The translations under genes were made by a program, and so were the position numbers. Below the pieces are notes generated by a model that saw nothing but the letters and a program-made list of their open reading frames with translations, did no database searches and was not told the origin of the DNA. DNA of 64,000 bases, from NCBI RefSeq assembly GCF_963675165.1, contig NC_087377.1, forward strand, positions 14,690,198 to 14,754,197, read 5' to 3'. This DNA comes from Halichondria panicea (taxonomy: Eukaryota; Porifera; Demospongiae; Suberitida; Halichondriidae). Below are positions 1 to 64,000 of the stretch, piece by piece (position 1 is the stretch's first letter; each line of letters starts with the position of its first letter).

Positions 1-2813
1 AACAGCATCTATAGCAATAATAATATTCAATCTCTTTAATTAGTCTCACCATCATCATCCCTGACTGTTATTATGGTTTGACCAATATTTCCAACAGACA
101 CTCTTGAGATAGGACTAGAAATGTTTAACACAACAGTGACTGGTATTGGAGACGTCCCGTATATATCATCATCTGCCACTGTCAGCCATATACACGCCCG
201 AGTGTTTGCGTTTGAGTTAGCTGAGAAGATTGAAGAGTCCGATCCTACGTAATTAGAGCAATCACACAAAGACAACAGTATATAGTTTACACACCTCCAC
301 TCCAAGTAAACACAACAGTAATGGGTACACTTGTTCCACCAGATGGACTGTCCAGATTAGCACACACAGCAACCACACCACCCTCGATAGTTGTCATGGT
401 AGGAGTGACAATGGAGACAACAGCATCTACGTGAGTGTAATGCAATTTCTTCAATTCACAATAATCTCACCATCATCATCGTACACATTGATTATGGTGA
501 TACCAGTGGCAGTAACACGATCCTGGTTATCACTCAATGTCACAATAAATGATGCAAGGGGACTTGTGGTCTCAAACAGTTCATCATCGTTCACAGGGTC
601 AGTGTAAGTGATGCATCGTTCAGTAGCTCCACTAGGGAAGGTTACTATGTGTGTACAATAGAGCATAATCCATGCATTTAGTTAACAAGAGTGTATTCCC
701 AAACATACGTGTCTGTTGTCCATTAGGAGATAGGTTTGCTGGAGCAGTGAACTGGACAGTGACTGATTGTTCTAGACCACCTGGGGGCCCAGTGAGTATT
801 GCACAGACAGTGACACCACCATCTCCTTCATTTTGGTCCAAAGTTTCATTCTTCATTTCAATTGTGACATCTGCAGTGGATAAACTAGCAACTCATACAC
901 ACACATGACACTCATACCATCATCATCCCTGACTGTTATTATGGTTTGGTTTCTTGTTCCAACAGACACTCTTGAGTTGAAATTGCTTATCATAACAGCA
1001 ACTGGAGACGTCCCGTATATATCATCATCTGCCACTGTCAGTTGCATACACACCTCAGTGTTTGGGTTTGAGTTAGCTGAGAAGGTTTCAATGCTTGATT
1101 CTACATAATTAGAGCAATCACACAAAGACAACAGTATATAGTTTACATACCTCCACTCCAAACAAACACAACAGTGATGGGTACACTTGTTCCACCAGAT
1201 GGACTGACCAAATTAGCACACACATAAGCCACACCACCCTCGGTAGTTGTCACGGTATCATTGACCATGGAGATAACAGCATCTACAGCAATAATATCAT
1301 AGTAAATAATGTAACCTCTTCAACGTCACAGTCTCACCATCATCATCGTTGATAGTAACCATTGTCACTGTGTTTGTCAGATACAATCTTTCTTGATCAT
1401 CCATTTTGCTGAGGGTAACAGTCTGCATCAACACTGGACTTCTTTGGTACACATTGTCAATAGTAACTTTGATAGTCAGGCACTGGGTATCTTCCACAGA
1501 AGAGTTGGCAGGGAAGGTGAAGTCAACTAAGTGAAAGAAATAAAATAACAAGACAAAGTGAATCTGAAGACGAAGCATCATGCGAGATATCTAGATCAAC
1601 TGACTACTATTGAGTGTTATAAATATCTCTTTCTCTGTCCCTCCCACTGGAGAGTCTAGTCTAGCACACACTGAGACATCACCATCTCCTTCATTCTGCA
1701 TTATTATTGTGTTCACTAGCGATACTACAGCTCCTGTAAGAAGCAAGGGAAATATTTTAACCTTGTGCCCCCAAGTTTTCACTTTTATATTGCATGCCCT
1801 TCCAATATAAAAGTGAAAACTCAGCCTGGGACTGAGGATAAGTAAATCTGTAATTTCTAACTTACTATCCCCATCCCTAATGCAAACAGTTTTCTGTGCC
1901 CCAAGTCTGACCCTCAGATTAGCACTGGCATCAATTGACAGGTTCACACCAAATACCTCGTTATTCTCATAAATAAGGTCTATTCTTGCTCGAATAATAA
2001 TCATACAAACTTGTGATTCATTCGAAGTTAATGTTGCGTCCTTTGTAACATGTTTATAATCCATGTTCGAGGCTGTAAATAGTGGATCATAAAAATGTTA
2101 CAAGCTGTACTGTATTTTACTTACTTGCTGCCTTTGGATCGTCTTGCAGTTCGCTAGTAGCTACTTGCACCACCACCTCTCTCTCACTAATGGTTGCACC
2201 ACTGACTGAAACACACACCTCAACAGATTGCCCTTCTGCCACAAGAATAACACCTTCTATATTTTCTCCCGCTGAGGTTGTAAACTTTACCATCACCACT
2301 GCAAAAAGTATCAACTAATAATTGGCAAAACTTTGCATTATTACACCTTCATCATCCATTTCTGTGATAGTTGCAGTACTTGGATCTGTCAGTACAATAT
2401 CTGACGGAGTTGGGTTCACAAGAACAAGATTCAGTGTAAGTATCTGACTATCAGTTTCATAAATGTCATTGTCTGTGGCAGTAACCATCCAACAATCAAT
2501 AGTAGTAGTGTCATTCAGATGCAATGTGTTTGCAGGAACATCAAGTTCTCCTATAATTATACATTCATTCAAATTAACAGAGTAACTGCTTACCTGCCGG
2601 AGTGACTGATAGTCCCACCTCTACACTATCTCCAGGGTCCAGTATAGCCTCCACACAGACTGACAAACTGCCTCCCTCCATTACTATCTGAGATTCACTA
2701 CCACTGCAAAAGCTGACTGTTCCAGCTGCACTGCACTGACTGAGAGTGCCGCATAGCAACACCACAATCATGCTCTTAGTTACAAGTACCATCATATCTA
2801 TGCCATAACACAA
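1..2813 (-). CDS. Secreted multi-Calx-beta protein, 5' part (gene continues past the left edge)
   Basis: Predicted exons, 5' to 3': 2813-2594, 2550-2347, 2298-2125, 2072-1866, 1733-1608, 1526-1338, 1282-1151, 1100-918, 870-709, 644-471, 426-295, 244-50, 8-1 (partial). Every junction has GT-AG ends and is phase 1. Exon 1 gives a signal peptide (MVLVTKSMIVVLLCGTLSQC, cut probably after CSA). Each Calx-beta domain is split over two exons; the second half carries the D-x-x-Y acidic turn and ends in DDDG or similar. Six full domains and the start of a seventh are present. Calx-beta domains bind Ca2+ in Na/Ca exchangers, integrin beta-4 and sponge aggregation factors. The product is probably secreted and extracellular. 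No transmembrane or wreath/VWD part is in view, so an aggregation-factor identity is inference. The start could be Met at 2813 or one of the next Mets; the frame is the same. Confidence 0.85.
295..1282 (-). repeat. Duplicated Calx-beta exon pair
   Basis: Exons 7-8 (1282-918) and 11-12 (426-50) are near copies at protein level. Both have the block SPSGGTSVPITVVF in the first exon and LTVADDDIYGTSP then TIITVRDDDG in the second. Intron sequences next to them (for example the ACAAAGACAACAGTATATAG stretch near 270 and 1125) are also shared, so the duplication was at DNA level and recent. The partial exon at 1-8 begins like exons 7 and 11, so the pattern probably continues leftwards. Confidence 0.8.
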
Positions 2814-3540
2814 CGAGTAATAAGTAACTAAGAAAGTAATGGAAACAGTAGATGTGATCTATATGCAGTGAATAAGCTGCATATTTGATGCTAACATTTT
2901 GATTCCAGTACAGAAAATGAAATGATAATAATACAAGAGCAGATGGTAAAGATCATAATAACAACAAACAATGACAACATAAAATGATATCTATAGAAGT
3001 CATGCATGGTTGTGGTAAATTATACTGGATAAGACACATATAACATACATGTACACTAACAGTAACATTTTTGTTCTCACAGTCTCGTCTACATGTATAT
3101 CTGAAAGATAGCCATAATCATGATAGCCTCGAATCTGGGCCGATCAAAATACCAAATTTTGTCAGATGTCAATACTGAATCGTCAGCTAAAACGAAACAA
3201 AACGAGATTGATTCTAACTAACTGCACACACCAATAGGATGAATATGTATTGGACATGAGGCAATGACATGTCAGCGCACTTCGTTTTGTAACTGAGGAT
3301 GATGACATCACACTGACATGCTTCAGAGTCACCAATCACTTCGGGAGAACTTAGGTAAGTTGGAATAGTTTTCTGTTTGTGTTAGATAGAGAAAGTGAGT
3401 GACCGCTGGCCTCAAGTGCTCTGGCTAGCTAACTTCTGGATAACTAGCTAACTAGGTATATAGAATGAGCAGTCTATCACTGTCTTATTGATGAATAAAA
3501 GAGAAGGAGAACAGGTAAATAGCAGTTTTCTGCCATTTGC
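2814..3540. other. Intergenic; contains one dispersed repeat copy
   Basis: No coding exon seen. About 3118-3226 is a ~100-bp repeat starting TAGCCTCGAATCTGGGCCGA; a close copy lies at 39968-40065. This spacer holds the upstream region of the Calx-beta gene, but I see no clear TATA box. Confidence 0.5.
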
Positions 3541-3548
3541 ATGCGCTT
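3541..3548. repeat. Target-site duplication, left copy (ATGCGCTT)
   Basis: Identical to 13559-13566 and directly outside the inverted terminus GTAGGACC. Confidence 0.88.
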
Positions 3549-3824
3549 GTAGGACCAGAAAGCCAGAAATCGGAAAAAGCGGAAGTGAAGAGTAAATGAG
3601 TGGGCGTAGCAGGGCAATGCATTCCAAGGTTAACCCTTGACTTTGTGCAGATGTAATGAGATGCTCTTGCCTGATCACTCTACTAGTATCAGTGTAAGTA
3701 AGTAGAAAGCTGGCCAGCCTAGTTTTAAGAGTCAGGTAAGTAGACTCTTCATTCTCTTCATTGTCTGCAGTATAGACTCGATAATATGGCTAGCTACTTG
3801 CACATGTCTGCAGTAGACTCTAGC

Positions 3825-3880
3825 TAGCCTCGACTCCAGCCCCTTGAATAGCCTTTCTCAGCGGCTTGGAATCGAGGCTA
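3825..3880. mobile_element. 56-bp miniature element with TAGCCTCG termini, 9-bp target duplication
   Basis: TAGCCTCGACTCC at the left and GGAATCGAGGCTA at the right form inverted ends. It is flanked by GACTCTAGC on both sides (3816-3824 and 3881-3889). The matching place in the other arm of the foldback element (13311-13319, complement) has only one copy of the 9-mer and no insert, so the empty site is in this window. A 9-bp duplication is usual for Mutator-like elements. Confidence 0.8.
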
Positions 3881-4029
3881 GACTCTAGCTAGCTACATGC
3901 ACAATGACTGAATGAATTATGTCTGTACATGCACAGAGCTAGATTTTGTGTGAATTTAACATTATCATTTTTTAAGGTGTGTTAATTCAGCCAGTCACCT
4001 AACTCCTACTTTATACTCCCCAATTTATT

Positions 4030-5400
4030 GTCCTGAGGTTATTTGGCTCTACTGAAACACGCCGAGCCACTTTTCTGACTTTCTGAGAGCCATGATTCGA
4101 GAACGGGAACTGGAATAATTATGTTCAGTCCTGATATAATATAGACAAGCACGTATCAGCCAATAAGTTATGTTGAAATACTCAAGTTACTTTAATCGAC
4201 TGGAACTTGCTAAGAAGCTTTTCTGACTTTCCGAGAGCACTGATTCGTTAACAGGAACCCTGAAAATAATATATTCAGTGCTGGACTAGACATGCATGCA
4301 GATATCAGCCAGTATTTGATATAAATTATACTCAATTCTGAGGTTACTTTAATCGACTGGAACTTGCTGAGCAACTTTTCTGACTTTCCGAGAGCTGTGG
4401 TTCGTTAACGGGAACCCTGAAAAATAATATATTCAGTGCTGGTCTATAGACATGCATGCAGATATCAGCCAGTATGTTGATATAATTATACTCTTCTGAG
4501 GTTACTTCAATCGACTGGAACTTGCTGAGAAACTTTTCTGACTTTCCGAGAGCTGTGGTTCATTAACAGGAACCCTGAAAAATAATAATTATATTCAATG
4601 CATGCTGGTCTAGACATGCATGCATGCAGATATCAGCCAGTATGTTGATATATACTCTTCTGAGGTTACTTTAATCGACTGGAAGTTGCTGAGAAACTTT
4701 TCTGACTTTCCGAGAGCAGTGCTTAGTAAACGGAACCCAGAAAATATATTTAATGCTGGTCTTAGACAAGCAGGTAGCAGCCAATACGTTGATACACTCT
4801 TCTGAGGTTACTTTAATCGACTGGGAACTTGCTGAGCAACTTTTCTGACTTTCCGAGAGCTATGGTTCGTTAACGGGAACCCTGAAAAATAACATATTCA
4901 GTGCTGGTCTAGACATGCATGCAGATATCATGCAGCCAGTATTTGATATAATTATACTCAAGTTTACAATTCTGAGGTTACTTTAATCGACTGGAACTTG
5001 CTGAGCAAGAACTAGCTGAGAAACTTTTCAGACTTTCCGAAAGCAGTGCTTCGTAAACGGAAACCCAGAAAGTATATTTAGTGCTGGTTTTAGACCAGCA
5101 GGTATCAACCAATACGTTGATACACTCTTCTCGGGTTAATTTAATCGACTGGGAACTTACTGAGCAACTTTTTAGACTTTCCAAGAGCATGCAGTGATTC
5201 GTAAACGGAACTTGACCCTGAAAATGTTCAGTATACTGTTCTTAGACAAGCATGTATCAACTAATACCTATAATTATAATTATACCCAAGTTTACAATTC
5301 TGAGGTTACTTTAATTGACTAGAACTTATTGACTTTCCAAGAGCAGTGATTCGTAAACAGAAACCCTGAAAATTAATTTTGTTGAAACACCCCTTAATAA
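4030..5400 (+). repeat. Left-arm tandem repeat, about 9 units of ~160 bp
   Basis: Units share TTTCTGACTTTCCGAGAGC, then a near-palindrome GGTTCGTTAACGGGAACC, then ATTCAGTGCTGGTC and ATATCAGCCAGTATGTTGAT. Cores lie near 4072, 4222, 4378, 4538, 4697, 4845, 5031, 5173 and 5332. The outer and inner copies are the most diverged. Confidence 0.9.
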
Positions 5401-6169
5401 TAACATTACAAGGTAAATTCTATACCAGGATCCAACACAGTAATGATACACAAACAATCTTCATTATATAGTCAAGTCCTGTTGTGTATAATTATATTAT
5501 AGTCTACAGCTATACAATATAGATGTAGGTATATGGATAAGCAGGACGATATCATGAAGTAGGCAGATGATGCTGCAATACTAGAGATTGAAGAAGATAT
5601 AAGAGTGAGCGAGGAATACTCATAATGTGCTGAATCAGAGGTATACAGGCATATATAGTTACAACATAAACTGTCAATGTGTACAATGTGTTAATTACGT
5701 AATGGTTATGCAATGTTTACTACGTTTATAGTTTTAGTTTTGTGGTAATACGTGCCAGGCCAGTTTCTTAAAATAATCGTCCCCATATTGGAAGGCAAGC
5801 ATATCCCTACCAACGATTGGAGCGCCCCAATGATAAAGGCTTACTACCATACACATATACCGTGACAATCTGTCAGTGGGTGAAATTGAAACCCATTAAC
5901 CAACCAGAAAGAAAAGCGCATGTGTTACGTACAGAAGAAAAAGGATGCCATCGAAGGGAGATTAAAAAGAAATTCGAGCATTAGAGGTGCAAAAATAATT
6001 ATATCAATAGTTCCTGACTCAACCAGAAAATCAAATTAAAGGAAGATTTGAGAAAACCATGCTTTAATAATTACGTCCAGTGCAATCCTTAGCGTCAAGT
6101 TCTAATGAGCATGATAGACTATCCTGCATGTAGACATATAATTTAGGTACAATTGCAAGTGGATAATGT

Positions 6170-8150
6170 CTTGCGCATTGATGTCTTTTCGGAGTATCTC
6201 ATTTTGCACAAAGCAACAAAGCAATCAGCAGTTGCGTCTCCAGATTTTTTTTGCTGATTTTCAATTTTTGTTGATTTTGGATTTCTGGTTCGGCTTGAGT
6301 GTGAAAGACGTTCTGAGTTGTGTGTGTCACTATGACGCTGAAAGTGAAAATTATTCGAAGCAGTGCTATATAATTATACTGAGACATCTCAATCCCAGCT
6401 AGGGCAAGGTAACTGCATGCATAAATTGTTTTATGCTGTAATAATTAACAATGTGCATTCTATATATATAATTATATAGATCTGCTATAACTGCAATGCT
6501 GTTTAATTTAGGAACCAATAGATTCTGTGAGGTCAGTTGGTATCTGTACACATTGATGGTGTCCTGCATGCATGTGTCCTATGAGCATTATTTATAGAAG
6601 AATAGAGTTTGATAATGTCTTCGTTCTTGATGTAATCTGCTGAAGATGTCATGATCAGGTCATTTATGCATATTATATGGGAACATGCAGATAAAAAATT
6701 TCAGTAGTTTTAAGCATCTAATAGTGTCATACAATTTGTCTCACTTTTTTCAAAACTCAGCTAGTGTATATTTAAATAATTATATAGGGCATACTCTTTC
6801 AAACTGGAAAAGCTCTGTTACCTGTACTGTGTGCATGCATGCATGTGAATAGCATTACACACTATTGGTGAACTGATAATTATATGAAAATTATGGCTAA
6901 GTGCATGTTACACATGTATACCCATGGCTATAACTATGCCATGGTATTATGTGAGATACCGTATATACGTATTGTGCTAGAAATAATATAGTTACTATAT
7001 CATTAATATAGCACTATACATTAACGGCAAGAGTATAAATAATATAAGAAGAGAAGAGTGTCGAACTACCAATACCTCTATACACAAAACTGTGCACAAA
7101 GTAACGTGATATCCTGTCAATTGCGCAAGCTTGCGCACACATTACGCAACGCACAGAATTTGTTAGCAGTGAGTAAAGAGTGGAAGTGAAGAGGATCAAC
7201 CCGACTATTGTCTCTATTTATGATTTTTGGGAAAAAATCGTCTTCTATCAGTGTGCAGTGAGCAGCTCTGAACGTTGAACGCAAACGAATATAGCTAGAA
7301 TCAGATGTCATTGTACATGCACCCCTAAAAACGTCACGGTTAACATTTTCTAGGAGATTACTAGTAAGTTTACAGTATACTTCATCACGTGCGCGAGTCA
7401 TGTTACTTTGTGTATGATGCCGCTGAGTAAAAATTGTAATGGACAAACACATAACATTATAGGCAGATTGTTAACACTAGCTATAGTTCTGGTAAGTTCT
7501 TATGCATGCAGTTCACGATACATCTGTTACAAGGGCATAGGTATAGTGGATTTAGAGAACAGCTTCTTGGGGTTGGCTGCTAGAGTTTTTGCTATAGGTT
7601 TGTGTCATAATCAATTTTAGGATCAGGGATTGGTTTTGTAATTGCAGTTCCTCTAGTTTGCATAGCTTGATAGTAGTGTATATTTCCTTAACCCATGCAA
7701 GTTTTTAACGTTATGTCTTATTCCTTGGTGAACCAGTTAAGGACGCTTTTGTGGCCGTTGCATGTCTGTATATACAATAGCTGATGTTGTCTGTTTTTAG
7801 TTCTATATGAATAGGCAGTTTTAACATAATTATTGGGAGGGTTAGGGAGATGATTGGGTGGAAGTACTGCTGAAGTTATAATTATAGCTTGAATTGTAAA
7901 AAAAAGGTTACTTGTGGATCAAATAGGCGGATTATAACTATAATTATAGTTGGCTGTGAGAGAGAATAAAACCAAGAAGTGGTCGTCGGAGTATAGTTAT
8001 ATATGGTTGATCCACTATACCGGCCTCTCTTGGTGTATCTGTTAAAATATATAAATCTAGAATATTGCCCTATATATGTGTGAGGGAGGCTATCAGTTGG
8101 ATAATTAAGTTTCAACGACACAACATTATTTTAACAGCCCCGGCCATATT
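6170..8150. other. Centre of the foldback element, no identifiable gene
   Basis: This ~2-kb stretch lies between the inverted arms. It contains ORFs of 78, 111 and 70 codons with no motif I recognise, and AT-rich spacers. A GTAAGTTC donor-like site (about 7491) followed by CATGCAG hints at a spliced transcript, but I cannot support a gene. Confidence 0.4.
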
Positions 8151-9529
8151 AATTAAAGCCTGTCTGGTATGTACGTTGTATTATTATCTTGCTTTGTATG
8201 CCTACGGGATAGTCCATGCATAATGCTTATTATGAACTTGATGCTATAATTATATAAGGATTGCTTGAATGCATTGGATGGTTTATTCTCAAATCTTCCT
8301 TTGATTTTCTGGTTGAGTCGAGAACTATTGATATAATTATTTTTGCACCTCATCTTCGCTAATGCCAGAACACTTCATGGAATCTCTTTCTTTGACAGAC
8401 TTTTCGTCAATGGTTGAAACACCTGTGGCTTGGTGTATTTAATTATAATTATGGTGTAAACAAATTATTGACATAATTATTCATTTTACATACTGACAGA
8501 TTAATTGTCACGGTATGGTCACGGTACGGCCACGACAGTAGTAAGTCTTTTTTATTGGGGCGCTCCAATCTTTGGTAGAGATATAATTATGCTTGCCTTC
8601 TATAAAATGTAAGCAACATAAATTACTGTGTCAGGAAGTGCTTTGGATGCACCAGAATCACCTGCGGGGGGCTTCAGCCTCACCCCCATTTTCCTATCGC
8701 CTATATAATTATATAGGCCGGCCTTGCATTACAGCTATATAGGACATATAATTATATCTAGAGACGATGGTGTACAATCTACAAGCTTAACTATAGCGAT
8801 TATCATCTACTTGCAATGTAGTTTATGTTGTAACTATATACGCCTGTATTTATCCAGTGAGAGTTTTCCTCACTCTCTCTCATAACTGTCTTTCAATCGC
8901 AGCATCACCACTGCCTACTTCATTGTCACTGCATGCTCGTCCATATACCTATTGTATATAGGACTGGTGTAGACTACGTATATATACACTGCCAGGACTG
9001 AGGATTGTTTGTGTATACTGTTTTGCATGGATCCTGGTATAGAATTTAGTCTACACCCATGACACACACTATATTATATCAAATTATCAAGACAATACAC
9101 AGTAATACATCTATTCAAGCAAAACCTATAGTAATTAGCTGCTGACAACACACTATATATAGATGCATGCATGGTCATGCAACAAACCAGGTACACACCA
9201 GTCTATCAGCCCAGCAAAATGAAATTATATAGTATAGAGTCTACGTATAGTCCTATACACTTTGATTCAATCTCTATAGCCAGAACTCAATATAGTTTCT
9301 CATGATTGAATCTTCTGTCACGAACTTACTCAAAAGGCTATCTTTGCACTGAGCCGTGAACAATAATCTTGCATCTAGTGAAATATTGTAATCAACATTT
9401 GAATTACTGCCCATGGAACGTCAAGAGTCGTTCTATAGTTGAGTAAAGTAACAATAACTGAAGGTATGGATGGACTGACTGCCTGCATTGCTTGTCCGAG
9501 AAATGCTTTTTATGAATTACAGTTGAATC

Positions 9530-12500
9530 ACTACTCATGGAAAGTCTGAAAAGTTGCTCCAGGATCGAAGTTCCATGCAGTCGATTAAAGTATAGCCTCA
9601 GAATTGTAAACTTAGGTATATCAACATAATTATTGGCTGATACCTGCTTGTCTATATAGGACCAGCACTGAATATATTTTCTGGGTTTCCGTTTACGAAT
9701 CACTGCTCTCGGAAAGTCAGAAAAGTTTCTCAGCAAGTTCCCAGTCGATTAAAGTAACCTCAGAAGAGTGTATCAACGTATTGGCTGCTATACCTGCTTG
9801 TCTAAGACCAGCACTAAATATATTTTCTGGGTTTCCGTTTACGAAGCACAGCTCTCGGAAAGTCAGAAAAGTTGCTTAGCAAGTTCCAGTCGATTAAAGT
9901 AACCTCAGAATTGTAAACTTGAGTATATATCAACATACTGGCTGATATCTGCATGCATGTCTATAGACCAGCACTGAATATGTTATTTTTCTGGATTCCC
10001 GTTAACGAACCACTGCTCTCGGAAAGTCAGAAAAGTTGCTTAGCAAGTTCCAGTCAATTAAAGTAACCTCAGAATTGTAAACTTGAGTATATATCAACAT
10101 ACTGGCTGATATAATTATATCTGCATGCATGTCTTTATACAAGCACTGAATATGTTATTTTTCTGGATTCCCGTTGACGAACCACTGCTCTCGGAAAGTC
10201 AGAAAAGTTGCTTAGCAAGTTTCAGTCGATTAAATTAACCTCAGAATTGTAAACTTGAGTATATATCAACATACTGGCTGATATCTGCATGCATGTCTAT
10301 AGACCAGCACTGAATATGTTATTTTTCTGGATTCCCGTTAACGAACCACTGCTCTCGGAAAGTCAGAAAAGTTGCTCAGCAAGTTCCAGTCGATTAATTA
10401 AAGTAACCTCAGAATTGTAAACTTGAGTAAAAAAATTATATCAACATACTGGCTGATATCTGCATGCATGCATGTCTAGACCAGCACTGAATATATTATT
10501 GTTCAGGGTTCTCGTTAACGAACCACTGTTCTCGGAAAGTCAGAAAAGTTGCTCAGTAAGTTCCAGTCGATTGAAGTAACCTCAGAATTGTAAACTTGAG
10601 TATATATATCAACATACTGGCTGATATCTGCATGCATGTCTAGACCAGCACTGAATATATTATTTTTCTGGGTTCCCGTTAACGAACCACTGCTCTCGGA
10701 AAGTCAGAAATGTTGCTCAGCAAGTTCCAGTCGATTAAAGTAACCTCAGAATTGTAAACTTGAGTATATATCAACATACTGGCTGATATCTGCATGCATG
10801 CATGTCTAGACCAGCACTGAATATATTATTTTTCTGGGTTCCCGTTAACGAACCACTGCTCTCGGAAAGTCAGAAATGTTGCTCAGCAAGTTCCAGTCGA
10901 TTAAAGCAACCTCAGAATTGTAAACTTGAGTATATATCAACATACTGGCTGATATCTGCATGCATGTCTATAGACCAGCACTGAATATGTTATTTTTCTG
11001 GATTCCCGTTAACGAACCACTGCTCTCGGAAAGTCAGAAAAGTTGCTTAGCAAGTTCCAGTCAATTAAAGTAACCTCAGAATTGTAAACTTGAGTATATA
11101 TCAACATACTGGCTGATATATATCTGCATGCATGTCTATATACCAGCACTAAATATGTTATTTTTCTGGATTCCCGTTAACGAACCACTGCTCTCGGAAA
11201 GTCAGAAAAGTTGCTTAGCAAGTTTCAGTCGATTAAATTAACCTCAAAATTGTAAACTTGAGTATATATCAACATACTGGCTGATATCTGCATGCATGTC
11301 TATAGACCAGCACTGAATGTGTTATTTTTCTGGATTCCCGTTAACGAACCACTGCTCTCGGAAAGTCAGAAAAGTTGCTCAGCAAGTTCCAGTCGATTAA
11401 TTAAAGTAACCTCAGAATTGTAAACTTGAGTATATATCAACATACTGGCTGATATCTGCATGCATGCATGTCTAGACCAGCATTGAATATATTATTTTTC
11501 AGGGTTCCCGTTAACAAACCACTGCTCTCGGAAAGTCAGAAATGTTGCTCAGCAAGTTCCAGTCGATTCAAATAACCTCAGAAGAGTATATATCAACATA
11601 CTAGCTGATATCTGCATGCATGTCTAGACCAGCACTGAATATATTATTTTTCTGGGTTCCCGTTAACGAACCACTGCTCTCGGAAAGTCAGAAATGTTGC
11701 TCAGCAAATTCCAGTCGATTAAAGCAACCTCAGAATTGTAAACTTGAGTATATATCAACATACTGGCTGATATCTGCATGCATGTCATATGTTATTTTTC
11801 TGGATTCCCGTTAACGAACCACTGCTCTCGGAAAGTCAGAAAAGTTGCTTAGCAAGTTCCAGTCAATTAAAGTAACCTCAGAATTGTAAACTTGAGTATA
11901 TATCAACATACTGGCTGATATATATCTGCATGAATGTCTATATACCAGCACTGAATATGTTATTTTTCTGGATTCCCGTTAACGAACCACTGCTCTCGGA
12001 AAGTCAGAAAAGTTGCTTAGCAAGTTTCAGTCGATTAAAGTAACCTCAGAATTGTAAACTTGAGTATATATCAACATACTGGCTGATATCTGCATGCATG
12101 TCTATAGACCAGCACTGAATATGTTATTTTTCTGGATTCCCGTTAACGAACCACTGCTCTCGGAAAGTCAGAAAAGTTGCTCAGCAAGTTCCAGTCGATT
12201 AATTAAAGTAACCTCAGAATTGTAAACTTGAGTATATATCAACATACTGGCTGATATCTGCATGCATGCATGTCTAGACTAGCATTGAATATATTATTTT
12301 TCAGGGTTCCCGTTAACGAACCACTGCTCTCGGAAAGTCAGAAAAGTTGCTCAGCAAGTTCCAGTCGATTCAAATAACCTCAGAAGAGTATATATCAACA
12401 TACTAGCTGATATCTGCATGCATGTCTAGACCAGTACTGAATATATTATTTTTCAGGGTTCCCGTACGAACCACTGTTCTCGGAAAGTCAGAAAAGTTGC

Positions 12501-13130
12501 TCAGCAAGTTCCAGTCGATTGAAGTAACCTCAGAATTGTAAACTTGAGTATATATCAACATATTGGCTGATATCTGCATGCATGTCTAGACCAGCACTGA
12601 ATATGTTATTTTTCTGGGTTCCCGTTAACGAACCACTGCTCTCGGAAAGTCAGAAAAGTTGCTCAGCAAGTTCCAGTCGATTAAAGTAACCTCAGAATTG
12701 TATATATCAACATACTGGCTGATATCTGCATGCATGTCTAGACCAGCACTGCATAAATATGTTATTTTTCTGGGTTCCCGTTAACGAACCACTGCGGAAA
12801 GTCAGAAAAGTTGCTCAGCAAGTTCCAGTCAATTAAAGTAACCTCAGAATTGTAAACTTGAGTATATATCAACATATTGGCTGATATCTGCATGCATGTC
12901 TAGACCAGCACTGAATATGTTATTTTTCTGGGTTCCCGTTAACGAACCACTGCTCTCGGAAAGTCAGAAAAGTTGCTCAGCAAGTTCCAGTCGATTAAAG
13001 TAACTTGAGTATATCAACATAACTTATTGGCTGATATACTTAATTGCTTGTGTATAGACCAGGATTGAACATAATTATTCCAGTTCCCGTTCTATAATCA
13101 TGGCTCTCAGAAAGTCAGAAAAGTGGCTCG
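9530..13130 (-). repeat. Right-arm tandem repeat, about 23 units of ~160 bp
   Basis: Same unit as the left arm in opposite orientation. Cores (CTCTCGGAAAGTCAGAAA) lie near 9705, 9853, 10020, 10188, 10356, 10533, 10697, 10863, 11027, 11196, 11360, 11529, 11681, 11829, 11997, 12161, 12331, 12481, 12643, 12796, 12957 and 13107, plus a degenerate copy near 9537. Marker variants recur together, which shows a higher-order repeat of about 0.8-1.0 kb. Confidence 0.9.
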
Positions 13131-13558
13131 GCGTGTTTCAGTATAGAGCCAAATAACCTCTGCAGAAGTTATTTGGCTCTATGGACAATAAATTGGGGAG
13201 TATAAGTAGGAGTTAGGTGACTGGCTGAATTAAAAATGATAATGTTAAATTCATACTAAATCTAGCTCAGTGTACAGACAAAATTAATTCAGTCATTGTG
13301 CATGTAGCTAGCTAGAGTCTACTGCAGACATGTGCTAGTAGCTAGCTATTATATCAAGTCTATACTGCAGACAATGGAGAGTCTACTTAAAACTAGGCTG
13401 GCCAGCTTTCTACTTACTTACATAGACTAGTAGAGTGATCAGGCAAGAGGATATCTCTGTGCAAAATCAAAGGTTAACCTTGGAATGCATTGCCCTGCTA
13501 CGCCCACTCATTTACTCTTCACTTCCGCTTTTTCCGATTTCTGGCTTTCTGGTCCTAC

Positions 13559-13566
13559 ATGCGCTT
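13559..13566. repeat. Target-site duplication, right copy (ATGCGCTT)
   Basis: Identical to 3541-3548 and directly outside the inverted terminus GGTCCTAC. Confidence 0.88.
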
Positions 13567-13654
13567 CTACGTGATAATTAGTGGGTGTGGTTTTCGGGCA
13601 AACAATTTGCGAGGGCGGTTGCCTCCTTCCCGTAAATTTTCTAGTTACACCCCT

Positions 13655-14020
13655 GGAATAATACCTGGACTGTTGGAAGAAACAGGCTTTATGAAGCAGC
13701 CAAGGAAATGAAAAAAAGTACATCCACTACATTTTCATAGACGACGATGTTCAACTATAGTAACATTGGATACAAAAACTCCATGGAGGATGTATGAGGA
13801 GTCTCTTAAGACCTTCCAACCAGCTGTAGCTGCCGTCCTCTTATACACTAATAGGAAATTCTCCGATGAAAGTTTTCCTGAGCAAGTGAATTATTGTGAA
13901 GCCACAGGATACATATACAAGTATACTACATGGATGCTATCTTCAATGCCTTTCACTATTGCTTTATATAGACCACATACTACTGCATGCTTTCCCCCAT
14001 TTTATGGGTAATTTGATAAA
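13655..14020 (+). pseudogene. Fragment of a glycosyltransferase-like gene (frameshifted)
   Basis: Pieces in three frames resemble one protein: NRLYEAAKEM, then IFIDDDVQL (a DxD-like acidic motif), then PWRMYEESLKTFQPAVAAV, then DAIFNAFH. The order and motifs recall an invertebrate family of predicted glycosyltransferases with an acidic DDD/DxD site. Frameshifts after KEM (about 13715) and near 13765, and stops in the DAIFNAFH frame, show that it is dead. The family assignment is from memory of motifs only and is uncertain. Confidence 0.35.
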
Positions 14021-15369
14021 CTGGCAATGCAACTCGTCGACAAGTGATTGTTGGCCAAAAAACAAAATAATAATTATTATGTGCATGATAATTATACATT
14101 TCCACAACAATTATTATTCACACAAGGAGATTGTCTAGAAACAGAGGTGTTGGAGCCACAGCGGCCCGGTAAGTGATTTCTGTCATTCAGAGCCTTGATA
14201 TCACCTACCGGTATATAATTTATAGGAGCAAGATATAGGTTAAATGTGGTAATGAAAACTGATGTGCTTTCTTAGTTACATGTATATAACACTGAATAAA
14301 GTCCAATCAACTGCATGAACAGTGCCAGAGAAATTCAGAAACATGTAGGTACGCTTGGCTTCAAATTCCAACTGATCAAAGGGTTAACACGTCATCCTTA
14401 GCCTTTTTGTGAATAATACTGGTTATCTCGTTAATCTGGCCACTTTTGGGACAGTGCATGCAGCTTGGTCGGAATAGCGAGGTGGCCGCATACCAGATAA
14501 TAGCCACGACTAAAAAACGACCTCACCTCAATTCTAGTGCCTAATTTTGTGGTTCTGTCTCGAGGATAATGAATCATTATAAGTGTAATCCAATGTATTA
14601 TCTGCCAAACCACACCATATCTGGCCGTAATAAAAAATTTATTACAGTTTTCCAGGTGCATGCGGTTAAGCATCCCTTTGATCTCATCTGCGTGTTTCGC
14701 TTTTTAATTAGTGGAAACGATAGCGTTCACTTAGCTGCTCGAAAAACTCTGCTATAAGAGATGACAATTCAGGCAGGTATTGTTTATAAACAGTCTTTAC
14801 CAGTGCCTCGTGCTGTTATTTGAGAAAATTTCGAGGTAAGCTGCCTCTTACAGCTGTTTTTGTCTTGATTTCATGCATGTGTAATTTTATATTTTAACAG
14901 TCATTGTGTTAGTGTACATTGTGTTAGCGTACATGCGTCAGGAAGTTTATTAGCACTACATCTCCTTTCCCATGCACTTATATATTAGACATGGACTGGT
15001 AATAATATATATACTTCAGCTGGATTACGATTGGTTGGCAGAAGGCCGCCTCTAGCTGGAACTTATCCCAAGACACAAGGCATGCAGTAATTTTGGTCTT
15101 TGGGGTTTTACTCTGACTTGCATCCATGCAAAGGTCCTCTATATAAACCATCAATACAGCACTTCCAACAGTGCTATATACTCGTCATCACAGACACTAC
15201 TGTACTGGTTCTAGTCTTGCTACTTTGTTGTTTGTGTAGAACCATAGCCTCGATTAAACCGCGGGGAAACACGGATGGTACTTTGAGGGTGCTTCCGTTT
15301 CCAATCCCCCCTTTTTCCTATCTATGCCCAAACTAGGTTTTCAATGCAATTTTATTATGGCCGGATGTA
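14021..15369. other. Intergenic, no supported gene
   Basis: AT-rich sequence with scattered small ORFs. Around 14425-14500 there is TCTCGTTAATCTGGCCACTT and AGCGAGGTGGCCGCATACCAG, which resembles material at 36885-37025 (CTCGCTAATCTGGCT and GCGGCCACCTCGCTATTCC); both may be remnants of one pogo-like repeat. A TAGCCTCG-type end occurs near 15246. Confidence 0.35.
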
Positions 15370-16460
15370 AGGTTTTGGGTATGGTTTGGCAGATTACATT
15401 TCATTATCCTCAAGACAAGAAACGCAACGGGAGGTGAGATGGTCGCTGTGTAGGTGAGGTTGTGGACCTGCAGAATCGATTACTACATACCTTGCATGCA
15501 TGAGCGAGTGGAACTTTATTTCTCCGCAAACTCTGTGGCACAAGACAAGAAAGTAGCCACTTTTCTGAGCGTTGTAGGACCCACTGTCTACTCTACTCTC
15601 TGATCTATTCGCACCAACATCACTTTAACTCAAGCCATTGAACAAGCTTTGGCAATGGAAGCTGCAACAAAGAATGCTTTTTTTGTAAATAGTCATAAGC
15701 ATGGCATCAATTAAGAAACTACACTTTCGACCAGAACAGCGGATGTCTCAACTACTAATGGTTGTTCCAGATGTGGAAAATCCAATCACACGGCAAGGGA
15801 TTGTAAATTCAAGGACGCTATACTTGCCATGCGTGTGGGAAGCGAGGACATATTGCTCCAGTTTGCAGATCCAAACAAGCCAACTGGATTGAACCAGCCA
15901 GCCAGCCAGAAGTCAGCACACAAATACCATTGTCGTATTGTCTATCGATCGACCATTGATTACAAGAAGTCCACCATATCTATCATAAGGCCTTGAAACC
16001 TGCAACTCAATACACTACCCACAGTACATTCAATAAAAATCCATTCTAATCTCCAAGCTGTTAAAGTACCCATAAGCAGTCAGCTAACTTTTCTGAGTAA
16101 AAACTGAATGAAAGCCAAACGGGCGACGAATGTGCTTTGTTGAAAACAATCACAGCCCAAGATCGACTCCAGTCATCAATTTCACTCGGGCTGAAATGTG
16201 TTTGGGGAATGTACACTTCCTCCCACTCCATTCTTTGAAGGTATTGTTGCTCGCTTCTTCCTCACAGAAGAATTTTACAACTTGAAGCTGACAGCACCAG
16301 CTGCTACTTCACCTATTGAAGTTTCTGAATGGAGATCGAAGGGAAAACATTGTCAATGGAAGTTGATACAGGAGCTGCCGTCTTTATGATTTCAGAGGTT
16401 ACTCGAAAAGCTATTCTTCCAAAGCTAAAACCCAAGAAAAGTACTCAAAACAATCTTGAA
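15370..16460 (+). pseudogene. Ty3/Gypsy-like retrotransposon remnant (gag zinc knuckles and protease)
   Basis: Broken frames give, in order: VATFLSVVGPTVYSTL, LSDLFAPTSL, then QAIEQALAMEAATKN (gag-like); two CCHC zinc knuckles, CSRCGKSNHTARDC and CHACGKRGHIAPVC (about 15763-15866, with a frameshift between them); and an aspartic protease start, MEIEGKTLSMEVDTGAAV, with the DTGA catalytic motif (about 16329-16385). Multiple frameshifts and a stop separate the pieces. No reverse transcriptase or LTR is seen, and ankyrin sequence follows directly, so the element is truncated and dead. Confidence 0.7.
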
Positions 16461-16549
16461 TGTTATGGCATACCTATAATGCTAACCACTATAAAAAGGA
16501 ATAGAAATGCACTATTATTATTCAAACTAATGCATGTGTGCATGCATAG

Positions 16550-16975
16550 AGCCAGTCAACAAAGCTGGTGACACACCCACTCTCTCTGGCCTATAAAAAC
16601 AGACACTTGGAGATTATCAAATATCTCGCTCAAGAACATCAGTGTGACCCAAAATGTGCGTGTGCTGCAAAGCAAACTGTTAACTTTCTAGTGTCCATAA
16701 TTTGCTTGTATCCACAATTGCAGTGAATAAGGCTGGAGACACTCCTCTCTCCCTTAAGTGTTCCCGTGGTAACCTGAAGATGGTCAAGGCTCTCATCAAC
16801 AAGCATGTTGATCCAAATAGTAAGTGTTTATCAGTGCTATTAAGTTGTTGATACATGGTAGTCTTCCACAGAGCCAGTCAACAAGGCTGGTGACACCCCA
16901 CTCTCTCTGGCTTGTGCTAATAGCCACTTGGACACAGTTAAGTACTTGCAAACGAGCATCATTGTGATCCTAGAA
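16550..16975 (+). pseudogene. Three ankyrin-repeat exons, partly broken
   Basis: Three similar exons each encode one ankyrin repeat beginning NKAGDTPLSL: about 16550-16655 (reading YKNRHLEIIKYLAQEHQCDP after a small shift), 16724-16819 (CSRGNLKMVKALINKHVDPN, with clean AG and GTAAGT sites) and 16872-16975 (ACANSHLDTVKYL, then a 1-nt shift into LANEHHCDPR). The one-exon-per-repeat layout is typical of large ankyrin proteins. Frameshifts in the first and third copies and the lack of flanking domains suggest a gene fragment. Confidence 0.6.
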
Positions 16976-17064
16976 GTAAGTTTATCATTGTACATTACTA
17001 CATGTGTTTGTATAGCTTTTTTCTACTAATTGTTGCATACATGTGGCGATCCTCTGCACTGAAC

Positions 17065-18358
17065 TTACCGATACAGACGACTAGCTTCATCTGTTTCAGA
17101 CAATGAAGCCACAAATCCATCCAAGCAGCTACAGTTGAACTGTCCCATGTTATTTAAACAAATAGAATTCTGACCACAGTTGCATTGTATGGGAGATAAT
17201 CTCATGCCTCCAGGGTAGATATAAGAATTGGCAACACTGAATCCATACACTGAAACACCTATAACGGCTGAGCTGTTTTGATGGCGGATAGAATGAGCTC
17301 CAGTGGACACATTCGTTCTACTTGTGTAGCCACAAATCTCTACACTTAAACAGACAACATTCCTCCAGCCAGTAATAGTGACACTATTTGTGCAGTTTGA
17401 AAAAACCATACACCGTAACATAGTTGGATACGAAAAGGGGAAACGCTTTAACAAAATAATTATTTTATTAACTGCTCAATTGGAGGGATTATCATCATGA
17501 ATGGGTCTCCCACGCCACCTCTCTCCCTAAAATATGCATATACTGTATGACCAGTACTGGAGAAGTGGATTCAATGTTATAAAAACTGTTAATAGGGATT
17601 TCAAATTCTCTGAAGCTCCCTCCACTTTGCAATTGAAATTGACCGACTGATACGTTAGTGTTGCAGTTCATATCTACACTTGCTGCTCGGGCACTAAGAA
17701 CACGAATACGTTCACCAGAAGATACCCTCGAGAGATGCTACGAGGAATTTTGAGCCCCATGTGACAGTCGGAGGTACTTGTTCAACCAGATGGTCACAGT
17801 ATAGGGTATACCTTGAGGAACATTAGCACAATCCGATCCACAAAACACGGACAAAGGTTTGGAGCTTGTTATTCTTGTTCCTGTGAGATCATTATCACTT
17901 TCAATCTGATACGTTTCCATACTATTGAGTGTTATTGTTGAGGAGTTGAATTTGACAACAGTTTCATTTTCACAAGCCTCCAACAAAATCAAATAGTTAG
18001 TAATAGTTTGCAGTCGCCCTCGTGCAACATGCCATATATTAATTGCACTGGATAACACAATGCCCGAGGGCCGCAGTGTTGCACTCGTGCTGGCCAAACT
18101 AATACTTGACTCTAGGTTTGTGATAAACAAAAACAACAAACTCGTGAGACCAACCCAAAAACCGCCCATGAATTTTTGCCAGCACTTGATGAAGTCTCAT
18201 CTAGGATTAATGGACAATTCAAGGATTACATGCATAATAATTATAGAACAAAAATTCAGTCCTATAATTATGCCTGTAATTTGACCATCACAAGATGGAG
18301 CAAATGTGATTATGATTATTGTCAATGCTAAAGTAGATCTAGCAATTCTGTAGCTCAT
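17065..18358 (-). pseudogene. Broken copy of the N-terminal exons of the adhesion GPCR (IgGFc-binding + EGF)
   Basis: This matches the intact exons at 42352-40886. A signal-exon copy is at 18358-18275. Its donor is spoiled by an inserted ATAATTATG near 18270. The IgGFc-binding part at 18170-17740 keeps [19 protein letters not shown] but has lost about 80 residues between FLFITN and [11 protein letters not shown] frameshifted middle lies at 17735-17455. The last part, 17454-17065, ends in the EGF-like [20 protein letters not shown]. None of the HRM, GAIN or 7TM exons follow. It is a partial, dead duplicate. Confidence 0.8.
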
Positions 18359-18589
18359 TACTTGTTGATTATAGATTTAGTTCTCTACAATGATATAATT
18401 TATAGTGAGGCAACACTTTAGCAATTCTCACTATAATAATAGGTCTAGGTTTAATTATAAGACAGGCTAGATATCTCTAAAATATTGAATGGATCCCCTC
18501 TCCTGGTAGTACTTAATTAGCAAGTTGGTTACTACAGCTCTGGGGTTTTGATAAATATCTCTTCCTGTTCGGCGATTCATTATAGGAAA

Positions 18590-18885
18590 CCGACCACGAA
18601 TTTTTTGCCAGCACTTGAGGTTTCATCTATGATCAATGAGGGCTTACATGGATAATTAAAAACTACAAGTGTTCAGTCCTACCTGTGGTTTGGGCATCAC
18701 AAGGTGAAGAAAATGTGATTAGATTACTGTCAATGCTCTGATAGGCCATGCACCTTCCAAAGGTCTGGCTTCAGTTGTATCTTGGTGGCTACGCCCTGTG
18801 CCCTTGTTATAATTATATAGACAGCTCAGCCCCACGCAATCCAATGGCAATGCCAAAGTAGATCTAGCAATTCTGTAGCTCATTA
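18590..18885 (-). pseudogene. Second, shorter copy of the adhesion-GPCR signal exon and exon-2 start
   Basis: 18596-18660 matches the start of exon 2 (ACTTGAGGTTTCATCTATGA) and 18670-18880 matches the signal exon, interrupted by about 113 bp (18734-18846) with CAATGC on both sides. Only about 50 bp of exon 2 remain. Confidence 0.65.
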
Positions 18886-18959
18886 TTTTTAGTGACTGGT
18901 GTTGATGTATATAATTTACAATGCTCACTAGATATTAATATCAGATCTCACTAGCAAAA

Positions 18960-19518
18960 TCTCTGATATTAGCCCCCCCCTCATATTATAAAACATAAAC
19001 GAAAAACAAAAACCATGGTGCATGGGTGCATGCCTTTATTAATTGGGAATCACAGTCACCCCTGCTGTAAATTTATACTACTGTAGATGTAATGTAATTG
19101 GATTTATGTTGCTATAGAGTCTCCCTCCACCCCCACACTGACAATCTGCTACTGCATGTAACACTATACTGTTTATAGTTAGCTCTAAACATCATTTTTC
19201 TAAGCTCCCTCTTGACAGGGACTGTCTAGTTTTACACACTAATCAAAGGTATAATATGCAAGAATGCATCACAGTAACTATCTTATAATAGCACTGCCAA
19301 CTGGTTAGATTTTGTCAACCATAAATTCGGTGGACTCATATCGTAATTTGAAGCCCTCATTGCTTAGTAGAACCCTCACTGTATTAGGGATATACAACGA
19401 TTAATTCTGTGATCATAAAAATACATTCAAAAACAACTGTGAAAGCAAACTGTTGACAATAGAAATGAATACAGTCGTACCATTATTGAAATTAACAAAC
19501 AGTTCAGTTCAATTCAAC
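18960..19518. other. 3' flank of receptor A and spacer
   Basis: No exon seen. A poly-C run is at 18970-18977. From about 19420 the sequence (CATTCAAAAACAACTGTGAAAGCAAACTG) matches the 3' flank of receptor D at 47580 and, more weakly, those of B and E, so this is probably 3' UTR. Confidence 0.5.
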
Positions 19519-21929
19519 TTAGTGTTTGATTTCTCCATAAGCCTGGTTCGACTGCATCTCAATGTTTCGCTTTACCGTCTAGAGTAGGATAATCATTACA
19601 CAAATATAATAATTATTTCCTCACTTGTCCATAAGCTTCATTAAACTCCACTTGAATGTCTTGTGTTCCTGGTGTCACTGCTAGACCAACTTCCTCGTAT
19701 ACTGGACCAGCTGGGATTTTTGGAGCTTCATTGCCTGACAGTTGGCTATCTATTTAGACAAACCACATAATTATAAACAGTGTATCGCAATTAAAAACTT
19801 CCGTTTACTTTTTTGTTTCTTAATGATAATCACTAAGAGAGCTATCACTACCAGGACAAGCAGTAATACCACTAACAGAACGCCAGTAACACCTCCAGCT
19901 ACAGAAGCAACGTTCCCACCAGTTACTGACACACCTATATATAAATATATAATTATAGGCCATTATGCAGCATAATATACATGCATGCAGGCAGACTCTG
20001 AACTCACACTCCAACGGAGTCAGGTCAGGTTCCCAGAGACCAGAGTTGTTACAAGTGGCAGTCACTGCACCCACCAGTGAGAACCCTGGATCACATTGGA
20101 AGGTAATGATTGAGCTCTCGGTTGGGTTGGTGTTCTGAGAGTTGGTGTTGAGTAATGCTCCATTGAGTGGAGGGGCAGGCAGGACACACGAAACTGCATG
20201 CATGCATGCATGTGTATACAAGTGTATGATTCAAGTGAACGCAAAACATAATGCTTTATTTTATTTGAAGTTAAAGCTGAAAGAGATGGAGAGATGAAAT
20301 TTGAATGTAATTATGCTTTCACTGCTATACATTTTACCTGATAACTAACTAATTGTCCCGGATAAAACATTTTACGAATGTTTTCTTTCTCACCATTAGG
20401 AAATCACTCACAAGATTCATTTCTACAGACGATCTCCCCTGGTTTATTGTTCCACTTTCCTGTAGCTAGACAGGTGGTAGTCATTATCCCCTCAGGGAAA
20501 AGTTCATCGTCACACTGGAAGGTCACTTGAGTACCGGGAATAGCTGGTACTAAATGACTGCTGATTGTGCCATTCTGTGGTGGGGATAGTGGAGCTGTGC
20601 AGTTCATTGGAGCTGTGAGGTGAAAAAATAAGTTTTTGTACAATCAAGAACTCAACTCACGAGTTGTGGGAGGGAGTGTGGGTAGTGATGTACACTCAAT
20701 AGCCTCAGGGTCTGGACTCCACATCAGTGTATCTTCACATGTCACCATTGTAACAACAGACACATGCCCAGCATCACACTGGATGGTTACTGTGGATCCT
20801 GGCAATCTGGTGGAGACTAGTCCAAATGCTCCATTCATGGGGTTGGTTAAAACAGAACAGCCACCTGCATGAGAGCTAGGGAACTATCCACAAAAATTGC
20901 TATGATGCTGTCAAACCACGTACCAATTCTGAAGTTGTACTCAACGGTTATACTGTTCCCAGCACAGTTGGTAGCCACAACACTGACAGTGTAGTTCACA
21001 TTGTATTGATCAGTCACAGTGACAGAGGTGGATGTGAGGACAGTAGCAGAGAGCTGGGCCGGAGGTGAGATGGTCACTGTATAGGTGAGGTTATCTCTAC
21101 CACCAGACTCAGTAGGAGAGTCCCAACCAATAGTCACATTAACTCCATCGACTGAGCTGCTTGAAATTGAGTTACTCAAACCAGTCAATGGTGACGGAGT
21201 AGCTACAAAGTATATGTTGTATATAAGTTGATAATTATAGAACCTCACTTGCTATCAGTATGGTGAGTTCTTCCCTCAACTCCGGCCTTCCTACAGGAAG
21301 ACAACCAATAGTGATCCCCTCCATCGCAGGGAATTTTAAACTGGAGGTGATCATTGAACTGGTGGAATTGAACACCACTGAGGTAATAGTGTACTGATCT
21401 CGTTGGTTTGGTACATCGAGTGATTGATCAATTCTGACAAGCTGTTGACCAGGGATTTCCCATTCAAAGAAAGAAGTGGACATATCAACAGGCACTGTGC
21501 AAGTGAGTGAGACCACATCTCCAACACAGGGAGTTCCAGTGTAGTCACGTGTCAAACCACCCAGCACAAACGGTATCATACCTATACATGCATGCAACCA
21601 TTAATTGTTATTATTGTGACGTTTTGTAGCCTTCACTATTGCATGGTATTAGTTATGCCCTAGCTCGTGCTTCAGTGCAATAATATGCCATGCATAAATC
21701 CCAATTAAGTGCCCATGTTGTAACTATAAAACTGATGCACCTATTTTGAGAGAAATACCAAATTTACCTAAACGTCATGCAGTAACATGCATACAGACCT
21801 ATTTATAATCAGACTATAGAGTTTAATGTCTATAGTGTAACTTACTAGCCAATACACTTTTCATATGACAGTCCTACAGTTTCTATACTCACCAACCATT
21901 AGAATCCAAACTGTCTCTGTGTCTGTCAT
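19519..21929 (-). CDS. Type I receptor A: Ig-like, FN3, three CCP, TM, tyrosine tail
   Basis: Exons: 21929-21893, 21581-21249, 21202-20924, 20864-20661, 20612-20412, 20193-20008, 19934-19809, 19749-19625, 19578-19519. All have GT-AG sites; the sum is 1551 nt, an open frame of 516 residues. Domains: short hydrophobic start 1-12 (MTDTETVWILMVG; weak as a signal peptide, so an upstream exon is possible); Ig-like 13-123; FN3 124-216 (WDSPTESGG); CCP 217-284, 285-351 and 352-413, each with the Cys pattern and a Trp near the end; TM 414-455 (GGVTGVLLVVLLLVLVVIAL) followed by KK; cytoplasmic tail with PVYEEVGL, NEAYGQ and NQAYGEI. It is probably a cell-surface recognition receptor. Receptor B follows upstream in the same orientation, 505 bp away. 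Confidence 0.88.
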
Positions 21930-22433
21930 GATGAGAAGTATATCTAAACTCCAGAAGTGAGATGGCTGATCATGTGATCTATAGCCAATAACATCCATCA
22001 AACATCCAGTCATGTGACTGTACTTTAATTGATACCCTGAGATCATTGTAACGGATCCCAGTAAATTGACACTCATTAAACAGCACAATACATGCATGTA
22101 CCCCACTGTTGACGATTAATTTTGAGGTCGATATGTTAATTGTACTGCAATGGCTTAAACTGAGAAATATTGCGGGAAATTTGTAGGCTGTTATTTCAAG
22201 AATAAAAGAATGGAATATATAATAGGCAATTTCTCAGGCTCGATCCTGATCTACCAACTAAGGCCTATATAGACATCAGTCAGGAGGTCCATAGCATTGC
22301 AGGAATAATTATAGCATGCTGCATGCTTGTTTAGCCACACAATCTAGATTAATGGTTTAGCCAGCTGCTGTGATCATCAACAGTGAAAGTAAACTACAAT
22401 CGTACTATTATTGAAATAAACAAACAGTTCAGT
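21930..22433. other. A-B intergenic segment, duplicated elsewhere
   Basis: Holds the upstream region of A and the 3' flank of B. Blocks such as TTGATACCCTGAGATCATTG and TTTAGCCAGCTGCTGTGATCAT also occur at 47255-47575, downstream of receptor D. No exon seen. Confidence 0.6.
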
Positions 22434-24660
22434 TCAGTGCTTGATTTCTCCATAAGCCTGGTTCGACTGCATCTCAATGTTTTGCTTTATCGTCTAGAGT
22501 ATATAATAGGATAATCATTACATAAATCTATAATATAACCTCACTTGTCCATAAGCTTCATTAGACTCCACTTGAATGTCTTGTGTTTTTAGTGTCATTG
22601 CTAGACCAACTTCCTCGTATACCGGACCAGCTGGGACTTTTGGAGTTTCATTGCCTGACTGTTGGCTATCTATTGAGACAAATCACATAATTAATACGGT
22701 GTATCGCAAACAATTTTCATTTCCCTTTACTTTTTCTTTTCTTGACAATAATCATTAAGAGAGCTATCATTGCTAGAAAAAGCAGTAATAACAGACCGCC
22801 AATAACACCTCCAGCTACAGAAGCAATATTCCCACCAGTTGGAGCTGCCGCACCTATATAATTATATAGATGCGGCAGCATATACATATAGGCCATATGC
22901 AGTATAATATTATGTAAGTTCATTTATGCCTGTATACAGGCATAAATGAACTTACACTCCAATAGAGATTGATCAGGATCCCAGAGACCAAAGTTGTTAC
23001 AAGTGGCAGTCACTGCACCCACCAGTGAGAACCCAGGATCACATTGGAAGGTAATGACTGAGCCCTCAGTTGGGTTGGTGTTCTGAGAGTTAATGTTGAG
23101 TAATGCTCCATTGAGTGGAGGGGCAGGCAGGACACACGAAACTGAGCACACAGAATACAATTGTAACGTTACGCTATTCGAACTTTGAGCTCAAAGTAAA
23201 AAGGTTAATTGACACCATTAAACCATAAACCAGGTAACTTACTAGACTCATTTCTGCAGACGATCTCCCCTGGGATCTTGTCCCACTCTCCTGTAGCTAG
23301 ACAGGTGGCAGTCATTATCCCCTCAGGGAACAGTCCATTGTCACACTGGAAAGTCACATGAGTACCAGGAATAGCTGGTACTGAATGATCACTGATGGTG
23401 CCATTCTGTGGTGAGGATAGTGGAGCCTTGCAGTTCATTGGAGCTGTGAGGAGAAAAAATAATATTTATACAATCAAGAACTCAACTCACAACTTGTAGG
23501 AGGGAGTGTGGGTAGTGATGTACACTCAATAGCCTCAGGGTCTGGACTCCACATTAGTGTATCATCACATATCACCATTGTAACAGCAGACACATACCCA
23601 GCATCACACTGGATGGTTACTGTTGATCCTGGTAATCTGCTGGAGACTGGTTCAAACGCTCCATTCATAGGGTTAGTCAACACAGGACAGCCGCCTGCAT
23701 GAGAGGGGTCAGTGTAGTGTGCTGTTTAAAAACGATGTCAACTCACTAATCCTAAAGTTGTATTCAGCTGTTGTACTATTCCCAGCACAGTTGGTAGCCA
23801 CAACACTGACAGTGTAGTCCACATTGTATTGAGCAGTCACAGTGACAGAGGTGGATGTGAGAACAGTTGCAGAGAGCTGGGCCGGAGGTGAGATGGTCAC
23901 TGTGTAGGTGAGGTCATCTCTACCACCAGTCTCAGTAGGAGGGTTCCACTGTACAGACACACTAGCTTCATTGGCAGAGCTGCTCAGAGTGGAGTGTCTG
24001 ATGGTGAAAGGTGGTCCTGGTGGATCTAATTATGAATAATAGATAAACTTAATATAAACTGCTATTCAGTATCAGCAGAATGTAACTGTGTACAATGTAA
24101 CTTAACTGTACGTACCTCAACCAGCAACTCACCAACCAAACGAATCGTTGAAGATCCTATAGTGCTTACAGGCATAAACCCCAAACAGGACACAGTGATC
24201 CCATTCTCTGCTGTTCTTGACAGAGTAGATGTTAGTGTACTGTCATTGAATGCAAGCAGTGTCACAGTGTAACCTGAATGCATTAGTGGTGCATTGAGAC
24301 CAGAGGTGGAAAGGATAGTGATGGGAGTAACATCTGATGGCTCCCATCTCAAGAAAGTTCCAGCGCCAGTGCAGGTGAAAGTAACTGTTTCCATTGGACA
24401 TAGTCTCTCCACACTCACTGAATATTGTGCTGCAAAGGAATTAATAAAGTAAAGAAAGGCACAAAAAGTTGTGTTGGCTCTTCTAGATCTATCACTTGAA
24501 ATACTGAAAGGTGCCTATTAATATTAAATCTACAAGTTTTACCACTGATGGCACTCCGAGAAGATAAACAGAATATGATAGCAAGATCTATGTAGAACTT
24601 GAGAGACAGTGGATTAGAGCCTATTCCACTCGAACTCCTGATCCCCAGTCGACTAGTCAT
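22434..24660 (-). CDS. Type I receptor B: Ig-like, FN3, three CCP, TM, tyrosine tail
   Basis: Exons: 24660-24543, 24429-24133, 24025-23747, 23694-23491, 23443-23243, 23141-22956, 22853-22731, 22669-22545, 22493-22434. The sum is 1593 nt, an open frame of 530 residues. The first exon gives a hydrophobic leader (FYIDLAIIFCLSSRSAIS). Ig-like 40-138 (MTVTFTC-type core with WEPSD); FN3 139-231; CCP 232-299, 300-366, 367-428; TM 429-469 (IGGLLLLLFLAMIALLMIIV then KKRKSK); tail with VYEEVGL, NEAYGQ, NQAYGEI. The exon sizes of FN3, the CCPs and the tail equal those of receptor A (279, 204, 201, 186, 125, 60 nt), which shows tandem duplication. The donor after the third CCP lies at the edge of a 42-bp perfect palindrome. 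Confidence 0.88.
22914..22955. repeat. 42-bp perfect palindrome at a splice donor of receptor B
   Basis: GTAAGTTCATTTATGCCTGT continues into its exact complement. The intron after the third CCP exon starts at 22955, which is the first base of the palindrome on the minus strand. In the RNA, the first 42 nt of the intron could fold into a stem that hides the 5' splice site. The other receptors have no such structure at this junction. Confidence 0.9.
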
Positions 24661-25339
24661 GCTCCTGATTCCTATACTTCTTTTGTAGTGGCTCACGTAC
24701 GTACGTAATGTAACGTAATGTAACGTACACAGCAAAAACTGCTAACAAATACGGGAATTACGGGATGATCATTGAATGTCACACACACGGTACAGGTCAC
24801 AGACTTTCACGGGGGAGTAGTTTAACGGGAACCGTTGCCGTGGGGGAGGGGCTGGACGGGCAAACGTATGAAGACCGTGCAGTCTGGCCACATTAGCTGA
24901 CAGACAATAAAGAGACACCGTATATCTATAGAGTTTTGCTACTATATAATTATGTGCCCACTTCACCAATGGCTACTAATAAAAAAAACAGGGTGTACAT
25001 CTAGTTGATCAAGACGAGAGTGGATTAGAGCCACAACCAATGGCAAAGAGGACCAGATCTAGAGCTAGTGTCCTGTGTCCTCACTTGCGATCAGCACATA
25101 TCCAAATCTAGTTATTACAGTATTCAGATACAGACCTGAGTGACCCCATGACTTACCTGGATAGCTATATTCAACTGGAGTTGTACTGTCGACTCGTTAT
25201 AATAATAATAAACTTGCACTGTTTTATATTATTCTTACTGATAGGAGGAGGAGGAGGAGGAGCTCGTAATTGCGCATGCGTAGTATGAAACCCACATTTT
25301 AAGCGGGATGATTGGAGAAGCTGAGGACTTGGATTTTAA
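24661..25339. other. Intergenic, upstream of receptor B
   Basis: No exon seen. A short microsatellite (ACGTACGTACGTAATGTAACG, about 24697) and a GGA repeat near 25246-25262 are present. AGTGGATTAGAGCC occurs twice (24609 and 25018). Confidence 0.4.
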
Positions 25340-26418
25340 TAGCCTCGATCCCAGGCCGAGTTTTCGCTTTTATAACGGTTAGGCGAACAACTGGGCCTGG
25401 TACTAGTTGTCTGCGCATGCGTCAAATTTTCATTGTATATTTGTGGTCGGCAAAAATATTTAATAAATCAATAATTGAAATTTGTACACAGAAAATGCAC
25501 AGAGTGAGTACACAAAAGATGCACATAGGGAGCTGCTTCACAAAGGCCTGGGGAGTTGCCAGTTGTGCTGCAGCACAATTACAGTGACCCAGGGCAACTT
25601 CAGGATGATTGAATGCCTTCAAATTACGTTTCAAAAAGATTTAGCAGGCTGCTGGACTTCTCTGATTCTAGGCCCCAACTCGTAACTCATTGCTTGAGAA
25701 AACGTAGATTCTCTTGATGTCTCTGAGCTACCCAGCAACGCTCGAATGAGCAGGTCATACTCCAGTCCTGTGTCTGTGAGTATAGGACAATATTAAAAGA
25801 AACCAAAGACGGTTAAACCCTTACCTCAAACTGTCCAGTCTCGTCCGTTAGTATAGCCAAGAGGAGCACTGTTGGGATAGCTGGATATTAGCCATTGCTC
25901 CTGTACAGAGAAGTAGACATTTTAAATACATGTAGATCTATACATATTAAATTTCTCGGTTATAGTGTCATTGTCGACGAGCTGATGATAGCAGCACCAA
26001 GTTCTCTAGCTCACACTCTTCACTTGATCCACCATATTAATGATGAAACTATAGTCTACCTACATTCTTGCCAAACATGAACAAGACTTGATAGCATAGC
26101 CGGCCATAGGGCCCACACAAAAATATCTGACCTTAACAAGCTTGACAAAGCTTTATACCTCTTCCCTTGTTGTTCAGTCTTCAGAATAAGCTTCAGAGAA
26201 GAGAGAAGCTTCAGCTAAGAGCCATTCCAATTAATGATAAAACGGGAACTGACTTCTAGTACACGATAGTACACGAATATAAATGTCACGAAAGTGAACG
26301 AGAATATCCATTCGTCAGAATCTGACAAACGATTGACGCATGCGCAGACAACTAGTACCAGGCCCAGTTGTTTGCCTAACCGTTATAAAAGCGAAAACTC
26401 GGCCTGGGATCGAGGCTA
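25340..26418. mobile_element. 1.08-kb element with ~86-bp inverted ends and 9-bp target duplication
   Basis: The left end TAGCCTCGATCCCAGGCCGA at 25340 and its complement ending at 26418 form inverted repeats that match over about 86 bp with very few mismatches. GGATTTTAA flanks both sides (25331-25339 and 26419-26427). The ends belong to the same TAGCCTCG family as 3825-3880 and 36457-36540. No transposase is seen, so it is non-autonomous. A 9-bp duplication suggests a Mutator-like origin. Confidence 0.85.
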
Positions 26419-26427
26419 GGATTTTAA

Positions 26428-27360
26428 GAGCCTTTACGTTGACGTTGAGCATGAGAGAGCCGGTGTCATAAAATTTTAGGCCCCCCATGAGATTGGGCCC
26501 CCCCCGGCCTAGAATTTTAACATTTTAGGCCCCCTCTTAAAATTTTAGGCCCCCCCATTAACGCGCAACAGCGGTAACATTATGTGACAGTGCATTCTGA
26601 AAATACACCAATACAGTCTTCTATGGTCTTCACAGTCTATGCAGTGCCAGTTACTGAATGCAGCTCTCCTCACACACACACATTTCATGCATGTACAGTA
26701 GTATACCACTGGTCTCACAGCCATCACACTGATTCTATGAATCAGGCCTCATGCAGCACGAAGCACATAGGTGCCAACTGTCCCGAATTGGTCAGGACTG
26801 TCCAAGATTACCCTTGTCCCGAAAGGAAACTGCTATTGTGAATCCACCATGATACAACAGTTTCTCTCTTGACTTCGAATTCATCTCTAATCTCGACCAT
26901 TAGAATTTGTTGACAGCGTATACATGCTCTCCGTTATGGGTGGCCCCCCCACTCGCACTCCTATGACATGACTTGTGCATGTGGTTCTAATTTTACCATG
27001 GAACATGTCCTCTCTTGCCGTCTTCTCTGACAACAGTAGAAGTCTGAAAAGCTTGTTTGCTCTTTCCACTGAGAGTTCTTACGAAGGTAATTGATTCTAG
27101 CGAGATTAATGTTGTCGTACCTCCTCTGCATGCATGCTATTTTATCAATTATCGAAGTGCCATTATATTTTCAGGACACAAGAATACATATTTTAGCATA
27201 ATCATCTATCCTCTAATACACAGATAATGATTCAGTCTAGTGTTAAGTCTGTACATTTATAGCTAAGACTATAATACTAAATTCGTTCACAGCAGTAATA
27301 TTTGGCGACCAATTACTTCATCTTGCCTTAGAATATGTGACGAGTCAAAGCAATCTGTGG
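26428..27360. other. Intergenic with short C-rich repeats
   Basis: 26463-26560 has several copies of AAAATTTTAGGCCCCCC. No exon seen. The segment from about 26868 (TCTCTTGACTTCGAATTCATCTCTAATCTC) resembles 29165-29225, upstream of the orphan receptor fragment. Confidence 0.4.
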
Positions 27361-28620
27361 CTATCTACATTCATGTTTTGTTATGCAAATTTTAGCATAT
27401 AAATCATCTTCAACTGGACAAAATAGTGTCAAAATTGGTTTTTCATTTTGTCCTGGTTCAAAATATGTCAGATCGACATCGGTGCAATAATTGCAGAGCG
27501 GTATAGCAAAACTGTCTTTGTTGAGAGCTTGTCCTGAGTAGTATCGATTTGATAATGTCTTGTACGTGATAGTCATAATGTTGGGTATTGGCCAGGGAAG
27601 GAATTTATCGTTATTGCTCCGTTCAAGCACAAGTTCCACACTGAATTTTACTTGACCACGCCTCATATACATCTTGTATCCAGGATGTATGCGGAATGAT
27701 GGAGTGCGAATCGAGCCATTTTCTTTGGTAAAGTGAAGTGTGGCGTCTTTATTCGGAAGCAGCATAGTTGTCAGGATCGTTTGAATACAATCCAGTCTTC
27801 TTGTTGTGAGGATTGAACCTTGTTGGCTTCTGCTCTTGTCTTGATAGCTCAGCTCTTTCGAAACAGCCAAAAGAACAGTGTCAAATTTTTGCTGAAGCTC
27901 TTCATGCTCGGATTTTAGCTTTTGGTAGTTTGTAGCACTAGTTTTCATTGAAAGCTTTAAGTGATCTTGAAGGCTTGAAACTTCATGCAAATTCATCTCT
28001 TGGCGTGTCAGAGACAAGTTGCATCCAACTTCAATAAAAGGGCACTGTACTATCTCAAGCTTGCACTTCTGTCGGTGGCTTTGAACGTTTTTTCGCTTTA
28101 TATTGAAGGCTCCGCATTTATTGGGACAATGGATACTAACGTCAGGACAAACCTTAGTATGAACGCCTACTATTTCGTGATACTCTCCCTCGGTTTGGCA
28201 TAAATCACAAGCTATAATTCGATTTTCGCACTCCTCTTCCAAGTGTTGCTCCAGATCTTTCCGCTTAAATTGCTCCCTGCATTTATTGCTACAATCCACA
28301 ATTCCGTACGGACATTCACTCAAATGCTTATTAAACTTGCTATAAGTCGTAACTACTTCACACTCTTGGTTACCACAATTCATCTCAAGTTCGTTGATCT
28401 CTCTCTTCATTGGTTTGGACTCGATAAATTTGAAGTTTTTTTTCCGGCAATGAGGGCAAGTCTTGTTTGATTTGAGCCATTTGTTCAGGCAATCGTTGCA
28501 GAAATGTCCTCCACAGCACTCCGTTAGAAGAGGGTTGTTTAGAAGACTAGCACAGATAACACACTTGTACTTTGCAAGCAATTCTTTCAAAAACAATTGT
28601 TCAAGGATTGGAGTAGCCAT
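27361..28620 (-). CDS. RING/TRAF-like zinc-finger protein, single exon
   Basis: Open frame of 419 residues from MATPILEQLF at 28620. An upstream in-frame Met at 28725 is less likely because a TATA box (28695-28702) lies between the two. RING finger at residues 20-58 (CVIC, GGHFCNDC, CPHC). TRAF-type zinc fingers follow at about 75-235 (repeated CPxxxxxC and H...C, such as HLSECPYGIVDC and HTKVCPDVSIHCPNKC). A short coiled coil at about 245-285 (YQKLKSEHEELQQKFDTVLL) and a divergent MATH-like C-terminus (TPSFRIHPGYKM, LPWPIPNIM) complete it. TRAF proteins are cytoplasmic E3 ligases or adaptors in immune and stress signalling. No intron interrupts the frame although the neighbours are intron-rich. 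It lies between receptor genes B and C. Confidence 0.85.
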   Translation of the reverse strand: MATPILEQLFLKELLAKYKCVICASLLNNPLLTECCGGHFCNDCLNKWLKSNKTCPHCRKKNFKFIESKPMKREINELEMNCGNQECEVVTTYSKFNKHLSECPYGIVDCSNKCREQFKRKDLEQHLEEECENRIIACDLCQTEGEYHEIVGVHTKVCPDVSIHCPNKCGAFNIKRKNVQSHRQKCKLEIVQCPFIEVGCNLSLTRQEMNLHEVSSLQDHLKLSMKTSATNYQKLKSEHEELQQKFDTVLLAVSKELSYQDKSRSQQGSILTTRRLDCIQTILTTMLLPNKDATLHFTKENGSIRTPSFRIHPGYKMYMRRGQVKFSVELVLERSNNDKFLPWPIPNIMTITYKTLSNRYYSGQALNKDSFAIPLCNYCTDVDLTYFEPGQNEKPILTLFCPVEDDLYAKICITKHECR

Positions 28621-28694
28621 CACTTGGTCTTGCGTTTGTGTGGTGATAATGTTTGTGCACTGCATGCATGTGTGCTTGTGTGCATGTTGTTTTG

Positions 28695-28702
28695 TTTTTA
28701 TA
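28695..28702 (-). promoter_or_regulatory. TATA box of the TRAF-like gene
   Basis: TATAAAAA on the minus strand, 75-82 nt before the chosen ATG at 28620. It supports that start over the one at 28725. Confidence 0.5.
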
Positions 28703-28749
28703 CCCTCTGCGCATGCATGCTGCATGTACAGTCTCCCAGAAAAGGAGGA

Positions 28750-28885
28750 TTCATGGAAATTGGATTCATTGTCTATAGGTTCTCAGAAAATGAGGGTTCA
28801 TTGTCTGTGGTTTTTAGGAAATTGGATTCATTGTCTGTGGTTTTTAGGAAATTGGATTCATTGTCTATAGTACTCAGAATATGAG
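28750..28885 (+). repeat. Minisatellite, TCATTGTCTGTGGTTTTTAG type
   Basis: Four to five partial copies of a ~30-bp unit containing GGAAATTGGATTCATTGTCT. It lies just upstream of the TRAF-like gene. Confidence 0.8.
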
Positions 28886-28969
28886 GATTCATGGAAATTA
28901 CTGATTTCCATGCACCCCGCCACATGCATGTGAATCTCTTTATAATATATATAGCCTTATCAAGAATTA

Positions 28970-29700
28970 ATAGTACGATAGTACTATCTGAAGACACTAT
29001 CTCAATTAAGGCATCTCCATTAGCAGTGCAAGTGAAAGTGACTGTTTCCATTGGACATAGTCTCTCCACACTCACTGAATATTGGGCTTTAAAGAGCATA
29101 AAGTACTGTAAGGAAACATAATTCGAATATTCTTTCTTATACTAGTGCTGAAGCCAGCCAGAACTATAATGAGCTTCGAATTCATCTCTAATCTCATTGA
29201 ACTAGACCACTATAGAATTTGTTGACAGTGTATACATGCATGTTATAAGATTGCATTTAATTGTGATTGCTGACTAGACAACCTCACTGTGACTAAAAAT
29301 AGCATGTAGAACAAACGACAAAGTGTTTGCAGTAAACCTGTATTGATTGATTGGCTTCCACCCAGTTTAACCATAGGTAAGAGTTAGGCTCTTCAATCTA
29401 TGGTTAAACTCACCAATAAATGGAATCACGGAGTGCAACACAAACACAAGCAAATGTTGTATGGGAATCACTTCGAAAGTTTCTTATTAAGTATCAGCTT
29501 TTGGGGTCATTAATTTTAGGTGCTGTGTTCCCTTAAAGCACTGGCACACAATTGAATCTCAACCATGTGACGTATTTATAGAGCACTCACAAACTGAAGA
29601 GCTTTCGGTACTTTATAATAACCTCACGCCATTACAAATCCTCACACCAGTTTGAGCAGTGTTTCCAGGAGGTTGATGTGTTGAAGCGTTAGAGCACAGC
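28970..29700 (-). pseudogene. Orphan 5' end of a receptor gene (upstream region, leader, half Ig exon)
   Basis: 29086-28985 matches the start of the Ig-like exon of B and D (QYSVSVERLCPMETVTFTC) and then loses similarity after the TANGD residues. 29160-29130 matches the leader exon of receptor D (CTGGCTGGCTTCAGCACT) but its donor is altered. 29160-29690 resembles the upstream region of D at 49870-50230 (CCACCCAGTTT, AGTTTCTTAT, CTTAAAGCACTGG). So promoter, leader and half an exon were copied without the rest. Confidence 0.7.
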
Positions 29701-30134
29701 TAGTAAAATAATAATTATAGGTTCGCTATAATTGTATAGACATAGTTTTATATGTATACTTCTACAAAACTTATTCTGCATGCTATTGGAGCCATGTACT
29801 ATTGCACTTTAGGCATTAATGTATACACGGTCCATGTGCAACAAATTGATTTGCACGTGTTTTACTCCATCCATGCACTCACAGCTTCTGAGCTACCGAG
29901 TTATGACATTAAGTCAAGCAGTTGGATTAATGTTAGCACGGCTATAATATTATTTGAAAGAAGCAATTAAAGATTAATTAATAGCTATATTCACTAATTA
30001 TGTGGCAATGTTTTGTTGGTTAACCGTTTTGTTTGTTTAGTTATCATAACGATACTATTCAGAAAGCAAAACTGTTGACAGAAACTACAATGAACAAAAT
30101 AAACACCAGTTCAGATTGCAATTTAGTTACTATA
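29701..30134. other. Spacer and 3' flank of receptor C
   Basis: Small ORFs only. AAGCAAAACTGTTGACAGAAACTACAATG near 30065 recalls the conserved 3' flank of the other receptors. Confidence 0.4.
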
Positions 30135-32222
30135 TCAACTCATGTATCCAATTTCTCCATAAGCCTGATTCAACTGCAGCTCAATGTTTTGCTTGGCCGA
30201 CTGGAGTAGGATAATCATTATTTGCAAATCAAATAATCTCTAATCTCTCACTTGTCCATAAGCTTTATTAGACTCCACTTGAATGTTTTGTGTTCTTGGT
30301 GCCATTGCTAGATCAACTTCCTCGTATACCGGACCAGCTGAGGCTTTTGGAACTTCAACAGACATTTGGCTATCTGTTGAGCCTAATCAAAAAATTAATA
30401 TACGAAATTATTATAGATTGAATAGGATTTCTGTACGATTGCAAACAATGTTCTCACTTTCTCTTTTCTTTGTGATAATGAATAAGAGAACTATGAGCAC
30501 CAGAACAATCAGTACCACCACAAACAAACCGCCAACAACACCTCCAGCTACAGCAGCAATACTCGCACCAGTTACTGGCACACCTATAATAGGCCATTTT
30601 ATACACATGTCTTTGATATGTAAATGAAATATACTCACGTTTAATTGCAAGTACACACATGATGGTGTCAGGCTCTGTGCTCCACACTCCAGCATTAGTG
30701 CAAGTGATGATGATGGGTCCAGTCAGTGAGAGTCCATTGTCACATTGGTAAGTCAGCACTGTTCCCTCCAACACTGTCTCATTCAACCTATGATAGTCCA
30801 CTATAGTACCATTGGATGGCTCAACAGGAACAGTGCAGTTGACTGTGTATACAACAGTAAAATAAGTGACAGCACTACCTGGAAAAATCCTGCACTACAG
30901 TACTGCGATCAATCTCACTATGAAACTCACCGATTGTTGGACACACAAAATTCTCAGGGTTAGGATTCCATCGTCCATCACTGCCACAGATAGAGGTTCT
31001 TATCTGATCACTCCCAGAACAAGTGAAGGTCAGTGTGGAGTCCACAGTAGGTACACTGGGTGTCTGGACATTGACCACTCCAATAGCAGTAGAGAGGGAG
31101 GAAGGACAAGAAACTGCATGGATTGAGAATAGAGGTAAGTTAAACAAAACTCTACAAATTAAGTGACACATTAATGCTTGCTGACCTGTGGACAGTGTAG
31201 TAAACAACATTGAGGCATTGCTCATTCCAGCACAGTTGACAGCTCTGATAGACACATTGTAGGGAGTGTTGTAGGAGATGGTTATCTGTGCTGAGGTAGT
31301 CTCCACGGTGACTGGTGATCCGGAGAGAGGTGTTAGGGAAATGGTGAGAATATACATGACAGACACACCACCAGTGAAGGAGGGAGGGTCCCAATTCAAA
31401 GTGATAATGGAAAACCTGACTAGGTTTTGTTGAGAAGTCACTATCAGAGCAGATGGAGAAGATGGAGGCTCTGTTTGAGATGCAATAACACTATTAGATC
31501 TACACAACAGCATTTACTATTTTTTTGTCATTCACCGGCTACATTGATTGTGAGTGACTCAGTTATATCCCCCAAACAGCTCACAACACTGCCGTTTAGC
31601 CTAGACACTTCAGTGATGGTTGTGAGGGTAGAGGTAAGAGTACCATTACTGGTGGCAGCCACAGCAGCTTGAAACATGAATCCTTCAACTCCAGCAGGTG
31701 GTATACTACCAGTTGAAGAAGTTATAACCTGTGTTACCGACACAAGATAGTCAGGTGTAGGGTCAACTCTCCACAAAAGTGAAGTTCTACCAACAGAGCA
31801 GGTGAAGACAACAGGGTCATTTGGGCATGCCACACCATCACCACTGCTGGATGTCAACTGGTTGGCTGTGAACAAAGTGTACATGCATGTATGTACTATA
31901 GCTTACGGATAAACCTATCAATGCATGTATAAAGGAATAGAACAACATCAATATAAGCCAGATCTATAGATTTTAGCTATAGCGTGTACATAATCTATTG
32001 TGGACTCTTTAATTATTATATGGACTGCATGTGAAGATATACTCAGCAATGATTACCTTTTATATGTATATAATTATAGCTTACACCAGGAGCTTACACA
32101 CTGTCACAAATAATAGATAGTAGACATTCTAACTTACTAGAGACTGTAGAAATGAAGTGACTGTGACTGACAATGAAATAGATACATTGAAAACAAAGCA
32201 GTTTACACTCAGAGATATCCAT
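30135..32222 (-). CDS. Type I receptor C: Ig-like, FN3, two CCP, TM, tyrosine tail
   Basis: Exons: 32222-32138, 31865-31536, 31470-31186, 31113-30931, 30842-30639, 30583-30458, 30373-30252, 30200-30135. The sum is 1401 nt, an open frame of 466 residues. Leader 1-28 (LCFQCIYFIVSHSHFIS); Ig-like 29-138; FN3 139-233 (LNWDPPSFTGG); CCP 234-294 and 295-362; TM 363-404 (GGLFVVVLIVLVLIVLLFII) then TKKRES; tail 405-466 with PVYEEVDLAM, NKAYGQ and NQAYGEI. It has one CCP fewer than A and B and a much more diverged ectodomain, while the tail is close to theirs. This suggests an older duplicate with fast-evolving outer domains. Confidence 0.86.
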
Positions 32223-32429
32223 GTTCACAGAAGCAAATTTGTATTGGTAAGAATCATAATTTTTGAAAGATAAAACTACTGAGACTATACAATTATTTAG
32301 ATCTAACTATTTAAAAGATACGAAAAAGTCACAATAAGTAAATCGAGTGCACAATTAAAGCCGCCGCGTACAGCTGTAATTATATACACTAGCTCATTAT
32401 AGACCTAGTTCTACTGCATCCAATATTTT

Positions 32430-33800
32430 TCTTTGTTGCAACGGCCTCGTAGTTAACTTACCGTCTGCACAGCGCATGAACAACTTCTCATTATTTTGTC
32501 CATAAGCATCAACTTGCATTTTGTGTCATTGCTATAGGCCATTTTCTTCTATACGGGACCAGTTGGTACCACCACCAAGTGTGCATCATCACTCACTATA
32601 CCCCAATTGTACTGAATATAGTTACTGTAGTCCAGCTATAGATGTCTAATGATGTAATCGTATCAGTACAAAAGCTTGATAAAAAATTTATGTTAGAGCT
32701 GACCAAGGAATGTGAACTATAATTATGGTAACTGTGATAACATGCAGGCTATGAAAATAGGTCATTAAAGCTAGTGCATGCATGCACCGGCCATTATTAC
32801 ATTACATATAGGATTAATGTCAAAGTACCTGCTGTATATAGTGTGCTATGATATCAGCCAAACCAAATGTGAAAAACAAGAACTGCACCACAAGCTAGTA
32901 TGAACTATGAAATTATAACTCAAACAACAGCTATAATTATAACGATGCAAACAGCAACCCTCCAACACTAGCGTGCTCCTGCTACCTGCATATGCTTGGC
33001 CTCATGTGTTGAGTGGGAGCGCCCTCCACACAATAGTGTCTATCAAGATTAAACTAACGATCGATTAGTCCTGGAATCCTCAGATCTATTGAAGACATCA
33101 TTGAAGACCAACCTCATTCAAGCCTTTGGGCTGCTTTCCTGAAATGCCTGCCACTTTGTGCAAGAAGATAGCCGAGAATAAACCAGGCTGTCAGTTTGGA
33201 TATGAGGTGCATGTCCACCAGGGTTAGTGCTTATTAATAATGTGATCAGCACTATAAATAGACATGTTGGAGAAGTGAAAGGTTCGCTATGGAGAATGCA
33301 TGTGCTTTGACTGTTTTCCCTGTACACAATTCCGAATAAAAGGCGTGTGGAAAGGTGATTGTGTATCAGAGAATAAATGAAATTAGTCCAGCAAGAACAA
33401 TAAACACCAGGTATACATCAGTGATATCTATGTTGATGGAGTAAGCATAACACATGTGTTCCACGTCAGCACATCTGGACGTTTTCAGCTGCTATTGGTG
33501 AAACCTATACCATTCAAGTGCAAGCTGACCATAGTGCAGTACGTGCCTGCCCGTGTCAAAAACGTTTGATGATGTATATGACACAAACGTTCAATGTTTG
33601 CCACAGAATGTAATTTATCTTTTATAATCTCCCCTGGTGTATAATATTATTGCCCCATGCACTCTTCTGTATCTAGACATGTGGCAGTCAGTAGCCCCTC
33701 AGGGAATATCATGGTGGAAGGTCACTTGTGTATATACGCAGGAGTGCTCTGATATACGGTATAGCTGATATTGAATGATCAGTTCGTGGTAAAAGGTGTA
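32430..33800 (-). pseudogene. Decayed receptor copy (tail and CCP remnants)
   Basis: 32435-32590 keeps the pattern of the tail exons (CTTGTCCATAAGC, TTTTGTGTCATTGCTA, TATACGGGACCAG on the plus strand). 33625-33780 keeps parts of the second CCP exon (ATCTCCCCTGG, ACATGTGGCAGTCA, CCCCTCAGGGAA, GGTCACTTGTG). No open frame remains. This would be a sixth member of the receptor family, extensively degraded. Confidence 0.55.
32700..33620. other. Unannotated spacer inside the decayed receptor copy
   Basis: No exon or repeat that I can name. AT-rich, with several ATAATTAT and GCATGCATGC palindromes. Confidence 0.4.
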
Positions 33801-34372
33801 CTACTGTACGTGATTAAATTTGTCACTCTGTGGTTGCGTGTGCAGACTAAAATTGGTGTCACTTAGCTAGCTTGAACGTGGTGGTGTGTCATCAAGAGAA
33901 TGCGCTGCCCACTAATAACCTAGACCTATACTTACTTCATCTATCTATCTCATCACTTCACAGAATCCTTTGAAAGTCGATCACTTTGATCCTCAAATTC
34001 CCTGTACTTTCCACTATAATAATACCTATTATATACCCTTGTAAAGATGTATCGCGAACTTACCAAAAATCTGTCTCTGTTATGTGTTTTTCATATTAGT
34101 GATGCCTGTCTGACATGTCCGGAGGTCGAATGATGCATGGGGATCGAATCCATTGTGAACAATCATAAAAACTATATATGTGTGTTAAAAAGGTGACTAA
34201 ACATTACAGATATAATATTATAGGTCTTAAAATTTAATTATGTGTATACTGACAACAAATAGTATGGACTTCAAATAAAACTTCGCACTATATAATTCAG
34301 CAGCACTATGTGAAAAAGAAACTGTGTTAATTAGTAGCTGTGTTTCAAAGCTTTTCTGTGAGCGTGAAAATC

Positions 34373-34378
34373 TTTATT
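34373..34378 (-). terminator. Polyadenylation signal of the adhesion GPCR
   Basis: AATAAA on the minus strand, shortly after both possible stop codons (34495 and 34389). Confidence 0.5.
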
Positions 34379-34388
34379 TTCGTGCCAT

Positions 34389-36189
34389 TTAATTGTCATT
34401 TTCAAGCAATTCAGCAATGTACGACTTCTCTGAGACGAATTCAGATGCAGCAGTCTCATCGACTTTAATGGCTTCATCTTTCATGGTACTATGATTATGT
34501 TTGCTGAATCTTGAGTGACTTGGCTTGAGCTGAACACCACTTGTCGGATTCTTGCTCTGCATGTAATAGATATTTCGCAATCTGGCACTATAAATATAAA
34601 CAGTCTAATTTCTAACTTGAACTACAATGGAAACGAGCATATACACTCTAATAATGCATATATAATTAATAATAGGCGATCCACGTCCTGTCTAGACATT
34701 AATTTAGGTAGATCTATGTAGTTATACCAGATCGTTTTTTCCTGAGGCAGAAGTTAATACAACGCTATTCATTCTCTTTCTGCACTGCTTTAGGAAGTTT
34801 GTGACCTAAAAAGTAGAAGAGATTTAGACATATAAAAATGCTAAAAAATAAAACACGCACCTTTTCACTCCTGAGCACATGGAAGATGAATACAAACAGG
34901 CCTTGCAGTGAGTTAAAGATAGAGAACAACCATGCAAATACAATAGTGCTGCTGTTGACTGAGAGTAGACCAAACACCCAAGTCAGCCCGAGTATTGGAA
35001 GGAGAATTACGGTGGTCTTGAAGAGTTGTCTGCATGCATAATTATATATATACAAGCATTGGGATCAACGTGTTACTGAATGATACATACATGAGAGTTG
35101 ACACACTCACGAGAATAACTGTAAAGATTCCTTTATCCCAGTTTGTTGCACGGTTGACTTTCTCAGATTATAGACACTGCGTAAAGCAGCCAAGAGGAAG
35201 AACACATTCACCTGTATATGTATAGTCATCTTATAAAGGTCAATTAATTTAACAGTGCAGATGTGTACTCTGAGTCAAAAACTGCTGCTATAATTATTAT
35301 TACATGCACTATAATTATTTCGATGCATTTGCAAGCTATATAGAGATCTCACCAGAACAACTAGTAGCATTGGTACAACAAATGCCCATATCGCTCCTTT
35401 ATCACCAGCACCAACAGCAATCCAACAACTGAATGTACAAAAATGAACAAATAAATAAATATTGTCAGTTGTAAAGGTTTGATAATTACACGAATTCTTT
35501 TTTGAGGGAAGCGCTGTATGTTGTAACATGCATGCAGGTATCTATAATAGGATTTGAAGATGAGGTTCCACTGAATTATACAATAAAACTTACTACTTTT
35601 CTGTGCCATACTGGTCATGAATAATTCCAGCAGATATAGCCACCGGTATCACTGGAACACCTGCAAGAAACATAGCCAAATGCACTCGACAGAATGCTAT
35701 TATAATGAAAGCACCACAGGTGCTGATGCCTCGGTGGAGGTGCCAAAGCTACATAACATAAAACTACTAATAGCTAGCTTTTATACACACATTGATCATG
35801 ATGAACATCTTTAATTTTGCTGCATGCAATCAACCTAATAGTAGGTAATGATCGACCATGATTTTTGTTAAAAACGATCTATGCCAAAAGTTCAAGTCTA
35901 AAATTAATGGCTGCAAGTCAGCAGAGCCTTGCAGCTCTCTGCTCACTCTTGCAGCTACCAATAGCTAGCGTTTTAGTGCATAGCTAACTACTAAGTAGAG
36001 TAGCAATACTCGGTGAACAAGTTTTGCTACGTGCTCTTCTGCAATGGCATTCCAAGTAAGCAAAACTAGGCATAACTCGAGAACAAAGAATTATTTTGCA
36101 AATCCACAAATTAAAATCCAAGTAAACATGACTAGAAGCCTATAGAAACTCTTACTTGCACTTGATTCATCCTTGAGCAGCCGTAGCGG

Positions 36190-36240
<51 letters not shown>

Positions 36241-39200
36241 ACAAACACACTACCGTATACCTTGCTTGTGCATGCGCACCGAGGCATAATTATATATATA
36301 GTTATCACTCATGCATGCATACATAAATGGATGAACCCTCCAGCTGCAGAGGGATATAAGTAATTCACGCATTTGTTAGAGAGAGGTTGTTTTCTTTATT
36401 GTGCTCAAGGGCTGACAGTGCATGCATGGGCAAGAAAGGACAAGCTTAGCTATAGTTAGCCTCGTTCCAACCGAGTTGTCTCTAAAATAACGCTAGATCG
36501 CCAACTTCAATCGTTTTATTTCGGCCTGGGAACAAGGCTATAAGCTGCAGTATGACATGTGTAGTATATTGTTTAGCCAAGCATGCAGTGAAAGTGCATG
36601 GTTGCTTATGCATATACTATAATTATGCATTCACGGTACATAATTATATAGTATATGCAATCAATCGTGCAATAGAAAAAAGTATTTACCCCATCCAATA
36701 ATAAAGAATATCCACCATTTCTTGGATATTTGGTTGAAGACAAGCACCAACATCAGATAGAGCATGATTCCCTCACACAGCATCCAAAAGAACACAGTAG
36801 TGAACAGGTAGTGAAGGAGAGCAGCCACAAACACACACGCTCCCTGCAAGTGATGGAGAATTGTAAAGGATCAATACAGTATAGACTCTCGCTAATCTGG
36901 CTCTCTGAATTATGGTCAGCTCGATAATAATTATACCAGCCGTTTTCGTTATAGGCATGGATTGCTATAATTATAGCTAGATCAATACTGCACAAACTCA
37001 CCCTGAAATGCGGCCACCTCGCTATTCCATATATATACTAGTCAGTTCTAACATGCTCCAAGCCAGATTCTTTAATGGGATACACATAATATATATTATG
37101 TAATACGAATATAATTATGAGAGCAAAAGGCCAAGTCATGGATCCTACTGTATACAGTAAAAGTTTGGAACAACAGTGAACAATCTAATTTGTGAATGAG
37201 CCAAATAAGCAGAAAAAATTGACACTTTGCTATCTGTATAACTTTTACAATCATGCAGGCAAGGATGGTGATATCATAAAAGTATACTGAAATAGGTATC
37301 TGCGATCTTATTTTTGAGATGCCATAAGCACTCACAAAGCGCAAATGGAGTATAATAGTATTATGATATATATAAGGCTTGCTCATATATGCATGAATTT
37401 CGGCATGCACGTTGTCCGTTAAAGTTTTAAGGTAAAGTGTACCAGCTATACAATACTGCTTATAGATACACGACTCAAGTTATACACCTCACCTTGTTGG
37501 CCACAGCAGTCTCTACTCCTGACAGGAACACCACGTAACCAAGCAGCAAAGAAATAGACAGGTTGAGATGGATAAAGCTATGAACCTTGGTCAGTAGCTC
37601 TTTTCTAAGTATCAACAGCATAATAATTAAGGTTTTATGTAGGCAAAGCTTCAATAATTACCTCAATGTCAAGAAATAGAGGATAGACAAAAAAAGAAAG
37701 AAGATGGAGATGGAACAACCAACATAAGTCACCACCGACAGAGCAAACCTGATCTCTGGAGTTGTGTCCTACAAAGATCAAACATAATTATGAACTGATC
37801 TAAAGTATTCGCTGCATGAGGCTCACATTCAGTGCTCCAGTGACATCCATTAGAACAGAAAATGCTGTGAAATGACTGCTCTCACAGACAATATTATACA
37901 CTCTCATTTGCTCGTCTTCACCCACACTGACTGTAATCACACCTTCCGTGGACCACGTGCTGTTGGCCGCATCACTGACAAAATAAATCTTTGACAACAA
38001 TAAACATTAGGAGGACATGCAGCTCACCTAGAAACACTCCAAAATACACATCTTGCATTTTCAGCAACTTCATCTTCAGAGAACTGCACAGTGACACACA
38101 TGCAAGCATGAATTAGTGTTGCTTGTAAGTCCAACTACCTTTTGGGTGGTGAATCTGAAGGTTGCCTGTGCCTGAGAGTTAGTTAACTTTACATTGGAGA
38201 AGACTTGACTAGAAATAACCTGTGACACTGGTCTGGTCGTGTTCCTGCATATATAAACACAATGAGACAGAATAGAACATGATTTAGTATAGTACATTTC
38301 AAAGTTGGTTTTTGGAAGAAAATTCTCCAAGTTGGAAAATAGAATGTTGACTGCTGTAACATTCCCATCTGAAAATTGAGACAGACACGGATAAATTGGT
38401 TACCACCATAGTTTATGAAATACTTAGAGCGCCTCTCTCCATAAGATGAGCAGCTGGTATCACAGTTTGGGCTGAGCCTGTTTCTTCACTGACTTCGATA
38501 ACTTCAGGAAAGATAATGTCATCCAAACTAGTGGTGTCAACTTCAATTGCAGCTAGTACTGGACGGTAAATGCAAATATACTAGCTTCAAATCAAGCTAT
38601 TTAGCAATGATTATAAATGCATGCATGGTGGAAGTACCCGTACCGATGTTCTGTCTCACAAGTGTGATCTCTGTCACGTTTCCTGTATCCACAGCTTTAC
38701 TCCTTAGTGCCAATGACACATACTGACCATATAACTCTGCACTCAACAGCAATTGCTGACTCTCAGCAGCAGAATCCTGAAGTAATATTTGCATGATTGT
38801 CAGTTAAGTACTGTATATTTGTATACCTCTTGTAATCTTTCCCATCCTTCTGTATTCCTCTCATCCAGAACATTGTTGAGAACGTTCATAACTTCCTGCA
38901 AGACACTAATAAAAGGGATGTTTTACTTAACTTATAGTCTTACTTCACTAAAATTGAGAGAAGACATGGGGCTAGCAGTCTCAACGTTTTGAACGAGGTA
39001 ATTCACACTTGACTTGACGATCGTATTAGTAATGCTGAGGCCTTGAGGGAATATGGTGGAGTCTCCAGTTGCATTTACACTAGTAGCCTCCGCAAGAGAA
39101 ACAAGAAGGTCATCAACTTCACTCTGAGATGCATTTCTAGAAAATAGTTCATTTGCCTGAATGGAGAATAAATCGTTATGAAACGACGATATCAAGGGCT

Positions 39201-42200
39201 TATATAGGGCATGCATGCAACTCAGGCTATTCTCAGACTCAGCAAACTTCATAATTATACTGTTACTCATTCCGCTGGGCGGAATGCTTGCCACTATACT
39301 GGACTCTATTTATATAGTACATCCTGTCTCTGAAATGAAGTTGGATGATTACATAGTTTCTCTTTAAGCCTTTGACGATATACACGTGCAACATTATTCA
39401 GTATATATACGTATGACAGACAGTGCATGTATTTGTGTAAATTAATACATGCAGTAACTGCAAAAGCCTCACCCTGTCAAGAAGTGAGATGAATACTTCC
39501 CTTAGGCTAGTGCATTTATCAATATTCACTGCTTCCCACACACCACTCAGTGTACAGAAACGATTTGCAGTACCTATTAATACATGCACATCAACACACA
39601 GTCACATGGAATGATAAAATGATACCTAAAGTTTTTCCATTTTCATTTTGTGGGCATTGCTGGGAATAGGAAAAGCCAGCCACAGTGGCAGGGAAGACAA
39701 GCCCCCATACAGAATCACGTTCAGCTTCACACTGAACCACGACTATAGATAAAAACCATAATTATAATCAAATTGTGTTTTCTATTCAGTTGCTACGACC
39801 ATGAACGAGGCAGAGTCCAAACAGCACATGCAAGTGTTTATGCATTCGCTTTGGTTGGACTCCACCCAACTAAATGAGTATGAGGATGCAATATCAAAGT
39901 TCGGCAGCCTCGCAGACCCGAACTGTATAGTCTGAACACATCAATTTCAGCCAGGAGGTATATAATTATAGCCTCGAATCTGGGCCGATCAAAATACCGA
40001 ATTTTGTCAGATGTCAATAATCGTCAGCTAAAACGAACAAAATGAGATTGATTCTAACTCCAATAGGTGGCTATGGGACTACTAACCAGTGAACATTTGT
40101 GGGTCAAATCGCTTCCAGTCGGAGCTGTGATCACTAGAAAAAACTGTCCAATCGTTCGATTTTCGGCGGGATGGGGCGTCTTACTATGCATAGTATTGCG
40201 GATTCACTATCATCTATACCACATTTCCTTGTTTGTATAATGAAGTGCTTTGTATGTGTGGCTGATACTGTTTGATCTGAATATCATTCAGTACAATGAA
40301 TAATGTCAGCAGCACTTAGCGGTTTGACATAATTATTATATGGCATGATTTGTACATACATACATATAGCTAGACGATACTGAATCATAAGACGCTCCAC
40401 ATCCACTCGTGTGCTCTTGCACTGACACATAGCACAGTATAGTGTTGAGCAGACTGAGAATATTCTCTTCTCGTGTAGTTGTGGAATATACAGCCTTGGA
40501 AAACATTGTAGCATTAATTGCCGTTTTCATTGAGCACATTCACTCTAATGCTTGCAAAAAGGGGGGGGGGAGGGTGACATTATCAGTAACTTTTACTGTT
40601 AAAAAAATGAGTTGTTTCAAAGTCTAGCTATGATAATAATGTGAGGGAGGTTGTTAGGATGATCAGCGGCAATCAATAATTGTCCAATAAAAGCGGATTA
40701 AGATATCAGCATGTTGAGGGAAATCCAAAAAAAGTGAATCATCACTTCAACCACGAGAGGATCTTTGCACTACTCTACTGCCATTACTCGCAGGAATACA
40801 GTACTTTTACACACATGCATGAACGTGTACATGAATGATATTCTAGTGATCTTCTATTTAAATAGTATTTAAATGCTCAACTTACTATTACAGACGACTT
40901 CACCAGTTCTAGACAATGAAGCCACAAATCCATTCAAGCAGCTACAGTTGAACTGTCCCATGTTATTCAAACAAATAGAATTTTGACCACAGTTGCATTG
41001 TATGGGAGATAATCTCATGCCTCCAGGGTAACCATACGAATTGAATGCATTGAATCCATACACTGAGACACCTAGAACGGCTGAGCTGTTTTGATGGCGG
41101 ATAGAATGAGCTCCAGTAGACACATTTGTTCTACTTATATGGCCACAAATATCTCCACTTGAACAGACAACATTCCTCCAGCCAGTAACAATGGAATTGT
41201 CTAGTAATATTTGTGCAGTTTGAAAGAACTCAGAAGGAACATACACCGTGACATAGTTGGATACGAAAAGAAGAAACGCTTTGACCAAATAATTATTTGT
41301 ATACTGCTCAATTGGAGGGATCATCATCATGAATGGGTCTCCCATGCCATCACTATCCCTACCATACGCATACTGTGTGACCAGTACTGGTGAAGTGGAT
41401 TCAATGCTACAGAAACTGTTAATAGGGATTTCAAATTCTCTGAAACTCCCTCCACTCTGTAACTGGAATTGACTGACTGATACAACAGTGTTACAGTTCA
41501 CAACTACATTTGCTGCTCGGGCACTAAGAACACGAATACGTTCACCAGAAGATCTACCCTCGAGAGATGCCACGAGGAATTTTGAGCCCCATGTCACAGT
41601 CGGAGGCACTTGTTCAACCACGTGGTCACAACCACCTATACCTGGAGGAACTAAAATACAATCAGATCCACTAAACACAGACAAAGGTTTGGAGCTAGTT
41701 ATTCTTGTTCCCGTGAGATCATTATCGCTTTCAATCTGATATGTTTCCATACTATTGAGTGTTATTGTCGAGGAAATGAATTTGACAACAGTTTCATTTT
41801 CACAAGCCACCAGCAAAATCGCACTAGGATAGACACTACTAATGGTGTCATAGGAGATTCCATAATATTCATATTCATCAACTGCCATTATAGAACATGG
41901 TAACGCTAAATAAGCATCTGCACTACCTGAATGAAAAGACAGCCCATACACACTGATGTTTCCATCAGCTTCAACAAAGATTCCCTTGTTCCTTTCATCA
42001 ACAGATAATACCTCAAAACTGGATGGAACGTTTACCCTAGTTGAAGAGTTAGAAATGTTCCCACTGATATTAATTGGAGTGACTGTGAAATTAACACTTG
42101 ACTTTGGGTTTGTGATAAATAAGAACAACTCGTCTGCGCCTTGACCAAAACTTGTTGGGAAACCGACCGCAAATTTTTTTCCAGCACTTGATGAGGTCTC

Positions 42201-42352
42201 ATCTAGGATTAATGGACAGTTCAAGGCTTAATACATGTTAATAGAGACTACAAGAATTCAGTCCTACCTGTAATTTGGGCATCACAAGATGGAGCAAATG
42301 TGATTATGATTATTGTCAATGCCAAAGTAGATCTAGCAATTCTGTAGCTCAT
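34389..42352 (-). CDS. Adhesion GPCR with IgGFc-binding-like and EGF N-terminus
   Basis: Exons: 42352-42268, 42226-40886, 39742-39626, 39573-39473, 39156-38944, 38895-38827, 38776-38644, 38552-38424, 38368-38296, 38244-38139, 38083-38028, 37974-37827, 37768-37662, 37604-37493, 36843-36690, 35660-35594, 35428-35353, 35211-35111, 35029-34861, 34805-34728, then a tail exon. Phases agree through 1145 residues. Signal peptide 1-27; IgGFc-binding-like domain about 30-430 ([42 protein letters not shown]); EGF-like 437-475; HRM 476-548; GAIN then GPS (CVFWSVSS...[11 protein letters not shown], about 800-850); seven helices 858-1119 (TM6-7 [11 protein letters not shown]...[13 protein letters not shown]). 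The tail is uncertain: in phase it ends at 34495; another open frame in the same exon ends at 34389, 10 nt before an AATAAA. It is a plasma-membrane receptor, with ligand unknown. Confidence 0.88.
36193..36250 (+). repeat. CA dinucleotide microsatellite in a GPCR intron
   Basis: About 24 CA units with two interruptions, inside the intron between exons 15 and 16. Confidence 0.95.
36457..36540. mobile_element. 84-bp miniature element with TAGCCTCG-type ends
   Basis: TAGCCTCGTTCCAACCGAG at the left and TTCGGCCTGGGAACAAGGCTA at the right are imperfect inverted repeats of the same family as 25340-26418. No clear target duplication is seen. It lies in a GPCR intron. Confidence 0.6.
36870..37040. 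repeat. Possible pogo-like repeat remnant
   Basis: CAGTATAGACTCTCGCTAAT near 36878 and GCGGCCACCTCGCTATTCC near 37011. Related blocks occur at 14425-14500. Within a GPCR intron. Confidence 0.3.
39743..40885. other. Large GPCR intron between the EGF and HRM exons
   Basis: Contains a ~100-bp dispersed repeat copy (39968-40065, same as 3118-3226) and a 10-base G run at 40561. A 44-codon plus-strand ORF (39801-39935, [18 protein letters not shown]) has no recognisable domain. Confidence 0.5.
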
Positions 42353-43400
42353 TATTTTTACATCTAATAGCAACTGTTTGATTAGTATAATATAGCTGAG
42401 CAACTGGTTGATTAGAGTATAGCATGCAACTGGTTGATTAAACAGATATTGATTTTCAGTGAGGCTAAACTAACAATGCTCACTAACTATATAAGTCTAG
42501 GTTTAATAGCCAGGTATAAATCTCTGAAATATTAACCCCCCCCCCCCATAGATCAATACTATATAAGCCCCCCATATGGTGGGTGCTTCTGAATCACAGT
42601 CCCCCCTGCTGTAGATCTAGATCTATTTGGATTTATGTTGCTCCCCCCCCTGCCCCCCCCTGACCACTGTATACTGCATTAGACAGTCTCCTGTCAGAAG
42701 GCTGGAGCTTAGAGAACTGTTTTTGTGCTATTCCCATAGACCCCACAGTTTTTCATAGCTATCCATACTTGAGAGGATCACCAGCAATAATACAACAAAG
42801 CACGATGGCAATAATTGCTTCACAGAGAGAGAGAAATTTGTTGAGCGCCAAGCGTTCAGAAAATCATAAGAAATGTGTCAACAATGCTGAAGTTATGGCT
42901 GCTGAAGATGTTCAACTGCAACCTCGACCCCCCTCCCCCCCTCTCCGTTTAATACAGATCTAGCCTCGGGGACTTTTTCAGCTGCCATAACATGAATTCC
43001 GTGTATTCAATTTCAAGAAAGAAAGATACCTTTCAGTATATGGAAACCCAAAATGACCATTCAGTTCTCCATAAATATATATTCCACTCAGTATAATGCC
43101 TTTTCATTCTAAACATCTGCTCTGGAATGCATTTCATATCTGCATGTCGTTCCATATTCCGTTCCACATTTCTTTTTTACCCCCCTGGAGAGCTGTGTCA
43201 TAATTAGCTATTAATATAGGAATGCTATACATTTGGTGTAATCACAATGTGATCTATGTATTATTTTTGATCGTTTGACATCTACATGGGATTGTACTTT
43301 TGACTGTCTATTAAAGGATGTATTTAGTAGCCCTTGGACCGAAGAGTTGTCACAGTGTCATTATAATTGAAGCCAAATGTCATAATTTGATGTTTTGTTC
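42353..43400. other. Upstream region of the adhesion GPCR, C-rich runs
   Basis: Poly-C runs near 42537, 42643 and 42653. A 64-codon plus-strand ORF (42769-42963, MRGSPAIIQQSTMAIIASQR) has no motif I know. No TATA box is evident. Confidence 0.4.
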
Positions 43401-43411
43401 TCTTTCTATGT

Positions 43412-44310
43412 GTGCAGTGCTTAATTGTGACGGTGGCTGGATTCGTGGTCATCTTCTTGGTGGGCAGTTACAATGAGTCGGCCTTCCCTTACGCCTTACG
43501 CCATTGTCGGCATTGTACTCACCACTCTCATGATACAGCAGTTCCTATCGGGAATATTGTGAGCATTAGTTGTGTGTATGATAGCCTTGTGAGATATGTA
43601 GCAATAGAAATGAGTTGAATTCTGGCTCATGTTACTCTCCGCATACATCTGATGTACAGTATGCCTACGTTCGATACTCTCTTCTCTATCATATACTCTT
43701 GGTGAAACTTGGTCACCCTATAAGTAGGTTACACCCTCAGGCTCTACATAATGCAACCAGGTATTACTGCTCCATATAGTATGTGTTTGTGTACATACCT
43801 GTGTGTAGCAGACCACCTACTTATTACAGCCATTGTTACCATAATAAATGACCTCGTACTTGTATTCTAATCATGCAACTATTGTTTCATTCCCTCCCAC
43901 AGCCATCTGTGTGTGGACAAGGAGGGTGGTAAGACCCCCCCCCTGAAAAGATTGCCTATCGCAAGTATTGGGAACTTCATCATACCATCTTAGGTTAATT
44001 CCTCACCATAGCGATAGGACTGGGACAGGTGAGCATAATCATTAATTAATGCACTGTTATGATGACAGAGAGCTGCTAACTGTAACAGTTACGTAAATTA
44101 AACTTTCTGTTTACATTATGGGAACTAGAAGCGTGTTTATAGTTTACTTACATTTTAGGGTATGTTTTGCTATGCATATGTTTATCTGCTTACACACGCA
44201 ATAATTATTGTGTTGGCTTTTAATACACCTCGATCGTTTTCCCTTCATTCTGCAGGTGACTCTGGGGGTCTTCTTAACCAATGCCCCCTTGATTGTGTAG
44301 GATGTGTGGG
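43412..44310 (+). other. Possible exons of a membrane protein fragment
   Basis: On the plus strand 43412-43546 reads CLIVTVAGFVVIFLVGSYNE and, after a 1-nt shift, AIVGIVLTTLMIQQFLSGIL followed by GTGAGC. A second hydrophobic piece, VTLGVFLTNAPLIV, follows a CTGCAG near 44255. The pieces look like transmembrane exons of one gene, but a frame break and missing neighbours make it a fragment at best. I do not recognise the family. Confidence 0.25.
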
Positions 44311-44629
44311 CGGGTCTGGGAGGGGTCTGGGAGGCGCCTGGCTGATTGTGTGTGTTATGCACGAGTGTGTCTACGTCTGTTGCAAGATAGCTCACAGAGG
44401 GCAGAAAGGTTTATAAGGCAATCAGTAGAACATTGACTCTTCCCACACATATAATTATTACATGGCATGTTTTATCTTTCCCAAATTATGTAGCTATACA
44501 TCCACTCTGTTATAAGCTAGAGTATATACATCTATTCCTGGTTTATAATACCGGTACTTGTATATAATACATATGTGCCAAGGGTGTATTTTCTCTTTGT
44601 ATATACGTGCCCTGATTGTGCTATATATG

Positions 44630-44740
44630 TTGTCACCAACCAGAACAAACCCAGTGTTACAACTGTACTTAGCCATGGCATTGAAAGCATAGTTGCCATT
44701 TTCATCAGAAGTAGAACTACTGTGTGTCACAAAACCTGCA
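44630..44740 (-). pseudogene. Isolated CCP-like exon fragment
   Basis: Reads GFVTHSSSTSDENGNYAFNA then MAKYSCNTGFVLVGD, a sushi-like core (YxCNxGFxLxG) after a TGCAG acceptor. No partner exons are seen nearby. Confidence 0.45.
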
Positions 44741-44884
44741 TGCATAATCACAGTAAAAACACATTCGTTACAGTAGCATAAAACATAATTTTTTGACATT
44801 TCATGTAGAAATAACATAAATTTCTGTCATTTTAACTAAAATACGATTATGCATCTCATTATAACATAAGTGTTTTGCTGTATA

Positions 44885-45093
44885 CCGTATTACTAGAATG
44901 TTTTGTGAGCATCAAACATTTGCGAACTTTGTGATGGTTGATTAATTCGCAACAATTAAAATCCGCAAAACCTAAACTATTACTAGTAAATACACATGAT
45001 CCTTGCCAGAACGCAATAGTTAGATCGCAAAGGGTCAAATTTTCTGGCTCATTCACAAAGGTTTTTCACCAGCAAAATATTCTAGTGATACGG
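44885..45093. mobile_element. 209-bp miniature element, TA-flanked, uninterrupted copy
   Basis: Ends CCGTATTACTAGAAT and ATTCTAGTGATACGG are inverted, with TA on both outer sides (44883-44884, 45094-45095). It is the uninterrupted counterpart of the element at 45889-46932. Confidence 0.8.
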
Positions 45094-45177
45094 TAGTAGC
45101 TTCATAAATTATTATGTAGCTTTAATTGACCACCTATATGACCACCGAGGCATCAGGACCCGTGGTATATATATATT

Positions 45178-45405
45178 GTGAGGAATCGAATTTAACGACA
45201 GTTTCATTTTCACAGGCCACCAACAAAATCACACTAGAGTAGCCTCCTCTACTATAAATGGTGTCATAGGAGATTCCATAATAATTAATTTGTATTCATC
45301 AACTGCCATTTTAGAACATGGTAACGCTTAGGCCAAATAAGCGTCTGTAGTATATGAATAAAAAGATTCCCATATACATACAGCTTCAACAAGGATCACC
45401 TTGGG
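45178..45405 (-). pseudogene. Fragment of the IgGFc-binding exon of the adhesion GPCR
   Basis: Matches 41770-41985 (plus-strand blocks GACAGTTTCATTTTCACA, GGTGTCATAGGAGATTCCAT, CATCAACTGCCATTTTAGAA) with several small indels. Only about 225 bp remain. Confidence 0.75.
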
Positions 45406-45886
45406 GTCATTCCACATCAATTCAACAACAAAAAAAGTGACCGTCTCAGATTTGGACGAAACTTGGCACATAAGTAGTATATGAGGTGACATTGATGCAA
45501 CACAAGTTTTAAGCTCTTTTTATTTTATAGCTTCCGGGTTATGAATATATCGAAATCTGTACACTGGTAATGCCCAGTTTTTCAGTTTTAATTTTCAAAG
45601 TTTTGCACTTTACTATCTTATAGTACAGAAAATTCTCTTTCACGTGATATGTTATATGGCTTCAATCAATAAAGTAGCTGCGGGGAGGGTGTTAATTAGA
45701 ACTTTAATTACTTAAAAAGTGGTGTTTTAATTTTCCCGAAAATGGTTCCTAATTTATTTTTATTTTTATTTTGGGGCATAATCTAATATCTGTACGAATT
45801 TGGTTTGGGGTTTCTATATATAATTATATGGGCTCGAGAGAGAGAGATACAAATCAAAATGTGGTGACACATTCCATTCCCTTACA
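45406..45886. other. Spacer with a possible dispersed repeat
   Basis: Begins GGGGTCATTCCACATCAATTC and continues GACCGTCTCAGATTTGGACG. This reads like repetitive DNA; there is no open frame. Confidence 0.3.
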
Positions 45887-45888
45887 TA

Positions 45889-46932
45889 CCGTATTACTAG
45901 AATGTTTTACGAGCATCACAAACATTTGCAAACTTTAATTTGTGATAGTTGATCACAATAAAATCTGCAAAACCTAAATTATACTAGTAAGTAGAGTAAA
46001 GGATGGAAATTCAAGCTACATGAAAATCCGGACGATTTAGCACGACGGCTAGCAAAAACAGAAAGAGCTATGCAGAAACTAACTGACACATAAAGAGAAA
46101 CATACCTTGTAATCGATCTGGTGCGGTATCAGCTTCACAGCTTTCCTCATAATGAGGTATTGAGCATGCAAAATAAACGTGCAGATAATTGCATTTTCGG
46201 AGAATGCTATGCAATTTCGAGTTGAGCTACTTAGAGCATCAATTAGCTAAATCTGAGGGTGCCATCAGCTTTTTCATGTCCACTTTACTCAGGATTAACC
46301 TTTAGCTGAGCAGAAACAGCTGCACTGCTGCACAAAACTTGCTGAGAAGTATTTGCACAAAACTGCTAGGTCAGCATTAATACCTACAAGTCAATTATCG
46401 AGGGCTAGCCGCACCTTGCTGTTGCTATGGTATTAATGCTGACCTAGCACTTTTTGTGCGAATACTTCTCAGCAAGTTTTGTGCAGCAGTGCAGCTGTTT
46501 CTGCTCAGCTAAAGGTTAATCCTGAGTAAAGTGGACATGAAAAAGCTGATGGCACCCTCAGATTTAGCTAATTGATGCTCTAAGTAGCTCAACTCGAAAT
46601 TGCATAGCATTCTCCGAAAATGCAATTATCTGCACGTTTATTTTGCATGCTCATTACCTCATTATGAAGAAAGCTGTGAAGCTGATACCGCACCAGATCG
46701 ATTACAAGGTATGTTTCTCTTTATGTGTCAAGTTAGTTTCTGCATAGCTCTTTCTGTTTTTGCTAGCGGTCGTGCTAAATCGTCCGGATTTTCATGTAGC
46801 TTGAATTTCCATGCTTTACTCTACACACGATCCTTGCCAGAACGCAATAGTCAGATCGCAAAGGGTCAAATTTTCTGCTCATTTGGCTCATTTGCAAAGG
46901 TTTATCACCCGCAAAATATTCTAGTGATACGG
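45889..46932. mobile_element. Second copy of the TA-flanked miniature element, split by an insertion
   Basis: Ends CCGTATTACTAGAAT and ATTCTAGTGATACGG as in 44885-45093, with outer TA at 45887-45888 and 46933-46934. Without the insert at 45994-46821 the remaining ~215 bp align with the uninterrupted copy. Confidence 0.8.
45994..46821. mobile_element. 828-bp foldback element inserted at TA
   Basis: Almost the whole element is one inverted repeat: arms of about 385 bp (starting GAGTAAAG) around a ~50-bp centre near 46381-46431. It is flanked by TA on both sides (45992-45993 and 46822-46823). The uninterrupted sister element has a single TA at this place (ACTAGTAAATACACATGATC), so the empty site is known. 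A TA duplication indicates a Tc1/mariner-type transposase acting in trans. Confidence 0.85.
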
Positions 46933-46934
46933 TA

Positions 46935-47672
46935 TAGTATAGTCTACATGAATGCTGCACCGAAGAACATCATGCACAGCGATACAGATTGGCTGACAGC
47001 TTAGAATGATGCAGGCTGAAACAAGAAAAACTATCATATTAATAGTAAATTGAGTTTGTTCATTTCAAACAGCACCATGCATTACATGTATCCTCATATT
47101 ATTGCATGCACACTTTTAATTGATACCCTGAAATCACTCTCAGCTAGATCTATAGTGAACTATTCCTAAAATTATGTTAGCAGTATCCCTCATTCTAAAA
47201 TACCATTACGTATGTGCCCTATATTATTGCTCTGCATGCATGCACATGCATGAGCTGTTAATTGATACCACCCTGAGATCATTGTAACCGATCCCTATTA
47301 ACAGTAAATTGAGCATTAAACAGCACAATTCATGCCCCACGTACTGTTGACGGTTAATTTTGATCTATAATTATGTTGTATACTACATGTTTCGCTGAAT
47401 AAAAGAGAATGGTTATAATAATTATATAGGCAATGTCTCAGGCTCGAGCATAATCTACCAAGGCCTATAATTATAGATATCAGCTAGGTCCATTGAGAAC
47501 AGCATTGCGGGATATATATAACATGCTGTTTGTTTAGCCATGCATACAGGTTTAGCCAGCTGCTGTGATCATAAAAGATACATTCAAAAACAACTGTGAA
47601 AGCAAACTGTTGACAATAGAAATGAATTAATACAACCTTACCATTATTGAAATAAACAAACATCAATTCAAC
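46935..47672. other. 3' flank of receptor D, copied from the A-B spacer
   Basis: 47255-47660 matches 22030-22430 in blocks (CACTGTTGACG/GTACTGTTGACGG, CAGGCTCGA, CCAGCTGCTGTGATCAT). No exon seen. Confidence 0.5.
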
Positions 47673-49869
47673 TTAGTGCTTGATTTCTCCATAAGCCTGG
47701 TTCGACTGCATCTCAATGTTTCGCTTTACCGTCTATAGAGTAGGATAATCCGCATTACATAAATCTATAGCTTTATGATCCTCACTTGTCCATAAGCTTC
47801 ATTAAACTCCACTTGAATGTCTTGTGTTCCTTGTGTCACTACTAGACCAACTTCCTTGTATACCGGACCAGCTGAGGCTTTTGGAGCTTCATTGCCTGGC
47901 AGTTGGCTATCTATTTAGACAAATCACATAGTTAATATTGTATTCGCAAACAATTGTCACCTTTACTTTTTCTTTTCTTGGCTAAGAGAGCTATCATTAC
48001 CAGGACAAGCAGTAATAACACTAACAGGCCGCCAGTAACACCTCCAGCTACAGAAGCAACGTTCCCACCAGTGGGAGCTGCCACACCTATATAGGCCATT
48101 ATGCAGCATACATGCATGCATGCTGGCAGACACAAATCAATGAACTCACACTCCAATAAAGTCCGGTCAGGATACCAGAGACCAGAGTTGTTACAAGTGG
48201 CAGTCGCTGCACCCACCAGTGAGAACTCAGGATCACATTGGAAGGTAATGACTGAGCCCTCGGTTTGGTTAGTGTTCTGATTGTTTGTGTTGAGTAACAC
48301 TCCATTGAGAGGAGGGGCAGGCAGGACACAGGAAACTGCATGGGTACAAGAATATGTTTTGTAGCTGAAAGAGATGAAGAAGATATATGTACTTAGAAAA
48401 TTCTATGCGATGAATTGTGTTCACTGCTGCTAAATGTTTGCATTTTACCTGGATATAATAAAACTCAAGATAAACTATTTTTATGAATGGTTCCCTTTTT
48501 ATCATAAAGAAGTCACTCACTAGATTCATTTCTGCAGACGATCTCCTCTGGATTCTTGTCCCACTCTCCTGTAGCTAAACATGTGGCACTCATTATGCCC
48601 TCAGGGAATAGTCGATCGTCACACTGGAAGGTAACTCGTGTACCAGGTATAGCTGGTACTGAATGACTGCTGATAGTACCGTTCTGTGGTGAAGGTAGTC
48701 GAACTGTGCAGTTCATTGGAGGAGCTGGAGTGATGAAGAATTAATGTGAAATGTCCATACTATCAAGAACTGAACTCACGAGTTATACGAAGAGGCTGGG
48801 TTAATGGTGTACACTTAATAGTCTCAGGACTCCACATCAGTGTTCCCTCACAAGTCACCATTGTAATAGCAGACACATACCCAGCATCACACTGGATGAT
48901 AACTGTAGATCCTGGCAATCTGCTGGAGACTGGTCCGAATGCTCCATTTATGGGGTTGGTCAACACAGGACAGCCACCTGCATGAGAGGGATTGAACTAT
49001 TAATATTATAAAAAATGTACGATGCTGTCAAATCACGTATAATTATACCAATTCTGAAGTTGTACTCAGCTGTCGTACTGTTCCCAGCACAGTTGGTAGC
49101 CACAACACTGACATTGTAGTCCACATTGTATTGAGCAGTCACAGTGACAGAGGTGGATGTGAGGACAGTAGCAGAGAGCTGGGCCAGAGGTGAGATGGTC
49201 ACAGTATAGGTGATGTCACCAGTCTCAGAAGGTGGGTTCCAACCAACAGTCACACTAACTCCATTATTTTGCTGAGCTGCTCGAAGTAGAGTGTCTTATG
49301 GTGGAAGGTGGTCCTGGTGAATCTAATTGAACACCTTTTTAGACACAACCAAGCTTGCTAACACAGTCTCCTAATCTATACTACTACATGCACTTGAGGT
49401 CAAATCATGCAACGTGAAAACGGTTGCATGTATATACACAGAAAGCAATTTACTTACCAACCAAACGAATTATTGAAGATCCTATGGTTGTTAAAACAGG
49501 CAGTGGATACTCACACGACACAGTGAGACCATTCTCAGCTGTTCTTGACAGAGTAGATGTTAATATAGTGTCATTGAATGCAATCAGTGTTACAGTGTAA
49601 CCTGATACAACATTGGCTACATTGAGACCAGAGGTGGAACGAACAGTGATACGAGCTGCATCTGATGGTTCCCATCTCAAGGTATTTCCAGGAACAGTGC
49701 AAGTGAAAGTGACTGTTTCCATTGGACATGGTCTCTCAATACTTACTGAATATTCGGCTTTACAAACGCATGAATGTAAGGAGACATAATTATAATCGAA
49801 TATTCTTTCTTACCAGTGCTGAAGCCAGCCAGAGAGCAAGTCAGGAGAACTCTATATAACAAGCAACAT
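47673..49869 (-). pseudogene. Receptor D: Ig-like, FN3, three CCP, TM, tail; frameshifted
   Basis: Exons: 49869-49814, 49757-49458, 49322-49049, 48977-48780, 48724-48521, 48335-48150, 48086-47967, 47910-47786, 47732-47673. Layout and sizes equal those of B. Two breaks are visible. In the leader exon, ATG TTG CTT GTT ATA TAG stops at codon 6 and needs a 1-nt change to reach the hydrophobic leader (LLTCSLAGFST). In the FN3 exon, a 1-nt surplus near 49267 (CTCAGCAAAATAATGG) gives an immediate TAA. The other exons stay open and splice sites look good; the tail reads PVYKEVGL (Glu to Lys), NEAYGQ, NQAYGEI. It is either a recent pseudogene, a null allele or a sequencing error. Confidence 0.8.
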
Positions 49870-50290
49870 TTTAATCTCTAGACTATTAACTTTGTTGACA
49901 GTTAAAAGATTGCACTTCATAATTATGATTGCAGTTGCTGACTAGACAATCTCACTGCATGTGACTAGATCTAAATCTACTCAAAAGACAAAGTGTTAGC
50001 AGCAAACCTGTATTATGGTTTGTATTCCACCCAGTTTCATTTAGCTCACACTGACACACACCAGCTAGTCCAGGAGTCACAGAGTACAACAAGAAAAATT
50101 GTATGGTAACCACTTTTAAGTTTCTTATAAATGCAGTGTCAGCTTTTAAAGTCCGTTAGGTACTCTGTTCACTTAAAGCACTGGTACACATTGAGCAGTA
50201 TTTCCACGATGTTAAAGTATCGAACTTCCTGAAAACACTGCTATACTTCTATATATATAGAGCACAGTAAATACATTGTTCCACTATAAA
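49870..50290. promoter_or_regulatory. Upstream region of receptor D, shared with the orphan fragment
   Basis: Blocks of this region recur at 29160-29690. Conservation of the upstream segment in two copies suggests it includes the promoter, but no TATA box is clear. Confidence 0.35.
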
Positions 50291-52790
50291 ATTATATGCA
50301 GAGTTATAATATAATTATACTTCTACAAAGAATGCATGCATGTATTCCCCTGTGCATCCACCCACATGCAGTGCGTCCTGGTGCACGCAATCCTCAGAGG
50401 GAAAATAGACTAACACGATCCAATGTGAGTCTTTGCATAATGTCTAGATCTATTTTGTATAACTATCATGGGCGTTCCTAGAAATTTAAGCAGGTGCTCA
50501 AGGGAACAAGCAACGGGGGCACGCGCACAACGCGCGGGCAAAATTTTAAACCCCGTTTTTTCTTTGGACAAGTGGTACTCACAGAATTATAGCTTCATAT
50601 TTTACAGAAACCGGACGACACCCCAACATCTGATAGCAGTAACTTTCAAAGATTGTTTCTTACATAGAAGCTGATTAGGTAAAGAGTGTTAACTAGAGTA
50701 AGCATCTTTCTTTGATGTTATTTCGGAAATCATTCCGTACAATCTGGACAAGGGTGACCAAGAAGCTGATTAGGTAAAGAGTGTTAACTAGAGTAAGCAT
50801 CTTTCTTTGATGTTATTTCGGAATCATTCTGTACAATCTGGACAAGGGTGACCACATTTCATCATCATGCACAATTGCATTGTTAAAGTGATGACCATTA
50901 CCATGCACAGCCAATGGAAAGTAACAAAGCTCAATTTTAGCTTATAATTATGCACAATCATAGTTTCGTTATCACAGTCTCTTGTTTGTGTTTTGTTTGT
51001 TTATTCACCAGGGCCTTTTCACAATGAAGTGACATGCAGGAGTGACTGTTCTGCTTGCTGTGCATGCTCTACTCAATCTTCTTTGGTAAATGACCCATTT
51101 ACTTTTAACTACCCCACCTATAGGAAAGATGTACATAGTTGGAAATCTGCAGAGCTGGTCTGCTCTCATAAACAAAACCATCGTTTCATTCTGGTTTGCT
51201 CCAAAACAAGTTTTGCAGCCAGTGATGAAAAAATAGATACGCGTTTTTGGCTGATAATAACTGCATGACAATCTATACATACTCAAGTACAAAACAGTAC
51301 ATACTGCACCAGTACTAGAAACATTTATACCCACGAATGTTAATATACCATTCATACATGCTCTAAAAGGATGCCAGATATAGTCCACGGAAATTTAATC
51401 CGCGAAATCCTAGTATTTCCACGAAACCTCGAAATATACCTGCTATACGATACTTGCAAAGGCCATAGGAAAAAATCAAATTGTCCTTAGGAATACACTT
51501 AAAGTGCATGTTGACAGCCAGAGCCCAATCGGGCATAAGAAACCTTATCATTGAAAGATAAACTAACTACACTACCACAAACAAACATACATCCATTTTC
51601 CTATAATAACTATCCCAGAGAGGGACAACAACTAAGACATCAATGTGCTGTAATAGCGATCAGGGTCACTTATGTATGTGCATATACGTATACAGCTGTT
51701 TCATGCACACGCATTCATAAACAACAAGGAAAGTAAACACACTTCATAACCTAACATGGTCATACAAACTGCTTTCATAATCTAACATGCATTTGCCCAT
51801 ACAACACAATAAAAGCCACTAATGTCCGAAGTCCGAGTGCACAATTTCAATTCAGATAGGCAAAATATGATCTGATAACAGGCAAGCTTTATACTATATA
51901 GAAAATAGAAACACCAATCGAGTAGACCGTAATCATTTATAGGGGCTCCCGGTGAATTCCAAATAAGAGTTAGTAACATAAGCAGACTGGAAATCACAGG
52001 CCTATTACATACATGCATGGCTATGAGTGCCACCAGCTGTTTATTGGCCGGGTAGTAGATAGTGGTCAAGGGCCTTTACCGAGAAATCATTATCTACTAT
52101 AATTATACAAGAGCCAATAAATTGCTTGTGGCACAAATTGCCATGTAGTCTGTACCCATTGGTATTGCCATGGTAATACTAATTTGTTGCCTTGAAAACC
52201 GTTTGCTGCATATAGAAACCAGCATAGAAACCACTGCTACACTGAAGGTAGTTTTGTTCTATTTTTGGTGGCTGGAATTATATAATAACTGCATTGAAAC
52301 CATGCATATGCTGAATAGTAAATTTCTCACATGAACCACAAATGTCTCACTGCACTATAAACGCAATGCCGATTTAAAGTATTGGGTGGAGGTTAGACTC
52401 AGGTCTCAAAAGGTCACTTATAGCCCCAGTCATGCCATAATTATAATTATATCATTGGCCCTACAATATACCATAATTATATACTGGCACTGCTATAATT
52501 ATACAGTGGCGGATCCAGAGATAGTTTGTTGAGTTCGTCAAACTACCTTTCCAGCTAAGTATTGAGATCTACTATGCTAGCTATAGAGTAAACGTATAGC
52601 TAGTAAATAGAGATTGTAATGAAACAGCTAATTGCTAATTTAAATTGCTATATCTACTAAACGAAGTATTGCCAAGGGGTATATGAATGTATTGCTTGTT
52701 TATCCATACTGTGATCATCAATACATTCAAAATTAACTGTGAAATCATGATATTGACAATAGGGATGAATACAATCGCACCATACAAAAG
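50291..52790. other. Long spacer between receptors D and E
   Basis: Contains a perfect-looking 95-bp tandem duplication at 50666-50854, a GC-rich patch near 50515-50540 and small ORFs (largest 51005-51388, 127 codons, minus) with no recognisable motif. No gene supported. Confidence 0.45.
50666..50854. repeat. 95-bp tandem duplication
   Basis: AGAAGCTGATTAGGTAAAGA starts at 50666 and again at 50761; the two copies differ at very few positions, so the duplication is recent. Confidence 0.9.
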
Positions 52791-53027
52791 TCATATAGAT
52801 TGTTAACCTAGCTATATATGCATGATTTCTCCATAAGCCTGGTTTGACTGCAATTCAACTTTTCACTGTCATGTTTTTTTTGTTTTGCTGTTCTTGTAAC
52901 TTTTTCATACAATGTTCAATACAGTTCATATTTCACACAAATGTCACAAATGATATGGGCAACAGAAATTGCTGCCTGGGGTAAGATAATCAGATGACTC
53001 AAATCTCTATCAGGTTCATTTTCTCAC

Positions 53028-56000
53028 TTGTTCATAAGCTTCATTAAACTCCACTTGAATGTCTTGTGATCTTGGTGTCATTGCTAGACCAACTTCCTCG
53101 TATACGGGACCAACTGGAGATTTTGTAACTTCACTTCCTGAAAGTTAGTAATGTGCTGAGCCAAATGTGAGATAGATCTAGTGATTTTGTACAATTGCAA
53201 ATACTTTTTGCTCCGAGGACGAAGGTGAAGCCCCGAGACCAAGGATGGTTTGCATTGCCATAAATTTATATAGATGTATAGTGGATAATAGTTTATGGTA
53301 ATCAAACCACCCCAGTTGCTATGATACAGACCCCAAGTGAGATATATTTCGGACTTGCTCTTACTTTTTCTTTTTTTGATGATAATGACTCTGAGCACCA
53401 CGAAACTCAGCACCACTACAAGCAGACCACCAATAACACCTCCAGTTACAGCAGCAATGTTCCCACTTGTTAAATGACAAGCGACACCTGTATCGACACA
53501 AATGAACTTACACTCCAATAGAGATGGATCAGGATCCCAGAGACCAGAGTTATTACAAGTGGCAGTCACTGCACCCACCAGTGAGAACCCAGGATCACAT
53601 TGGAAGGTAATGACTAAGTCCTCAGTTAGGTTGGTGCTCTGAAAGTTGGTGTTGAGTATAACACTCCATTGAGTAGAGGGGCAGGCAGGACACAGGAAAC
53701 TGCATTAGTATATAATTATAATTATATGCACTGGAAGATGGTGATGCACACAGATAAAGAAGTCACTCACTAGATTCTTTTCTGCAGACGATCTCCCCCG
53801 GGTTGCTCTCCCATTCTCCTGTAGCTAGACAGGTGACAGTCATTTTTCCCTCAGGGAACAGTCCATTATCACACTGGAAGGTCACTTGTGTACCGGGAAT
53901 AGCTGGTACTGAAGGATCACTGACGGTACCATTCTGTGGTGAGGGTAGTGGAGCTGTGCAGTTTATTGGAGGAGCTGGAGAGATTATAACAATCAAAAAC
54001 TGGTACTATAGAAAAATCAAGCTGAGAAACAAGCTTCATGCTGTCTTATAAATCTCCAATAGATAGGGAACGTGTATTTAGCTGTACACACTGCATGATA
54101 TACTGGCGTACCAGGTGGTTGTTTGGAGGGATGAACTACCATCAGCCCAAACAGTGTTGTGTATAATCCATTATTGTACAATTGAGTCTCATTCGAGTTT
54201 ATACCATTCCTGAACACTTTCTCTACTTGAGTGTAATAGCACTCATCTTCAAATTCATACTGTCCAATACCCCATGTGAACCCGACGTTTTGACCCGGGC
54301 CCACTTTAGTTGCTAGTAAGGACGCATCTAGTTCAGCTTCTACTAACAGTGAGAAACATTCGTCTATCCAGTACAATTTTCTCTTTATGAGGTCTATGGC
54401 GATCGTGGACGCACACAAATTATTAGACAAGAGAGTTTCTGGAACGCCATTGTCTGTGATTCTCATAAGTTTTGAGTTATGAATATCTGTCTTTACCATC
54501 ACAAATAGCCACCTGCATAGAAGTTGTTAGTCGATCAACATCAAATATTTCACAAAGTACAAAGAGATAATAGTTTTCAATAACACCTATGTATTATTCT
54601 GCATGTACTGAACTTGATAATCTCACCCTTTCCCAGTGTAGGGGAAGATGCTCAATCCTTGAGGTCGATCACTACCTTCAAACTGGAAGATGACTTCAGA
54701 TGTCTGAGCCACAATATCGTACAAATGGAGTGTTCTCCTGGTTTTATCCGTCCAGTACACTTTGTCGTTAATCCAGTCCATTGCCAGGCCAACTGGACTG
54801 CCTAAATCACACAAAATGCATAATTATAAATAGTGGACAGAGTTTAGATACGTTTTTTACAATAAATAAATCTGACGTACATACTCTTAAAAAATTTTTA
54901 GTGTTAATATGAAGAGGATTTATGAAATATTCTTGCTCTAATTTTACAAAATGAAGTCATCATTGGGTCTAAATTACTAAACTGATGAAACCCTTACCCG
55001 AAGTGTAAGATAATTGTGAGCCCCCTAAGCTCTGAGCAGCTACTGTTCCTGTAGTACCAGCATCAGTCAAGAGAGGAATGGAGAAGAGTCCAGGCGTGCT
55101 GTCGTTTATGTAAAATATTAAATTCCTCCTGTGAGGAAAAAATATAGCTTGAGGATAACTGCGTACTTTCAAAAAGCACAAAATGCATACACTAGCTGCA
55201 TTCATACATGGTAATTGTGAACTACAAAAATCATATATATAGAAGATTAAAGTTTGTACACAAAGTTTGTACACAAATGCAAATGCACAATTATACATGT
55301 AAACGAGAAACAAAAAAATTCGTTTGTTGCTGTGTCTATGACAATTTTATACTCATAATTATTCAGACTATTGGTATTAATATCGCCATTGATATAATAT
55401 CAGGAGCAGATGAGGGGATGGAGCTAGTCTTACTACGCAATTATATATCGGCTATCTATGTACAAATCATGCCATAATAAAACCACTAAGTGCTGCTAAC
55501 ATTATTCATTGTACTTAAGATATTCATTATAGATCAAACGCGTTATCAGCCACACATGTACATGTACAGAATACTTAGCACATTACAAACAAGGAAAGTG
55601 TTAAGACGATACTATATATATTATGCAGAGTAAGACGCTCCATCCCCTCATCTGCTCCTGATAAATAGCTAAAAATGGTCAAACTTTGAATGTTGAATGC
55701 AAAGTTTGCCTTTATTATGTTATATGAACAAGATATCTAATTATATACACACTTATTGCGAAGAAATGTAGTTACCTGTAGTGATAGTCCACGGCAATTA
55801 TTCCATTGTCCGAATGAATGACTTGAGCATCAGTGGAGCCATTTATTTCAATCCTCAGAATTGAGCCCCAGGCAGCCACCAGTAAGAAAGGAGCCCTGTA
55901 ATAAGGAAGGAAACAGCATGCAGCATTGATTTGTGCATTTGGTATCATACAGTGTCGGTTGACCACAGCTTATTGCTAGAGGTAAACATTTGAACAACAC

Positions 56001-56393
56001 CGCAACTATGTTGACAGTTATAGAGCTTGCCACAGATATATAGAGGGCTAATACTCCGATGTATCCAGTCTGTTGAAACAACAACTCTTAATGTCTGGTC
56101 ACGCAGCCTTGATGTATTTTATTATCTCTGCCCTCTATATAATTATATCTGTAGCAAGCTCTATAGTTGCGGTGTTGTATGGGTGCTATAGTATATGCAA
56201 TTGGTCATACATACAATCAACTGTGAGGTGGCCATGCAAGGATATGCATGCGCACTAAAAACTCTGGTAGCCGAGTTATAGAATCTTACACATCATCATC
56301 CAGAGCTCCTTGCACCTCAGGTTGGGCTGCAGCATCAGTTTGAGTGAAGAGAGCCAAGGCCAGCAGGGCAGCTATCAGTTCAGTGAAGATCAT
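53028..56393 (-). CDS. Receptor E: YWTD beta-propeller joined to CCP, TM and tyrosine tail; frameshift in second CCP
   Basis: Exons: 56393-56290, 55895-55776, 55128-54998, 54801-54627, 54512-54112, 53974-53771, 53699-53512, 53487-53365, 53137-53028. The signal peptide is clear (MIFTELIAALLALALFTQT). Exons 2-5 carry LDL-receptor class B (YWTD) repeats: IIAVDYHY, LIFYIND, KVYWTD, KLYWID; these fold as a beta-propeller in LDLR/LRP proteins. Exon 6 is a CCP equal to the second CCP of A, B and D. Exon 7 (third-CCP type) has a 2-nt insertion near 53657, so the frame stops at 53626; the predicted product is then a secreted protein of about 403 residues. The TM exon (GGVIGGLLVVVLSFVVLRVI) and tail exon (PVYEEVGL, NEAYEQ) behind it are still open. 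The last tail exon is interrupted (52810-52980). It is a chimera of the family cassette and another ectodomain. Confidence 0.8.
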
Positions 56394-56882
56394 TCTTCTA
56401 CTGAGAAATTGAGACTTTAGTATTCAGCTATAGGCCTTCAGGCTATTATTACTGCATATTAATATAATTATAGCATACAATGATGGCATATTGCGTGTCT
56501 GTCAATGCGAGACTGTGGAAATGTGACTTTGGAGAGTTGCATTTATAGTGAAGTAATGAAGTTTTCATCTATAAATAAATGCAGGGAAGTGCACACCTAG
56601 GGAATTTGTAGGGAAGTCAACAGAAAACTCTTGCAGGAAATGCATGCACAGATGCTAGTCTGGGGACCAGACCTTTTCTCAGAGGGGGGAGAGGGAAAAG
56701 AGAAAAGGTCTGCAGCAGAGGAGGTCTGACACGTTCACGTGATCCAGTTTTTAATTACATTCCTGTTACATTCTTGTTATGTTTACATTCATTTTCCCAT
56801 CTAAATATGTTCCTTGATAAGTGCTTATCAAAATAAAATCATGCTACAAAACTTGGAGATATAATAATTCGGCTCTAGACAA
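56394..56882. other. Upstream region of receptor E
   Basis: No exon or TATA box seen. A G/A-rich patch (56680-56730) includes an inverted pair ACCTTTTCTC and GAGAAAAGGT. Confidence 0.4.
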
Positions 56883-57260
56883 GGCCCTGATAAATTATGC
56901 TCCGAATAATTTTAGCATAGTAGGGAATAATAGGCAACAATGTCCATTTTTGGAAAAGATCATTACATTAAGTTTTGCATAACGATGTTATCATGGCAAA
57001 AAATGGCTGAAAGTATGAATATTAAAGTGAATATCACTTCAAGTCAACAAGTTAACAATGAGAATCGTGATATATTAATTTTGTTGTTGTGTGTATAGCC
57101 TCGATCCCCATATAGTTGTTCGCTTAACTATTATAAAAGCGAAAACTCGGCCTGGGATGTGTCTACGTCTCATAATCACAGTGCAGATTTTTTATGAGAT
57201 TAATCGGATTTTTATGAGAATAATAGGCAGAATAATGGGTGAAAAAAATTTATCAGGGCC
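56883..57260. mobile_element. Miniature element with GGCCCTGATAAATT ends
   Basis: GGCCCTGATAAATT at 56883 and AATTTATCAGGGCC ending at 57260 are inverted. Inside, GGAATAATAGG and GAATAATAGG repeat near both ends, and a TAGCCTCG-family piece (57098-57158) is nested. No clear target duplication. Confidence 0.55.
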
Positions 57261-58063
57261 TACTCCATATAATCGATAGGTACTGATATAGGTATCGGGG
57301 TGAACTGACGAGATATTCACTTTTGTCACGTACTATGTTCAGCCGTTTGGAACATAGAGAAGCTACAAAAACTTTACACCTTGCTATACTTATGTACAAT
57401 AATTATTAGATATCTGTAGTGCAAAAAACTCATGCTTTCTTTTGCACACCATATACTGATAAATTGTACTACTATATGAGAAAACAAGTAATATACATTG
57501 TGATCAGAGTGTCTAAAATTCATTGCGTAATTATCAAGTGTGGATTATGTCCGTGGTTATTCTAACACAATTTTAAACATAAAAACGACAACAAAATACG
57601 TGGGCGAAATAAGTCACATAAAACATTGCTTCTGCACTGTGATTGGTTATTATTGATTTTGGTGGGCGAATAAGTCACATGATATTGCTTTTCAGCACTG
57701 TGATTGGTCATTATCGATTTTGGTACGAGAAACAACTCGTTGATTGGCAGTTGACCTTTGCAGTCCCTTAACTGCAGATGTGGGACTGGCCTGGCCACAT
57801 ATTTCAGGCTGAGAAGACAGACATTCTGTTGAAGCAGTTCGAGATCACCTTGATCTCACATGCAGTTGCTCCACAACACTATCAAGCAGCTAACTGCTGA
57901 ACATTATCGTTATAATAGTATTTTCTGTGATTTGTAATTATTGTAATTGTTAATGGTATATATTAATTCATCATCTATACTACATCATTTATACAGCTTA
58001 TATCTCTAGCAAACTGTTTCACTATAGATCTACAGCACTATAAAGTGCACTGAATGTTCATGG
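57261..58063. other. Intergenic, 3' side of the cysteine-rich gene
   Basis: 57595-57735 has two diverged copies of GTGGGCGAA(A)TAAGTCACAT...GCACTGTGATTGGT. No gene supported. Confidence 0.45.
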
Positions 58064-60548
58064 CTACCCTCTTCTGGAACAAGGAGGAGAAGCACAAAAT
58101 ACTGCATCACAGACACTGGTAACCTGCAAAGAAAGGATAATTATTATTCAGTGAGCAAATAATAATTATGCTTCAAAGTCCTTGTCGGGCTTGATATTCT
58201 AGTCTACAAACAAGTCTACAAGTACTGCTTATATATACTTGTACATTTACAAACTGCGTTGTAACTACCAAGGCCTATAATTATTGTTAATACCTGGTCC
58301 TGCATGTGGAAGTGACGGCCAATACATTGTGACCACTTCTCATAGCACTTGTTAGGGGAAGAGTAATCAGGACATTCTTCGCAGCTGGGAATCGTTGGGT
58401 TCTCCACTCCAAAAATGCACGCACTGCAGTAGGTTAGGCGACAAGATCCAGTGCAACCAGGCCGAGGGAGGGCGTCATTATGCGCAGGGCTGTTGGTGTG
58501 ACCAGAAAAAGTAGAGTTTATATTTGGGGGAGGATAGCATGTATAAGGGGACAAAACATTATTTTATTGTATAGATGAAAGCACTGCTATGTGAAGCTAC
58601 CATAATTATAATTAATATACTACCAAAATAGCTAACATGCAGGTTTTGCTATAATATTATTACAAGTATATAGGTTGTATACATAGCATTGTGACAGTGC
58701 ATGCTATAGTCAGAGTGTAGGATTGACAGTGCATGCTAGTCAGAGTGTTGTACAGGGGGGAAGGGGGGATATCCCCCTAGCTCCAATTCCCCCCCCCCTT
58801 TTTGCATTCAGGTATACTAGTTGTATGATTGAGTGTCCATATAGCTGGCAATTTTACATACTATAACTGGGTATTGAAATAGCAGTTGACCAGCAAAATT
58901 TTCTGTTCTTATTTCCCCCCTCTACTTCAAAATCCTGTATGACACCCTGCTAGTGTATAATTTATCAATTATTGCATATTATATACACGCTTTTCAGCCT
59001 ATACCATAATATACCTCACTTGCATGCGCATGCGCACAGAGGCATGCATATATACTATAATTATAGTCTCATGCAGTTAAACATTTGATATCAAGTTTTT
59101 GAACACCCCGTATCTCTCCGCATGCATGTGTGGCTATGAAAAATTGAACTCACTTTGAGCATAGACCCTTTCGATTGGCAGTGCAGTAATCCCTGGAGCA
59201 CTCTGGAGGGCAAGAGCACTGCACTGTGGGTGGACATGGTGAATGCACACACTCTACAGGCACGAGGCTGCAGATCTGATCAGACGAACAGCCTCCGTTA
59301 TCCAGTTCACAGTCTGGATTGCAGAATGTTTTTCCGGTTCTCTTATCAACTTCACATCGATGGCCGGATGGACAGTGAAGTTTACATGCTGCACAAACAG
59401 GCCATTTGAACCAATTATAGCACTTTTAGCCAATAATAATTATTAGAAGCTTATAATTATAGAGCGTAAAATGTACCTGAACACTGCACTGTGAGGGGGC
59501 AGGGTGCACGCACACACTCTACAGATACGAGGCTGCAGATCTGATCAGACGAACAGCCTCCGTTATCCAGTTCACAGTCTGGAATGCAGAATGTTTTTCC
59601 GGTTCTCTTATCAACTTCACATCGATGGCCAGGTGGACAGCGAAGTTTGCATGCTGCACAAACAGGCCATTTGAACCAATTATATAGCACTTTATAGGAA
59701 TAATAGCCAATAAGAAGCATTTGCACCTATAGAGCGTAAAATGTACCTGAGCACTGCACTATGGGGGGGCAGGGTGCACGCACACACTGCACTGACAAGA
59801 GGCTGCAGATCTCATCAGATGAACAGCCTCCGTTATCCAGTTCACAGTCTGGATTGCAGAATGTTTCTCCACTTCCCTTGTCGATTTTACATCGGTGGCC
59901 AAGTGGACAGCGAAGTTTGCACACTAAAAACAGGCCATGTTTGATTTATTACTATTATTACTATCATTAATTCAACCATGACTCAAGAATATTGGGTGAT
60001 AAATACCAGCTATACATGTAGTGATTAAGTAAAAAAGGATAATAATTTTAAAGTGATCTTATAATTAGGTACAATCACTATACATTATAATAGAACACAG
60101 ATAACTTGCGATGCATATGCATAGTAAATCAACGAACCATGCATGCATGTAGACATATAGACATAAACCAACCTTCTTTGACACAGATTGGACAGCATTC
60201 GCCCTCAGGAACTTCCAGAGTTTCTCCTTCCTCACAAAATAGCCTCGGGCAAGACACAGCCAAGCAAGCTAGACCAGGTACACAGATTGGGCAGCATTCT
60301 CCCACTAGGACCTGCAGGTTTGCTCCTTTCTCACACTCTGGCTCCCGGGGGCACAATACAACAGAGCAGTCTGGCCTACAGATAGGACAGCACTGGCCTG
60401 GTGGAGTGAATAAGTCCTCTCGGTTGCATTTAGGGGGTAGACCACATCGAACAAATGAGCAATCTATGGAAAAATCTATGGCAATAGCAGTGATCACTCC
60501 AATGGAGCCAGCAAGCACAAGTAAAGAGAGTGAAATTCTCAAATCCAT
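58064..60548 (-). CDS. Secreted cysteine-rich modular protein
   Basis: Exons: 60548-60173, 59923-59747, 59653-59477, 59388-59154, 58489-58294, 58123-58064; the sum is 1221 nt, an open frame of 406 residues. Signal peptide 1-22 (ISLSLLVLAGSIGVITAIA). Exon 1 then has three short VWC-like units ending GQCCPIC, GECCPIC, GECCPIC. Exons 2-4 each encode one copy of a module: CKLRCPPGHRCEVDK, then FCNPDCELDNGGCSSDQICS, then CVRAPCPPTVQCSG; exons 2 and 3 are both exactly 177 nt. Exons 5-6 form a different C-terminus (RPGCTGSCRLTYCSACIFG, then CDAVFCASPPCSRRG). It is probably an extracellular matrix or ligand-binding protein; VWC units often bind TGF-beta-type ligands, but this is inference. No transmembrane segment. 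Confidence 0.85.
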
Positions 60549-60596
60549 GATTGTTCAATTGTTAATGTTGTCTTATAACTCATTATTTGGCTTGAA

Positions 60597-60606
60597 CCTT
60601 TATATA
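60597..60606 (-). promoter_or_regulatory. TATA box of the cysteine-rich gene
   Basis: TATATAAAGG on the minus strand, 49-58 nt before the ATG at 60548, followed by GCCAAATAATG nearby. The position suits a short 5' UTR. Confidence 0.5.
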
Positions 60607-61182
60607 GAGATGTTCTCTTAGCTAGATATCTAATGCACATGTGCAAAGCAATTATAATTTTATGACACATTGTGACAGGCGATTGCAACAGCCAGGTGGT
60701 TTGCATTTGAAAGGATCTCTATCCTGTGTTTTGTAAGACAACATCCAACATCCTGACCTCCTGTATAGAGTCCACCACCACAGTTACAAGGTCTCCATTA
60801 TTGACTTGTGATATATAGAAGGGGCAATTCAAGTTCTAAACTTTAGCGGAAATAATTATGGTTAAAGCATATATATAAAGCTGATCGATAAGCTATGCTT
60901 GAAATCATATCCTGTGAGGCCAGCTCGCCTTCCTCTGTGGATATCTTATAATATTTCATGCGGTATACATGTATGCAGTAAATCATTATAGAGGAGGTGA
61001 CCTATAGCGTTCAATTGGAGACGGATCAGCCTGGGGTCGAGGCTAAGTATAATTATACATACATGCATGCATGCAGGTATACCATGTACATTCTGGATTT
61101 CACCACGTGGAGTTTTGTCGACCGATATTGGTGACCTTGTGAAACACTGTAAAAACAAGCAATATTATTGTTATCTTGTAAG

Positions 61183-61311
61183 GTATATTGGTGACTCGGA
61201 GTTTTGGGTGTGACAAAGATCTCTGGTAAATAGATTACATGTAGTTGTATATTGGTGACTCGGAGTTTTGGGTGTGACGAAGATCTCTGGTAAATAGATT
61301 TACATGTAGTT
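61183..61311. repeat. 64-bp tandem repeat, two copies
   Basis: GTATATTGGTGACTCGGAGT starts at 61183 and at 61247; the copies differ at only a few bases. A degenerate third copy begins near 61122. Confidence 0.85.
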
Positions 61312-61366
61312 GTATTATGGTAACCATCGAAGTGTAATAAACTTGGATGGTTACCATAATACAACG
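61312..61366. repeat. Inverted repeat (hairpin), ~20-bp stem
   Basis: GTATTATGGTAACCATC and GGATGGTTACCATAATAC face each other around a ~19-base loop. Confidence 0.8.
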
Positions 61367-64000
61367 TACATGTGTATAGAATCCTTTATTACATAGTTAC
61401 ACTAAACCCCCTCTCAATTTATAGACGTATAGTAAAGGTGATCACAAAACCATGCACACACTGTAAAAAGTCTGTCCTTAGAAACACAGCCCCGTATCAG
61501 TAATTGCACGTCGTCAAGCGAGTAATTGCCCGGGGGCTTGTTTTCAAATAACGGCCGCGTCCAAAAATGTTACAAAACTGCAGAGAACTGCATCATACGA
61601 TTAGAAATCATTTCGTGTGCAATATTAAAGGGTAATATTAATAGCACTCATAACACCCTAGCTGGCAAGGTAATCACTCGTATACGCCTTGTGTAATTAG
61701 AAACCTTGCCTTTGCTTGTTACTCGTGCTATTAATCTCATAATTATTGCACAGATCCAGTCATAGAGTGCACACATGAAGGCTTCCTAAACAGTATAGAC
61801 ACAGTGACAATTCAATGTGAAAGCCTTAAACAGTAAAGAAGACTCATATATAAAATAAATAGTTATAAGACTTAGATCTAGTATAGAGTGAAGCAAGAAT
61901 TAGACCAAACAGAAATCAAAACGTGTCAGCCTATAATTATAGCTCAGTATACAGTTATGTATAATCCAGCAACTCATGTTGTACAATTCACAACAACAAA
62001 AATTATTCCCCCATGCATGATAGTTGCCACAATAGTCACGCACTTGCGTCAAAACCACACACCATTTTTTGAATAATAGGCAGTTTTTTTACAATTTGAA
62101 TAATAGGCACTGTGAAAATAGTTTCATTGAGTTGCACATGCGCAGTAGCTCAGAACATTCCCACATTTTACATGGCAAGCAGTAAATCTAATTTTACGAT
62201 TGTTAGTCCAATCAATGTTGAAACCATATTTTTGTGCTTATTTTGCTGCTGAAATTGACCATTTTTTGGTGCTATAGGTGTTTATTTTGCTGCTGTGTAT
62301 GTTGAATAATTTGAATAATAGGCTGATCAAGTGCGAATAATAATAGGTGGAACAAATTTTAATATTTGGCACAGGCCTACCAGGCAGTCTTCTTCAATCA
62401 CAATACAATCATGTCAAAAGTATTATACAGTCATGTATAATTATATACATGAAGGGACTTGAATATACACTACTGTTCAGATTAAGGTCATGCATGCATG
62501 CAAAGGGTAATTATTATCAAGCCATGCATGGAGTACACATGAAGGGTGCTATACCAGGGAAGTTCCCACAGTATATAGACACAGTGACTATATTCAGAGA
62601 GAAGAATGTGAGCTGTATATTGTGTGGACTGACAGGAAACCCAGAAGACTTTCAATGATTGGAGGATGCTATACATGTGCTGAATGGGGATTGGTGGGGG
62701 GGACGTGCTATAGAATTTAACCACTTCTATAATACCGGATATTTTAGTAGTCACCATGCATGCATGGTTAGAGGATATAGACCCTTATGAACTACATGCA
62801 TCCGTGTATATGCGAAGCAAGACGTGATTAATTTTAAAAAGAATTATATGAGAAGTCGGTCCAGGGAGTTAGGGCCAGTTGTGTACACATTTTTTTAGAC
62901 ACATGAAGCTCGAGTTACTTGTAGCTATAATACTTGTCAAAGAAACACTCGAAAGGCATGCACTGTAATAATTATTATACATAGGACTTCAGTATCATTA
63001 TAAGTCTAGACTATAATTCGATAACAAACAGTTTACATAATTATATAGATTATCTTGGTCATATAATTCTATATATGAGCTATATATAGCTAGATCTCTA
63101 TTGTCCAGTTTTTTCGAGTTCTATCAATTATACTGTACCTGTGCATGCATGCATGTTGTGATACTGCTGCATGTACATGCACCCATCCTTTGACTCTTGT
63201 CAGAGGCAGTTACCTTGTTCAACATTACAGTGGACAATGCACATGATAGGCAAACGTCTCTACCCTGCGTTTGTGATAAAAAAAAATGTGAATCTTGAGC
63301 GATGAATTGCTCTCAGCTGGATCAACTGCTTATACATTCTATATTTAATTATTATTATAGTACTGCATCATGCATGCATGCATGTATACTTATAGTTCTC
63401 ATGTGCACAGAGTTTACTTGTTTTCTGCTTTGTCTCATGAACACTCTCCGTTATTGCAATACTGTTTGCCATCACCAATATAGAGTATATACCGCATGGC
63501 TATTCTAATAATTATTGTAGCCAAAGATAAAATGCGTGCAGACTACATTTGGCGGGGTGATTATTATTATTATTTTGGTATGTATGCGGTGGGCATATAA
63601 TTTGACGTTATATACAGACTATACTAAAAAGCGAAGGCTTGGATTAGCCAAGTCGCTTCGCTTCCAGAACTGTATACACTAGAAAAATATTGCCTATAAT
63701 TATAGTAGTTCAAGATTTTGTGGAGCGTATATAATCTATCTCCAAAACTACACAGCTATAATTATAAGTAAACAGACACTATTATAAATTATAGTCTATA
63801 TAAAATTATATCCTGCATGTAAAAAAAACAACTGTGACTGGAAATATACTTTTGCTTGCGTGCATGTAAATTAACAAATAAACAGTTAAGTTAATTCAAA
63901 AGCTGCTATCAACTTTAGCCATATTTATAGCTATTATAATATTATACTCATGCACGTATCGATTTCTTCAGCATGGTTTTTACTGCGACTGAATGTATAG

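What the first reader, a model, noticed from the sequence alone, without database searches (positions are those of the whole stretch)
19519..56393. Candidate recognition-receptor complex: variable ectodomains on one conserved TM-tyrosine tail
Seen: five receptor genes (A, B, C, D, E), one orphan 5' end (28970-29700) and one decayed copy (32430-33800) in 37 kb, all minus strand. Ectodomains vary (Ig+FN3+3 CCP; Ig+FN3+2 CCP; YWTD+CCP), while the TM exon start and the cytoplasmic tail stay alike, with three tyrosines in fixed places: PVYEEV, then N-x-AYGQ 22 residues on, then NQAYGEI 16 residues further. Known: clustered, expanding and decaying Ig/CCP receptors with tyrosine tails are typical of immune or allorecognition loci in other animals. 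Inference: this is such a locus in a sponge.
Basis: partly seen in the sequence, partly recalled or inferred. Interest (0 to 1): 0.82.

Follow-up and report, generated by a model that had tools for sequence, protein, structure and literature searches.

The report
Sponge receptor array, swappable heads, tails
A sponge genome holds roughly two hundred look-alike surface-receptor exons in one chromosome stretch, with a variable antibody-like tip outside the cell and unchanging signalling tyrosines inside, which suggests a large built-in system for telling self from non-self or microbes.

Summary
The receptors are real, but the window is only the edge of something larger. Of the five genes A, B and C are intact; D and E carry frameshifts. 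The tail keeps Tyr+22+16 in A-D; E loses the third tyrosine. A silicatein gene marks a demosponge. On the same 18-Mb contig 197 merged Ig-exon places lie in 11.2-14.0 Mb, mostly near a second, two-tyrosine tail (150 rows, capped). In 40 sampled genes the tyrosine motifs are almost frozen (8 non-synonymous, 44 synonymous changes), while the Ig exon varies at positions equivalent to V-domain CDR1, FR2/CDR2 and CDR3, and in length at the last two. Heads and outputs are mixed: one tail module sits under Ig-FN3-CCP, YWTD-CCP and IgGFc-EGF-CCP heads; the IgGFc head also sits, 82-88% identical, on a 7TM adhesion-type GPCR in this window. E is a chimera; A and B share a chassis but not an Ig exon. Best reading: a germline-diversified recognition complex signalling through YxxV/I docking sites. 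Immune versus allorecognition role is untested; the V-like fold rests on one moderate model.

The parts
19519..21929 (-). Gene A: signal, V-like Ig, FN3, 3 CCP, TM, tail exons T1 and T2; intact, 516 aa
   Evidence: splice model; Sushi over cut-off, fn3 below it
22434..24660 (-). Gene B: same layout as A, intact, 530 aa; Ig exon saturated at synonymous sites against that of A (pS 0.74) while FN3-tail exons are recent copies
30135..32222 (-). Gene C: Ig, FN3, 2 CCP, TM, T1, T2; intact, 469 aa
47673..49869 (-). Gene D: Ig, FN3 (frameshifted), 3 CCP, TM, T1, T2; not intact
52812..56393 (-). Gene E: YWTD-type head (exons 1-5, open; YWTD read by eye, no Pfam match) + 2 CCP + TM + tail; frameshift in second CCP exon, last exon starts with TGA
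53975..54106 (-). Fusion breakpoint of gene E (intron 5): blastn similarity to the C2 YWTD gene ends at 54107, receptor CCP exon begins at 53974
19625..19749 (-). Tail exon T1 of A (PVYEEV, NEAYGQ)
19519..19578 (-). Tail exon T2 of A (NQAYGEI)
24133..24429 (-). Ig exon of B, V-like fold in a moderate-confidence model
29008..29162 (-). Orphan 5' end: signal-exon match and Ig fragment
33660..33781 (-). Decayed copy: CCP remnant
34389..41999 (-). Adhesion-type GPCR whose IgGFc-binding + EGF-like head is 82-88% identical to heads of tyrosine-tail receptors at C1:16.53-16.57 Mb; seven exons 41999-38430 join in one open frame, the 7TM part was joined by eye, the 5' end is not modelled

Best explanation
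The window is the flank of a multi-megabase receptor complex in a demosponge. The genes encode type I membrane proteins: a variable head (V-like Ig on an FN3-CCP stalk; in other members a YWTD propeller or an IgGFc-binding/EGF head), one TM helix, and a short tail with two or three conserved tyrosine sites. Shown from sequence: copy number, clustering, head/tail mixing, extreme conservation of the tyrosine sites, and variation of the Ig exon concentrated at positions equivalent to antigen-receptor CDRs and the C-C'-C'' face, with length variation (among the intervals measured) almost only in the last two loops. Inferred: the variable Ig face binds ligand and brings receptors together; a Src-type kinase phosphorylates YEEV/YGPV/YGEI; SH2 proteins dock and report recognition. 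Diversity comes from the germline, by tandem and segmental duplication, gene conversion and exon swapping. The 3' half is a reusable signalling module onto which new heads are fused. Most likely use: non-self/self recognition (microbes, grafts, or both).
For: Copy number: 209 merged Ig-exon places on C1, 197 in 11.2-14.0 Mb; 156 of 209 have a class II tail row within 4 kb, 11 of 209 a class I tail row. Mostly open: stops flagged in 2 of 150 class II tail rows, 7 of 117 B-type, 10 of 104 C-type and 1 of 62 A-type Ig rows. Tail: in 40 of 40 sampled class II genes Y51, E52, E53, N65, N67, Y70, G71 and P72 are invariant; motif columns carry 8 non-synonymous against 44 synonymous changes. In 28 class I T1 rows Tyr is present at site 1 in 27 and at site 2 in 27, the exception being L010. 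Ig: amino-acid diversity 0.442 at CDR-equivalent sites, 0.464 at FR2-equivalent, 0.098 in the remaining framework; 1 of 97 circular shifts (CDR) and 0 of 97 (CDR+FR2) reach the observed contrast. Of five loop intervals measured in 42 exons, W28-Y53 (21-26) and C81-T89 (2-13) vary; the others are constant in 42, 42 and 41 of 42. Module mixing: T1 of B differs from an IgGFc-head gene's T1 by 0.06 per site, like A-B 0.07; E head versus the C2 gene; A/B Ig exchange; L055 and L068, 2.1 Mb apart, are 99.5% identical over 860 nt from inside the CCP1 exon onward but show no blastn similarity in the 791 nt before it; IgGFc head on 7TM versus tyrosine tail, 82-88% aa. Ig hypervariable and tail distances are uncoupled (r 0.00) and most linkage within exons is weak.
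Against: No ligand, expression, phosphorylation or polymorphism data. Positive selection is not shown overall: the hypervariable Ig part has local omega 0.81; five sites show an N excess at p<0.1 uncorrected, only site 22 (21:0) strongly, and these counts use one tree per exon although the copies recombine. The hypervariable set was drawn after seeing the data; the CDR set was placed by Cys/Trp landmarks recalled from IMGT numbering. The V-like fold rests on one model at pLDDT 65.8; Pfam and a PDB profile search see no Ig; the Ig exon of C gave an unusable model. Coupling is not absent: Ig framework-FN3 r 0.46, CCP1-tail r 0.43, FR2/CDR2-FR3 r 0.39. Eight split pairs of Ig rows suggest frameshifts that the stop counts miss. 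Four sampled pairs are 99.9-100% identical over 1.5-1.7 kb including introns, so part of the count may be uncollapsed haplotypes or assembly redundancy. The L055/L068 junction may be a duplication edge rather than a functional head swap.
Confidence: 0.6

Rival explanations
1. Microbe-facing pattern-recognition receptors only (no allorecognition): a germline library whose variable Ig tips bind bacterial or symbiont ligands.
For: Large number of members with a CCP/FN3 stalk; the Halichondria panicea transcriptome study lists Sushi, FN3 and IgGFc-binding among the domains of its receptor figure and reports individual-specific receptor expression (passages of PMC8242945). A filter feeder meets many microbes (inference).
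Against: No ligand data; nothing in the sequence separates microbial from allogeneic ligands.
Confidence: 0.4
2. Self/non-self allorecognition locus working like Botryllus FcoR/fester or Hydractinia Alr: haplotype-specific sets of receptors compared at cell contact, with YxxV/I tails tuning fusion versus rejection.
For: Closest described layout: Botryllus FcoRs have V-type Ig + sushi + two C2 Ig + TM + tail with ITIM, hemITAM or core YxxI/L/V motifs, 53 loci, next to fester-family loci that vary in gene content; uncle fester shares 3' exons with fester but has an unrelated 5' half, as E and A/B do here (passages of PMC12065747).
Against: No polymorphism data; strict ITIM and ITAM are not met; two C2 Ig domains are absent.
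Confidence: 0.3
3. Ordinary adhesion receptors expanded by birth and death; the variable Ig segment is simply less constrained, with no selection for diversity.
For: Variable part omega 0.81, with elevated synonymous divergence too; broken copies in the window.
Against: Variation is concentrated at CDR-equivalent positions and one sheet, and length changes almost only in two of those loops (G-strand sites 94 and 96 vary, 93, 95 and 97 hardly), while neighbouring Ig framework and tyrosine sites are frozen; site 22 has 21 non-synonymous and no synonymous changes.
Confidence: 0.25
4. Assembly artefact: the large array is mostly duplicated haplotypes.
For: Of seven pairs cut because their tail rows scored alike, four are 99.9-100% identical over 1.5-1.7 kb at 0.57-1.43 Mb distance.
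Against: The other three differ by 2.9% (L060/L070), 7.3% (L031/L064) and in their whole 5' half (L055/L068); the 40 sampled class II genes differ by 8-29% on average, depending on the segment.
Confidence: 0.05

Closest known systems
Botryllus schlosseri fester co-receptors (FcoR) and fester family, fuhc locus (PMC12065747, passages seen)
   Same: Type I protein, V-type Ig + sushi ectodomain, tail with YxxI/L/V core motif, tens of clustered loci; unrelated 5' halves on a shared 3' half in fester/uncle fester
   Different: Here FN3 instead of C2 Ig domains, 2-3 CCP in A-C, ITIM/ITAM not met, more copies, other heads on the same tail; no functional data; homology not tested
Hydractinia Alr genes (named in PMC12065747; details recalled, not read)
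   Same: Clustered Ig receptors with tyrosine motifs in the tail
   Different: A CCP/FN3 stalk of this type is not recalled in Alr; common descent not tested
Vertebrate V-set receptors (TCR V, antibody VL, TREM-1)
   Same: Nearly all PDB rows shown for the B Ig model are TCR or antibody complexes by title; variation at CDR-equivalent positions
   Different: No sequence match in Pfam or PDB profile; Z at most 7.9 on a pLDDT-66 model; germline copies; rearrangement was not looked for
Sponge receptors with Sushi, FN3, Ig and IgGFc-binding domains (Halichondria panicea, PMC8242945, passages seen)
   Same: Same domain vocabulary in a demosponge
   Different: No V-like Ig array or YxxV/I tail is described in the passages seen
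Amphimedon adhesion GPCRs (PMC4302439, passages seen)
   Same: Mixed heads on 7TM, including Ig, V-set and FN3 domains
   Different: 'IgG' and 'sushi' have 0 hits in that text

Membership tests
V-set immunoglobulin domain | Cys pair of strands B/F and Trp of strand C | tested here: met
   C19 in 42 of 42, W28 and C81 in at least 90% of 42 (39 of 40 each); all three invariant in the four window exons
V-set immunoglobulin domain | V-type beta sandwich | tested here: inconclusive
   Foldseek best prob 1.00 but E 2.9e-2; VIA Z up to 7.9, rmsd 3.3, 88 residues; model pLDDT 65.8
V-set immunoglobulin domain | Match to Pfam ig/V-set models | tested here: not met
   0 of 42 B-type exons at E<=1; gene A ig 0.083, below cut-off
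Sushi/CCP proteins | Pfam PF00084 over cut-off | tested here: met
   A, B, C and the open part of E
FN3 proteins | FN3 profile match | tested here: met
   PDB titin 7.7e-22 with profile A4; A, B, C sub-threshold in Pfam
ITIM receptor | [ILVS]xYxx[LIV] (recalled) | tested here: not met
   Position -2 is P, E or K, and Q at the three sites of A-C; P and Q (one H) in class II
ITAM receptor | YxxL/I-x(6-8)-YxxL/I (recalled) | tested here: not met
   Y-to-Y 22 and 16 in A-D; 17 in most of 40 class II genes, 19 in L018 and L020
Botryllus FcoR | Core YxxI/L/V tyrosine motif | tested here: met
   YEEV, YGEI; YEEV, YGPV. The second class I site reads YGQT or YGQS after splicing and does not fit
Botryllus FcoR | V Ig + sushi + two C2 Ig + TM | tested here: not met
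   FN3 and 2-3 CCP instead of C2 Ig
Botryllus FcoR | Genetic linkage to histocompatibility | not testable with these tools
   needs crosses and grafts
Polymorphic allorecognition locus | High haplotype diversity | not testable with these tools
   one assembly only
SRCR receptor | SRCR domain | tested here: not met
   No SRCR listed for A, B, C or the open part of E at E<=1

The most novel reading that the evidence does not exclude
A sponge has its own germline antigen-receptor-like system: about two hundred V-type Ig exons in one array, hypervariable at the three CDR-equivalent loops and the C-C'-C'' face (in length too at two of them), with segments reshuffled among copies by gene conversion, on an invariant YxxV/I signalling tail. 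The same heads can also be wired to other outputs, including a 7TM GPCR. CDR-type diversification of a V-like domain would then be found in one of the earliest-branching animal phyla, ancestral or convergent.
Probability: 0.35. Interest if true: 0.93.

Novelty: new variant of a known kind. Interest (0 to 1): 0.76.

Why it matters
How sponges recognise self and non-self is open; a 2025 review states that candidate allorecognition proteins are not conserved between sponges, cnidarians and ascidians (PMC12065747, passages). A large receptor array with V-like variable tips and conserved tyrosine docking sites gives a concrete, testable locus, and raises the possibility that Ig/CCP heads coupled to YxxV/I tails were used or invented in the earliest animals. 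The head-by-output mosaic (Ig, YWTD and IgGFc heads; three-tyrosine, two-tyrosine and 7TM outputs) is a natural example of exon-module receptor engineering.

Tried and rejected
Rejected: 'five working genes' (D and E frameshifted). Rejected as proof of positive selection: pooled pN/pS is below 1 in every exon (0.63 Ig, 0.44-0.51 others), and the hypervariable part is near neutral by local omega. Orphan tails on C6 (L014, L015) had no head that I recognised in the 6 kb read, and a third tail class at C1:9.314 Mb (L021) had none in the 5 kb read (by eye, no profile search). L062 (401 bases) was a filler stretch with no purpose. In one search I pasted 116 of 117 B-type, 102 of 104 C-type and 12 of 62 A-type Ig rows (C1 rows only; the other A-type C1 rows re-hit B exons, judged by eye) and 149 of 150 class II rows; of the 105 tail rows, 28 were used as class I.

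Selection of the sample: the 40 class II genes (39 fetched, plus L018) were taken from the hit lists as neighbouring Ig and tail rows without flagged stops, so their openness is not an independent estimate. In the exon tables 39 of 40 had FN3 and CCP1 and 28 of 40 had CCP2 at over 85% coverage. For the gene-wide diversity scan 26 of 40 were short enough to be aligned.

Literature: searches in the held library listed no paper whose title or abstract start describes such an Ig-FN3-CCP-YxxV array in sponges (one search was for Hydractinia). The library lacks most subscription journals. Papers opened (passages only): PMC8242945, PMC4302439, PMC12065747, PMC11999971.
Full report
What was checked. 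The window is G000:C1:14690198-14754197 of a 131-Mb assembly in 39 contigs. I built splice models for the five genes from the minus strand. A, B and C are complete, with a signal exon, one Ig-like exon, one FN3 exon, three (A, B) or two (C) CCP exons, a TM exon and two tail exons; the Ig to TM exons are phase 1-1. D has a 274-nt FN3 exon that breaks the frame, and its exon 1 has no ATG in the fitting frame. E has an open YWTD-type head and first CCP, but its second CCP exon is 188 nt and breaks the frame, and its last exon starts with TGA. Because these exons are symmetric, skipping the damaged exon could restore the frame in D (inference). Pfam supports CCP strongly and FN3 weakly, and sees no clear Ig; an FN3 profile hits titin at 7.7e-22.

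Is it a sponge? The single genome match to a silicatein-type active-site pattern encodes QCGSSYAFGAIGALEG..., and another stretch of the same locus has silicatein alpha as best PDB match at 2e-10, ahead of cathepsins. That silicateins mark demosponges is recalled knowledge.

A far larger family. A tail query finds 105 rows. The best form clusters at C1:14.63-14.76, 16.50-16.57, 11.31-11.34 and 17.6 Mb and on C6. A weaker class proved to be a second tail: one exon with a different TM and PVYEEV...NQAYGPV. Searched directly it gives 150 rows scored of 306 candidates, 149 of them on C1 between 11.25 and 14.93 Mb. Ig queries of B, C and A type give 117, 104 and 62 rows. Merged on C1 they are 209 places, 197 in 11.2-14.0 Mb, median spacing 7 kb; 156 have a class II tail row within 4 kb and 11 a class I tail row. 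Counts are lower bounds by the tool's own note, but four of seven sampled look-alike pairs differ at 0-2 positions over 1.5-1.7 kb, so assembly redundancy may inflate them; and eight split pairs of rows suggest frameshifted members.

Heads and outputs are mixed. In the 16.50-16.57 Mb cluster the same CCP3-TM-T1-T2 module sits under an IgGFc-binding + EGF-like + CCP head (Pfam PF17517 at 2.4e-49 and 2.5e-55). T1 of gene B and of one such gene differ by 0.06 per site, as A and B do (0.07). In this window an IgGFc-binding + EGF-like head (EGF below its Pfam cut-off), 82% and 88% identical to two of those heads, leads instead to a 7tm_2 GPCR. Seven exons from the head through the region before the 7TM join in one open frame; the last step to the 7TM was joined by eye. 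Gene E: its five head exons plus 5' flank are 83-92% identical to a gene on C2. By eye that gene goes on with an EGF-like segment, a Thr-rich stalk and another TM. Similarity stops at 54107, and the receptor CCP exon starts at 53974. E and the C2 copy differ with dS 0.26, dN 0.06 over 301 codons. Genes A and B: FN3 to T2 exons have pS 0.03-0.26, but the Ig exons have pS 0.74 and 36% identity, as expected if the Ig exon was exchanged on a recent chassis. Two class II loci 2.1 Mb apart (L055, L068) are 99.5% identical over 860 nt from inside the CCP1 exon to the end of the stretch, and without blastn similarity in the 791 nt before it, where L055 has Ig and FN3 and L068 shows neither; this is a recent junction, whether functional swap or duplication edge.

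Conserved tail, variable tip. In 40 class II genes the core tyrosine-motif residues are invariant in protein while codons vary silently: 8 non-synonymous against 44 synonymous changes in the motif columns. Pooled pN/pS is 0.63 for Ig and 0.44-0.51 for the other exons. Within the Ig exon, amino-acid diversity is 0.442 at CDR-equivalent sites, 0.464 at FR2-equivalent and 0.098 elsewhere; 1 of 97 and 0 of 97 circular shifts reach the observed contrast. On the G strand, sites 94 and 96 vary but 93, 95 and 97 hardly do. Of five intervals measured, lengths vary between W28 and Y53 and between C81 and T89, where 35 of 42 strings are distinct; the BC/CDR1 interval is constant in length. Local omega of the variable part is 0.81, so a general excess of replacements is not shown; site 22 alone has 21 non-synonymous and no synonymous changes. 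Synonymous diversity is also higher in the variable part than in the N-terminal flank, which fits gene conversion of the flank. Ig hypervariable and tail distances are uncoupled (r 0.00), while Ig framework-FN3 (0.46) and CCP1-tail (0.43) keep some linkage; within the Ig exon most segment pairs are weakly linked, the highest being 0.39.

Fold. AlphaFold of the B Ig exon with four window sequences: pLDDT 65.8, pTM 0.59. By title nearly all of the 50 Foldseek rows shown are TCR or antibody complexes (one exception is an FLT3 complex; chain identities were not checked), best E 0.029. The VIA list is headed by TCR chains at Z 7.9, with TREM-1 at 7.5; by the tool's note Z under 8 may mean only a common arrangement. 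The C exon model failed.

Mechanism. Shown: copy number, module mixing, frozen tyrosines, variable tip. Inferred: ligand recognition by the tip, phosphorylation of YEEV/YGPV/YGEI, SH2 docking. YEEV resembles the recalled Src-family SH2 preference YEEI. The second class I tyrosine reads YGQT or YGQS after splicing. If the T1 intron is retained, A reads AYGQVRK-stop (sequence), which would give a two-tyrosine YxxV tail like class II; this is a hypothesis.

Compared with known systems. The nearest described layout is the Botryllus FcoR family (V Ig, sushi, two C2 Ig, TM, ITIM/hemITAM/core YxxI/L/V; 53 loci) and the fester/uncle fester pair with unrelated 5' halves (passages of PMC12065747). The sponge family could work in a similar way but is not shown to be a member. 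The Halichondria panicea and Amphimedon papers show related domain vocabulary (passages). Seven searches in the held library listed no account of such an array in sponges.

Noticed in passing
window 27361-28620, minus strand: Single open frame of a RING + TRAF-type zinc finger protein with a weak MATH match, set between receptor genes B and C.
   Followed up: partly
window 17534-17947, minus strand: Decayed IgGFc-binding domain remnant with stops, just downstream of gene A (C1:14707731-14708144).
   Followed up: no
L001-L005 (C1:16.50-16.55 Mb): Seven open frames carry repeated PVY(E/K)EV tail units, six with two and one (L004) with three: the number of tyrosine sites is itself evolving.
   Followed up: partly
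L003:484-546, L004:4664-4726, L005:651-710, L016:5504-5557: Third tail tyrosine replaced by histidine (QAHGEI in three rows, LAHEEI in one) in IgGFc-head genes.
   Followed up: no
L021:191-659: A third tail class (PIYEEV, NDAYGK, NQAYELV) with a TM start like class I and no head recognised in the 5 kb read.
   Followed up: no
L068:1-791: A class II 3' half 99.5% identical to that of L055 with an unrelated, unrecognised 5' stretch.
   Followed up: partly
L043:1-99, in the 26-gene alignment: The stretch just upstream of the Ig exon is unusually similar among copies (diversity about 0.06-0.08) compared with the Ig-FN3 intron (0.32).
   Followed up: no
window 50666-50823: Two exact 63-nt copies with starts 95 bases apart between genes D and E.
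   Followed up: no
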